Below are positions 1-64,000 of a stretch of DNA of 64,000 nt, one piece after another (position 1 is the first letter of the stretch; each line of letters starts with the position of its first letter). The stretch covers positions 55,888,761-55,952,760 of the forward strand of contig OZ024869.1 of NCBI GenBank assembly GCA_964017185.1. Direction: 5' to 3'. Made by a program: the position numbers and the translations under genes. This DNA comes from Rugalucina vietnamica. Lineage: Eukaryota; Mollusca; Bivalvia; Lucinida; Lucinidae. The notes beneath the pieces were generated by a model. The model ran no database searches, was not told the origin of the DNA, and saw only the letters and a program-made list of their open reading frames with translations.

Positions 1-143
1 AAGAACAAAAGGTATGTTTATCCAAGCAATTATGTTTTGTTTGCCGACTTTGATTCTGTATTTGATTGTGTGCCTGTATTGAGCTAGGCAATGTCATGCC
101 AAAAATAATAAACATACAAAATAATAAATAAATAGATAAATGT

Positions 144-179
<36 letters not shown>

Positions 180-1054
180 ATTAATTAATAATTAAAAAAA
201 AAATCAGGAATTTCTGTCACGCTGAACGATCATTCTTGAATTAATAAGTCTAGATTTTAGAAACAGTTCTTTTCACCTCTATCCCATTTTAATGAATTTA
301 TGTATCCCATCACGGTGACAAGGCACGCCGCTTCGTTTTTCGAATATTGCGTATTACATTTATACTGGAAACACGATTGGGTACGGAAAAGCAGTTGAGG
401 GTGAGTTTTTTTCTTACTTGGCGCTACGAGGATATAACCAAAGAAGTAACCAAGGAGTTCAGCTGCACTGTTGGTACCTCTGTCTAGTTGAAATAATTGG
501 AACATTGTTAATATTGGCCTAGCATACGGTGAATATTATTTCTGATTACAGCGAGGTCATCCCATTTTAATGCAATCTATCATTTGCGAATTTTGTCATC
601 ATTGCGCTTTGTGTGTTTTCGTGAAAAATAATGCGAAACACTCGGTATTTTTAGTAAAGATATAAACCAGAAAAAATGTGCTGTTTTGTCCATGTGAAAC
701 GCATCCTGGAAAACAAACATTCAAAACTGCCACCGTGTACAGTATGCCGCAGATTAAGAGCACCCTATCAACTGAAATCATTTGAAATCGAGCCAAAACG
801 ACCGGTCTATGACAATTCTCTTGACTTAGATAGATTCAACCTCAAATCAAAGTATTGTTGGATATTCGCAGCCCAAGCACAGACCCACACTAAGGCATCA
901 ATGTCTGAGAATAGAAAGAAACTGTAATCACTTTCAGAAGCCTGCATCTGGTCGCCGCGAGAGATAACACTTCTGAATCTTTGAAGTCTCATTTAGTATT
1001 TTAGAACTTAACAGTTGATTTCAAGAAAGTTTAAAAAGCTGAATAACAAAGATA
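1..1054. other. No gene recognised; AT-rich flank with a TAAA microsatellite
   Basis: I see no convincing coding sequence here. An (AAAT)n-type simple repeat of about 60 bases lies around 121-190 and runs into an A-rich stretch. The short open frames do not resemble any family and lack splice context. This is probably intergenic or intronic DNA. Confidence 0.5.
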
Positions 1055-2395
1055 ACATTCCACATACAGCTGCGTTTAGTTATTATTAATATACGCCTGC
1101 AATATTCGGAAATAAATTGACAACTCTTCTTGTTTTTGAAAAATAATTATTGTCACCGGCGCGAAATGGACAACTGGAGGAATTTGTTTACACAATTTGT
1201 TAAATATGAGGCTAAATATTTACTCTGTAAATAAAACTTCCAGATCTTGTGATGTTGGTGCCTAATTTGATTTCATAATATATGGAGCCCAATTTTTAAC
1301 AAAACATATGCTGATATTCGAGTTTCAAAGATTCCACCAGGAACCATGGTTAATTGTTTGTAATTTTATTTGTAATTTATGAAAGAATAATCATTTTTTT
1401 TTACTAAGGCTGAAAATTTGGCGTCTTTATGATAACTAAAATGATAACTTTATGATACAAAGTTACACCCTGATTTTCATTCAGTGAGCACTTTAGAATC
1501 TCTCGGTAAAGTGGGTGTTACAGTTTAAAAGTAAACACGTCAGTGTTATTTTGCAAGAAAAATAATATTCCACCAAGAAGTATGTACTGTGAAACCTTGA
1601 TAATGCATAAATACTTATTCTTTTCGCATCCTTATTGGCATGTTAATTGCCATGACTTAAACCCTATGGAAGATGTTTGAAATATCAAGGAGAGGAGATG
1701 CGAGTCATTGCCTAACAATAAATTTAGTCCGCCGTGGTGTTCTGTGCGGAGGACCAAATCATGAAACTACATGATGAAATGCCAAACCACGTTTTAGTAG
1801 AAAACAAAGCAAAAGGTGACTCCCCAGTGCTTTAAGACATGCTTACCTCATGAAGGAACCCACTAGCAAGCTTTCTTCGTACAACTGTCCTGGTGGAATA
1901 TTAGTCTTCTTACAAAATAACACTGACGTGCTTAGTTTTATATATTGTAACAATCGATTTACCATGAAATTCCGAAATGCACATTGAATGAAAATCAGGG
2001 TGTATCTTTGTAACTAGTGCTCATATAGACACAAAACTTTCAGCCTTAGTACAAAAATGGTTATTCGTTTATAAATTACAACTAAAATGGCAAACCATTA
2101 CATGTAACTATGGTTCCTTTTGGAATCTATGAAACTCGAATATCAGCGTTTTTGTTTTGTTTTAAACATTGGGCTCCACACATTATGCAATCAATTTAGG
2201 CATACAGCATCACAAGATCTGGAAGATTTATATACAGAGTAAATATTTACCCCCTTACTTAACAAAACATATAATTAACTTCCTCCAGATATCCAGTTCT
2301 TGCCAGTGACGATTGTTAAAACCAAGAAGAGTAACCAATTTATGTCTGAATATTGCAGGAGTATATTAATAACTGAACGCAGCTGCATGATAGGC
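1055..2395. repeat. Long imperfect inverted repeat (foldback), arms about 500 bp
   Basis: The stretch around 1055-1600 reappears as an imperfect reverse complement around 1890-2395. Landmarks that pair across the axis include ACGCAGCTG near 1069 with CGCAGCTGC near 2379, CCAGATCTTG at about 1242 with CAAGATCTGG at about 2213, CTGATTTTCATTCA at about 1470 with TGAATGAAAATCAG at about 1986, and CAGTGTTATTTTGCA with its complement near 1920. The middle part of about 300 bp is unpaired. No coding sequence is visible. The form suggests an old foldback transposon or an inverted duplication; I could not fix exact ends or a target duplication. Confidence 0.7.
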
Positions 2396-3104
2396 TATAT
2401 GCAAAATCATGTTATAACTGTGGATAAAGCTGAAGCAAATTCGTTTATTTATTATTTTTTTCACGAAATTAGATGCAGTTCGAACACCCTCTCTATTGCA
2501 TCACGTTTCAACCAACGGTTGCACATACGGAGTTTGTTTCCTGACCCTGAATGATTAAAAGTTCCCAGTTCGCATTTTACGTGCATGGTTTGGCATCTGA
2601 GACATTGTAATGCACGTGCAGAAGTCACTGTTGATATGTCATGACAATTATCAAATTTAAATTGCAACTGGTGTTTTTTCTTTGGCTCCGGATTTCGGCG
2701 CCCAGGGATCTCGATCGTCGGGCAGCTTACTGAATCCGTGTCGTCAATGTTTCTTCATGGCATAATACATTTATTAAATTGCATAAGTTTTATTTAAAAA
2801 AATCGAAAACGATTGGAAAGGCTTACCCTTTTCAAGTTATACAACAACACTTAAAGCATGATTACACAAAGTTTCATGTTGAAATAAAGATAATCATTGT
2901 CTTTCGAAGTGTGCTTCATTGTCCGAGAGTGTTCAGATTTTCGCCGATTTTAGTATAGGAATTAAAATAGTGTTTTCTGAGGGAAACTATGCCCCCCAAC
3001 CGTTTAGTAATTGAAGTGTAGTTACCTTGTGATATGAAGTTTTTCTGTGGAAGACACCATGCCCATCTTGTTCTGTATGGTGTGGTAGTTTAAACTTGTT
3101 TTGG
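2396..3104. other. No gene; fragment of the dispersed 600-bp repeat family near 2670-2750
   Basis: Nothing coding is convincing. About 2670-2750 matches, in reverse, the far end of the repeat at 10.9-11.5 kb. The shared words are GGCGCCCAGGGATCTC, ATCGTCGGGCAGCTTACTGA and the start of the following segment. The rest is unassigned. Confidence 0.5.
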
Positions 3105-3254
3105 ACCCTGTCTAAAATTAGGTCACGATCACCAAATTCTTATAAACTCTGAACCTCCTCACAACAATGCTTCTGTGCAAGTTTGGTTAAAGTCCATCAA
3201 TTGGTTTACAAGTTATCGCGTCCGAAAGACTAATTTCAACAGTTATGAACTAGT

Positions 3255-4616
3255 CAGACCTGTTATCGATTACTTTCAAAGTTAATCACCAACGATTACA
3301 ATTACTTTCAATCTTACGATTAACGATTACGATTAAAATATTTTTTCCTGAATGTAATCAATTACAATTACAATTGATTTGCAAAAGTAATCGAATAATC
3401 AATGGATTAGTTTTGCATTTATAATCTAGCTAGCCTTGAATTACTCAGTTATGATTTAACTGTATATGGTATTATGTTGGCATATAGGAATCCTCTTGGT
3501 GTATTGATCACTTTATCTTCAGGACCCAGTTGTTCAAAGCATCGTTAGCTTAATGATATCGTTAAGACATAAATTTTTTAAGCAAATATCAGATAAAGTA
3601 ACAAATACAGTTATTTTTTGTTGAAAAAATGTGAGAATCCTTTGCAGTGCAAAGGATTCTCACATTTTTTCAACAAAAAATGAAAGTGTATTTGTAATAT
3701 TAATGTTTGAAATTTTAACGAAACGTTAACTAACGACGTCGTTAGTTTTGAACAACTGGCCCCAGATTGTAGACTTTACAAAACAGAAAATCAAAAACAT
3801 AATTTTAGGTCAGTCTCATGATGCTGCGTGTGTTTTATTATTTGGGTAACAACTCCAAATTGGACAAAAATTTTACTTGACTTAAATGTTGCAATAATTT
3901 TGACATCATTTTTATAATATGACTCTCAAAGTTGTTGATTCTGTCATGGTCTCTCTATAGATAGAGTGACATTGGTTCTGTTAATCCTTTGTTTATTGTC
4001 ACCAACTTGTTCTGGGGTGTTTTTATGACACCTGTTTATCAGTCAATCTGTAAACGTGTGATTTTAAGTTCAACCAGGTAACACAATAGGTATAAACTTT
4101 TGCAAATAGGTTACAAAACCTAATTTAGAATGAGGTCAATTCTATGTTTATAAGCATGGAGAGGTCAAAGAAATGTAAGCAAAAAAGGAGTGTTCTAAGT
4201 GGAGTTCTGAAATAATTTTAAATTTATTTACCAGTATAAATAACTTAATTATGTGCCCATGTCATGAAACCATAATCTGTTCCATAACTGACCAATCTAT
4301 TACTTCAAAACAGAAAATGCTGTTTTTGTTTGTTTTTGTTTTTTCAGTTTTTGAGATAAAAGCCAAACATAATGGCATTGAGCACAGTCTGATCTGTTAC
4401 TTTATCAGAATTCCCTTTTGATAGATTAAAAATTCTTGAAAATCAAATAATTCTTGTTGTGAACATAATCTTGGATATTAATTTATTTATTTACTTTCTT
4501 TCTTTTACTCTCTTTTTTTTCCAGCACATCTTAGAATGTAATCGAAATTTATTCATAAAATCAATCACGATTACAGACATTTTGAACCAGTAAGTAATCA
4601 TGATTAACCAGGTCTG
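3255..4616. mobile_element. Non-autonomous hAT-like DNA transposon with 8-bp target duplication
   Basis: The element is 1,362 bp. It begins CAGACCTG and ends CAGGTCTG, its inverted complement, and the similarity continues inward through GTTAATCATGATTAC-like sequence rich in GATTAC. It is flanked on both sides by the same eight bases, GAACTAGT (3247-3254 and 4617-4624), inside a tandem-repeat unit whose other copies have no insertion. Eight-base duplications and CAG-type ends are typical of the hAT superfamily. No transposase is visible, so it would move only with help. A smaller foldback MITE is nested near 3515-3770. Confidence 0.8.
3515..3770. mobile_element. Nested foldback MITE ending in CAGTTGTTCAAA
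   Basis: This 250-bp element inside the hAT-like transposon begins CCCAGTTGTTCAAAGC and ends TTTGAACAACTGGCCCC, the inverted complement of the start. The subterminal parts TCGTTAGCTTAATG and TAACGACGTCGTTAG are also inverted relatives. Its centre (about 3614-3681) is a near-perfect hairpin with arms of about 30 bases around GAGAATCCTTTGCA. A clear target duplication is not visible. Confidence 0.65.
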
Positions 4617-5895
4617 GAACTAGTGAACTTGGAAATTAGGTCAAGGTCACCAAAATCTTATCAACTCTGAGCCTCCTCCCAACAATGCTTCTGTGCAAGT
4701 TTGGTCAAAATCCATCAATAAGTTTACAAGATATCGCGTCAGAAAGACTAATTTCAACAGTTTTTGACTAGTGACCTTGAACATTAGGTCAGGATCACCA
4801 AAATCTTATCAACTCTGAGCCTCCTCCCAACAATGCTTCTATGCAAGTTTGGTCAAAATCCATCAATCAGTTTACAAGATATCGTATCGGAAAAACTAAT
4901 TTCAACAGTTTTTATGGACTCGTGACCTTGAAAATTAGGTTAAGGTCATCAAAATCTAATCCACTTTGAGCCTCCTCACAACAATGCTTCTATGCAAGTT
5001 TGGTCAAAATCAATCAATTGGTTTACAAGATATTGCGTTGGAAATACTAATTTCAACAGTTTTTATGGACTCACAACCTTGAAAACTAAGTCAAGGTCAC
5101 CAAAATCCAATCAACTCTGAGCCTTCTCGCAACAATGCTTCTGTGCAAGTTTGGTCAAAATCCATCAATTGGTTTACAAGATATTGCGTTGGAAAGACTA
5201 ATTTCAACATTTTTTATGGACTCGCGACCTTGAAAATTAGGTCAAGGTCACCAAAATCTAATCAACTCTGAGACTCCTCCCAACAATGCTTCTGTGCAAA
5301 TTAGGTCAAAATCCATCAACTGGTTTACAAGATATTGCGTTGGAAAGACTAATTTCAACATTTTTTATGGACTCGTGACCTTGAAAACTAGGTCAAGGTC
5401 ACCAAAATCTAATCAACTCTGAGCCTCCTCCCAACAATGCCCTTGTGCAAGTTTGGTCAAAATCCATTCATTTGTTCAGAAGATATCGCGTCGGAAAACC
5501 TAATTTGATCAGTTTTCATGGGCTGGTGACCTTGAAAATGAGGTCTAGGTCACCAAAATCTAATCAATTCGTTCCCTTCTCCAATCCATGTATCTGTGCA
5601 AGTTTGGTCAAAATTCATTTACTGGTTCAAAAGATATCGCGTCGGAAAGAAGCTACGTCCCCCACCTTTGGTTGGGGGGGGGGGGGGGGCATAATAATAG
5701 GAAGCTTTGGCGTCTACTGAGACGTGTGCCACTCTATAGAAAACACACTGAAATAAGTGAAAATCTACCTGTCTTTAGGAGAATAATTTATGCTTGATTG
5801 CTGAAAATTGCATGTAAAAATGTTTATTCAGTCAAAAGGGTTTTGCAGTAAGTATATGGAAAAATTTCAACTGGGGCTTAACTTGACCAGTTTAT

Positions 5896-7200
5896 TAGCT
5901 CACCTGAGCCGTAGGCTCAAAGGTGAGCTTATAGTATAGGGAGGCATCCGGCGTCCGTGCGTCGTCCGTCGTCGTCCGTCGTCGTCGTCAACATTTTCAA
6001 ACGACTTCTTCTCTGAAGCTGCCAAGCCGAATCTCTTCATATTTCACATATAGCATCTACAGGAGGTGGGAACGAATATTTATGTTTTTTATTTCGATCG
6101 GATAAGAACTCTGGTTGCTATGGCAACTTGAAGTTTCCATTGACTTGTATGGAGAAAAGTGGAAATTGGCATTTTCCGTTGTCAGGCTGGGGATGTTTGA
6201 ATTTTGTTTTTACATAAATGTTTATTGAGTAGTGCTTCACGTTTAATGCAACTTTTGTAAAAATCACTTTATTCGTTTGGTTGCTATAGCAACATAAAGG
6301 GTAAATTTTCGAAAAAAAAATATTCAAAAATCTTCTTCTCAGAAGCCGTATGGGGGATGAAGCTAAAATTTAGCATACATGCTTATGACATTAGCCTGTA
6401 CAAACTTGTGTTTTTATTGTCTTTGTCCAACTACTTTGGCTGCTATGGTAACTTGAAGTTTCCATTGACTTAAAAGGCAAAAAGTGGAAATTTACAATTT
6501 CTGCCGTTTCATTGAGGATATTGAAATTTTGTTTTTACATAAATGTTTATTGAGTAGTCCTCCCCGTTTTAGGCAACTTTTGTCAAAATCGCTTTATCCG
6601 TTTGGTTGCTATAGCAACGTAAAGAGTAAATTTTCGAAAAAATATTCAAAAATTTTCTTCTCAGAAGCTGTAAGGCGGATGAAGCTGAAACTTTGCAAAC
6701 ATGCTTATGATATTAGCCTCTACAAAGTTTGTGTTTTTATTGTCCTTGTCCCACTACTTTGGTTGCTATGGCAACTTAAAGTTTGCATTGACTTATAAGA
6801 CGAAAAGCGGAAAATTGCAATTTCTGCCACTTCGCTTGAAATATTTGAATTTTGTTTTTACGTAAATGTTTGTTGACTAGTCCTCCACAATTTTGGCAAT
6901 TTTTGTCATAATTGCATAATTATTTTGGTTGCTATATCAACGTAATGGTGAATTTATGAAAAAATGTTTAAAAATCTTCTCAAAGGCTGTAAGGAGGATG
7001 AAGCTGAAACTTTACATGCATGCTTATGACATTAACCTCTACAAAGTTTGTGTTTTTATTGTCCTTGTCCAACTACTTTAGTTGCTTTGGCAACTTGAAG
7101 TTTCCATTGTCTTATACGGGGAAAAGTGGGAATTGTCAATTTCTCTTGTTTCACTGGGGATATTTGAATTTTATTTTTACATGAATATTTGTTCAGAGCC

Positions 7201-7232
<32 letters not shown>

Positions 7233-7407
7233 TAATTTTCTGTGACTGTTGTTTGAATTGCTTAATTTGATAGGTTGCTATGTCAACATAAACTTGAAGG
7301 ATGAATTTTTGAAAAAATTCAAACAACTTCTTTTCTGAGCCATGAGGCGGATTCTCTCCATATTTTTTACTCTCAGGTAAGCGATCGTTGCCCTTGGGCT
7401 ACTTGTT
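5896..7407 (+). mobile_element. Dispersed GCTCACCTGAGC element with 325-bp internal tandem repeats
   Basis: The left end carries AGCTCACCTGAGCC, a spacer and AAAGGTGAGCTTATAG, followed by a GTCCGTCGTCGTC-rich stretch. The right end is GCGATCGTTGCCCTTGGGC then TACTTGT. Inside, a unit of about 320-325 bp repeats four times, starting near 6113, 6439, 6761 and 7080 at the words GGTTGCTATGGCAACTTGAAG-type. A run of C followed by CACACA lies near 7198-7230. Relatives with the same ends occur at 39179-39930 and 57639-58230, with a small fragment near 41957. No coding capacity is seen. The GGTTGCTATGGCAAC words are palindromic and match the general X-box form (binding site of RFX factors), though I infer no function. 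Confidence 0.7.
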
Positions 7408-8268
7408 TATTTAGCTAGCGACAATAACGTAAGAGTTTCGCTTTATTCCGGTACGCCCCTCATATTGGTAACAGCTGTTATGCACATGTATACCTAGAGA
7501 CAGTAATTAGTCAGGTCAGGTTATTTTATCAATCGTCTTCATCTGATCACACATCTATCTCTTCAACGGAATGTTATTATACATTTTATGTATTTTTGTA
7601 CATACAAAACAGTGGCTGTGCTTGACTGCAAATATTTCATTTATATAACAGTTTTCAAGCATAGCAGTAGTGCACGCATTCATTTTTTTTTTCATTTAAA
7701 AGAATCATTATGCGTCCCACATTGATGTTCGCCCAATCTTTAATGATGTATGTTCGACAAGGCATACAATTTTCGAAGTGTCTTTGAACTTTTTAAATAA
7801 ATTAAAGTTCTCAATTTACCCACTTTTCATACACATTTTGAAATGAAAACCCCTCTTTTATTTACATTACGCGTAGGGTGAAAATATATTAAAGTTTTAA
7901 TTTATTTGACACTTTTATGAACTTTCAAGAAGATAATCCAAATCGAAACACCGTTGTGAGTAGTGGAAAACAATAATATATGTCTTTATGGGGAATTAGT
8001 CCATGTAAGTACATGTATTCAAAGTTTTATTTTTTTGAGTCAGTTTTAGGTTAGTTCGGACTTGTGAATTGTATCAATTCCTGAAGCCTCTATTCCTACT
8101 GTACATAACGTGGCTATTTGTGTACTGTATGTGTTGTGTGGCGGCCATAAAAGCTCTTAATATGCATATAATGCTCTTATTATTTTTTTTTAATCCCAAG
8201 GGATTGCTATTGCACTTAAGCGCGAGCATTGGGGTTCCTTATATTAATGCCGCCTTATTATTATATTA
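7408..8268. other. No gene recognised
   Basis: AT-rich DNA with no family match, no credible exon and no repeat that I could pair elsewhere, other than short low-complexity tracts. Confidence 0.45.
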
Positions 8269-8270
8269 TA

Positions 8271-8495
8271 TGAGCCGCCGCATGGGAAAACCAACAATCT
8301 GCATAGGCGAAAACAAAGGCGCAGATCAGCTTCGCAGTACTGCGAAGCTGATCAGCGCCTTTGTTTTCGCTACACGGATAGTACACTTGCTCTTCATCCA
8401 AATTTCCAGCCTCTAACCATCTTCTGTGACTGTACAGCCCGGTTTATGTCGGACCTGGTCGGAAACCCAAATTGTTGATTTTCTCAAGTACAGGC
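8271..8495 (+). mobile_element. MITE of the TGAGCCGCC family, copy 1
   Basis: It starts with TGAGCCGCCGCATGGG after a TA dinucleotide and carries AAAACCAACAATCTGC. The central hairpin has arms GGCGCAGATCAGCTTCGC and GCGAAGCTGATCAGCGCC flanked by GAAAACAAA and TTTGTTTTCG. The right end near 8470-8495 is degenerate (ATTGTTGATTTT). Four other copies are in this window. TA flanks suggest a Tc1/mariner-type mechanism, but no transposase is present. Confidence 0.75.
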
Positions 8496-10948
8496 CCATA
8501 CATATTAAGTCATCTAGTAATTTCTTTACTGGGCTCTCCAAGACGGATCTGCTGTGGTTTATCTTCAAGTTATCTTTTTATTCTGTCTGTCTCATTGTTG
8601 CAGTGCTCGTCATCTTTGTTTTTAGCCTTTGCTATAGCAGGTCGGCTACATGACTGGGGAAGAGCTATCCATATTGCTATTAATTTGTGATTACAATGTG
8701 AAATGTTTTGTGCTGCCATTGTTTCCCGCATGGTATCTGGGTTTAGATTTTAGATTTAATTGTATGGATTTCTGAATCCTCTATTCTTACTTTACATCCC
8801 GTTCAAGATTATTTCAGCTCATATGAGACTGCCCAATGAGTAGGTATGGCCAAAACGGGATAACACCTGGAAAACCCACCTGACACATCCGCATTTGGAC
8901 GACTTGCCGCGTCATGTGACCCGCGCGGAGCACGAACACACATTGGGCACAGCACAGCGATGAACGAATGATTAAAGCTTATCTGATTCAAATCAAAATC
9001 CTCAAATAGTAGGCTGCGGGGCCGCCCTTAAATTTTTATGCTTTCAAGCACACTACGAAATTCTTCACAAGACAGGTGCATTCGTAATCAAATATAGTCC
9101 TGCAATGTTCACACATACCTTTTTCTATAAATGTATCTAAGTTAACGATGTTTGCCTTGGTCAAATTAACCTCAGTTTCACTGTATAAAAGTTGGGCACA
9201 TAATTACAAAACCATGTTAACGTGCTAAGCGCACTGTATTGACTGTTGCGTGAAAGTAGCTCATTGCTGTCAATAGTTCAATACACGTCGTTAAGAAGCC
9301 TAGATTTGGAACAATCACTTTGAATGCAATGCTGCTTGTTTTAATTCCCAGTAATTTGAATATTCAATACTTTCCATGTTAAATTGATTTTCGTTATTAA
9401 ACGGTGTGTGTTTTAAGAATCCATGTCGGTGCAATTTTCAAATACAGCGAGTCTACAGAAATTCTATATTCGAGCAAATACATGTTGGGTGATATTTTAT
9501 TGTTGATCGGATGTTCATACTGACCGGAACTTATTTCTTTTTCTTTGACATTAGATGAGATTTGCAAACCAAAATACATATTATATGCAGAAGGTTACCA
9601 CATTTATGTGGTTGGTTACCAAGCTTCATTACGTCTTCTTTCCGATACAATCTTTTTCAAATTTACCCTTTTCAGAAACGCCTAGAGAAATATATGACGC
9701 TGTAATCTTGAAAATCGCTTCACCTATAGATAAGTTTTTGTGTTCCAAATATTCTTGAATATGACTTTGGCGTGTACAATGGAGGTAATCCAACCAACTA
9801 AAAATTTTAAAATTGAAATTGAAGACGGTTTAGGAATTAGTTTAAGTGCTTGGACCTGCGTTACGTATATTATACAATTTGTTTTGGTTTGGTGCATATT
9901 ATGCGAACTATAATCGTTTTGATTTTTTCCAGGAGAATAATTATTTCTCCATTGTTATCAATATAGAACCTCTTTAATCATCAAAACAATTTCCTAGCCT
10001 AGTTTCTATAATTTGTTAACCGATCTTCAAGTTTAGACTATCAGAATCTAGATGGTGATACTATCATATTTCAATCAAGGTGTTTCAAATAATGATGAAA
10101 TTGTGAAAAGGCAGTTGATAAGATATGGTGAAAGGACAGATGATATTCGTATGATCTATAAACATTATGTTTGACTGAAAAATCATAAAACTAAACTTTG
10201 CGTTTTTATTGGCGTGTAGTATACGTCCAGCATTCGCTATAAACGTCATTCCAAGCAATCAGAGCAATATATTAGCCAATATTGTTCACATTATTAATCC
10301 AATAGAGCCATCTCCATAGGACATGTCCAAGGGTTCTTCACAAAGACCGCTCAATCAACAGCGCACTTATTAAAATACGAAATCTTATTACGGAACAATG
10401 AAATAGACAGTGGTAATAAATGATTCAGTGCTGTGCAGGACGGACTGTCGAAAATGGAGATAACGCCACGGATTTTGAAGAAAGGTAATTTCTAAGCTAA
10501 AGTAATAAATTCATTTACAGATATTTCACAAAATATTTAATGTTTGCTGTAAGGAATCTGATTAACTATCACCCGAGTAAGTAGATAAATGTATTTTTTC
10601 CTTTCTTTAATCTTTTTTTAGCAAATTTTGCACTCGGCCGCCAGTTTATACCCCGTAGTTTCTATCAAAACGGTAACATTTTATAATCCAGAAGATCTTA
10701 GAAAATGGTTGAAATGTGATTCCTGTCTAATTTAAGTTCACTTAAGACAATTGGATTTCAACAAAGGAATCTTAATGACTTGGGTATAATTAGAAACGTA
10801 TTTTCTGTATCAAATATTTAATTAAAAGATGAAATTACTCCCAATATCACAATACTGACCGTTCCATGTGTAGACAAGGTTTTACAAAAAAATGGTCACA
10901 CTCATGTAACTGAACGTCAATTTAGTAAAGTTAAGGTGTATGTAAAGA
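8496..10948. other. No gene recognised in about 2.4 kb
   Basis: I see no domain-like frame. A short word around 8747-8790 (TTTAATTGTATGGATTTC) recurs in similar form near 8060, 13180 and 59270, so a degenerate dispersed repeat is likely. A small ATG-led frame at 10456-10485 is followed by GGTAATTT and could be a first exon, but nothing downstream supports it. Confidence 0.4.
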
Positions 10949-11530
10949 GGTACAAGTAGGCAATGATCAAGAAATGGCGCAATCAGAAAGAAATTCCCAC
11001 ACTATAAACCGAGGGGTGGGAAAAAACTAAAATGACACTAAGGTACTTATACCAAGAAAACACGGTAGCCGAGAGAGCAGCTATTCCCCAATACGCGGCC
11101 ATTCAGTTACCCGACTTGAACTAAAAATATGAAAACGTAGTACTACATAAGGCTCAAACAGCACAAAAATTCGACTCCAAAACACAAAACAAGTAGTACC
11201 ACAACAGAAGTATCGCCTTGGAACGATCAGTAATATAAAATTACTGGGGGAGGGGGGGGGGGCTTAAACCGGTTTTACAGGCGCCTAACCTCACCATCAT
11301 CTTCTGCAGTGGTTCACAACATTAAGTTAGTTGTGCGGTCCTCGTGGTGAATCTCTAACTAGTCAAGGGTTCATCAAGAACAAACGAATAAATCATGATA
11401 ATCACCCTGATGAGTCGAAAACGAGGACTCAACAGATTCAGTAAGCTGCCCGACGATGGAGATCCCTGGGCGCCGAATAACTTACTGAAACCCCGAGCAA
11501 AAGAAAAACACTAGTTTAACCCCGGTGTTA
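10949..11530 (+). repeat. Dispersed 600-bp repeat (TACAAGTAGGCAA family), copy 1
   Basis: It starts TACAAGTAGGCAATGATCA and runs through CAGCTATTCCCCAATACG, AGCACAAAA, TTGGAACGATCAGTAATA, a G run, CTTCTGCAGTGGTTCA, CGTGGTGAATCTCTAACTAG, CATGATAAT, AAGCTGCCCGACGATGGAG and ATCCCTGGGCGCCGAATAAC. The same order of words is found at 16411-17000 and in reverse at 61293-61794, with partial copies near 2670, 37985, 40530 and 41588. No coding frame is conserved between copies. I could not define terminal repeats, so the class (SINE, MITE or LINE tail) is open. Confidence 0.75.
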
Positions 11531-11963
11531 TAACCTATACGTCTGTAACGTGTTATGATTTTTTCTGAAATGAAAAGAAATTTTTTATTCCTTAAGTTTC
11601 TTATTTGTAAACCAAGTCACCGTAAAATTCTGGTTCCGAAAGACCCTCACGTAAAAGAGTCTTTGTAGTAGTGGCCTCTTGGGTTTAAAATATATTCTCG
11701 TTGAATGGGGTAAAATAATTTATTCAATATTTATTTTATAAAACAATAAATCCGAATTTACTTGATGCAAACTTTGGGACCCACAAAATAACTCATTTAA
11801 GCCATCAGATGATTAACTTCCAATAATTACTGATTGTTCCAAGTGTATGTAATGTCTACAAAGCTAATGTTCGCCGCGTATATATCAGAAAATATATTCG
11901 ATAATTGAGTAGACAGATTTTTGGAAATAGCCGCATCTTCAGTTTAACAATACATTTTGATTG
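11531..11963. other. No gene recognised
   Basis: AT-rich sequence between a dispersed repeat and the mariner-ended element; no coding or repeat structure is evident. Confidence 0.4.
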
Positions 11964-11965
11964 TA

Positions 11966-12982
11966 CGAGGGGCGTTCGGAAAGTTCGAATAATTGTTTGA
12001 TCATTCACATAATATCCGTAGTAAAACAAAACGAAACATACATATTTTAACTTCAACATGTCTTCTATAAATGCTGTGAAAACCAAGACGATGCACTGAC
12101 ACATAATAAAAAATGTTCATTACAAAAATGTGCGGTATGGGTACATGGAGCACGCCAACGTCAAAATGACGTTGCGAAAACGTCAAACAATATTTTAATC
12201 CAGTAGACAATAATCACACTTTCTTAGCGTAAACACGAACAATATCTATGCATTTCATGTGTCTGACAATTCTTTTGTAATAAGTTTTCGTAACCAGCAT
12301 CAGTATGGGATGATACATCTCGCTGAGTCTATTTTGCTAATATTTTCCGCTGAATCACCCAATTTTTCGCAATTCTTAATGGAACAATATCACTGCTGGT
12401 TGGTTACTTCTAAAAGCATCATCAGTTGCTTTAAATCTACTCTTAAAACATGAGAATCATTTGTACATAAATGCTGGACTACATTATTCATAGTTGTCCT
12501 GTTTATTTGAACATCTTGTGTATTTCTGTGGGTGTTTATGAAGAAAATACAGAAGTTTATAAATTTTTGCAACGCAACGACTCAGTTTGACGTCATGGTT
12601 TTCCAATACAACACTCGAAATAAAGGACCATATCTTCTTTGTGGAACATCATATTGATTTTTAATTTTCAGGAAACAATGTCATGTTGTTGAAATATCAC
12701 GAGGCGATTCCGTGCTTTTCTGACGATGAGCAAACAGTCAGAAGTGATGTTTGTTTCTTTAAGACTTCGTTTGAAAAAGTGATATTTTTCGGACTGCTCC
12801 GGATATCGATGATGACGTTGCCACGACAACCTGTACTTTTTGGTTTCTATGCTCATTTTTCTTTCTTTTTTCTATCAACACTTTAGAATAAGTGGAAGTT
12901 CATGCGCACCAACTTTCCAGAACAATGGATGACAATTATGAGAGATATAACACAATTACACGAACTTTCCGAACAACCTACG
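11966..12982. mobile_element. Non-autonomous mariner-ended transposon, 1,017 bp
   Basis: The left end is CGAGGGGCGTTCGGAAAG and the right end, read in reverse, is CGTAGGTTGTTCGGAAAG. Both continue TTCG and AATTGT-like sequence. A TA dinucleotide flanks each side (11964-11965 and 12983-12984), as expected for Tc1/mariner insertions. The interior has no long frame and no recognisable DDE transposase on either strand. It could be a decayed relic or a MITE. Confidence 0.75.
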
Positions 12983-12984
12983 TA

Positions 12985-13380
12985 TGTGCTTAAAAACTTT
13001 ATTTTATACAACGAGAAATTCACATTTTCTTTATAGATGTGATCTTTGGGGCTTTGAGAATATAACTCGATTTAAGTCTTCCAGTAATTCATACTGATCG
13101 TTTTAAGATGGCTACCTAGTCGACACGAATGTAGAGCTAGTCGACACGAATATTTTTCATCATGGTGTCAGAGTTGGGATTTTAAATTTAATTGTATTCA
13201 GTTTCTGAAGCTATGTCAACTTCGGTTGTTTTTTTTTCTTTCGTTGTCAGAACCTCTTGCCAAAATTAAACCAGTGGATGGGTTGTTTAATGACCTCAAA
13301 GTAGGAAACGAGCAGCGTAAAATGACGAATAATCATTGTTCTTTTTATATTCCAGATAACATTGCAACTTATTATTTACA
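12985..13380 (+). promoter_or_regulatory. Upstream region of the cholinesterase gene, possible 5' UTR splice acceptor
   Basis: This stretch lies between a transposon and the cholinesterase start codon. TTTTTATATTCCAG at 13342-13355 fits a 3' splice site, which would make 13356-13380 the 5' UTR part of the first coding exon and put the promoter further upstream. I see no clear TATA box that I would assign. The splice call is an inference from the pyrimidine-AG pattern only. Confidence 0.35.
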
Positions 13381-16300
13381 ATGGCAAACATGTTCTTCTG
13401 GGTACTTCTGATCACAGTCGCCGTACAATTTTCACTGATCATCGAATCAACAGTAATCACCACCATAAACGGCAAAATCCAAGGTTACACCGAGGTGATA
13501 GACGGTGTTACAGTAGATATTTACCTCGGTATTCCATTTGGTACACCACCAGTGGGCAACCTGAGATTCAAAGCACCACAGCCAGTGCAAAACTGGACTG
13601 GTATCTTAGACGCAACACATCAACCAAACTCCTGCATGCAGTCATTGGACACCAGCTTCGGTCGATTCAGTGGAGTTGAAATGTGGAATGCAAACACAAA
13701 TGTCAGTGAAGACTGTCTATATTTGAATATTTGGGTGCCCCGGGTAACAAAAAGCTCCAAACCACCCGTCATGCTTTGGTTCTATGGAGGATCGTACGTG
13801 TTCGGTTCAATTACATTAGACGTATACGACGGCCGATATCTCGCAGCCAAAAACAACGTTATAGTCGCGTCGATGCAGTATCGCTTAGGTGTTCATGGAT
13901 TTTTGTACACCGGCAGGGAGGACGCTCCGGGAAACATGGGCCTTTTGGACCAGCAATTAGCCATGAAATGGATATATGAAAATATAGCGTTTTTCGGCGG
14001 TGATAATCAGAGGATTTGTTTATTTGGAGAAAGTTCCGGTGCATCTAGTATAAGCCATCACCTGCTAGCCCCCTCTTCTTGGCCTTACTTCCGTAACGCA
14101 GTTCTGTTGAGTGCCTCTTCATTATCGCATTGGGCTGTTGACACTCCACTTAATCTGAAAATGCAGGCGCTCAAGTTTGCCGAGATAATGAACTGTCCGC
14201 AAAGCTGGCAACCTTTTGTCGAGTGCCTTAGAAATAAAAGCGCAGAAGAACTCGAGGCCAAACAATGGGAAGTAAGTAAAAATATTGGTACATTTAGCCC
14301 GGTCATAGACGGGAAATTTCTGTCAGATGACCCTCTCGTGCTTTTAAACTCAGGGAAAATCAAAGATGCAAATATAATGGCGGGGACAACGACAGACGAA
14401 GGAGAGTATTTTCTGATCTATTTTTATCAAGACTTTTTTCTCCCAGAGAGATTGTGGGACCCTGCACCCATGAACAGGTCGTCTTTTCTAGAGCTTGTGT
14501 CACGTATTATAGAATCCAAAGACCGGCTGAAGATAGACGCAACGTTGTACACATACGAACGTTCACTTTTGGTCTCAGAAAGGGGAGATTATACAGATAT
14601 TTTAGATGATTTACGTAAGTAATTATGGATGGTTTTCAGTGTGATTTTGCTAAACTGTTGGATTCAGTAAAGACTGTATACCGCTTTATATGATCCAGAT
14701 CTTTGGACGCCTGAGTGTTGTTTTCGCTAAGATAAAGCTAAACCTCTGGCTAAAGTAAAGTCACTATTATAATAATTATACGTTAGTCATAGGTTCATAT
14801 TATAGAGATCCGACCTACTTTCACCATAAGGGACATGGCGGAGTTAAATTCTATATAGCTTAGAAACTTTTTGTGACGCTTTGTTAGAACAAAGCAAGTA
14901 TCCTATAGTTACAAAAGCGTGTTTCCTAGTGTTTGATCATGTTTTTTCGCAAATATTTTTCAACTCTTTAAATGTAGATAAAATATGTTCTTGTCAAAAT
15001 AGAGCATTTAGTATGTCGCAAAATGTGCAGCAAAAGGTTTGAAAATCGGTCGAAAAATAAATAAGTTCTGGTCAAAAACATTTTGAATAGGGATTTTCCG
15101 GACAAAAATCCCATTGAAGGGGGGTAGATTCTTAGTATTTTATCATGATTGCTCGAATTCATTATAAAATGACACGAATAACTTACCTGAGACGATATCT
15201 TTATGATCAAGAAAAAATAATCCATTTTCATGATCACCAATTACCTCCCTTGCCAATGCAAAAACCTATTCAAAATTCATTTATCTGCTGACCGATTTTC
15301 AAAATTTTTGCAGGTCCTGTTTGGACAAACTAAATCAAGATATTGACATGGCAATAATGTTATATTGTTCCCCCACCCCACAAAAAAATTTCTTTGAAAT
15401 ACCATTACATTATTAGAGGCAAGGTTTTAAACTATAGTAACGTTAGCAATACGAATGTTCCGCAATCGTGTACAATAAGTGCATGACCCCTGTTGTGTAA
15501 TTTGATCGCCTTAAATACGTTATTCTGCATTTCAGTTGGGGACACGTATTTCAAATGTCCCGTGAGAGATTTCTGTGTTATTCATTCCAACCTTTCGCCA
15601 AAGAAAGGACAAAGCTACCTATATTCCTTTGACTTTAGAAGTTCTGTGAACCCGTGGCCACCTTGGATGGGGAGTCTCCATGGTTACGAAATTGAGTCAG
15701 TGTTTGGACTACCATTTAATCCGGCGTTAACTTATAGCGACACCGATAGAAATATTAGTGAATACGTGATGAATTATATGACAAATTTTGCAAAAACTGG
15801 GTAAGTATAGTCTAAGGAAACCGTTATAAACAAAGAAAATCGACTTATTCGCGTTTTATGGTTTACAGGTATGACGTATTTACCAAAAATGTTTTGAACA
15901 GTACTGCTTATTGCAATATACAACGCTACCCAAGTTGCTAGAATGCATCGGTACTGATTACTATTGTTTACCGTTATTTACCTGTTCGTGCGAAAAACTG
16001 GAATGCCTTATTATCATGCATCTATGAATCGACTGTAGACATCGTTTTACTTAAAATATAATTGGTTAGTTTTCAAACCGCCCTACGCTGGTCAGTCGCT
16101 AAAACAGTTTATAATTGTTCGCTGCCTGAAATAGCAATGCCTTCCTTTTGGAGTTATGTATGATTATTTTGCCTTCTAGTGACCCAAATAACAATGAATT
16201 AGCGACGGACAACATCGATGCACCTGTGTGGCGACCATTTGACCTCTCAGAAGAAACCTACATATCGTTCTCACAGCACAGTGGACCTTTAACGAAGCAC

Positions 16301-19300
16301 GGTTACAGACGCCGGGAATGCACATTCTGGTCGGATCTTGCACCAAAAATTGAAAATACCATTCAGCATTGCAGTGAGTATATCTATTAGGATTTGAAGT
16401 CATAAAAACTTACAAGTAGGCAAAGATCAGGAAAAGGCGCAATCAGAAAAAGATTCCCATTCCAAAAACCGAAGTGGGAAAAAACCAAACTAACAATCAG
16501 GTACTATATACCATGAAACTTATAGCCGAATGAGCAGCTATTTTCCCAATAGGTGGCCACTCAGTTACCTTAACTTAACTAAAAATATGAAAACATACAT
16601 AAGGCGCCAACAGCACAATTTTTTTTTAAACACCAAGACATAAAACAAAAAGAACCACCACAGAAGTATCGACTTGGAACGATCAGTAACACAAAGTTAC
16701 TGGCGGGCTTAAACCGGTTTTACAAGTACCTAACCTCACCCTCAGCTTCTGCAGTGGTTCATAACATTTAGTTAGTTATTTGGTCCTTGTGGTGAATCTC
16801 TAACTAGTCAATGAATCATCAAGAACAAACATAAATCATGATAAAAATCATGATGAATCAGAAACCAGGACTCACAGATTGAGTAAGCTGCCCGACGATG
16901 GAGATCCCTGGGCGCCGAATAACCTACTAACTCCGGAGCAAAAGAAAAACACCAGTTGGACCCCGGTGGGCCAAGCAACAATCCTGCTTTTCCCCACAAC
17001 TGTGCTTTTCTTGCATTCAGTCGTGATAACTATATATTATTATGTAGTACAAGCATTTTTTTTCTGTATACTTAGTAGTATTCATTAATCAATAACTTCA
17101 GATAATCTTGTCAGAAACAGAGATTCCAGCTGCAGATTGCTGCATCTGTAGACCATCACCTTGAATAATAAAAGTATGCAATGATCAGGAAATATTGGCT
17201 CTATTTATTACACTTTTAAAACAACTTTTTACATTGTTCTCTAAAGGTGGGTATTTTACACTTTAAAAATACACGTTTTACATTGTGCTATTGATAGTTC
17301 ATCGTAGACTATTCCCAGCAGACATTTGACGTCAGTTGGACGTCAGATAGACGTCAGACTCCGACGTCATAATGACGTTGGATTTTGAAAGTTTGTTTGA
17401 CGTCAAAAACAGACGTCATTCTGACGTCAAAAACAGACGTCATTCTGACGTCAGAAAACAACGTTGGTTTGATGTCTCAAATGTGACGTCATAATGACGT
17501 TGGGGTTAGGTTGATTTTGAAAGTTTGTTTGACATCAAAAACAGACGTCAATCTGACGTGCTAAAACCGATATCGTGAATGTTTGTTCGCAGTTTAGTTA
17601 ACATTCTGAAATCCTGAAGTGGATTCAGTAGTGCGGTGATGCACTGTTGTTATTCCCTTTCACTCCTTTGATAGAGTTATTTGGGATATACAAAATGTTT
17701 AAGTATTAAATCACTCTGATGTTGGTATATCTTATTCATGTCAAATTTTATTGTTATATGGTGCTAAAACAAATAAGACATTAGTGTAAATAATAAGACT
17801 ATTGTGAACAATCAATAATTTAAAATGGTGAAATAAGTATTAAAATATACAAATTTCATTTTCGTCTTAATAGAAGGTTTAATAATTTAGTGAAAGACTT
17901 TATTTTGATTAACAAATAATTATTTTTTTCTAAATTAATTAAGCATGGTGATTTCCGATACGAGACCTAGATATGGCTTTTTTAAAAGTGGCAATGTTGA
18001 AATTATTATTTGAATTTGATGTTGTTAACATTTGCGCAAGAAATTATGTCAGTTCAAGGGCAGCTAACTCTGTCGACATATGACGTTAGACTTACGTTTG
18101 AATCCGGCGTCATTTCGACGTCATATCAATACGTCCACTGACGTCAGGACTGGACGTCAGGTGGACGTTGGTTATTGGTTGTATGACGTCGTGACCAAAA
18201 TACAACCAATATCCGACGTCAAGTTGACGTCAGATGCCTGCTAGGGACGTGTTTTTCATATATGTCGACAGAGTTAGCTGCCCTTAAACTGACATAATTT
18301 ATTATACATATTATGTATTATCATATGACGTCGCTGTTTTCCAGTGGATAACGTCATGTCATAAAAATCGTATGACCACACGTGTAATAACACTTTTGCG
18401 GGAATACGTAACGTCATTGACGACGTCCGTAACAACAATGTAAATTTTCATTGAAAATATGTCCACTTCAAAGGCGATAAAATCCTATTTTAGAAGTCAT
18501 ATGATAAAACGAATCTTACACTCGTGGTCATTTCATATGAAATTTATTAAACTCGCTGAAGGCTCGTTTAATAAATTTCATATGAAATGACCACGAGTGT
18601 AAGATCCTCAAATTAATATCAAATTCAAATAATAATTTCAACCTTGCCACTTAAAAGTCATATCTGAGTCTGGTATGGGAAATCCCATATTTCGCCCTCA
18701 TGCTTAATTAATGTAGAAACAAATGATTATCTATTAATCAAAATAAAGTCTTTCACTAAATTATCAAACTTTCAATTAAAATGAAAATAAAATTTGTATA
18801 TTTTAATATTTATTTCACCATTGTTCAGAATAATCTTATTTCTCACACTAATGTCTTATTGGTTTTAGCACCATAAAGCAATAAAATTTTGCTTAAATAA
18901 GATGTACCAACATCAGGCTGAATTAATATCTTGAATATTTTGTATGTTCCGAAAAACTCTATCAAAGGAGTGAAAGGGACTATCAAAAGTGCATCACTGC
19001 TCTTCTGAATCCACTGTTATTCAAAAATGCGAAAAAATATACACTTTAAACTATTTATATGACATGAATTCAAACGTCGTTTTTAGGACGTCAGATTGAC
19101 GTCAGCTTTCAGACGTTAAACCGACGTTGGCTTTAGCACGTCAGATTGACGTCTAGTTTTGACAACAAACAAACTTTCAAAATCAACCTACTCCAACGTT
19201 ATTATGACGTTGGAGTCTGACGTCAATCTGACGTCCAACGGACGTCAAATGTCTGCTGGAAGTAACATAGAAAAAAAAGAAAGGAAGAAAGCAAAAGAAA

Positions 19301-20076
19301 CAGACGAAACGAATGATCTGATTTTTACCCAAAGTGAAGTTTCATTAATTTGCACACCACACATGGTCAGAAGTATGAAAAACACAAGGTCTAAATCACG
19401 TCTTGATTACGACGTCTAACTGACGAACTAGTTTGACGTCAAAACAACGTCCAATCCAGACGTCCAAAAGACGTCAGGAAATGACGTCTGATAGACGTTG
19501 GAAATTGGTTATATGACGTCGCGACCAAAATATAACCAATATCTGACGTCAAACAGACGTCAGGTGCCTGCTGGGTTAACATTTCTCACGATTTTAAATC
19601 CACAATAGTCTGGCACATAATTACTTTGATACCCTTAATATATCTACTTGCAAACATGGAAACACTAATATTTCAATGGATTTGCTGTTTCATTATGAAA
19701 CCTCGTTTGAGATTTTTAAAGCTGTAGAATACGAAAATTTCCATTTGAAAAAAAAGATACTTGTCTTATTTTGCTCAAAACAGCGATTGTTTATACATTT
19801 TAGAACCGCCTCACTGAGACGGTTCTAACGAGTACTCACAATCTGTGTTTTAATAAAAAATAAGAAGAAAAAAATAAGAAAAAATAAACTCCTGTAAACC
19901 CCAGTTTTACTACATAAAAGTGCGGTGTTGTGGGTATTCATTTCTCAGACATGTTAACCTGATGGTTGTTTTCTTTTCTATTTTCAGGCGTGTCATCAAC
20001 AGACCCTACCTCGGCCCGAAAGCCACTGACTTTGTTATTTACTTGCTTCTTCCTTTTCATAATATACCTCGACTAA
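13381..20076 (+). CDS. Cholinesterase-type carboxylesterase, four exons, GPI-tail candidate
   Basis: Exons at 13381-14614, 15536-15800, 16180-16373 and 19988-20076 join in frame across GT/AG introns and give 593 residues, close to the usual length of acetylcholinesterases. The protein begins with a signal peptide (hydrophobic residues 5-21). Ser218 in GESSG, Glu340 in TTTDEGEYF and His460 in LHGYEIESVFGLP form the alpha/beta-hydrolase triad. FSGVEMWN supplies the choline-site Trp (residue 102), and Cys85-Cys112 matches the family's first disulfide loop. FYGG is the oxyanion region. The short last exon encodes a polar stretch, then LTLLFTCFFLFIIY and a stop, which fits a GPI-attachment signal or a membrane tail. 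I infer an extracellular, membrane-tethered enzyme hydrolysing choline esters or related esters. Whether it is a true synaptic acetylcholinesterase cannot be decided. Exon 4 rests on phase and hydrophobic pattern, so it is less certain than exons 1-3. Confidence 0.88.
14925..15425 (+). repeat. Dispersed 500-bp repeat, copy in cholinesterase intron 1
   Basis: Intron 1 holds a diverged direct copy of the sequence at 60750-61285. Shared words in order: CGCAAATATTTT, TTTAAATGTAGA, AAGTTCTGGTCAAAAACATT, TGAATAGGGATTT, TACCTGAGAC, CTTTATGATCA/CTTCATGATCA, ACCTCCCTTGCCAATGCAAA, ACCGATTTTC and TTTTGCAGG. Neither copy codes for anything recognisable. Confidence 0.7.
16411..17000 (+). repeat. Dispersed 600-bp repeat (TACAAGTAGGCAA family), copy 2
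   Basis: A nearly full-length copy in intron 3 of the cholinesterase gene, same orientation as the gene. It starts ACAAGTAGGCAAAGATCAGG and ends past GGCGCCGAATAACC. Small frames inside it are not conserved with the other copies, so they are not treated as genes. Confidence 0.75.
17314..19575. mobile_element. Foldback element with repeated TGACGTCA motifs, copy 1 (2,262 bp)
   Basis: It begins CCCAGCAGACATTTGACG and ends CAGGTGCCTGCTGGG, inverted ends flanked by TT on both sides (17312-17313, 19576-19577). Near each end GACGTC/TGACGTCA motifs recur every 10-20 bases. The inside is an imperfect palindrome. GGGCAGCTAACTCTGTCGAC near 18058 pairs with the complementary word near 18262, and the AT-rich stretch 17640-18000 pairs with 18620-19010. 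Internal ends (GCCTGCTAGGG near 18234, TGTCTGCTGG near 19250) show that it is composite. An extra segment of about 300 bp with a perfect hairpin (18317-18613) is absent from the second copy. No transposase is visible. It sits in cholinesterase intron 3. The superfamily is unknown to me. Confidence 0.8.
18518..18604. repeat. Perfect hairpin inside the copy-specific insertion
   Basis: The arms start CTTACACTCGTGGTCATTTC and continue ATATGAAATTTATTAAAC; the complement returns after a 13-base loop. This lies in a segment of roughly 300 bp (18317-18613) that the homologous foldback element at 29.8-32.5 kb lacks, so it is a separate, later insertion. Confidence 0.75.
19800..19975 (+). repeat. GTTAGAACCGCCTC hairpin repeat, copy 1
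   Basis: A short hairpin, TAGAACCGCCTCACTGAG then ACGGTTCTAACGAGTAC, is followed by CACAATCTGTGTTTT, AATAAGAAAAA and ACCCCAGTTTTACTACATAA. The order is the same in copies at 34310-34460, 35665-35820, 62385-62580 and 63045-63215. The region directly adjoins the acceptor of the last cholinesterase exon. Confidence 0.65.
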
Positions 20077-20890
20077 ACATTGTTTTTCACTCATGTCGCG
20101 TAATGAGGTCAGGTAGCCACTTTCTAACTGTGGCCTATCTACATGGTCACTTTGCGATTCATCCTTCAGCTGGTGTTGCAAATGACAAAATCGGAACATT
20201 CCAATATTTCACGGGAGTAACATGTACATTTAGTCTTATGATGTCGTTTCTGGTGTACCTTTGTGATCATTCTTGAGCAAAAGACATTTCTGCTTGCATA
20301 ACTAGTTACATTTAACATAGTTTTTATTCGCATGTTCAAAGACTAACAACTTAAACATTTATATAAAAAACGAAAAACACTTAACATGGCTGTACGGTTG
20401 TCAGAAATGTCCATTTTTCGTCATTGGCGGACTCAATTTTACGTCAATACCGAATAGTTACTGAAGAAAAATGGACCCATATATTTGCTAATGGGAACTA
20501 GATCTACACATTCAAACTTTCGATTTGTTTGTTTTTGTTTGCCTGTTTTCCAGGGAATAACAGTTTAGCCATGTCGGGACGGGACTTCTTCGTTCTTGAT
20601 ATTTAATTTGTCGGAATATAATGTGTTGTCCTCTGAGACACACTGACGCACAGTAACTGTTGGATTCTAATCATGTCCTCTACATCTACCACAAGCCAGA
20701 TGCACGTCCCTCGTTCGTTTACTTCTTAACATCAGTAAACATTTCTGCTCAACACCAGTAAACGTTTCTGCTCATCATCAATAACATTTATGCCTAGACG
20801 GTCAGTTATCTGTTACAGATAAGCCTTGTTAGGCTGTTTAGTGAAAATGATTTCGCACTAAGCTTTTCGACTACCTATCTGGTTGAAAAA
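20077..20890. other. Cholinesterase 3' flank; G-family MITE lies upstream at 19800-19975
   Basis: No further exon is visible after the stop at 20074-20076. No canonical AATAAA stands out within the first 300 bases, so the 3' end of the transcript is undefined. Just upstream of exon 4, inside intron 3, a repeat with TAGAACCGCCTCACTGAG and its complementary arm spans about 19800-19975. Confidence 0.4.
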
Positions 20891-21098
20891 TGAGCCGCCC
20901 AATGGGAAAACCAACAATCTGCATATGCGAAAACAAAGGCGCAGATCAGCTTCGCGGTAACCGCGAAGCTGATCAGCGCCTTCGTTTTCACTACTCGGAT
21001 AGTACAATTCCTCATCTAACTCTCTAGCCTGCTTCTGTAGCTGTACAGGCCGGACCTGTTCGGAAACCACATTGTTGGTTTTTCCACAAGGTGGCTGA
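20891..21098 (+). mobile_element. MITE of the TGAGCCGCC family, copy 2 (best ends)
   Basis: The left end is TGAGCCGCCCAATGGGAAAA then CCAACAAT, and the right end ATTGTTGGTTTTTCCACAAG then GTGGCTGA is its inverted complement over about 28 bases. The centre is a hairpin with GGCGCAGATCAGCTTCGCGG and its complement. This copy shows most clearly that the family consists of inverted-repeat elements of about 210-230 bp. Confidence 0.8.
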
Positions 21099-22411
21099 AA
21101 TAAAAGTTTACATAATCCCACACGGAAAAAAGGTACCTGACGATGAGCTGATCTTGCATGCAAACAAAGCAGTCTCGCTACCGACAGAGCTACCGCACCC
21201 GTTAGGCTTTCTCATGATTGGTCTCGAATCAAAACTGAGTGAAGGCGTAATCCATTATTGGCCTGTAATTGTTAATAACGTTCGAGAGATTGACATTTAT
21301 CCACTTGGTCAGCAGCGAAATGTCCAATTAATATGTGCCCCCTAATACCGCTTGTGGGTGTACATGCCATTTCTTGGCCAGATATAAAAATGCCATTGCT
21401 TTGCACCAAATGCCAGGTTTAATATATTACCGTTTATGCCAATTGACATTTCCATTTCTATTACATGTAATTGAAGGGACCAGCTTTAAATTTTAGTTCA
21501 TACTGGCGAACTTTAAAAACGCAACACATGCTTTTAATGCCATAATGGTTTCTTTTTATTGCATAAATACCCGTGTCACCAATATAAACATACGTGTATT
21601 AATGTAGACAGAAGACGTACATTAATCAGGCAATTCACAAATACCCGTGTCACCAATATCAACATACACGTACGTGTATTAACGACGATAAAAGACGTAC
21701 ATTAATCAGGCAATTCACGCGCTGTTGATACACGGCTTTTACTTATGCTCGTTTCCGGGCACCACGCAAAGCACTTGCCAATAATGAGTGACTGAAATAC
21801 GCCCGGAACGAGCATAAGTATGAAAGTTTTACGCGTATGAAAATGTGATGAGGATAAAAAAGACAGTATAACATTAATATGAAATAAGGCACCACCTTTG
21901 GCGCGACGCTCTGCTCCTATTGCACCAATGATTTTAAAAGCTGATTTCCTCATCCTCACCAGGTGTCTTGCGGATCTGAGGAGAAGGTCATTTATTTTCA
22001 GGGATCTGGGGAGCAAGCATTAACGTTTGGAGATTTAATGAGCAGAGGAAATGGGCAATTAGGAAAACAATATTCTTCCATTCCGAAATAAGGGAGGTCG
22101 TTTTGTTTCATACGAACTTTCGCCGCTCGGTGCGACAAAAGTCGTGCACTGTGCAGTTAACCGAACGCAACCATGTGACGTCATACTAAGCAAAACTGTG
22201 ACGTCATGTTGTCATGATCTATCGGTAACATTAATTCGTCCATTTAGGGCAGCCGCAGTCGAACAAAAAGTTTGTCAACACAATATTTCGAATGTTTCGA
22301 CGTGAATATATATGTGTTGTTATTCGCTGCCCCGAATTCCGGTGCCGACTGACGAAAGATTTTTTTCTATCAATGTATCTAGAACAGAATAGACCAGGAC
22401 ATTTTTACCAC
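21099..22411. other. No gene; 75-bp tandem duplication and a small hairpin
   Basis: A segment starting AAATACCCGTGTCACCAATA at about 21565 is repeated at about 21639, both ending ACGTACATTAATCAGGCAAT then TCAC. Words ACTTATGCTCGTTTCCGGGC (about 21739) and its near complement GCCCGGAACGAGCATAAGT (about 21801) form a hairpin. Nothing coding is convincing. Confidence 0.5.
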
Positions 22412-22419
22412 GTTCTACC

Positions 22420-23722
22420 CTCGGGGGGAGGGGGGGGGGGTAACTACCTATATATGACGTAGTAGGGATGTGCCGCCCGAATAGCCCCCTTTTTCAGCCT
22501 CGCCAGATAACTCGGGGGGGGGGGGGGGTAACTACCTATATGACGTAGTAGGGATGTGCCGCCCGAATAGCCCCCTTTTTCTCGGGGGGGGGGGGCGGGG
22601 GGGGGTAACTACCTATATGACGTAGTAGGGATGTGCCGCCCGAATAGCCCCCTTTTTCAGCCTCGCCAGATATATGAATGGGTTACCTTTTTCAAGTCAA
22701 AATATATGAATGGCCCTACTTTTCCATATTTAGTCTATGAATGACAAAATTTTTCGGACACACGTGTTTATTAAAGCCAGATGTACGTAATTGACCTCAC
22801 GGTAGAAATTTTCTATTTTTTGCATGTGAGTGTATTTTGATGTCCTACATACGAAAATAAAAAGAAATTGATACCGTTCCGAGCTTGTTTGCGAGATATC
22901 TGCCTTCAAAATCGTCAAATTTGAGAGCGAAAATACATTGACGTCAACGTAAAATGCGATTTTTAGACCCCCTTTTTGTTGATTTTCTTGATATATTTCA
23001 AAAAATCCACGGTAGGATTTTTTTAAAAACTGATATGTAATAGATAAATTTCTGAACGACAGGTAGATAACGCGAAAGTCCATAGTTACCGGATTCGTTT
23101 TCCTGCTATAAGCGTAAGAAGGCTGGTAGTCGTTGCTGAATTCAGTACATTTTACGCGCGACGTCGGTTTTGCGCCAAAATTTCCGATGCTATATAGCAT
23201 TCAATATTGCTAAATGTCGCGCAAATGATGTTTTCTTCGGGATAACATGCCCATAATCTATATTTTGAGCAGAAATAATGAATGATATTATTTTGTTTAC
23301 ATTTCTGAAGTCCTCTGCATAATTGTATGAACATAGTTTCGTATTCTGAACGTAAACTGACGTTAGAAATGACGTTTCGAGCGAAAACTGACGTTACGAA
23401 TGCGGCGTAAATATGACGTTTCGACCCTTAGATACGCACGTTCCTTTGAGCGCCTTCAATTACGTACATCTGGCTTTAAGAGCATTTTTTTGCTGACAGA
23501 CACAGCTCAGAAAGTCGAAATATTTGTATATAATTGTGTATAGGTCAAAATTTTGTACAATCAGATATATGAATGGGTCACTTTTTCGAAGGCATGATAT
23601 ATGAATGGGTCCCTTTTTTTCGATTACCAGATATATGAATGGGGTATGTTTTAAAGCATCGGGCGGCACGTCCGTACCAAAATTACCTCCGAGTTAACCC
23701 CCCCCCCCCCCCCCCCCCCGAG
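22420..23722. mobile_element. G-tract-ended non-autonomous transposon with 8-bp target duplication
   Basis: The element is 1,303 bp. It starts CTCGGGGGGAGG and a G run then GTAAC, and ends GTTAAC then a C run and CCGAG, so the ends are inverted. GTTCTACC flanks it on both sides (22412-22419 and 23723-23730), an 8-bp duplication as in hAT-type insertions. The left end occurs three times in a row (22420, 22511, 22583), each with GTAACTACCTATAT, TAGGGATGTGCCGCCCGAAT and AGCCCCCTTTTT. The word ATATATGAATGGG recurs near 22671, 22700, 23562, 23597 and 23630. Inverted subterminal words GTGCCGCCCGA and TCGGGCGGCAC mark both ends. No transposase is present. Confidence 0.8.
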
Positions 23723-23730
23723 GTTCTACC

Positions 23731-24937
23731 ATAAGAGCGACGAAGGAGCGTCGCTATTACTTTCTTTTTTACAGAAATTATGCAATAATACAGATCAAAC
23801 ATGACTTTGTCATTCATTAACAATCGCAAGAGTCCTCGGGTAGATTTGAAACTTCGGGCTACGCCCTCGGTTTTCAACACTTCCCTTGGGACCCAGCGAC
23901 TGCAAATGAATGCAAAATCATGTTTGAGTCCTCTTTCGAATGAAAAGTATTTCCGAAAAGTACTATCTGCCTAAGGTCAAAGCGAGACAATATCATGCAT
24001 TCATGTAACCAAACAAAACAGTCTTGCGTTCAATAGAGTGACTAGACTCGGGAGCGCTCGCACAACCACTTGCGTTGTTGAACGATAGTGACCGTAAGTA
24101 GTCTCAAGATGGTGGCCCTGAGCATTTAATGAAGCACGTGTTCATTTATTTTTTATTGTATAATTCATATTTCAAAATAGATTTTTTTTTACAATTTCTT
24201 ACACACGCAAACAACTTTTAAGTTCTTACATCTGCGTCACTGTGATTTTCATGCATTTACGAAATTGTTTACATCGATGGCGTCATATGCTGTTAATGAA
24301 ATCCAGACGAAACGTCTCTCTGTCCGATACTCGAGCGCTCTCTATCTTATGCATTTGCGATAGTATTCAGAAAGCAAACTGGCGTGCGCTCGGACTAGTA
24401 CATTTCGGTCACACTATCGAACGCATCTCCGAGTTTTACATGTAACAAATAAATGGGAGCGAATAATGGTATAACATGAAAACATGCCAAAAGGCCAAGC
24501 AAATGTGTTTATGTGGGATTGGTTTACATTTCAGACCTCCGCCATACCCCAGCTCCCGTCCCACGAAACTGTGAAAAACAAAAAATCTTATGGAAGTGAA
24601 ACAATAAAAACTTACATAGTTAAATAGGCACTAGACAAAACCAAAATACAAAATTATCCCGACATTAGCTGTTGTAAACATGCTTGTGAATACTAAATAT
24701 AAATAGGTTTGACGTCAAAATAAATGCTTGAGACATAGATGAAATGAAAACATTGCTTTTATCCTTTTTCCCGGTGTCCAAAACGTTTTTGTAACAGATT
24801 TAAGATGTGATTAGAAATTTGCGTCTCGCTGGTTTCGGATAACGGTTGTTAATGACATTTAGAATTTACAACCGCGCAAATACCAGCTTAGCAATTCACA
24901 AGTTTCAGACAACACAAAATCAGTTGTCAAAGACAAA
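23731..24937. other. No gene recognised
   Basis: Apart from short words such as GATAGTGACCG near 24085 and its distant complement near 24409, no repeat or coding frame can be supported in this 1.2 kb. Confidence 0.4.
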
Positions 24938-27880
24938 TAAGAGCTGTCGCAGGACAGCGCGCTCGACTGCTTCTGACCTTTGTCAAACATAAGGCCAAAC
25001 CCGACCTGTAACCCAAAGCATTATGCTCATACATCTCTTTGCCTTGATGCAATAAGGCAAAATCACTGAACCATGAAAGTTAACGATAACTACCTAAAAG
25101 GCCTCATTCATATTGTGAAAGAAGTGTGTTCATATACCAAATGAGTGCCAAGGTACAAGGCAAAATCACTGAACTGTGAAATAAGGTCACACTGACCTAT
25201 AAGTACTTCAGAGTCAAAGGTCTAGTCATACTTACTCATAATGTGAAATATAGGAGTATAAATCAGCACAACTCAGATTTTTCTAGCAAACTAGTTTCGG
25301 ATTTATTATTATCCTTCTTCAGTGCTCAAAATGGTTGTATACATAATGTTACTAGGAAGTGACGTCATAAGCGCCAAAATATATATCATTTGATCAATGA
25401 TACAAAATGTCACTAAAAGAACTTTACAAGTAAACACATAACCAAGAAAAATAGTGACAAACAGCAAAAGTATACATAATTATGCACAAGCTTGTACCAA
25501 AGTAGTTACTTATTTGGAATTTGGTATAATACCTTAGAATTCATACCATTTGGATGAAGTGTATTGAGGCGATGCATCCAGTAGGTTTCCTTAAATAATC
25601 TTGGCCTCAGCTTCAATTTTATCAATTGGTGCAAATGAAAAATCATTTGGTGTATGACCATTTTCATTGAAATGCATGGAAACATTTGTGAAATTATCTG
25701 GATAATGAAAAATGTCAAATCGATGACTGTTCATTCTCTTTGAAACCTTTTGATGTGTCTGTCCAACATATTGCGTATGGCATTTCTTACATGTTATTAA
25801 ATAAATAACATTTTCTGAAGTACAATCAAAATCACTGTTAAGCGAAAATGTTTCATTTGTATTAGAACAAACAAACTCATTTGATTCATTGATACTCTTA
25901 CAATGGGTAATGTGAAAGAAATATGATCATATACCCATTGAGTGTTGAGATATAAAGCAAAATCACTGAACCATGAAATTAGGATATAGTGACATATAAG
26001 TATGTTTGGAATAAAGGTCTGGTCGTACTCATTCATAATCAGAAAGAAGTATGAAAAAATACCAACTGAGTGTCAAGATATAAGGCAAAGTCACTGAACC
26101 ATGAAATTAGGTCACAGTGACCCAGGAATACTTTACGGTCAAAAGTCCTGTCATACGCAAACATATCGTGAAAGAAGTATGTTCATATACCAGTTGAGTG
26201 CCGAGATATAAGGGAAAATCACTGAACCGTGAAATTAGGTCATAATGACCTATGACTACTCTAGGGTCAAAGGTCTTGTCATACGAAACATAGTAGGAAA
26301 GAAGTTTGGTCATAAACCAATTGAGTGCCGAGATATGAGGCAAAATCACTGAACCATAAAATTAGGTCATAGTGACCTATAAGTATGTTTGGGTTAAAGG
26401 TCTGGTCATACTCATTCATAATCTGAAAGAAGTAAGAAAAAATACCAACTGAGTGTCGAGATATAAGGCAACATCACTGAACCATGAAATTAGGTCACAG
26501 TGACCTAGGAATACTTCAGGGTCAAAGGTCTTGTCATACACAAACATATCCTGAAAACAGTATGTTCATATACCAATTGAGTGCCGAGATATAAGGCAAA
26601 ATCACTGAACCGTGAAATTAGGTCATAATGACCTAGGACTACTTTAGGATCAAAGGTCTTGTCATATGCAAACATAGTGTGAAAGAAGTTTGGTCATAAA
26701 CCACTTGAGTGCCGAGATATAAGGCAAAATCACTGAACCGTGAAATTAGGTCACAGTGACCTATAAGTATATTGGGGTCAAAGGTCTGGTCATACACACT
26801 CATAATCTGAAAAAAGTATGAAAATATACTGATTGAGTGTCAAGATATAAGGCAAAATCACTGAACGGTGAAATTAGGTCACAGTGACCTGTAAGTAAAT
26901 TGGGGTCAAAGGCCTGGTCATACTCACTCATAATCTGAAAGAAGTAAGAAAATATTGAGTGTCAAGATATAAGGCAAAATCAATGAACCATGGAAAGTAG
27001 GTCAACCCATCCTTACCATCATGACACACAGGTCAGTGTCACAAAGTTAAAAGATGAATGACCAACCATCTTCCTAAGTTGTTTCTATTAAGAAATAAAA
27101 AGAAAAAAATCAGAGAGTTCTAGATTTTGACCTCTAGCCCCACCCCCCTGACTCTGACCCAGAGGTCCGACCGATGTCATGGAACCTAAAGTGTATGAAG
27201 TATGAACGCTTTATGATAAGTTGCTGTCAAGAAATGGACTCCTTGTAAAATTTACACAACAGTACATCTATTTTAGTGTTCTAGTTTTTAACCTCTAGCC
27301 CCACCCCCAGGCATGGACCCAGAGATCCGATGCCATGAAATGAAACTCAACCCTACAGGGTACCTATGGTCCGAGTATGATTGCCCCCTGATAAAAGGTT
27401 TTCAAGATATAGACTTCTAGAATACTATATCACAAAAAAGCCATTATCATTAATGGTGTTCTAGATTTAACCTCTAGCCCCACCTCCTGGCATGGACCCA
27501 GGAAGCCGATGCCATGGAATGAAAGCCGACCCTACAGGGTGTCAATGGCCCAAGTATCAATGCTTTCTGATGGGTGGTTGTCAAGATATAGACTTCTAGA
27601 AAACTTTAACACAAGAATGGCCATTTTTGAAGGTGTTTTAGGTTTTAACCTCCAGCCCCACCCCCTGGCCTGGACCCAGGGGCCCGATGCCATGTAATGA
27701 AAGCTAACCCTACAGGGTATCTATGGTCCAAGTATGAATGCTTTCTGATGAGTAAATGTCAAGATATGGACTTCCAGAAAAATTTTACGCAAGTGTGACG
27801 CGCACGCGCACGGGAACGGGAAGTTTTTTCAACGTGGACGACCGGGGTGACTGCAATAGCTCTATGCAATAGCTCAATAG
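24938..27880 (+). mobile_element. Pearl/HINE-like element 1 with two kinds of central tandem array
   Basis: The start AATAAGAGCTGTCGCAGGAC then AGCGCGCTCG and the end GACGACCGGGGTGACTGC then AATAGCTC recur in the element at 29398-33531. Between them lie a 127-bp array (AAATCACTGAACC, TTAGGTCACAGTGACCTA and GGTCAAAGGTCT; about eleven units from 25061 to 27000) and a 160-180-bp array of four units (CCTCTAGCCCCACCCCC near 27131, 27292, 27471, 27650). A short ACGCGC-type repeat precedes the right end. This layout (hairpin-like start, central arrays, simple repeat, conserved tail) resembles pearl/Helentron-derived elements of bivalves. The class is inferred from layout. A Penelope-like fragment interrupts the first array. 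Confidence 0.7.
25249..25907 (-). mobile_element. 5'-truncated Penelope-like element with GIY-YIG fragment
   Basis: This 659-bp insertion is flanked by TAATGTGAAA on both sides (25239-25248 and 25908-25917). Read on the minus strand it encodes HCKSINESN, then NVIYLITCKKCHTQYVGQTH, which matches the CxxC...VIYLI-C-KC..QYVGQT signature of the GIY-YIG endonuclease of Penelope-like elements, and then FHYPDNFTNVSMHFNENG. After KIEAEAKII the frame breaks and resumes in the next frame as ETYWMHRLNTLHPNGMN, the family's C-terminus. The reverse transcriptase part is missing. The remaining 240 bases form the 3' UTR. It is dead: 5'-truncated and frameshifted. Confidence 0.85.
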
Positions 27881-27897
27881 CTCCTTGGCCTGTTTCA

Positions 27898-28380
27898 TTA
27901 TTTTCCTCGGGGGGGGGGGGGGTAACACGGAGGTAATTTTGGTACCGCCCAATACTTTAAAACATACCCGATTCATACATCTGGTATTCGAAAAAAGGGA
28001 CCCATTCATATATCATGCCTTCGAAAAAAGTGACCCATTCATATATTTGATTGTACAAAATTTTGACCTATACACAACTATATACAAATATTTCGACTTT
28101 CTGAGCTGTGTTATGTCAGCAAAAAGTGCTCTTAAACATGGATGTCCGAAAAATTTGGTCATTCATAGACTAAATATGGAAAAATGGGGCCATTCATATA
28201 TTTTGACTTGAAAAAGGTAACCCATTCATATATCTTGCGAGTTGAAAAAGGGGGCTATTCGGGCGGCACATCCCTACTACGTCATATAGGTAGTTACCCC
28301 CCCGCCCCGCCCTGCCCCCCCCCCCCCCGAAAAAGGGGGCTATTCGGGCGGCACATCCCTACTACGTCATATAGGTAGTT
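27898..28380 (-). mobile_element. Second, shortened copy of the G-tract-ended transposon
   Basis: Reverse-oriented relative of 22420-23722. It opens CCTCGGGGG and a G run then GTAACACGGAGG, and carries several ACCCATTCATATAT words. It finishes with two copies of GGGCTATTCGGGCGGCACAT then CCCTACTACGTCATATAGG. About 650 bases of the interior are missing, and the final G/C run is lost at the right end, so no target duplication can be read. It abuts the right end of the pearl/HINE-like element. Confidence 0.75.
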
Positions 28381-28487
28381 TTTGCGATTGGTATTATGTA
28401 AGTACTGTGAATATTGCCACTTCCTGACATGAATTTTGTTCATTGAAATCTATTGTAGTTACCTTAAAACTTGCAACACATTCGCTA

Positions 28488-29105
28488 AAGCCCGTCTCAC
28501 ACAGAACACACGGTTTACACGGTTGGTCACCCGTGTAAACCGTACATACAACCGAATAAACCGTGGCCTTATCCGACTTGCACTCGGGCCATTCGAGTGT
28601 ATCCGTGTAAGCCGTGTATGATTTTTAAAACTTTTAAAAAACTAGCACGGGTGCGATGTCCGTGTATAATCGTATAAGCGATCGTACAAGACCGTGAGAG
28701 ACCGTGTGAGCCCGTACGAGACCGTATATACAACCGTACATGAAGCACAAAGCACGAGTAAGCTCAACCGTGTCAAAATCGTATATAAATCGTATGGAAT
28801 CGACCGTATATAAACCCTGTAAACGTCGTGTTTAATCGTACTAGGCCGTAACAGATCGAACTAGACCGTACTTGGAACCGTAAAACAATCGTATGAAAAT
28901 CGTTGGCAAATCGTGTTGAAACCGTGACAAACATTGCTTGATCGAGTATATCCGTGCTTTGATCGTACTCACTCTTGCTACATTCGAGTCTAAATCGTAC
29001 CTCAGGCACGGTTGGAGCTCAATACTCGTACCATTCAATCCGTGTATAACCGAGTAAACCGTATTGGAACCGTGTGCCCAACCGTGTTCTGTGTGAGACG
29101 GCCTT
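28488..29105. mobile_element. 618-bp MITE with CCGTGT/ATCGTA-rich interior
   Basis: Left end AAGCCCGTCTCACACAGAAC then ACACGG; the right end read in reverse is AAGGCCGTCTCACACAGAAC then ACGG. TA flanks both sides (28486-28487, 29106-29107). The interior is built of short degenerate words such as CCGTGTAAACCGT, ATCGTAT, GACCGT and ACCGTACT on both strands. No coding frame stands out. The TA duplication fits a Tc1/mariner-type insertion, but the transposase is not here. Confidence 0.75.
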
Positions 29106-29397
29106 TAAGTACAGAAGTAGAAATGGAATATTTATTATACCTACTATCTATGAAAACTGTACAAGCAAAATATGATTCATGCTATTGGCCTTTAATGGCG
29201 TATATCTACGTTCCGCCTAGTCCCGAAACAATAAAGACTCTGTTTACAAAGAACATATTATTAGAACCACAATGGAAGCATTTCTGTCTGTAAACGTGTG
29301 AAATAAGTTTTACTATAGGCTTGTTTAGAATATAAAAATCCACATCTAAGTTATCAGTCTTACAAAACAAGAACACAAAGATGAACGCATATACAAA
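29106..29397. other. Unassigned spacer between two mobile elements
   Basis: About 290 bases without recognisable gene or repeat. Confidence 0.4.
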
Positions 29398-29829
29398 ATA
29401 AGAGCTGTCGCAGGACAGCGTAGCTCGCCTGACTTGTGCTTTGCCACTACATCTGTTAAAATCTATGACCCATGACCTTGACCTCAACGTCACACAGGTG
29501 GGTCATGATGGTACAACATAAAACTTCAGACCAATGCAAAGTATCAAGCTGATCAAGCTACATGTTCAAGAGATATAGACTTATAAAAATATTAACCAAA
29601 ACTTAAACACAAAACTTCCAAGTCTGTGACCCTGACCTCAAGGTCATCCAGGTGAGTTGTGATGTACAGCATAAAACCTGAGACCAATATCTATCAACAT
29701 GCAAGTATCAACTTTATCCATCAACATGTTCAAGAGATTAAGAATTTAACCAAAAAAATTAACAAAGAATTTCTAAGTCTGTGACCTTGACCTCAAGGTC
29801 ACCCAGGGTAGGTCATGATGGTACTGCAT

Positions 29830-32543
29830 CCCAGCAGGCACCTGACGTCTGTTCGACGTCAGATATTGGTTATATTTTGGTCGCGACGTCATATATCCAA
29901 TTTCCAACGTCTATCAGACGTCATTTCCTGACGTCTTTTGGACGTCTGGATTGGACGTTGTTTTGACGTCCAACTAGTTCGTCAGTTAGACGTCGTAATC
30001 AAGACGTGATTTAGACCTTGTGTTTTTCATACTTCTGACCATGTGTGGTGTGCAAATTAATGAAACTTCACTTTGGGTAAAAATCAGATCATTCGTTTCG
30101 TGTGTTTCTTTTGCTTTCTTCCTTTCTTTTTTTTTCTATGTTACTTCCAGCAGACATTTGACGTCCGTTGGACGTCAGTTTGACGTCAGACTCCAACGTC
30201 ATAATAACGTTGGAGTAAGGTTGATTTTGAAAGTTTGTTTGTTGTCAAAACTAGACGTCAATCTGACGTGCTAAAGCCAACGTCGGTTTAACGTCTGAAA
30301 GCTGACGTCAATCTGACGTCCTAAAAACGACGTTTGAATTAATGTCATATAAATGTCATATAAATGTCATATAAATAGTTTAAGGTGTATATTTTTTCGC
30401 ATTTTTGAATAACAGTGGATTCAGGAGAGCAGTGATGCATTTTTGATAGTCCCTTTCACTCCTTTTTTTTCCTGGGCGAGACCAGTACTATAGGAGGTTG
30501 TTTTTTGTGGGTTTGTTGTTCCGGGAGCACCTAAGGCTCAACCGGAAGGAGGTCTTAAGTTTCACTCCTTTGATAGAGTTTTTCGGGACATACACAATGT
30601 TCAAGATATTAATTCAGCCTGATGTTGATACATCTTATTTAAGCAAAATTTTATTGCTTTATGGTGCTAAAACCAATAAGACATTAGTGTGAGAAATAAG
30701 ATTATTCTGAACAAATAATTATTTAAAATGGTGAAATAAATATTAAAATATACAAATTTTATTTTCATCTTAATTGAAAGTTTGATAATTTAGTGAAAGA
30801 CTTTATTTTGATTAATAAATAATCATTTTTTTCTACATTAATTAAGCATGAGGGCGAAATATGGGATTTCCCATACGAGACTCAGATATGACTTTTAAGT
30901 GGCAAGGTTGAAATTATTATTTGAATTTGATATTATTACATAATATGTGTAAGAAATTATGTCAGTTTAAGGGCAGCTAACTCTGACGACATATACGAAA
31001 AACACGTCCCCAGCAGGCATCTGACGTCAACTTGACGTCGGATATTGGTTGTATTTTGGTCACGACGTCATACATACTCATTATTACTTCAGTAACTTGA
31101 TCTGATGGGTCGGATCACGTCGAGTAGCTGCGCCAGGAAAGACCAGATCACGCTAGTCGGAGACGAGCGTGATCCGGTCTTTCCTGGCGCAGCTACGAGA
31201 CGTGATCCGACCCATCAGATCAAGTTACTGAAGTAATAACGCGTTTATTATATACCTACAAAAGTAATCAGCCACAAGAATTCAAATCGTAAATTTGCGA
31301 CATTATGACGACGTACCATACGACGTTGCGTCAAATCTTTGATGACGTAACATTGTGCCAGTTCTTACGTCAAAGCTAGAAAAGTCGTTATTTTTTGTTA
31401 ATTATGTTGCTTTGATGACAAGCGAACCTCTTTAACTTCTGAAACAGTTGTTGTTTTATAAATTAAAATAGAAATTACTCTGGTTGTCATTCAGATTTAG
31501 ATGCCGGCTTTAGATGCTGGATTTTATATTGTTGGGTAAAAAATGGAGGATGGTGATACGGAATCGTATCAGGACAGTGTGGTGATACAAGATTCCGTAT
31601 TTTTGTCTCGGAAAATGGGTAGTATCAATGGTTATTTTTGGTAGGTATATAATAAAACCAATAATCAACGTCCACCTGACGTCCAGTCCTGACGTCAGTG
31701 GACGTATTGATATGACGTCGAAATGACGCCGGATTCAAACGTAAGTCCAACGTCATATGTCGACAGAGTTAGCTGCCCTTGAACTGACATAATTTCTTGC
31801 GCAAATTATGTAACAAAATCAAATTCAAATAATAATTTCAACATTGCCACTTTTAAAAAAGTCATATCTAGGTCTCGTATCGGAAATCACATATTTCGCC
31901 CACCATGCTTAATTTAGAAAAAATAATTATTTGTTAATCAAAATAAAGTCTTTCACTAAATTATTAAACCTTCTATTAAGACGAAAATGAAATTTGTATA
32001 TTTTAATACTTATTTCACCATTTTAAATTATTGATTGTTCACAATAGTCTTATTATTTACACTAATGTCTTATTTGTTTTAGCACCATATAGCAATAAAA
32101 TTTGACATAAATAAGATATACCAACATCAGATCTAGAGTGATTTAACATCTTACACATTTTGTATATCCCGAATAACTCTATCAAAGGAGTGAAAGGGAA
32201 TAACAATAGTGCATCACTGCACTTCTGAATCCACTTCAGGATTTCAGAATGTTATTTATAATTACATTCACGATATCGGTTTTAGCACGTCAGATTTACG
32301 TCTGTTTTTGACGTCAAACAAACTTTCAAAATCAACCTAACCCCAACGTCATTATGACGTCACATTTGAGACATCAAACCAACGTTGTTTTTCTGACGTC
32401 AGAATGACGTCTGTTTTTGACGTCAGAATGACGTCTGTTTTTGACGTCAAACAAACTTTCAAAATCAACCTAAATCCAACGTCATTATGACGTCGGAGTC
32501 TGACGTCTATCTGACGTCCAACCGACGTCAAATGTCTGCTGGG
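29830..32543. mobile_element. Foldback element with repeated TGACGTCA motifs, copy 2 (2,714 bp)
   Basis: In opposite orientation to copy 1: it begins CCCAGCAGGCACCTGACGTC and ends GACGTCAAATGTCTGCTGGG, flanked by AT on each side (29828-29829, 32544-32545). The host is the array of the pearl/HINE-like element; uninterrupted units read GTACTGCATAAAACTTCAG, so the empty site is known and the duplication is two bases. Internal palindromic halves correspond to those of copy 1. Unique to this copy is an insert of about 580 bp at about 31078-31661 with a long hairpin. Confidence 0.8.
31081..31239. repeat. Hairpin with 75-base arms inside foldback copy 2
   Basis: The arm starting TTATTACTTCAGTAACTTGA and continuing CTGATGGGTCGGATCACGTC returns as a reverse complement, ending GTTACTGAAGTAATAA, with only about three mismatches over 75 bases and a loop of under 10. 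Adjacent words TTATTATATACCTAC (about 31246) and GTAGGTATATAATAA (about 31641) are inverted to each other and may be the ends of a separate MITE. Confidence 0.8.
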
Positions 32544-33531
32544 ATAAAACTTCAGACCAATATCTACCAACATGCAAAGTATCAACTCGATCAATCAACA
32601 TGGTCAAGAGATGTAGACTTACAAAAACTTAAATCAAAAACTTGAACACAAAATTTCTAGGTCTGTGACCTTGCTCAAGGTCACCGAGAGTGGGTCATGA
32701 TGGTACTGCATAAAACTTCAGACCAATATCTAGCAACATGCAAAGTATCAACAGTTTACTCAATCCATCAATATGGTCAAGAGATATAGACTTACAAAAA
32801 CTTTAACCAAAAACTTGAACACAAAATTTCTAAGTCCGTGACCTTGACCTCAAGGTCACCCAGGGTGGGTCATGATGGTACTGCGTAAAACTTCAGACCA
32901 ATATCTAGCAACATGCAAAGTATCAACTCAATACATCAATATGGTCAAGAGATATAGACTTACAAAAACTTTAGTTTAAACATATTTATTTCATCTGATA
33001 ACATATAATACAAACATGAATATACACAGTCAAACAGAATCAGAGTGGAAGCAAACTGCTTATTTAGCTCCTCTCCTGCAACAAAAACTTTTTCTAAAAA
33101 CTTATTATAACACAAAATTTCTGTGTCCGTGACCTTGACCTCAAGGTCACCCAGGGTGTGTCATGATGGTACTGCGTAAAACTTCAGACCAATATCTAGC
33201 AACATGCAAAGTATCAACTCAATCCATCAATATGGTCAAGAGATATAGACTTACAAAAACTTTAACCAAAAACTTATTAAAACACAAAATTTCTAAGTCA
33301 AGGTCACCCAGGGTAGGTCATGATGGTACTGCGTAAAACTTCAGACCAATATCTAGCAACATGCAAAGTATCAACTTGATCCATCAACATGGTCAAGAGA
33401 TATAGACTTATAAAAAACTTTAACCGAAAGTGTGACGCGGACGCGGACGTAAACGTACACGTAAACGTAAACGTAAACGGGGACGACCGAGGTGACTACA
33501 ATAGCTCTATGCACTTCGTGCAGGCGAGCTA

Positions 33532-34031
33532 ATGATAACAAACAAATTGAGTCATCATAAACTCAAAATCGCGACATTCAGTATTTTCTGTGATCGCAAG
33601 ACTTAGTAAAATACATGTATTAGTTCATATTTTCAGTTTATGTACTTGTTGGAATTATAAACAGTTAATTTATTCCCAAAACAGAGTTTACCATTATTTT
33701 TTATTGAAATGTTATCAAAACGTATACATGTATTTGCGCACGTTATATAAATTGATATCTAAACCGAACTCATCATGAAGTTTTATACTCTTAATTTTAA
33801 TTATTTACGAAACTTTGTAGTCTTTTACATTAAAATATGAATTTGCAATCATTTCTTGTCAAATGTCACCTTCAGTTCCGTGTTCCGTTAACGAAACGGT
33901 TACATGTAGACAGGGCGACCCTGTAGGCCAGGATAATACGACAATAAGCAGTGTGACTATTATAAAATTATGGTTTTGATCTGACGAAATTCAATGCTTT
34001 TTCGGTACGAGCATTATGTCCGTTCAAACCT
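33532..34031. other. No gene recognised
   Basis: AT-rich sequence between the pearl/HINE-like element and the RRM-ZZ pseudogene; no supportable exon. Confidence 0.4.
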
Positions 34032-34903
34032 TTATAAATAAATGACTTGATACTTAATTTCCTTACAAATGTTACACATATCAAACTTCCTACACTTAAG
34101 GCATCTAAATCTTGAGCCAATAATGGATTGGCGGCATACGTTACAGATGATCATACCATGGTGAAAATTCTTAGGAATTCGCCCCATCTCTAGCTTTGTA
34201 AATGTGTACCCCGGGTGCTGCTTAATTTTTGTCTTGCAATTTTCACAATAATTCCACCGGGGGTATTCGAATCCGTCACACGCGTAGCGAAATTCATAGA
34301 CTGTGGGCACTCGTTAGAACCGCCTCTGCGAGGCGGTTCTAACATGTACCCACAATCTATGTTTTGGAGCAAAAATAAGAAAAATAGGTATACCCCTGTA
34401 TACTCCATTTTACTATATACAAGTGGGGCATAAGAGGGTATTTATTTCACGGACTTGTTTTCCTGATGAGAACAACGAATTCCAAGACGTGCGTCGGTTG
34501 TCGCCACAAGTTTGAATTAAACTGTCCCATATTACTGTTAATCGAATATGCCCATGCTTGCTATGTTTTCAACAAACATTTTCGGGAGTCCCGAAACTTC
34601 TGCTATGCCAAGCGACTCATTAGATTCTATAATTGGTACACATTTTTCCACAACAACAATGTGCCCTAGCATTTCTATAGGTCGATTCTTGAGAACTCTA
34701 TCTACAGCACCAGTTTCTATAAACTCAATGACCGCGGTCCTGTCCTCCTTATTCAGCGTGATGTTTTAACCAACCCTCCTCCTTGGCCCTTTGTATACTC
34801 GAAGAACATCTGCAAATACCTTTATCAGCTAAATGAGGAAGTAGCTTTACAAGTAGATGGTTAGACGTCTTCCTTTCATGCAGTGTGTTGTACCTACAGT
34901 CAC
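34032..34903 (-). pseudogene. RRM-ZZ family copy A, degenerate, MITE-interrupted
   Basis: On the minus strand an acceptor-like TTGCGTTTGTTTAG precedes GDCRYNTLHERK and NHLLVKLLPHLADKG, which align with the start of exon 2 of copies B and C. The RRM then continues in other frames (MFFEYTKGQGGGLVKTS, stop, then NKEDRTAVIEFIETGAV and DRVLKNRPIEMLG), so at least two frameshifts and a stop break it. A GTTAGAACCGCCTC repeat (34310-34460) follows, and then the ZZ part: CENCKTKIKQHPGYTFTKLE, ICNVCRQSIIGSRFRCLKC, DMCNICKE. The second ZZ lacks the final H...H and ends early. No exon 1 was found. I call it a pseudogene; a shortened ZZ-only product of about 90 residues cannot be excluded. Confidence 0.7.
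34310..34460 (+). repeat. GTTAGAACCGCCTC hairpin repeat, copy 2
   Basis: GTTAGAACCGCCTCTGCGAG then GCGGTTCTAAC is a near-perfect hairpin, followed by ACCCACAATCTATGTTTTGG, AGCAAAAATAAG, TATACCCCTGTATACTCC and ACAAGTGGGGCATAA. It separates the RRM remains from the ZZ remains of the copy A pseudogene, so it probably inserted into that gene. Confidence 0.7.
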
Positions 34904-34924
34904 CTAAACAAACGCAAATTATAA

Positions 34925-35139
34925 AGAGCCGCAACGCAAGAAAACCGGTCTTCGGGGTTCCCTACCAGGTCCGACATAAACCGAGCTGTACAAGCACAGA
35001 AGATGGCTAGAGGCTGGAAATTTGGATTTAGAAAGTAGAGGAATTGTACTATCCGTGTAGCGAAAACAAAGGCGCTGATCTGCGTCTTTGTTTTCGCATA
35101 GGCAACAATCTGTTGTTGCTTTTTTCATGACGCGGCTCA
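34925..35139 (-). mobile_element. MITE of the TGAGCCGCC family, copy 3
   Basis: Ends AGAGCCGCAACGC and GACGCGGCTCA are inverted. The middle has CAAAGGCGCTGATC and TGCGTCTTTGTTTTCGC, a shortened version of the family hairpin. TA occurs next to the right end. It lies immediately upstream of the RRM-ZZ pseudogene's exon 2 on the minus strand. Confidence 0.75.
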
Positions 35140-37984
35140 TATAAAGATATAGAAAAAGACAAAATGATATTGTAAAACACAAAGGTTAGTTTACTGTGCA
35201 GTTTAGGGCAATTTTAGTATTTTAGACATTTTAGTATTTTTACAATTAGTCGAAATCGCTATTACTTTCTCAGGCGATAGCGTGACTACTGTGTCCGCAC
35301 ATTACGTAAACTTGTTTATGAACATATTTATACGACCATTCTCCCGCTTCCCCTGATCCAAGATCGGTAGTCTAATGAGCATAACAGAAACAAAATATGC
35401 AAATGAAAGACGTAGTGACAAAACAAAGCAATGGGGGAAAGCTTATTACCAACATTCATTCAATTTCATTGCCTATAATTAAGGGAAGCTACTCTTGCAA
35501 TACTTATGAGAATTCCAATTTGATTTATGTAACTTTGGTAAGTCACTAACACTAAGAAAACCTGCCCATGGAATAAATAGAATGTTTTCAGCTGTAAAAG
35601 AGTGAAGATTTCACCAGAAAAGAAATAGATCTTTAATATGCTAGCCCAAAACACAGGCAGCGGGTACACATTAGAACCGCCTCACCGAGGCGGCCCTAGC
35701 GTGTAACCACAATCCAAGTTTCGGAGCAAATATAAGAAAAAAACATGATTATGCACCTACCACTTTCACTATACGAAAGAGGGATATGATGGGATATACC
35801 CATGGACAAGTTTTCCTGATGTTAACGTCCATTGTTTGGCATATAACAGTCATCATACATGTATAAATAACAAGACCAAAAGATATAGATTAATGAGCAA
35901 AGCATTATACTGCATGTCACTAATGAGCCCAGTTTAATCTGTACTTTTAATCTATACTTCTTTTTGTTTCTTAAATTTGACCGTAGGCAGTTCTAACGTG
36001 TACACACTCAGATATATTTTTTCTTCAATTTTTAAAGCTAAAGAAATCTCTGGGTAACACATTTTCGTAATGGTATGCAACATACAAACACACTGAAAGA
36101 CACATGCGTCAGAGAAGGTTAAAATTTTCGTATTTTCATGTACCATAGACCCCTAGTGTGTACATGTATATTACCGGTTCCCTTTTTTTTTCATTCATAT
36201 GAAATAAATGAATCATACAAAGTGCCAGTTTAGGGACAAGCATACAGTTGGGGGCATGGTGTTTTACAAACACGCATTTCTAGTTCTCTTTTTTTCAGGT
36301 CAATCAGTCATACAGAGTCTGTAGACAGTTTACTATCTGACATGAACACATGAAGGAATTTGTTTGATGGGTGGCACAGATGTAGTTAATGGGTAAGAGC
36401 ATGTTGGAAAGTGAAGATGGTTGTCACGATTGGGATCTTGACATTTTTTATTTTATTGATTTTTGTAGATAGTTTACGGTATTGCTGTACTAACAGTATA
36501 GGTGAAATATGGTAATAGCAGTTATTCAACTGTGACAATGGTATTAGGCAAAGTGTGAACATTTTTTGTTGCTGAAAGGCTTAGTGAGTTCAGTTTGTCT
36601 AGTACAGTTAAATTGTTCAGAAAAGACTTTGTAACAAAGCTATAAGGATGTGTTGAATTTATGGGAAATATATTTTATGGAATAAAGTTTGACAGAGAAG
36701 CTGTAAGTACCAATATATTTCATTTCATTTGCTGCTCTTTCTGGAAATATTCTGATATTTGATTTTAATTTGCAAATTTGGAATTTCCATTTTTGTATAG
36801 CAGTTTCAAAAATATTTACAAGGCAACCTTTTATTATAGGTGGCCTCTTACCAGATTGGTTCAACATATTTATGGCAACTGACGTGTGATGCAGTCCAAT
36901 AGAAGTGCAGCATCTGAAATAGAACTGATGATTGGTTATTTGGGACTATTCTGGAGAATCGTTATGAAATGATAGATATCGTATTATTCACAAATCAAAT
37001 GATAGATTCATAAGTTATGATGGCCCGTGAATATATAATATTCATATAGTTATAAACTGTGATAGGACACTTCTAGTTCACCAGTGGTATACAGTACAGC
37101 CGCCGCGAATTATGGATAGTTCAATGGTTGACTTTTGAAATTGAGTAGAATTGACTGTGATAGGACACTATATAAGATTTACGGATTTTATGAAAACATT
37201 TCGATACTGCGGAAATTCTGATATCGCGTGTATAACAGAAACAGAGACGGTTCACACAACAAACAAGTAGTTTAGACCAATATTACGGGATTTTGATATT
37301 TTCAGAAACTGAATGAGAAATCAGTAAATAATAATAATGGGAAGAGATATCGACTATTTGCTAATTGACTTAAACGAGTGCTTTAGCAGATTTTATTATT
37401 AGATGGTGCAGATTGATCAAGTTTGAACAATTGGATGAACATTGACTGAATCTAAACTGAACTTTGATTCTATGCCAATAAGATGTGTATTTATATTCAT
37501 ATAGTAACAGGATAATTTTCTATGTGATGCTTGGTGGTCTTTGTGGTAATTGCATGGATTATAGGGCATTATAATCAGAATATGCAATATTATCTTAGTG
37601 GTGTCTTAGTGGTGTCTTAGTGGTATATGAATTGTAGCAGTACACATAAATTAGCATAGAGAGGTGATAAATCAGTTGGTAAATAAGTCATTGTTATATT
37701 TCTGAGCTAAATTATAGATGTTGAATAGTCTTAAGTAGGTCACCGTGAGATAGGTTTTGATTATCATAGTGTTTAAGAATAAGCTTGGATGGTTAACTTA
37801 CTTATTTTGCTTAAACATTAAATCAAAACTGGACAGAGAACTTGAAGTTTAATTTACATACCCTTAAATCAGATTTATATATTTGTTTCCCATAACCTGC
37901 ACGTGACAATGGTCATGAAGTTTATTTATTGGTGAAATATAGAGCAACAAGTTTATAGTTCTATATCAGATTCTTTTTATAAAG
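35140..37984. other. No gene; one G-family hairpin repeat at 35665-35820
   Basis: Around 35665-35820 a copy of the GTTAGAACCGCCTC repeat is present (TTAGAACCGCCTCACCGAGG, CCACAATCCAAGTTTCGGAG), with another fragment near 35985. The remaining 2.5 kb is AT-rich with no domain-like frame. Confidence 0.45.
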
Positions 37985-38270
37985 AGGCAAAAGTGGGCAA
38001 TGGTCATGAAATGGCACAACTGGAAAGAAATTCCCACCCAAATTGGAAAAGACTAAATTGACAATCAGGTACTTGTACCAAGAAAGCATATGGTAAGCGA
38101 ATGAGCAGCTGCTTCCAAGGTGGTCACTCAGCAAATTGAACTTAACTAAAAATATGAAAACATGCATAAAGAGCAAACAGCACATAATGTGAACCAATAA
38201 CCATAAACAATTAGAACCACAACAGAAGTATGGCCTTTGAACAATCAGTATAGTAATATAAAATGTTTGG
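37985..38270 (+). repeat. Dispersed 600-bp repeat, partial copy 3
   Basis: GAGGCAAAAGTGGGCAATGG, ATGAGCAGCTGCTTCC, GGTGGTCACTCAG, AAACAGCACATAA and CAACAGAAGTATGGCC follow the order of the 10.9 kb copy; the second half is missing. Confidence 0.65.
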
Positions 38271-38763
38271 AAACCACCTTTTGTATTTCACCTTCTTCAG
38301 AAATAGTTACTGACAAATATAATTCACCAAACTGCCAATGTATCTGAAAATGGTTATCAAATAATCAGTAAAGGCTAAAAGTGAGCTTAACCATGCATCT
38401 TATATATATAAGGGAGGTAATCTAAATACATGCATATTGACAATGTTATAGGAAATTTCAGGACTCCATTCAAATGTTAGCATCTCATTTAATGGGACCT
38501 AATGATGAAAGGCATATAGCAAACATATCGTACAGGACCTAAGGGGACTGGAAGTTTGATATTTTGTGGCATCATATTAAATGAAGCATTTGATAAAAAT
38601 CTTTTTGAAAAAAATAATGGCATGCTACTTTAGTCTTAAATTATAAACAAATACATGTAGTTACAAAGAACTTCTGCAAAGGTAGGTATATTGATATAAT
38701 GTACATGTTCATGACATTTGTAAACTCTTTAGCTGTAGTTTTAGTAACTTTTACTGTTTTATA
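38271..38763. other. No gene recognised
   Basis: AT-rich sequence with a short TATATA tract; no repeat partner or coding signal found. Confidence 0.4.
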
Positions 38764-38994
38764 TGAGCTGCCTTGTATAAAAAGCAACAATGTGGTTTCC
38801 GAACAGGCCTGACACAAACCGACTTGTACAAGCACAGACAAGAGCTAGAACGTTGAAATTTCAGATTTCAGTAGAAGAAGAATTGTACTATCCGAGTAGC
38901 GAAAACAAAGGCGCCGATCAGCAGTAACTGCGAAGCTGATCTGTGCCTTTGTTTTTTACTATAAAGATTGTTGTTTTTCCCATGTGGTGGCTCA
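38764..38994 (-). mobile_element. MITE of the TGAGCCGCC family, copy 4, TA-flanked
   Basis: TGAGCTGCCTTGTATAAAAA at the left and TTTTTCCCATGTGGTGGCTC then A at the right are inverted. TA flanks both ends (38762-38763, 38995-38996). The hairpin word GGCGCCGATCAGC recurs in altered form. It sits directly against the EF-hand relic. Confidence 0.8.
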
Positions 38995-39004
38995 TATATT
39001 CCAG

Positions 39005-39178
39005 AGGCTTTCAATTTGTATGACATTGACAAGAATGGTTTTATCACCATGAAGAAGATGACTGACATCATTGATGCTATTTCAAGCATGGTTGAGAACA
39101 CAAAGATGAAGATATGCCAGAGAAGAGAGTCAGGAAGAGGTTTCTCTCAGATGGAAATGGTAAGCTTTTGTCAAAGCT
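39005..39178 (+). pseudogene. EF-hand exon relic, neuronal calcium sensor (NCS-1/frequenin) like
   Basis: After TATTCCAG the frame reads AFNLYDIDKNGFITMKKMTD then IIDAISSMVENT, matching the third EF-hand and following helix of frequenin/NCS-1-type calcium sensors. The calcium loop D-I-D-K-N-G-F-I-T-M-K-K has Lys where the family needs Glu at position 12. About 30 codons in, similarity jumps to another frame (MPEKRVRKRFLSDGNGKL, like the PEKRVDRIF...DGKL region), implying a frameshift near 39110-39118. The fragment is squeezed between a MITE and a dispersed element, and no other EF-hand exons are visible. I treat it as a decayed gene fragment. If the first frame were used, it would end at ATG|GTAAGC near 39158. 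Confidence 0.55.
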
Positions 39179-39930
39179 TATCAGCTCACCTGAGCTGAAG
39201 GCTAATGGGGAGCTTATAGGATGGTACTCAAGCCGGCATCCCTGCATGTGTGCGTTCACATTTTCAAAGATTTTCTTCTCTGAAACAGCTTGACCAATCA
39301 AAGCCAAATTTCGTATGAGCATCTATAGGATGTTGGGACCAAAGTCCAACGTCTATATAAATAATTCAGGTCACATGACCAAGATGCTCAACTTTGCGTG
39401 AAGCATGAATCACTAAAGTACTACAAAGTATATATAAATCATGACCCTGTTTAGACCTTGGCATATTTTACTGCAAGATCATCATAGGTCGCTTATGCAT
39501 TTGAATGGGGAAAACTGGTTAAATGTCATTTAAAAAGAATATCTTGCATGGAATGGGCAGCAGGACTGAATATAAATGATTCTGATAACTTTCCACCCAC
39601 AGGCTCATCTGCCCCTCCCCCCATTTTGTGAAGAAGTAGGACTGAATATCAATGATTTTAAAAAAAAGATTAGACATCAGGGGTTCATCTGCTTCCACCT
39701 GGGGGCAATATTATGTATACAACCATAACTTTTAAACCTCTTCTCTGAAACTGCTTGGCTTATCAATGCCAACTTAAAGGAAGTGGGAACCAATGTGTAT
39801 ACAAAAATCCTGGTCAAGATGGCTGCCATGCCCATGCATGGTAAAATCCACGACTTCTTTTCTTTTGTCCATTGAATGTATTTTTTGACTCTCAGGAGAG
39901 CGTTCATTGCATTTGGGCTACTTGTTGAGA
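39179..39930 (+). mobile_element. GCTCACCTGAGC element, copy 2
   Basis: It opens ATCAGCTCACCTGAGCTGAA and GGGGAGCTTATAGGATGG, and closes GGAGAGCGTTCATTGCATTT then GGGCTACTTGT, as in the copy at 5896-7407. The interior is shorter and lacks the 325-bp array, holding instead words like CTTCTCTGAAACTGCTTGGC twice. Confidence 0.65.
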
Positions 39931-42567
39931 TTCCTAATTCCTATGAGTGAGTTACTTGATTCTAAAGCACCTTTAAATATTTTTCACAAGGGGTTTTGCT
40001 TGTATTTCAGACAGGATGTAGCTGCGATGTCAGGCCAAAACTAATATCATATACTAACTCCGCTTTTAATCTCAACTGAAAAATTGTAAAAACCTGTTTA
40101 AAGTCATATTGATTCCTAATTTGATTAGAAGAAGAGTGTCAATACAAATGCTGTAAATGCCATGTACAGATAATTTTGAGCCTGGGTCAAAAGTTAGAAA
40201 GTCCAATGGATAGACACTCAAAATTAGTAACTTTTTAATTTCAGGCTGGAGAACATTTTTCTGTTTCCTGCAATTATAATGTTGCAACTTCATGGTAATA
40301 TGTTTGATTAGCACACAGGTAAACCCAAGAACAGCCCTAAATCAGCAAATCTTTTATTGGTATGTAGATTTGCTCAAGAAAATATTCTTCCTCTTCTGCT
40401 CATACAAATGTAACATTTGTCTGTTGTGAAAGAAATTTGCATTAAACACTAGTAACCTGCCTATGGGAAGCTAACCTGTGAACTGGAGGGTTTATAGGAT
40501 AGAATGGACCTTAGCTGTTTACCATGGGCGACCGGTAAAGTATTGTAAGCCAAATGAGCAGCTATTTTCCCAATAGGTGGCCACTCAGTTACCTTAACTA
40601 AAAATATGAAAACATACATAAGGCGCCAACAGCACCAAAAATTTTAAACACCAAGACATAAAACAAAAAGAACCACCACAGAAGTATCTAAAATCTTCTA
40701 CTCCAGAGCTAGTGCACCAGTTTCAACAGAACTTGGGATGTTGCAGGCGGAAAGAATCTATGCTTATAAATTACGACTTTCACTGTCATTGACCTACTTC
40801 AGGCAATAGTGAACTCTAGGTTCCCTGGGCATTTGGTTTGGGAAAACTGAAGAAAATGTCATTGAGAGGGAAAATCTTGCACAAAATTAGCAAATTAACA
40901 GAATATGCTGCATGAGTCTGACCAACAACAACAACAACAAAAAAAAAAAAAGGATCCCAAGAATGTATCTGTCAGCACCTTGGATTTATATACATGCATT
41001 TGACCATTTATAGTATTCATACATGTTTTAATATTGTTATACATGTATATACCAGACCTCAGGTTATCATTTACTAGACCATTGACCCTTTCGTTTCAGA
41101 GAACCTGTCAGTCTCAAATTAGGCCAGTTCCTTCAACCACCAGCTCATCAACTCAGGCAGTGCTAAATGCAGAGATAGTCCTTGGAAAAGATGACTGAAA
41201 GAAATTACTTTGTCATTCATGGAATTTGATGATAATTTTCAAAATTTGTTGAGCTCATTGGCTTGAAAATGACAAGTATACCAAAAACCATGACAGTTTT
41301 AGTAAATGGTGAAAAAATATGAATTGAGATGGACTGCAAACATAACTGAAACAGTAAGAGTGTATGATGAGAATGCTTCAGACAACGCGGCTATTTTTGG
41401 TCTACACATTAATGTCCAGTACAAAAGAAAATATTGAAATGCTGAAATGCTCAGTTTAAGTAAATGATAAATGGATACTGTGTCATTTTCTTATTAAAAC
41501 CGGCAATGTCTGTGATATTGAACTCTAAAAATCTGATTACATATCATACCATTCTTCACAGAACACATACAGTATTTTAAAAAAGGTACAAGTAGGCAAA
41601 GATCAGGAAAAGGCACAATCAGAAAAAGAATCCCACTCCAAAAACCCGAAGTGGGAAAAAACCAAGCTAACAATCAGGTACTTATACCATGAAAACATTT
41701 CGTAAGCCGAATGAGCAGCTATTTTCCCAATAGGCGGCCAATCAGTTAAAGTAACTAAAATATGAAAACATACATAAAGCGCCAACAGCACAAAAGTATT
41801 AAACACCAAGACATAAAACAAAAAGAAGCACCACAGAAGTTTGCATCTGAATCTGAATGGTTTACCAGTGACTCGCCAAATTGACAATACTTCACTAGGG
41901 GGTGCACCAGGAGGGACATCAGTCCAACACATATGCCAACTCAAAAACAAGTTCTACCTCAACTGAGCCAAAGACTCACTGGTGAGCTAATAGGTGCTAG
42001 TTAAGCTAAAAGGATTGGCATGTCATGGCGTCAGTCGGCTTTGTCAATTTTATTTGTACACGATAAATGAAAATCTCCTCTAAACCTCATGGTGTATATT
42101 AACCAACTTTCAAATCGAAATCTTATTCCAATTTGTTACAACGTTTCCCACAGTAACATCTTAGAAATGTCTAAGAAACAAAATTTGACATCGCCACAAA
42201 ATGAGTTAAAGTCATCGTTGGATCAAATAGTGACTGCTTTCCCAGTTTTGTTTGGTTTACTTTAGTTAAATGATAGCTTATTTAACTTTCCAGTCAAATT
42301 ATTTTGTCATAGTGAGAAGCCACTACTTTCTGGGTTATAAACTATGTCAAATCTGCCTTCGTTTCTAAAAACTTTCTAGTAATATGATGGAGATAATTCA
42401 TTTTGCATGTAGCAACGCCATATATAATATGAATACTTCATATTATATTTTTCTTGTTCGAGGTGTATGAATTTGGTAGGTTTTACGGCACATCCGTACC
42501 AGCATTACCCCGAGTTGTCCCTCAAACCCCTAAATGAAAGGGATGGCGTTTTAAACAAACAAACAAA

Positions 42568-42603
<36 letters not shown>

Positions 42604-44441
42604 CCGTATAAAGTGTTGTTGTTGTTTTTTTTTACTGAAAATGGGTAATCTAATTTGGAATGGACTACCAAAAAGGGCATTTATCGCGAGACATACACAA
42701 ACTGTCTAAATATCATTATGGGAGTACCACCCCCGGGGCTAATTGTATACAGTGGTCGACGAAGCATTTTGAGTTTGTAGTTTTGTATCACACACACACA
42801 CCTCAAATGATTTTCAAAGCGATATAAATTGGCCACTTCTGGCTGCTGCTGGCGTTAGTAGCTGAGACCCTCTCGTGAAAGGCTTACTCTTGTCAGCCTA
42901 GGAAATTTCCTGAATCCACACCTGCTGACTGAAGTCAACTCAGTGCTGTCACATCATTACTGTCACGACCGTGACAGCACTGATCCGTGACAGTACTGAG
43001 TTTCACACAGAAATTAAATTCTAATGACTAACAGCAGAATGCAGGATGAAACTTTGCATGTCTATTCTAACTGCTCCTAAGTTGAAATTCAGTCATGGTT
43101 TTAAAATGTATGTGATATTTGCAAGAAGCGGCAAAATGCACGTGATAGGACTGATGCTTGTAAAATTCCCACTCCAATTTTGACATTTCTTTATGGTATA
43201 GGAACGGAGTAATGCGATTTGTTAAAAAGTTTTTTACCATTACTTCTTCAGCTTGGTGTCGTCTTCAAAACGCGATTGTTTTGATCTGAGAAAATGATTC
43301 GTAGCTCTGGTCAAAATCAATTTTCAATAAATGTGACAGCACTGATACGTTTTCCAGGGACAACACTATATATGTGCCCCCACTCTTAAATAACACTTAA
43401 TATATCACATGGTTTCTGAATTTGACTTCAATAACATCATATGCAATAGATGGTCACAGAAAATGTGATTTCTGTAAAGCTTCTTTTGCAATGGAAACGA
43501 TTAAAACTACTTACCCTGACCCTGGGACACGGTAAAAATCGATAAAATAGCACTTCTACCATCTCTTTTTTACAAATAACATACTCGGAAACGTGAAATC
43601 GCGTGTGGTTCTAGTAAAGCACCGCGGATAATAATATTATACATGGAAAAAGCAAACCTCGGACATCGCGCTTGCGAAAAAAACATCAGGGACAAGGATT
43701 GCTCCATTTTTGATAATGACCCATACATGTATTATGTCAATCATGCAAACACTCTGTACTCATCAACGGATAACCCTCATGAAAACATAATTGCGAAATG
43801 CAAGAACCTGAGCAAAATAAGAGTACACATCAATTAACATATTTTAGAGTGTGAACATGTATATCCATAGTCAAATCATTTTTAAGAAAATAAAATGTTA
43901 TGGGTCAATGTACACTTTAGAACATCTGGTTGATTTGTCACAATCAGTTGTACTTTGTCACTATCCTCTAAATAACAATACATTTGCTCATCTGAGAATG
44001 TATTTTACAATGAGCAAACACAAATACAAATTTATGTGTATTTCATTCGATTAAAAGTTATTTTACAACTATATTGAAGGTTGTTGTATTGAATTTACGG
44101 AAAATATATTTACAGGGGGCATAACTTATTTTGACCAGTTTATATTATACTCATGATAATTGGTAATGACTGAAACTGCAAGAATCATGTAAAGAGTGGA
44201 TTCAAGAATGCTATACTGCCATCGATGCTAGGTCATAAGTTCAGTTATTAAAAATTTATGGAATATTATTTTCTCTGTGGGTTACATGTAGGCAAGTGAT
44301 ATTGTATTCGGAAATTTTCATTTGCCATGATAGCTGCATATTAAACTTATCAATGTAATTTAATAGGAATTTATGATAATTATATATACATACAGTGCTA
44401 GCGCGATAGAATGACCGTCAAGTGAAAAAACGTACGGAAAA
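39931..44441. other. No confident gene; repeat fragments, A run and small palindromes
   Basis: Partial copies of the 600-bp repeat lie at about 40530-40690 and 41588-41845, and a GCTCACCTGAGC fragment near 41957-41990. A reading of 32 codons at 41099-41197 after TTTCGTTTCAG ends KDD-stop and would be phase-compatible with the EF-hand relic, but has no recognised motif. An A run of about 40 bases lies at 42571-42600. Near 42935-42990 the words CAGTGCTGTCAC and GTGACAGCACTG form a small palindromic cluster. Near 42460-42515, GGCACATCCGTACCAGCATT resembles an end of the G-tract transposon. Confidence 0.4.
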
Positions 44442-45497
44442 ATGGATAAAGATACGATACCGACGAATAAAAACTACTCATTGTCATCCAGTACCAAACA
44501 GACAAATGACACAGAGACATCATCTCTATATTTTGCAAGTGATTTGGAAACAATATCAACGTTTATGATCAGAAACATCCCTCCTGTATTATTCTGTATA
44601 GGGGTAACTGGAAATATTTTAACTATTTTGATTCTAAGCAAGAAAAGGAACCGCGTTACGTGTACAGCAGTGTTTCTTACTTTTCTGGCGGTGTCAGATA
44701 TCATAATTCTCTTGACGGGAATACTAACCCATTGGACTTGGGTTGTATGGAATTTTGATATCCGAACAACACATGAAATAGTATGCAAGATACATGTTGT
44801 GTTGACTTATTACAGCATTCATTTTTCTTCTTGGATTCTCGTTCTTATAACATGTGAACGCACTGCATGTGTTGTTGTCCCTCATAAAGTTCAATTAATG
44901 TTCAGCAGACGAAAAGGATTAACGCTTACCACCGCATTAGCTGGAATACTTTTTATTTGTAATTCTCACTTTTTCTATGGAGCAGGTATTTCCAACATAA
45001 TTTGGCATGGTAAAAACTCATCGATGTGCATGAGCACAGGTCCAAAGGCCTATGAAATATTTATTCAAAGAATTTGGACATGGATAGACCTCTGTCTGGC
45101 TTTTTTGATTCCATGTGCGTTAATTGTTACTGGAAATGTTCTCATACTGCTCCAATTGTCAAGACAGTTGAAGCAACGCGAAGAACTGGGGAGAGCAAGA
45201 CAAAATCAAAGTAGCCAGCATCTAACACTATTATTGCATTTACTCACAATTGTTTTTCTAGTGAGTGTGGCTCCATACGCCATATTTAACATCATTATGT
45301 CATATCTTCTAGAAAATGCAACTGATGTGCATGACGAGCTAGAAAAAATGGACTATATACTTCAAATTCTAACGGTGACGGTCGCACTAAACCCAACGTT
45401 AAATTTCTTCTTATATTTTCTCAGTGGATCAAAGTTTAGAAGGGAAGTGAAAACATTTATTTTCTGTCAAGATGGTCGCGGAGGTAGTGTCTTTTGA
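44442..45497 (+). CDS. Class A (rhodopsin-like) G protein-coupled receptor, intronless
   Basis: An uninterrupted frame of 351 residues with seven hydrophobic segments, roughly residues 46-67, 77-97, 115-138, 161-182, 212-238, 262-285 and 305-328. TGNIL in helix 1, FLAVSD in helix 2, CERT at 138-141 in place of the usual DRY, and NPTLNFFLYF at 317-326 are class A hallmarks. Cys115 and Cys196 can form the conserved extracellular disulfide. N-terminal NYS and NDT are possible glycosylation sites, and basic residues follow helices 5 and 7. The form resembles invertebrate peptide or FMRFamide-type receptors, but I cannot assign a ligand. The start ATG follows a short AT-rich leader, and AATAAA at 45642-45647 could direct polyadenylation. 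No homologous neighbour is seen. Confidence 0.88.
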   Translation: MDKDTIPTNKNYSLSSSTKQTNDTETSSLYFASDLETISTFMIRNIPPVLFCIGVTGNILTILILSKKRNRVTCTAVFLTFLAVSDIIILLTGILTHWTWVVWNFDIRTTHEIVCKIHVVLTYYSIHFSSWILVLITCERTACVVVPHKVQLMFSRRKGLTLTTALAGILFICNSHFFYGAGISNIIWHGKNSSMCMSTGPKAYEIFIQRIWTWIDLCLAFLIPCALIVTGNVLILLQLSRQLKQREELGRARQNQSSQHLTLLLHLLTIVFLVSVAPYAIFNIIMSYLLENATDVHDELEKMDYILQILTVTVALNPTLNFFLYFLSGSKFRREVKTFIFCQDGRGGSVF

Positions 45498-45641
45498 AGC
45501 ATTTTCCTAACCATTTTCCTAACCTTACAGGATGAGTCTATTTGGAGTTGTAAGAGGTCAGCCTCTAATGTATGTTTGTCGGTTTGTGTACCATACACTC
45601 CTGATTCGGAATGGTCATATACTACTACGTAAAAGTGAATG

Positions 45642-45647
45642 AATAAA
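45642..45647 (+). terminator. Possible polyadenylation signal of the GPCR gene
   Basis: AATAAA lies 145 bases after the stop codon of the receptor. The spacing is plausible for a 3' UTR. No downstream GT-rich element was verified. Confidence 0.4.
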
Positions 45648-45689
45648 CACTGAGTAGTGAAGTAAATTGTGATTAAGATAAAACAAGGA

Positions 45690-46140
45690 CCTGATATGAT
45701 TTGTGCTGTTGACGGTTAACTTAAGCCTAATACGAGAAACTAACGCAGTCATACATTAGAATATAAGACTAACGCGAGCCAGGCGTGTTTTGCTAAACGT
45801 CAGCGCGCGTTCCAGGCACGATTTTTAAGCACGCTACAACTTTCTAGAAGCTCGGCGTGTCTCAGGCTTTTGTCTTATACGTTACGAATAAGTTCAACAC
45901 ACATTACGGGTGCGTTGAATACGCTTTGAATGTGATGTCTGTTGCACGTTTTAGGCTACATGTGCACTCTGTTTTGACGAGATACATGTATTGGTTTGGG
46001 CGCTTGCCATACGCTTCAGTAAGGTGCTCTTAGCGTATATATGACGCGCGTTTAACGTTTGATACGTGTCTGAAGCGTGTGCTTAACGTGGATGGGACGT
46101 AACACAAACGGTACTCCAAAATAACTAGCGTGTTGAGAGG
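45690..46140. repeat. Region rich in ACGCG/GCGTG words, related to the 55.7 kb MITE
   Basis: Starts near TAACGCAGTCATACATTAGA, similar to the GCAGTCACAC end of the element at 55665-56317. It is filled with words such as GGCGTGTTTTGCTAAACG, GGGTGCGTTGAATACGC and CTGAAGCGTGTGCTTAACG. The opposite end is not recognisable, so this is probably a truncated relative. Confidence 0.5.
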
Positions 46141-46385
46141 TAACAGAGTTGTAGAAATGATAGAAAATAAGCAACATGTACCTGAAAACACGGTAAATGA
46201 ACCAGTCTTGATGTTAAACTCACGGTCGCTGTTACTTAGACTGAAGCGGTTTGGGGCGGTGATTTCACCTTATTTTATACCCTTTGATTTAGGTTTTGAA
46301 CTATCGTAAGACATACCATAAAAGCAAAATTAAGACATTTACTAGTACATAACATGTGCTATGATGTACTTTAGGACAAAGGCAT

Positions 46386-46560
46386 GTGAGCCGATGCATG
46401 AGAAAACCAACAATTTAGGATTCCGACAAGGTCCGATACAAACCGGCCTGAACAGTCACAGAAGCAGGTTAGAAGCTTGAAATTTCGGATTTAAGAAGAA
46501 GAGGGATAATACTATCCGTGTAGCGAAAACAAAGGCGCTGATCAGCTGTGCAGTTACTGC
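46386..46560 (+). mobile_element. MITE of the TGAGCCGCC family, copy 5, truncated
   Basis: TGAGCCGATGCATGAGAAAA and CCAACAAT at the left are followed by the family middle (TAGCGAAAACAAAGGCGC, TGATCAGC). The right half beyond the hairpin is lost. Confidence 0.65.
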
Positions 46561-48121
46561 ACAATTACTGTAATATTACATGCCATTGTATGATATACAT
46601 TGAAGAGCTTTAGAAACGCAAAAGATTTTATTCAGATGTTTTGCATATTTGCAGTAGTTCGATTTTAATGAAATTTCACAAACACAAACATTGATATGTA
46701 TGCAAGCAACGTTGTAAATTACGTATCAAAATGATGAGTAATGTGAAAGTTACATGTTTTGATATTATAGCAATACCCCTTAAATGCAAAAACTGCAAAG
46801 TTATATTGAGCATGACTACAATTTGCCCCTTGGCATACAGAGCATCGCTTTCTCATTAAAAGCAAAAGTTTTGCCAATTGCATTGGTGGTCTGGCATTGA
46901 TGCTAGCTTGTTTGAATGGTCATGGTCGACGTAATTTCGACGTATTTCAGCGCCGTACGTCAATTATCTAGAGACATTAGCGCCTTGACGTAAAATGTTC
47001 GGTTGATCAGGCCGGCGTCAACCTCTCACTGTCCCAGAATCCTAACAGGGAATGTTGAGGTGCCGAAAAGTTAAACGATGGCAAAATTGATGTCACTTGA
47101 CGTCACAAATACGTCATCAAGATTGTAAAACTCCAGTTGTGCCGGATAATTCATTTTCGAAGACCTGTAGAATGATAAAAAAGATACAAAACTAAAGCTA
47201 AATTGTTTTTCATATATGGATTGCTAAAAGCTTCATGTGAAATGGTAAAATATTTTTCTCCGTTAATTCTTAGAGACGTCACATGGCGAAAAGTGTAAAA
47301 TGGCATTTTATTGCTGGGGGTGGTCAGTGCCTTTTAAAATGTTGGTTTCATGTGATAATAGAAGAAGAGTACAGCTACCGACCCCTTTCACCTGTTAAGG
47401 AAAACTAAAAATGTCATTTGTGCAAAAAATACTAATTTTCGTTTTATGCGTTTTTAAAGCTCTTCAGTGTATGTTTGTGATATTAATAATAGTATAGGAT
47501 GATAATCTGAAAATGGTCGACCGGTATATATGCTGACGATATAAAAACGCTACAATGCAGGTCATTATGTATTCATTATTGTTTTCTTGAATCTTATTCA
47601 AAGCCGTACACTTTGAATTCCCAGAACGGTATAATTCATTATCAACTATTGGTACATTTGTAATTATTCTTACGATCCTGGGTATGATAAGGGTCCCACA
47701 AAAAACGTTGATGACGGCCACGCACCACGGTAGGGTCTGCGGCACTTGATCACGTAGTGTAAAGTTTCTTTTTTGTTCAGTATAATGCACCAGTTATGTT
47801 ACCACAGCTTTTTCACCTACGGGGAATTTCGAGAAATATTTCATTGCCCTGCTATAGACCCCACCCCCTAGGGACAAACTGGATGTCAAAACTATGCTCT
47901 TTGCCCTGTCCTTTGCAATAGAAAAAATACCCGGGGTATGTATCTTTACATCAAAACCCCGTCATTTCCCCTGCACTGACGGGACAATAAAAGTAGTTTC
48001 CCCGCACTTTAGCCCGGCCATTCCCAACCCTTCCCCATAGGTTGGGCGTGGTTACAAATGGCTGGTGCATAAATACAGACAAATAAATGTTTAAATTATA
48101 TTGTCCTGATTGATTCATTAT
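46561..48121. other. No gene recognised
   Basis: AT-rich sequence with a few TGACGTCA-like words near 47097-47110 but no element ends. The 3' flank of RRM-ZZ copy B lies at the right side. Confidence 0.4.
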
Positions 48122-50080
48122 TCAAACTATCTCCACAAACATGTGGTTGCTTGGGTGTGGCTGTGTTGATTTACAGGCCGCACAAAAATAAAAATTAGGG
48201 CAAATGATACATCTAAATCTGTTTCCTACTATTGGCCTTATCTGGCATCCATTGCACCAGATATTTTCATGAACACTTCGTAATGGATCGTTATCTGGCG
48301 AAATGTTTGTGAAAACATGGCCGTCAAGGTGACGTTTTCTGTACAAACATGGTTTGCAATAGTAGAAGTCATCACAAGAACGGCATTTGTATTTCGCTGC
48401 AGTGACTGCGGTTCTGCATCCCCAACAAAATACTTTGCCAGGAATATTTAGGCGATTTACAGGACATTGTTGGGCTGGATCTGTCATCTTAACTGTGGCT
48501 AGTTCATTTGACAAAGGCCTTAGATATCCATAGAGATGTATAGCTTCGATGGTCTCGTCATTTTCTAGGTAAGGTGTGTAGGCTTCTACCTCGACCGGCG
48601 TTCCTTGGATTTTGATTGGCTTTTTATCTAAAACCTTCGTGACTGAATCGGCGTTCTCAAATTCTATGATCGCCACTTTGTCGGACTTAATCAGGATGAC
48701 GTGTTTGACTGGACCACCACCTTGTCGTTTCGTGTGTTCAAAAAACATCTCCAGTAGTTCTTCATCTGCCGTGTCAGGTAGATTTTTGACAAGTAAGCGT
48801 TTAGTTGTCCTATCCAATATTTGTGGATGTGGATCACAATCTGTGTAAAAGTACAGTGATAGATGTTGTATTATTTTCCCAATATACATCACCAGCTGAC
48901 CATGCCTTATTCTATATTATGCCAACATACCATACATACTTTACACTAAGCTGATAAAAGCATCTAATCTGCTGATGAGGTTCATGTACATGTATATCAT
49001 AATATATATATTTCAAAATATAGATATTAACCTTTTTAATCTCATCAGACTTTATAAGTCTATGAATATGCATGAGCATATCAGTAACTGCACATAATGT
49101 ATTTGGAATTAACATATGCTTGCGTATGGGGTATTATAAGTTTATACAATGTATTTAAAATTATACTGGCGTAACCGAACTTCGAGGACATAAGCACATT
49201 AGGTTTCCCTGATTTCTATAAATAACATCAAAAATATAAATTAAGAAAAAAAAATATTTCTTTAATATCAAAGGAACAAAATGCCAACAAAAAATCAGAC
49301 ATAACTTTAAAACTGTAACCAGAACGTATAAATTTTTCCAGTGACCCAATTTATTTGCCATTTTGTAAACACTCAAAACGTTCGAGGACCCGGATGTATT
49401 GAACTTTAAAGAGGCACCATATGGGGCAGAAAGAAAATTATGGTGAACAATTAAAAACAACATATCAAACCATTCAATTTGATTATAGTAACTTTGTTAT
49501 ACATTTTATAACTTTCAGACATGAGGGCAGGAAAGGGTTAGTGAAAATGGCTCATTTTTAACACTTTTAAATATTTTGATCAATAGTCAAATTGATTCCT
49601 CTGATTGGAATTTTAATGACTGGTTTTTCAAAAAGAAAGACTTGACTGCCTTTCTGACACGTGTTTTTGGAGCAGAGGGCAACAAAGGTATTCCGATTAT
49701 ATGACAACAAATGACGTCATCGAACTAATTGTATCCTCGAAGTTGACTAAAAACACCTTATGTTACACGTTACGCATCTGTTCAAAGAGGATAATGTTTC
49801 TGTGAAAGAAAGAAGATAAAATGGTAATGAAAGACAAACACTCCTAAAATTGAATACACAAATAATCATAACATGAAAAACTACCTGTATTCTGCCCAGG
49901 ACCGAGCGTCACAAACAACGTTGCGGGCTTTCCCTGCTCGTGCTGTATTTCAGCCGACATATCTTTCGAATCTGTGAGGCATTGTATAATTTTATCTTTC
50001 AAAGCCACCAAGTGATCATCGGAAATCTTAGTTTTAAATCCTTCATCACTATCAGACGTAAAATCCGTCTCGCACGCCAT
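48122..50080 (-). CDS. RRM-ZZ family copy B: PARP10/14-like RRM plus two ZZ zinc fingers
   Basis: Exon 1 (50080-49885) and exon 2 (48840-48122) join across AATACAG|GTAGTT and TTTTACACAG|ATTGTG in phase 1, giving 304 residues. Residues 1-65 are acidic (TDFTSDSDEG). Residues 79-158 form an RRM-like fold: RLLVKNLPDTADEELLEMFF, EHTKRQGGGPVKHVILIKSD, VAIIEFENADSVTKVL. The FFEHTKRQGGG pattern resembles the RRMs of PARP10/PARP14. Two ZZ-type fingers follow: CWGC...KCRSC...YYCKPC...H...H (about 205-250) and CNGC...RFRCIIC...FYFCAAC...H..H (about 262-301). No PARP catalytic, macro or WWE domain is present. I infer a protein that binds RNA or protein through the RRM and zinc-stabilised ZZ modules; its role is unknown. 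Two paralogues lie in the window on the same strand. Confidence 0.8.
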
Positions 50081-50498
50081 TGTTATTCTTCTTCCTGGTC
50101 AATACTTTGTATGAAACGCCGTTGAAGTGTTTGGTTTTTGCGTAAATATATAACAGTTCATGTCTATCAAAATGCAATATATCACATTCTAACACACCTC
50201 GCCTATATAGCCAATGGTAAAAAAAAACGTGTTATATTGTGCAACAATTTCACTGGGCGAATAAGCGTGACGTTACTTTGCGGCATTTGTGACGTCAGCT
50301 ATCCCACAAAGCAGCGTTAGACGGTGAAACGTCGTTTTAGCGAACAACAAACGTAATAAGTGTGTGTAAATACCAGCATTACAGTCAAATATTTGGCGGG
50401 ATATCTGCAATGCAATGGCGGAAAGCTGAACGATATCGACGGTTTCAGCAACATTTATTCCGTTTATTGTGTGTTAGAATCGAAATAGATCAGCTCAA
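50081..50498. other. Upstream flank of RRM-ZZ copy B
   Basis: Likely promoter or 5' UTR region of copy B on the minus strand. I see no interferon-response-type or other element that I would assign with confidence. Confidence 0.3.
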
Positions 50499-50631
50499 GT
50501 GCGTGAATTGTTGAGCAATAATTCACTGTTTGTCGGTCAGTTGTAAGAAGATAAATCACTCGCGCTACGCGCTCGTGATTTGATCTTCTTTACAACTGAC
50601 CTCCAAACAGTGAATTATTACTCAACAATTC
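50499..50631. repeat. Imperfect hairpin, arms about 58 bases
   Basis: GAATTGTTGAGCAATAATTC and ACTGTTTG...GTCAGTTGTAAGAAGAT on the left return in reverse as ATCTTCTTTACAACTGAC... and GAATTATTACTCAACAATTC on the right, around the loop TCGCGCTACGCGC. Likely a foldback MITE. Confidence 0.7.
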
Positions 50632-51071
50632 TCTATTTCTTAAATAGTGTGCGACCCTATTGTCTAAAACCTACCCCAAAAGTACGGGCCTTCGAAATTA
50701 GGACCCCTTTGAATACTGGATTGTATTTGACCTACTCATATAGTAGTTTGAATTTATACACTTGGCAAAAATGCCAACGCACCTGTTTTAAAAATTGAAC
50801 AAATTTCGTTTCATTGAATATTTCGCTCTTAAATTTTGCATACTCTTCTTTGACGAACATTTGCACATAACCACTGCATTATTTCAAATAAATTTAATCA
50901 CGTGACCACGTCATTAGAAGATCATGCAAAAACAAGCTATCTGCATGTGCTGCTCATGGCGATTGTCTTTTGGAAATTTATGAATGAAATTAGAAAGCTT
51001 GTTGTTCGACGAATGAAAGTAAAAAAAAAAAAAAAAATAAAAAAAAAAAAAAATAATTCGCCTCTCTGTCG

Positions 51072-51121
<50 letters not shown>

Positions 51122-51590
51122 ACGACAGAGCGGCCGGCTTAGTAGAGGAAGTAGCTCATTTACCGTAGAAACGTTTAAAATACGTTTAAACTAAATGGAA
51201 CAAGGACGTTTTTCTTTTACCTTAAAGTTTTTACTCTTGCAACTCGCACGGTATCAATCTACCTCTAGTTTGGGCGTCAACAGATTCTTCTTATGTTGAC
51301 GCCCAAACTAGAGGTAGTATGATTATTCTTTTTGTCACTTTTACTTCTGTTTGTCGTTCTTAGACGTTGGCACACTTTTCATAGATTCTCATTTTAAAAA
51401 AAAAACACATATGTCAAAGCGAAATCGTTTTTAGCGCTAGTATAAGCAAATCGGGTTGTTGTAGTCAACAGGTACTGACTGTGTAAGAAAGAACGATCTG
51501 GATCCTTAAGAAATCATAATAACAATTCGTTTTGAGGCACTTATTTGCGATAAAATGCTGACTTTCATGTTAATGTGTGTTGTGCTTTTT
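50632..51590. other. No gene; long A runs and a 24-base perfect hairpin
   Basis: A tracts lie at 51019-51053 and 51073-51119 (the second about 45 A). At 51259-51317 the arms CTACCTCTAGTTTGGGCGTC then AACA pair perfectly around an 11-base loop. No coding sequence is supported. Confidence 0.55.
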
Positions 51591-51740
51591 ACACTAATAC
51601 AACATGTTCCACAACATGTTGCTGTATCGCTTTCTGAACCGTTGAATCAGATGATTTCTTCCGCTCCATCTACCGAAACAGTCTTTGCATATCTGGACTA
51701 GGCATATCCAGACACACAGGTTTGATTTTGGAGTTTCCTT

Positions 51741-51960
51741 CTCCTAGATGAATTGCTGGCCACAGCTGAAGAGCTCCATCTACCCTTTCTTAGGTTTTGT
51801 TTAGAGACCTGTAAACTCCTAGGAGGGCTGTCAACCAAGACTAATGAGTTCCCCCTGCCCAGCTAGATTTTTGTGTAGAGAACTAGCTTAACTCCTAGAT
51901 GAGTTGCCTTCCAAGGCTAACGAGCCCCATCTGCACCGCATGACAACAGGTAGTACTGAT
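51741..51960 (+). repeat. 76-bp tandem repeat at the 5' part of the LINE
   Basis: Three imperfect units begin at CTCCTAG (51741, 51816, 51892) and share GAGCTCCATCTACC / GAGTTCCCCCTGCC / GAGCCCCATCTGCA and TAGAGACCTGTAAACTCC / TAGAGAACTAGCTTAACTCC. They may be 5' UTR monomers of the element. Confidence 0.7.
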
Positions 51961-51987
51961 TACATGTTACAGTAGCAGTTAAACTGA

Positions 51988-54558
51988 CCTGACGAACACT
52001 GGCATCTCATAGACTATGTCATAGTGCGGAGAACAGACAGGCAGGATGTTAAAGTGACAAAGACTATGTGTGGTGCAGACTGCTGGACAGATCATAGACT
52101 GGTTGTCAGCAAACTCAACATAAGAATACAGCCTGCGAGGCGACCTCAAGGCAAGAAAGCTCCTAAGAGACTGGATGTCTCAAAGCTGAATAAAGACAGC
52201 ATGAGACAAGATTTCTTAACAGACATTTGCAACCAACTGGATGCAATGAATCTCAGTTCAGAGGACCCCGAAGAAAACTGGACAGTTTTCCATAAAACAG
52301 TTCTTTCTTCAGCTGCAAGCACCTTAGGCCATCCATCTCGCAAACATCAAGACTGGTTTGATGAGAATGATGATGAAATTCAGAGGCTTCTTGAAGAAAA
52401 GCACCGTTTGCTCAAGGCACATCAAGATGATACTAGCTCAGTATCAAAGAAAGCAGCCTACAGCAACATTTGTAAGACAGTCCAGACCAAGCTTAGGGAC
52501 ATGCAAGATTCCTGGCTGAGGAAGAAAACAGAAGAAATTCAGTCTTTTGCGGATAGAAAGGACATGAAGAAATTTCATGATGCACTGAAAACCATTTATG
52601 GTCCAAAGAGTTCTGGAGCCACCACATTGCTCAGTGCAGATGGAAACACTCTTCTCACAGATAAAGAAGCTATCTTGGAAAGGTGGGCAGAACACTTCAA
52701 TAGTGTGCTTAATCGACCATCAAGCATCAATCAGGATGCAATCGACAGACTTCCACAGATAGAGTGCAATGTTCTGTTAGATGAATTTCCTACCGTTACG
52801 GAAACAAGAAAAGCAGTTCAACAACTATCATCTGGCAAAGCCCCAGGTGCAGATGCAATTCCTGCCGAAGTTTACAAGGCTGGGGGGCTACCCATGGCAG
52901 AGAAACTGACAGAGTTGTTTCACTGTATGTGGAGGAAGGAGGCTATCCCACAAGAATTTAAGGATGCATCCATAATCCACCTATACAAGCGGAAAGGAAA
53001 TCCTCAAGTCTGTGACAATCACAGAGGCATCTCCCTCCTATCAATTGCTGGGAAGATACTTGCAAAAATTCTGTTAAATCGTCTGAATGCTCATCTTGAT
53101 CAGACGGGACTTATCCCAGAAAGTCAATGTGGATTCAGAAAAGACAGAGGGACAATAGACATGATCTTCACAGCAAGACAGCTTCAGGAGAAATGCCAAG
53201 AACAGAATGTAGATCTATACATGACGTTTGTTGACCTCACCAAAGCTTTTGACACTGTTAGTCGTGATGGACTCTGGAAAATCATGGCCAAATTTGGCTG
53301 TCCACCCAGATTCATAGCTATGGTGCGGCAGTTTCATGATGGCATGCAGGCACGTGTGCAAAATGATGGAGAGTTCTCTGAACCATTTGAAGTAACAAAT
53401 GGGGTCAAACAAGGCTGTGTTCTGGCACCAACACTGTTCAGCATGATGTTTTCTGCCATGCTTATGGATGCTTTTCAGGACAGTGACACTGGTTTTCCAA
53501 TCAGGTACCGTTTTGATGGCAACATATTCAACCTCAGAAGGTTGCAAGCCAAAACTAAGGTCCAGACTGATGTGCTAGATGAGCTCCTCTATGCAGATGA
53601 TATGGATAAGAATGCCAACACGGAGGCAAATATGCAAAGAGCCATGGATCAAGTCTCACAGTCATGTGATAACTATGATCTCACAATCAGCACAAAAAAG
53701 ACAGAGGTTGTACACCAACCAGCCCCCGGAAAACCATATAATGAACCAACCATCACTGTGAATGGGCAAAAACTGAAAGTTGTTGACAAGTTCACCTACC
53801 TGGGAAGCACTCTCTCCAGAGCAGTGCATATTGATGATGAGATCACTGCCAGAACTGCAAAAGCTAGTGTGGCATTCGGAAGACTCCGTGCAAATGTCTG
53901 GGAGCGAAATGGAATCAAGCTTGACACCAAGCTGAAAGTCTACAAGGCTGTGGTACTGCCAACCCTCTTGTATGCATGTGAGACCTGGACAGTATACCAA
54001 CGCCATGCAAAGAGACTTAACCATTTCCACTTAAGCTGTTTGAGAAAGTTGTTAAAAATCAAGTGGCAGGACAAGATTCCAGACACAGAGGTCCTGAGGA
54101 AAGCAGGGATGCAAAGCATGCATACAGTCTTAAAGCTAGCACAGCTAAGATGGACTGGCCATGTTATAAGAATGCCTGATGCGCGACTTCCAAAGAAAGT
54201 TTTCTATGGAGAACTACAGGAGGGAAAGCGCTCTCAAGGTGGCCAGAAGAAACGCTACAAAGACACCCTCAAAGCCTCTTTGAAGGATTTCAAAATACCA
54301 ATGGGGTCCTGGGAACAGACTGCACAGGAGCGATCAAAGTGGCGAGGTCTCATCAACAAAGGAGCAGCTCTCTATGAAAAGAAGAGAATCTGTGAAGCTG
54401 AAAGAAAGCGAAGAGAGCGTAAAGCCAAAACAAATGTGCCACCAGCAGACTCTATGACATTGACTTGCTCTACTTGCAACCGACAGTTTAGAGCCAGAAT
54501 TGGCCTAGTCAGCCATCAAAGAACTCACCAACACACATCAGCACAATTCAAGAAATAA
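51988..54558 (+). CDS. LINE reverse transcriptase ORF, endonuclease mostly missing
   Basis: The open frame runs from just after a stop at 51985 to 54558. There is no ATG at its front; a GTG at 52024 begins the 844-codon stretch used here for numbering. It starts with the end of an APE-type endonuclease (LIDYVIVRR, DHRLVVSKL near residue 20). The RT domain follows at about 265-600: SGKAPGADAIPAEVYKAGG, HRGISLLSIAGKILAKIL, FVDLTKAFDTVSRDGLW, NGVKQGCVLAPTLFSMMF and the catalytic LLYADDM near residue 522, all intact. FTYLGSTLS and LLYACETWT mark the downstream part. A C2H2 finger CSTCNRQF...HQRTH ends the protein. No frameshift or stop interrupts it, so the copy is young or its RT still evolves under constraint. 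Without the endonuclease it is probably not self-mobile. Confidence 0.88.
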   Translation, partial: PDEHWHLIDYVIVRRTDRQDVKVTKTMCGADCWTDHRLVVSKLNIRIQPARRPQGKKAPKRLDVSKLNKDSMRQDFLTDICNQLDAMNLSSEDPEENWTVFHKTVLSSAASTLGHPSRKHQDWFDENDDEIQRLLEEKHRLLKAHQDDTSSVSKKAAYSNICKTVQTKLRDMQDSWLRKKTEEIQSFADRKDMKKFHDALKTIYGPKSSGATTLLSADGNTLLTDKEAILERWAEHFNSVLNRPSSINQDAIDRLPQIECNVLLDEFPTVTETRKAVQQLSSGKAPGADAIPAEVYKAGGLPMAEKLTELFHCMWRKEAIPQEFKDASIIHLYKRKGNPQVCDNHRGISLLSIAGKILAKILLNRLNAHLDQTGLIPESQCGFRKDRGTIDMIFTARQLQEKCQEQNVDLYMTFVDLTKAFDTVSRDGLWKIMAKFGCPPRFIAMVRQFHDGMQARVQNDGEFSEPFEVTNGVKQGCVLAPTLFSMMFSAMLMDAFQDSDTGFPIRYRFDGNIFNLRRLQAKTKVQTDVLDELLYADDMDKNANTEANMQRAMDQVSQSCDNYDLTISTKKTEVVHQPAPGKPYNEPTITVNGQKLKVVDKFTYLGSTLSRAVHIDDEITARTAKASVAFGRLRANVWERNGIKLDTKLKVYKAVVLPTLLYACETWTVYQRHAKRLNHFHLSCLRKLLKIKWQDKIPDTEVLRKAGMQSMHTVLKLAQLRWTGHVIRMPDARLPKKVFYGELQEGKRSQGGQKKRYKDTLKASLKDFKIPMGSWEQTAQERSKWRGLINKGAALYEKKRICEAERKRRERKAKTNVPPADSMTLTCSTCNRQFRARIGLVSHQRTHQHTSAQFKK

Positions 54559-54605
54559 TGATGGTCTTTCTCATTAGTGAGAGACGAACTATCACACTAA
54601 TACAA

Positions 54606-55292
54606 TAATGTGCAGATCATGTTTTTGGACTTAATTTGTAATTTTCACTAGCCTATCAATTCTGTTGGTTTTATTTTAGCATCTTTTGATTTTTCGAACG
54701 AAGGATATGGGTACCAAAAGTTTGATCATTTTCCATCGACAAAAATTACCCATTGCAATAAAATTTCAGCATTTTGTCTGAAAATGGTTATTTTCAGTAT
54801 GCAGAAAATTTAAAGGCTTTCAGTTATTCGCGTCTTGAAATATTTAACAAAATATTACCAGGTGTGTTGGAAATTTGGTATCTGTTGCGAGGACCAAAAA
54901 AAAAAAAAAAAAAAAAAATAAAAAAATTAAAATAGCCAGAACAAATAAGGTCAGTCATTATAATAAACCGATTATCGGCGATAGCGGCATACATTACCGG
55001 AGGCAGGTTTCTAGTCAGTCCACGTTTGTTGGATCATATTTGTAACAAATCATATATGTAACACATTTGTTACGCACATGATCACATTCGTAACAGATAA
55101 AGTGTGTTGCAAATGTGTTTGTCCGAAATGGGGGTAGACATGAGAAGCATATATGTAACAGGTTTAGTTGTCTATTTGTATTCAAACAATTAACAGCAAT
55201 AGCAAAATCATTATATTCTTTACACTATTGATTTTATTCTCGATTGCAAAACAATAGTTAGCACATTAAGCTAATCACTCCAACTTGAATCA

Positions 55293-55329
<37 letters not shown>
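54606..55329. other. No gene; A run and GA microsatellite
   Basis: An A run at about 54896-54918 is interrupted by TAAAAAATTAAAAT. (GA)n of about 33 bases at 55297-55329 abuts a candidate exon. Words of the form CATATNTGTAACA near 55030-55090 recur around 57530-57620. Confidence 0.5.
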
Positions 55330-55332
<3 letters not shown>

Positions 55333-55516
55333 GTGTGGAATAATGATGTTTTGTCCAAGGTACCAGTGCATCTCGAGCGCGCACGTGAGTGTGTCCAGCA
55401 ACATCCAAACAGCAAGAAAATTGATCTGCAGATTGGAACTCAAGGCAAAACACACATCATACAGTTTAACTTCCAACAATCTGCGCCTCGTACTGACTGT
55501 CGATCAATTGTTGAAT
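55330..55516 (+). CDS. Candidate terminal exon of an unidentified gene
   Basis: Directly after the GA repeat an open frame reads VPVHLERARECVQQHPNSKK then IDLQIGTQGKTHIIQFNF and ends RSIVE-stop; the stop overlaps AATAAA, a possible polyadenylation signal. Residue composition looks protein-like. I know no family that it fits with certainty. The words LQI...GK...QFNF reappear in a candidate exon at the right end of the window. No acceptor can be distinguished within the GA tract, and no upstream exon was found. It may be a relic. Confidence 0.3.
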
Positions 55517-55664
55517 AAAAGATAACAAGACAGATTTCTTATCTCAGTCGGCGTTCAACATCATTTGATGACAGGAAATCCCGGGTCTTGGTGCCATATA
55601 TATTCCGTAACTGTGGTGTGATTCCGTTCACTATGCGCCACATGTTGTTCAGGGTGTAACAGTC

Positions 55665-56317
55665 TTAAACAGCAGTCACACTGTAGCGTATAACCCAAAC
55701 GCGCGCCGGGCGTATGGAAACTCTCAATTGGACGTATAAAAATTAATTTGTTTAACTCGCATTAGCAGTCACACATTAGCGCGTGACTGAGGCTTGTGCC
55801 GGACGTATAAAAATCTCAAGGTTTTGGAGTACGTTTGTCGTACGTCCCAGACACGCTAGGCACGCGCTACAGACACGCTGTATGCGTTTCATGCGCGCTC
55901 CAAGCACGCTTGGCACACGTTACGGGCGCGTTCCACACTTGCTCAAACCAGCATCCGGTTAAAATCGAAAGGCGCACGTAGCGTATACGACGTGCTTGAA
56001 ACGTGTGCTGGGCGTGTGCTGGGCGTGTTCGAAACGTATTCAACGCGCCTGTAACTCGCGTGGAACATACTTGTAACGTGTAGGTCACACGCCCGACACA
56101 CGCCCAACTTCTAGAAAATTTTATTTAGCCCTAACGCGTACGAAACGCGCGCCGACTTTTAGCGACGCGCGCCGGACGTACACCAAGCGTACCCAGCGCG
56201 CGCGTAACGCGCCTTGGACGTGTCTCCGACGTGCGTCTGGCGTATGTGGAAATTTGCACTTTTTCAACACGCCCGGCGCGCGTTTCACTTATACGCTACT
56301 GTGTGACTGCAGTTTTA
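55665..56317. mobile_element. MITE with GCAGTCACAC ends and ACGCG-rich interior
   Basis: AACAGCAGTCACACTGTAGC then GTATAA at the left pairs with TTATACGCTACTGTGTGACT then GCAGTTT at the right. The interior consists of words like AACGCGCGCC, GGCGTGTGCTGGGCGTG, GACACGCTAGGCACGCG and GTACACCAAGCG. A second inner start (GCAGTCACACATTAGCGCG near 55766) hints at nesting. No coding frame is supportable; the GC-rich frames are products of the repeat words. A target duplication is not clear. Confidence 0.75.
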
Positions 56318-56589
56318 CGCCCCGGGCGCACCTGCGCGCGCATCAAACGTTTGGCGCGCGTTTCGTGCTCGCTTGGGGCACGTCACAGCAGAAATAATAT
56401 TTATTAAAATCGGAACGCGCTTGTGGCGTGCCTGAGACGCACGCCGAATGTATTCGAAGCGTGTTAAACGGTTATTAAATTCGTAACAAACAAGACAAAA
56501 ACACAAAAAAGAACATACACATGTACATGTATAAGACTACTTTCGTTGCATATATTGCATATGTTACATATATGATCACATGTGTGTAA

Positions 56590-56650
<61 letters not shown>

Positions 56651-57291
56651 CATGAACCTCAACGTGACAAAATGTACCTTCGGACATTCTGTCATCACTA
56701 GATAATATAATCATTTAATATAAATGTTTTAAAATACCACTGTAATTGTAATCTTTCAACTGAATGAGTTTTAAAACATATTTATTTCAATACTTGGAGT
56801 TATCTGCCCTTGTCTCAGCCCATTTTATATATTTTTTCCTATATCTATCGTTAAAAGGTAACCATAGCAACCACATCGCAATAAAATACACAAAATAATT
56901 TCAACATATTGCCGTAACAATACGGGGTTTGATCAGTGCGTAAACAGTTTTAAGCAAATGCATCGAGTTTTGTAGGTTCTACTAACACACAGAAATGCAT
57001 TACGCAACTTTGACTTCATTTTTCAGGTAAACGACGTTTGTAGGGTTCATGTAGTAAATTGGTCATAACTCACAAAATAACCTGAATAATCTGTTCAAAT
57101 AAAGACTAACACTCTCCAGAAATATTATACATTCAACATAACGTTGTTTATCAAATACTCACCAATTGTCCGAAGGTACATTTTCTCACGTTGTGGCCCA
57201 TATATATATGTTTATATATATATATAAACAGAGAGCAGGCACGATACCGGACATCATATTCATGAATATCTTTTAAAGAGTTGAGGAAATA
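56318..57291. other. No gene; CA microsatellite and a TATA-type palindrome
   Basis: GC-rich leftover of the MITE family continues to about 56470. (CA)n of about 58 bases lies at 56588-56646. A TATATA palindrome lies near 57201-57228. Nothing coding is supported. Confidence 0.5.
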
Positions 57292-57387
57292 TGGAGCGGA
57301 CGCGAAAGAGTGACGTCGACGTCACCGCCGATGACGACGATGGACAAAGTGACACAACAAATCAGTATCAAGATATTGGCCCATCTG
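57292..57387 (+). CDS. Candidate short first exon, acidic N-terminus
   Basis: ATGGAGCGGACGCGAAAG begins a frame reading MERTRKSDVDVTADDDDGQS then DTTNQYQDIGPSG, after which GGTGAATAA gives either a stop (GE-stop, 34 residues) or a donor in phase 1. It is acidic, like exon 1 of the RRM-ZZ genes, but is on the plus strand and no partner exon follows. It is offered only as a candidate. Confidence 0.25.
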
Positions 57388-57638
57388 GTGAATAAAAACC
57401 TGCTACAAGTGTGTTTCAGAAGTAAATATGCATTTTTTTTATACTGCTTTTAAATCAAAATTGACCTGTGACATATGTGATTTCATGTCACATCAAAAAC
57501 CGGCATCGATCATATTCGTCACAAAATATGTTACATTTATGCTTGATTTCCGAGTTGTAACACATGTTACATATGTGATCATATATGTAACAGGTGTTAC
57601 ATATATGATTTGTTACAAATATGATCCAACACACGTTT

Positions 57639-58230
57639 TAGCTCACCTGAGCCAAAGACTATTAGGTGAGCTTAAAGGATATGCACTCGTATGCTATGTT
57701 GCCCGTCGTTGGCGTTGTTGTTTTCATTCAGAATTTCAAACATTTCTGACACCGCTCAGCTAATCAAAGCTAAACTTCATGTGAAGATTAGAGTTTATAT
57801 AAATGGCCACTTCACTTCTCTTGAACCAGTGGACCAATTTCAACAAAACTTTGTATGTAGCATTGCGGACTCTGGCTCATAATTTGTATAAATTGTGACC
57901 TTTGGTTGACCTTGACCTATTTTACGGCATGATCAGATTTCTTCACGTAGGTTTTTCAATGGTAAAAATGTCATTTCTTGACCTTTGCCAAATATCACTA
58001 ACATATTAAAATTAAAGCTTTATTTTCTCAGAAACGCATTGAGAAAAAAGGTTCACTGACTGAGTAATGGGTTTTTAGAATGTGTTGTAGCCAATGACCC
58101 GATAATTAGCAAAAAACAGATATTTACTGAGTTAATGAAGTTATGTGAGTAATGAAGCTCAAAGTATATTTGGACCTTAGCCAAAAGTTATATTTTTCCA
58201 AAGACCAATTTCAGGTGAGCGTTCTCCGGA
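57639..58230 (+). mobile_element. GCTCACCTGAGC element, copy 4
   Basis: TTTTAGCTCACCTGAGCC and TTAGGTGAGCTTAAAGGAT open it, with GCCCGTCGTTGGCG after. CAGGTGAGCGTTCTCCGGAC closes it. The middle (ACCAGTGGACCAATTTC, GTGACCTTTGGTTGACCTTG) resembles other mollusc elements of this type. Confidence 0.6.
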
Positions 58231-59323
58231 CCATTTGTCTTCTGGTTCTTCTTTGTCTGTATATTTTGGCCAGAAATTCATCATGCTTTTTTGGACTTTA
58301 AACATACACAGCGTTAATAAAGCAGACTTATTCTTGAGTGGCTTTATTTCGATTTCGATTATAGAAAGGAGATTACTGTAAAGTAATGTGGATAATGTGT
58401 ATATTTTAATTTCAGCTCATTGGTGATAAGTGATACGCTGTAGGCAAGTTGGCTCTCGCAACGTTGGTCTGCGTTTTCAGCATTTAGAGTATGTAAGGTG
58501 TCCCTTTAACTTGAAAGACATAGAATATAGCATTAGCTTGTAGTGATACATAGGCATCGTCGTTAATACAATGTTTCATTTTGACGGCAGCATTAAACTT
58601 TCAAACAAACATTTCTTGCACATTTTGCGCGCGGTAATATGGCGACACATTTGTCAAAAATTCTACGTGTTGCGTATTTGAATAGTTTAAGAGTTCGTAT
58701 GTGTGACGTTGCTTTGAAAATAAATGACTAATTATGTCGAAACTCAGCCGATAATAACGATGTCAGTTGCCATAATCTTTCTGAAATTAATTTTGTTGCC
58801 CATAAATCGTGCAAAATCATATACTGTCATAAAGCATATATTTTCGTTCATTATCCACGCTGTAGCAGTTATGCAACTCTATAAATTGGGTTCGCCTGGG
58901 ACTGACTTTTTCTTTATCTCGTCAATAACAAAATGACAGCATTATTATTATTATCATAATTATTATGATTTGTATTGAACAAGGTCAATTAGTATGTACA
59001 ACTTGGAGATATTTTATCAACGCATAAAAACAAGGAACTTTTGCGAAGCTGAAATGTTGAAATTTACATACCGGTCCCCTACACAAGCCAACTATGCAAA
59101 ACAGTCGCTGTCATTACTGACCATACATAATAAGATCTAGGTTGCTTATTAGTCATTACGCAAACTTAATTCGTTTGCATAAAACGGGAAGAATTGTAAC
59201 AACAATTTAGGCTTTCATGTTTTGTAATGTCTTGTTTTGGTTCCCACCTGGTGTCTATGGGTTGGAATTTTTAATTTAATTGTATAAATTCCTGTCCTAA
59301 TTTTGACAAGGAACGCTGTTTTT
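58231..59323. other. No gene recognised; 3' flank of RRM-ZZ copy C on the right
   Basis: AT-rich DNA with a small TTATTA repeat near 58941. A degenerate word TTTTTAATTTAATTGTATAA near 59267 is shared with other places in the window. Confidence 0.4.
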
Positions 59324-60195
59324 TTAAAGTTTGAGGAAAGTATGCAATGGATTGTGCTTCTGTTTGTCCTTCTTTGTCATACACGCCGCACAATAATCAA
59401 AGCTAGGACAGTCCTTACACCTAAATCTCACACCCGCAATTGGTGTCGTCCGACAGCCATCACACCGGAAACCAATGTGTATAAAGTCTGGCGGATAATG
59501 ACCGGCATCTAACCTGGTGAACGTGTGCGATGGATCGTGCCGATTATTAGATTTACAGTTTATACATAAATTAAAGTCGGCAAAGCAACAATTGCATCTA
59601 AATCTTGGCCCGACTATTGCTTTTAATCCGCCGCAACCATTGCATTCAACACCATAGTGGATCAGTTTTGCTTTCTCGATCAATGGAAGGCTGATGGCTG
59701 GAGTAGGCCTGGGGTCACTTTTCTTAAGATCTGTAAGTTTCATCTCAGCAATAAATGTGGAAAGTTCTTTTGGTATCATACTCAATTCAATGGTTTGTAG
59801 CGATTCATCTCTATCCAGATATGGTTCGTACTTTTCCACCTCTATCGTTTCACCTTGCATCGTAATTGGTACTTTCTTAAGCACTTCATCAACCGATTCT
59901 GATTGTTCAAATTCAATAATAGCGAACTTATCTGTCTTGTAAAGCTCAACCTGTTTGACAGGACCACCACCTTGACGTTTAGTATGCTCAAAAAACATCT
60001 CAAGATACTCCTCGTCGGCAGTGTCTGGGAGGTTCTTGGTCAACAACTTTGTGTACCTACGAGAAATGGTCCTTGAAGTTATTGCAGTTTGGTCTGAAAA
60101 ATAAAATAAAATAAAAAAAGTATTAATAGCAAATGAATCACAGCGTTGACTAGCAATAATCTTTTAAGAAACATCACAATCACCACTAGCCGCAG

Positions 60196-60227
<32 letters not shown>

Positions 60228-60456
60228 ACAACGACGACGAATGACAACAACAGCAACAACTGCAGACTGCTGTACCTGTCTAAAGTCAAACGTTTCTACG
60301 GAGCGAGAGGGCTCAATTAGTAGCGTGCTCGATTTAATTTCTGCGGCCATTCCCCATCTGCCATCGATTCAGGAAGAGGTTTTGTCACTATTTAGTGGTG
60401 AAAGAAATACAAGCAAAATACTCAGTCTGGTAATATGCATCTGTGAGACTTGGAAC

Positions 60457-60570
60457 AGTTTGGTCAGGATAATTTATCGCTCGATATGACCATAGCCTTG
60501 AAACAGTGTGGTAAGGATGATTTATCGCCCGATATGACCATAGCCGTTGAGCTTGGGCGTAATTCAATAC
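60457..60570 (+). repeat. 54-bp tandem duplication in the intron of RRM-ZZ copy C
   Basis: AACAGTTTGGTCAGGATAAT then TTATCGCTCGATATGACCAT is repeated as AACAGTGTGGTAAGGATGAT then TTATCGCCCGATATGACCAT. CATAGCCGTTGAGCTTGGGC follows and returns again at 60698 after the ACT repeat. Confidence 0.6.
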
Positions 60571-60596
60571 TCGTGATAATAATAAGAATAGAAATA

Positions 60597-60597
<1 letters not shown>

Positions 60598-60638
<41 letters not shown>

Positions 60639-60697
60639 GTTACTACTACTGCTACTACTACTAACTACTACTACTACTACTACTACTTCTACTTCTA
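60598..60697 (+). repeat. ACT trinucleotide microsatellite 1
   Basis: Preceded by GATAATAATAAGAATAGAAA then TAACTACTACT, and flanked on both sides by CATAGCCGTTGAGCTTGGGC. Frames that read through it (poly-Thr, poly-Tyr) are artefacts of the repeat. Confidence 0.9.
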
Positions 60698-60749
60698 CAT
60701 AGCCGTTGAGCTTGGGCGTAAATTAATACTAAAGTCTGTTTCGTAGTGT

Positions 60750-61285
60750 GTGATAATGGTTTTTCGCAGATATTTTACAACTGTTTAAATGTAGAAGAAA
60801 TATTTTCTTGGCACAATTAAGCATCTAGTTTGTCGCAAAAGGTGCAGCAAAACTTTTGAAAATCGATTGACAAATAAAAAAGTTCTGGTCAAAAACATTT
60901 TTGAATAGGGATTTCCTGTACAAAATCTCATGGAAGGGAGGTAAATATTGTCCCGCAAAAAAATTTAAATTCTAACTATTTAATCATGACTGCTAAAAGT
61001 TATTATAAATTGACACAAATGACATACCTGAGACAAAATCTTCATGATCAGGTAAAAATTTTCGAAAAATATGCATTTTCACGATCATCGATTATCTCCC
61101 TTGTCAATGCAAAATGCCTGTGCAAAATTCATTTTGGCCATAAAAACTTCATTTGTTCACCGATTTTCGAAACTTTTGCAGGCCCTATTAGGACAAACAA
61201 AGATCAATATTTTGACATGAAAATAATTTTTCTGTCGTCCCCCATACAAAAATTTCTGCGAAAAACCATTATCAGAGGCAAGTTT
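60750..61285 (+). repeat. Dispersed 500-bp repeat, copy 2
   Basis: Direct relative of the sequence in cholinesterase intron 1 (14925-15425), at a guess about 70 percent alike by eye, here in the intron of RRM-ZZ copy C. It ends against the reverse copy of the 600-bp repeat. Confidence 0.7.
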
Positions 61286-61292
61286 ATAGACT

Positions 61293-61794
61293 TTAGGGAT
61301 CTCCATCGTCGGGCAGCTTACTGAATCTGTTGAGTCCTCGTTTTTGATTCATCATGATTTTTATCATGATTTATCTGTTTGATCTTGATGATTCATTGAC
61401 ATGTTAGAGATTCACCACGAGGACCGAAGAACTAACTAAATGTTATGAACCACTGCAGAAGCTGAGGGTGAGGTTAGGTACCTGTAAAATCGATTTAAGC
61501 CCGCCAGTAATTTTATATTACTGATCGTTCCAAGGCGACACTTCTGTGGTGGTTCTATCGTTTTATGTTTTGGTGTTTAATTTTTTTGTGCTGTTGGCGC
61601 CTTATGCATGTTTTCAAAGTTAAGTTTAGGTAACTGAGTGGCCACCTATTGGGAAAATAGCTGCCCATTCGGCTTACGATATGTTTTCATGGTATAAGTA
61701 CCTGATTGTTAATTTAATTTTTTCCCATTCCGGTTTTTGGAGTGGGAATCTTTTTCTGATTGCGCCTTTCCCTGATCTTTGCCTACTGGTACCT
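61293..61794 (-). repeat. Dispersed 600-bp repeat, reverse copy
   Basis: GGGATCTCCATCGTCGGGCA then GCTTACTGAATC at the left through TTTGCCTACTGGTACC at the right is the reverse of the copy at 16411-17000. Confidence 0.8.
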
Positions 61795-61796
61795 CA

Positions 61797-61819
61797 TGAT
61801 AATAATAAGAATAGTAATA

Positions 61820-61914
<95 letters not shown>

Positions 61915-61915
61915 T
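61797..61915 (+). repeat. ACT trinucleotide microsatellite 2
   Basis: Starts TGATAATAATAAGAATAGTA then ATAACTACTACT, nearly identical to the leader of microsatellite 1. It lies between the 600-bp repeat and the donor side of exon 1 of RRM-ZZ copy C. Confidence 0.9.
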
Positions 61916-62132
61916 AATATAACAATATATAATATTTCCTCACCAGGTTGAATACCAAATGCCATCACCAGTTTCGCCGGTTTTCCTGGTTCGTGCACGA
62001 TTCAGCTGAAAGATCATCCGTTTCATCAATCTGTTGTTTGAGCTTCTCTTTCAGATCCTTAACGTGTCTGTCAGCCAGTTTTACGGAGTATCCCTCATCA
62101 CTATCAGATGTAAGATCCGCTTCGCTCGCCAT

Positions 62133-63389
62133 GATTTTGTGTTTTATACGAAAAATTACTTCCGTATATGTTCACATATATTGTTTAATAATGCACACTT
62201 GTGTTAGAGTGTGTAAAGAAGAAAAATGATAAAGTTATAGTGAGTGTAGAAAAAAGCTCGAGACGACAATTGGTTCATGCAGTACGAAAACTTACCCATG
62301 CAGAGATTTTTTTCAGCAATGAAAAATGAAAATTTTATTGGAAAAATTTTGATGTCTTTAATATTTTTGCCCAAAACATTGATTGTGGGTACACGTTAGA
62401 ACCGCCTCGTCGAGTACCCACAATCTATGTTCTGGATCAAGAAAAATATCAATTTTTTCAAATGAAATTTTCATTGCTGAAAAAAGGTATACCCCTGCAT
62501 ACCCCAGTTTTGCTACATAAAAGTGGGGAACAAGGGGGTATACATTACACGGACATGTCTTCTTGATGTATACAGTGAGAATCTGTTTGTTACATAAATA
62601 TAATGCTCGTTCTGGCACATAATACTCCTCAAGGTTTGATGGTAATCTTTGAACCTAGCTTTAGAAGGTGTTTAGCAATAAGGCTGACATTATCCATGTG
62701 CTCTAAGGAAGTGCGTCCCACTGATATACCACATTTGAATGTTATGTCGTCGGCATATACGTTAACGTTTGACAAAAACATCTATACCCCATTCACTTTA
62801 GTTCAGCCTCATTGAGAGTTGACAAGGGGCTTTATTATAATTGAAAATTGACATGCCTTTACGAAGAAGTTATATCCCGTTAGCTGGAATAAATAGTTCA
62901 GAAATTGAGTTAACATTTTTCAACTTATTCTAAATCTGTATTGTCTAGCCATTCATGCAATATACAGAGATCTTTTTCAGCTGTAAAAATTGAAAATTTT
63001 GTTGGATTTTTTTTTTATTTTATTTTTCTTATTTTTGCTCAAAATACACGTTATAACCGTCTCACTGAGGCGGTTCTAACGAGTACCCATAATCTATATT
63101 TTGGAGCAAAAATAAGACACATAGGTATACCCCTGCATACCCCGGTTGAGCTATATAAAAGTGGGGTTTAAGGTGGTAAACATTACACGAACATGTTTTC
63201 CTGATGTAGTGAAAGTTTTTTTGGACATGAATATGCATTGAAATGTGATCTCATGGAATTAATACTTCTTGATTGACATTTATGAGTCACATCGCGGGAT
63301 AAATATGTATTTGAGAATCCTGTCAGGAATATGATTCCCATGAAGCAGATATACGGTCGATAGTATGTTTTATAATGACGGTCTTGTAA
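62133..63389. other. No gene; two GTTAGAACCGCCTC hairpin repeats (62385-62580, 63045-63215)
   Basis: At 62388, GATTGTGGGTACACGTTAGA then ACCGCCTCGTCGAGTACC is followed by CACAATCTATGTTCTGG. At about 63051, TATAACCGTCTCACTGAGGC then GGTTCTAACGAGTACCC. Both have the downstream words TATACCCCTGCATACCCC and AAAGTGGGG. The promoter region of copy C must lie at the left edge of this stretch. Confidence 0.55.
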
Positions 63390-63497
63390 CCCAGCAGTCA
63401 CATGACGTCATAATGACGTCAGATCGACGTCGATGCGACGTCATGACGTCGCATCGACGTTGATATGCCGTCGTTATGACGTCATGTGCCCGCTGGG
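63390..63497. mobile_element. 108-bp near-perfect palindrome of the CCCAGCAG/TGACGTCA family
   Basis: CCCAGCAGTCACATGACGTC at the left and GACGTCATGTGCCCGCTGGG at the right are inverted, and the whole element reads almost the same on both strands, centred on GACGTCATGACGTC near 63443. AA flanks both sides (63388-63389, 63498-63499). The ends and GACGTC repeats match the two large foldback elements. It is a minimal member of the family, with no room for a gene. Confidence 0.85.
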
Positions 63498-63559
63498 AAT
63501 GAGATGCAACATTACAATCGGGAGTTAAAAGTGCATATATTTGTGTACCTTTGCTGTTA

Positions 63560-63645
63560 CCAAAATTGAATTGCAAGTGTTTCCCATGGTTGTCTGTCAT
63601 TTGAATTTGCAGAGTTGCCCCCATGTTGTAATAGTCGAAACAGCC
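63560..63645 (-). CDS. Candidate partial exon at the right edge
   Basis: On the minus strand a frame reads FDYYNMGATLQIQMTDNHGK then HLQFNFGNSK before AAAG|GTACAC, a plausible phase-1 donor. LQI...GK...QFNF resembles the candidate exon at 55330-55516. No family is recognised and the gene, if real, is on the minus strand with further exons to the left not identified. Confidence 0.25.
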
Positions 63646-64000
63646 GGGTCGAAACAGACTTCAGTTGCAATGTGGTTATCTTACACAATAACAATAATTT
63701 TCAAAGAACTAAGATTTTGACTGAATTATCTTGAATGACGAATTGATAAAACCCAACCGAAGATGCACACACAATATTTTACTTTATTACAAACATGCAT
63801 TCAGCATAGATACACCAATTTTAGTAAACTATATTATACTTTTCATGTTTTTTCTTTTTTTTATTTTCGACCAGGAAGAATCGGTTAATGTGATAGTGAA
63901 AAAGAAATGTTTCATTTTCAACAAATTTCATTGCTAATAAACTGTGACTAGCATCTCGTTTCAAAAATGTTTTATGACAACTCAGAGGATAACGTTTAGT
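63646..64000. other. No gene recognised
   Basis: AT-rich end of the window without coding or repeat signal that I can support. Confidence 0.4.

Follow-up and report, generated by a model that had tools for sequence, protein, structure and literature searches.

The window, the whole 64,000-nucleotide stretch of DNA analysed here, carries on its minus strand three copies (A, B and C), intact or broken, of a gene in which a PARP14-like RRM is joined to two ZZ zinc fingers. The question is whether these are a family of three, as a first-pass annotation had proposed, and what such proteins might do. Copy B (48122-50080) has two exons and encodes a protein of 304 residues that appears to be intact. 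Exon 1 (49885-50080, 196 nt) encodes an acidic N-terminal module (MACETDFTSDSDEG...) and ends in a phase-1 donor, while exon 2 (48122-48840) encodes, in order, the RRM (48563-48805), a linker, ZZ1 (48317-48427), ZZ2 (48143-48256) and the stop. The RRM, which is of the type of the third RRM of PARP14, matched the Pfam model RRM_PARP14_3 (PF23085) with an E-value of 2.5e-18, and the ZZ model (PF00569) was matched over two stretches (1.6e-10). ZZ1 has 8 of 8 ligands (3 x CxxC and H..H), as does ZZ2, for which the nearest solved ZZ is that of HERC2 (2.5e-10).

Copy C (59324-62132) keeps the RRM-ZZ-ZZ order in its exon 2 (59324-60093; RRM at 59813-60040, ZZ1 at 59525-59644 and ZZ2 at 59342-59464). 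This frame matched the ZZ model over two stretches (1.2e-15) and RRM_PARP14_3 (1.5e-15), so that the PARP14-like RRM and paired ZZ fingers described in the first-pass annotation were borne out in both B and C. In exon 1 of copy C (61944-62132, with the donor placed by eye), a frameshift lies between the first and last parts: the start frame stops after 55 codons and the remainder is open in another frame, and C is therefore not intact in this assembly. (The first-pass annotation had not said outright that C is not intact.) Copy A (34032-34818) is a decayed fragment. Its RRM remnant (34541-34818) is broken by frame changes, and its ZZ remnant (34032-34313; Pfam ZZ, 4e-8) comprises the end of ZZ1, most of which is missing, and a ZZ2 that lacks the H..H end. 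Together the remains are spread over three frames, and an inverted-repeat (MITE-like) element with no strand assigned (34295-34361; arms 34295-34326 and 34330-34361) sits between them, where the copy is interrupted ahead of its ZZ part. The described range from intact (B) to broken (A) thus held, and 34032 and 62132 are the true outer ends. No exon 1 of copy A was found in 34800-48100 (best E-value 2.8), and the exon structure attributed to all three copies consequently holds for B and C only.

Profile searches and structure prediction had been suggested as checks on copy B. The former matched its exon 2 to the RRM_PARP14_3 and ZZ models. In the latter, the model of B was poor (mean pLDDT 58.8, compared to 79.9 for the better model of the relative L043); Foldseek matched it to RRMs (5lxy_E, TM(target) 0.86, rmsd 1.7), and at the level of the model the RRM fold was confirmed. 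The reported absence of ADP-ribosyltransferase (ART), macro and WWE domains also stood in the frames scanned. None was found in B exon 2 (Pfam, E-values up to 1), in B exon 1 (up to 0.1) or in the 26 minus-strand window frames touching 34000-59300 (up to 0.01; frames of at least 75 aa, excluding those with a single residue at 30% or above). Macro, WWE and KH domains were likewise not found in exon 2 of B or C, in B exon 1 or in a 60-frame scan, and the nearest PARP (PF00644) match on the same contig (C1) was 2.4 Mb away. RING, HECT, DTC and ART gave nothing above the cut-off in the scanned window and family frames. (In copy A, a RING model reached an E-value of 0.19, below the cut-off.)

A search of the B exon-2 protein against its own genome gave 71 matches, 61 of which spanned the RRM. 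This rules out three isolated genes, and the family of three must be recast: A, B and C represent a single branch within a family that extends across the genome and has a constant front and alternative tails. At least five genomic copies belong to the RRM-ZZ branch, namely A, B, C, a copy on contig C6 (L013) and the broken L005 on contig C1. The front, consisting of the acidic exon 1, the phase-1 intron and the PARP14-type RRM, is joined to non-ZZ tails in many further loci; the tails seen are ZZ-ZZ, MIB_HERC2, a Mind bomb SH3-type domain and a coiled coil with a putative membrane end. MIB_HERC2 shared an open frame with the RRM in 20 cases. A Pfam scan of 29 family frames, run without L045 (the broken L005 frame), detected RRM_PARP14_3 in 29/29, MIB_HERC2 in 18/29, ZZ in 3/29 and SH3_15 in 1/29. 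One tail domain type was present per family frame read, and MIB-type frames scanned singly had one MIB_HERC2 stretch each where any was found.

A phase-1 donor and acceptor were available in all ten loci examined. An exon-1 HMM built from ten MIB-side loci recovered B (2.1e-8) and the C6 copy (3.8e-8), with C recovered weakly (0.0068). The frame that followed was the truncated end of exon 1 of L025 itself (0.01), and among 10,455 frames the best one from beyond the family loci scored 3.1. When exon 1 of L043 itself was the query, 26 places were matched, but B, C and the C6 copy were not among them; the kinship of these three exons to the MIB side is based on the HMM, position and phase. In a tree of 41 RRMs, tail type largely followed the branching. 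The ZZ, SH3-type, coiled-coil and KH-type groups required one change each, so frequent tail swapping is not needed. (Labels were assigned by eye for L026 and L028 as MIB and L046 as SH3-type.) The MIB tail required seven changes because six frames with no visible MIB domain were labelled "short"; at two of these loci, L036 and L038, the genome search located part of a MIB_HERC2 domain further downstream, in a frame of its own. A viral origin was rejected after viral contigs were scanned: no relative was confirmed, neither of two pattern matches holding up. Among the literature matches listed, no RRM-ZZ or RRM-MIB_HERC2 protein was named.

Synonymous sites are saturated among B, C and the C6 copy, indicating that the ZZ copies are old and ruling out a recent duplication of B and C. 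The rapid birth and death proposed in the first-pass annotation therefore applies to the ZZ branch in its death but not in its birth; contig C10 is where recent births occurred, among young copies of the MIB_HERC2 branch (seven loci, dS 0.08-0.46). Of 11 pairs computed, 8 disjoint MIB-type pairs were pooled. Pairs L025-L030 and L027-L035 were kept apart because their members overlap pooled pairs, and L040-L048 because this pair does not join sisters and its RRM dS is saturated; tail omega in these three was 0.32-0.47. In the pooled set, omega was 0.17 for the RRM (0.13-0.22; single pairs 0.08-0.22) and 0.72 for the MIB tail (0.54-0.96; single pairs 0.20-2.90), with a Fisher p of 3e-13 on codon counts. 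Thus, the RRM is constrained and the MIB_HERC2 tail much less so, although gene conversion could imitate a constant RRM. B and C differ by a dN of 0.27 over the RRM and of 0.67 over the linker and ZZs. Positive selection on the tails was considered but not upheld: an initial omega of 1.9-2.0 fell to 1.52 (0.81-3.35, p = 0.17) after trimming of the tail ends, with the pair L034-L035 contributing 36 of the 46 amino-acid changes, and of these estimates only the RRM-tail contrast was retained.

Several known systems resemble parts of this arrangement. B and C share the PARP14-type RRM with PARP14/PARP10, but B lacks the KH run and the macro, WWE and ART domains. DTX3L has an N-terminal PARP14-like RRM, is linked to ubiquitin and has no ART, according to an excerpt of PMC13224862. 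B also has an RRM front and no ART, but it lacks the KH, RING and DTC domains, and the family has a ZZ or MIB_HERC2 tail in their place. The Pfam families ZZ, MIB_HERC2 and SH3_15 belong to Mind bomb (MIB1/MIB2), HERC2 and HECTD1, and the L043 MIB tail hits both HECTD1 (4.9e-12) and MIB1 (2.3e-10). However, the Mind bomb order is MIB_HERC2-ZZ-MIB_HERC2, followed in neither B nor C (both RRM-ZZ-ZZ), and the ankyrin repeats and RING fingers that Mind bomb carries were not found in B with Pfam, and neither was HECT. The family ZZs group apart from three Mind bomb-like ZZs of the genome, in a weak tree with one starred branch in ten (built without L003, L007 and L008, which did not fit the pattern). 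p62/SQSTM1 has a ZZ in common with the family, but its PB1 and UBA were not detected in either exon of B (Pfam). Lineage-specific expansions of DED-TRADD-N genes in Crassostrea likewise combine a constant front with tails that vary, and some include an RRM and parts resembling PARP14 (excerpt of PMC8195603), but B has no Pfam match to DED or TRADD-N, and the tails differ.

We favor, with a probability of about 45%, a reading in which B and its relatives are non-catalytic intracellular adaptors. The tail (ZZ, MIB_HERC2 or Mind bomb SH3) would grip a peptide of a target protein, the front would dock into a PARP14/DTX3L-like complex or an oligomer, and the target would then be marked or sequestered, perhaps driven by conflict with pathogens or mobile elements. 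Most tails are domain types of ubiquitin ligases or adaptors: ZZ (HERC2, MIB1, p62), MIB_HERC2 and the Mind bomb SH3 repeat. The constant front with alternative tails suggests a candidate role in recognition or defence, and a defence role of the family is plausible. Counting against the adaptors, B is the sole unbroken one of the window's three ZZ copies, and the lack of RING, HECT, DTC and ART means that any ubiquitin or ADP-ribose link would need unseen partners. A more ambitious form, which we consider doubtful, would make the family a constant/variable system for recognition inside the cell. A PARP14-type RRM hub, paired with an acidic partner module, would stay fixed at tens of loci, and the tails (ZZ pair, MIB_HERC2, Mind bomb SH3 or a coiled coil anchored in a membrane) would diversify to recognise pathogen or mobile-element peptides and pass these to an ADP-ribose/ubiquitin pathway, as an invertebrate counterpart of PARP14-DTX3L-PARP9 with no enzyme of its own.

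It is unlikely that these proteins instead do housekeeping work in the manner of p62 or HERC2, as N-degron or quality-control adaptors expanded by drift and dosage and not for defence. In the PDB, ZZ2 of B is nearest to the ZZs of HERC2 and p62. Binding by p62 needs D129, D147 and D149, which serve it for N-terminal arginine (excerpt of PMC6197226). When aligned by eye, the C6 copy has D,D,D at these positions in both ZZs. However, the pocket is partly lost in B (W,D,Y in ZZ1; N,N,Y in ZZ2) and C (N,D,N; D,S,D), which lack one to three of the acidic residues per ZZ and, in the favored reading, would thus bind something else or nothing. In addition, to our knowledge, housekeeping adaptors seldom occupy tens of loci and have tails that change so fast.

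A regulatory role through RNA, with the RRM holding the RNA and the tail bringing in a partner, is rather unlikely as well, in spite of the RRM fold of the model. At what we take to be the aromatic positions of RNP1 and RNP2, position 5 of RNP1 is aromatic in 17/41 family RRMs, none of ZZ type; RNA binding may be possible there, which counts against the preferred adaptors. Against RNA binding, RNP2 is aromatic in 2/41 and RNP1 position 3 in 6/41, and B has 0/3 of the aromatics and C 1/3. PARP14 itself reportedly reaches nascent DNA through its RRMs (excerpt of PMC12891911), which would suit a nucleic-acid role. Very unlikely, finally, is that the ZZ branch in the window is mostly a graveyard of ancient, functionless duplicates, with B merely not yet broken. 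A, C and L005 are indeed broken, but B and the C6 copy keep open exons and complete ZZ ligands despite their saturated synonymous sites, and B, C and the C6 copy do not differ at all over residues 29-45 of the B exon-2 protein (LEMFFEHTKRQGGGPVK).

PARP14 and DTX3L stand where ADP-ribose and ubiquitin signalling cross in vertebrate antiviral defence, and the role of the PARP14 RRMs is described as largely open (both from an excerpt of PMC13224862). Tens of genes with a near-fixed RRM and a changing peptide reader could reveal what that RRM is for, and they would form a class of candidate invertebrate recognition genes. Whereas the RRM of B lies in one exon, the RRM match ends about halfway, as if split by an intron, in at least seven loci (L063, L064, L066, L069, L071, L072 and L073), and the ones on contigs C2 and C13 have a PARP match 57-94 kb away.

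Stop-to-stop reading frames and Pfam bore out the domain calls of the first-pass annotation, which had joined a PARP14-like RRM to ZZ zinc fingers in three minus-strand gene copies, A, B and C. The frame of copy B (48122–48916, minus strand) matched RRM_PARP14_3 (2.5e-18) and ZZ (1.6e-10), that of copy C (59324–60163, minus) matched ZZ (1.2e-15) and RRM_PARP14_3 (1.5e-15), and that of copy A (34032–34313, minus) matched ZZ (4e-8). In copy B, a 196-nt exon 1 (50080–49885, minus), followed by a phase-1 intron, splices cleanly to exon 2 (48840–48122, minus), giving a product of 304 aa. Copy C has the same gene plan, with a stop 55 codons into the start frame of exon 1 and the second part of that exon open in a different frame. 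The remains of RRM and ZZ in copy A are spread over three frames, with an inverted-repeat element at the break; a search for its exon 1 found none. Zinc ligands are complete in all four ZZs of B and C. A retrotransposon with a long reverse-transcriptase frame (51988–54558, plus; RVT_1, 1.2e-33) lies between copies B and C, and the window also holds a carboxylesterase exon (13360–14622, plus; Pfam, 2.9e-109) and a single-exon rhodopsin-type GPCR (44415–45497, plus; Pfam, 3.1e-22).

The 1.09-Gb assembly (47 contigs, including the window) gave at least 71 matches to the exon-2 protein of copy B, at least 61 of them covering the RRM, counted as rows to which some genes contribute more than one. 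Open frames were read at the best 30 matches, and 20 further stretches were added. RRM_PARP14_3 was found by Pfam in all 29 family frames (a set without L045, the frame of the broken B-like copy L005, and in which the L050 frame is incomplete at the locus end), with MIB_HERC2 tails in 18, ZZ in 3 and SH3_15, the Mind bomb SH3 repeat, in one. When places were compared, 20 of the 49 MIB_HERC2 matches in the genome shared an open frame with a family RRM; 17 of these exceeded the family cut-off in the genome search, and in single-frame scans some tails (L035, L040) fell under the Pfam curated cut-off. Elsewhere, three MIB_HERC2 exons with identical scores on contig C14 (50.34–50.39 Mb), close to more MIB_HERC2 and ZZ matches, are perhaps a recent local duplication.

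Other family loci have different tails. L058 (3–1193), L065 (72–1094) and L070 (108–833) join the RRM to an apparent coiled coil, for which L058 gave weak Pfam matches only; by eye, a hydrophobic C-terminal stretch in L058 and L065 resembles a membrane helix or anchor. L047, L054, L060 and L061 are longer frames, with a weak PARP14 KH match in L054 (Pfam, 0.0044). The RRM-ZZ copies are A, B, C, a copy on contig C6 (L013), and L005, which is B-like but broken and lies at 8.63 Mb on C1. The second ZZ of the C6 copy occupies a separate open frame ≈2.5 kb downstream, a putative exon of the same gene. Long short-repeat runs (SSLPVASSVPIVPVV-like; EQPKQPDYRGQ-like) lie between RRM and tail in L050 and L068.

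The shared front extends to exon 1: the exon-1 segments of B, C and the C6 copy can be aligned to the N-terminus of L042, L043 and L050, where the equivalent segment and the RRM are in one open frame. An HMM of exon 1, built from ten MIB-side loci (nine with a MIB_HERC2 tail, plus L039, where none was seen) and run against 10455 frames, matched L047 (1.9e-12), B (2.1e-8), the C6 copy (3.8e-8) and, weakly, C (0.0068). The next frame (0.01) was the cut end of the exon 1 of family locus L025, which appears whole in a search with L043 exon 1, and the best frame outside family loci scored 3.1. The 26 places found by the direct genome search with L043 exon 1 did not include B, C or the C6 copy. All loci examined (10/10) offer a phase-1 donor at the end of exon 1 and a phase-1 acceptor upstream of the RRM. 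L042, L043 and L050, which form one group in the RRM tree (support 98/91), have no intron between exon 1 and RRM, a state expected of a retrocopy or after loss of the intron.

On the tree of 41 RRMs, the ZZ, SH3-type, coiled-coil and KH-type rows require one change each. The ZZ, SH3 and coiled-coil rows fall on one side (99/96) and the MIB and KH-type rows on the other; MIB requires seven changes, because six frames in which no MIB domain was seen fall among the MIB rows. Support for ZZ as a single group is modest (67/88).

Synonymous sites are saturated among B, C and the C6 copy, which makes these copies old; the comparison of B with C gives a dN of 0.27 for the RRM vs. 0.67 for the linker and ZZ. 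Seven copies on C10 (L026, L028, L029, L031, L033, L034 and L035; 44.88–44.97 and 49.25–49.33 Mb) are young (dS 0.08–0.46); their RRMs are nearly identical, and their tails, MIB_HERC2-like in most, differ more. Over eight disjoint MIB-type pairs, omega was 0.17 (0.13–0.22) for the RRM and 0.72 (0.54–0.96) for the MIB tail, a contrast with a Fisher p of 3e-13, and tail dN was ≈3 times that of the RRM; individual pairs ranged from 0.08 to 0.22 in RRM omega and from 0.20 to 2.90 in tail omega. Tail omega reached 1.52 (0.81–3.35, p 0.17) in three C10 pairs, with most changes supplied by L034–L035, and does not prove omega above 1. An earlier, larger value was dropped, since it had included poorly aligned tail ends. 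Within pairs, dS is unequal between RRM and tail (e.g., 0.47 and 0.055 in L049–L051), and gene conversion or mosaicism is therefore likely to contribute in part.

The RRMs of PARP10/14 are described as likely RNA readers (PMC10450202), a point in favor of the rival reading in which this family would bind RNA. The RRM of B lacks all three RNP aromatics and has a weak Pfam match to the Nmi/IFP35 domain (0.061, under the cut-off), features that favor, by inference, a protein-binding role for the ZZ branch. PARP14 is described as carrying RRM, KH, macro, WWE and ART domains, and DTX3L, its partner, as lacking an ART and having RRM, KH, RING and DTC (PMC13224862); the present family would add one more variant, devoid of an enzyme, to these RRM-bearing adaptors. 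PARP catalytic matches come no closer than 2.4 Mb to the window and ≈2.2 Mb to the C6 copy, so that an enzyme domain on an overlooked nearby exon is unlikely. Among the best matches of a search of the largely open-access literature, none named an RRM-ZZ or RRM-MIB_HERC2 arrangement.

The ZZ of p62 is described as gripping N-terminal arginine via D129, D147 and D149 (PMC6197226). This acidic triad is kept in both ZZs of the C6 copy, whereas it is not all kept in those of B and C. Two adjoining genes on C3 (L009:5576–6958 and L012:2349–3467, at 65.47 and 65.50 Mb) combine two ZZ fingers with a caspase domain (Peptidase_C14, 6.7e-28 and 9.7e-25); by eye, the triad is retained in the first ZZ of each.
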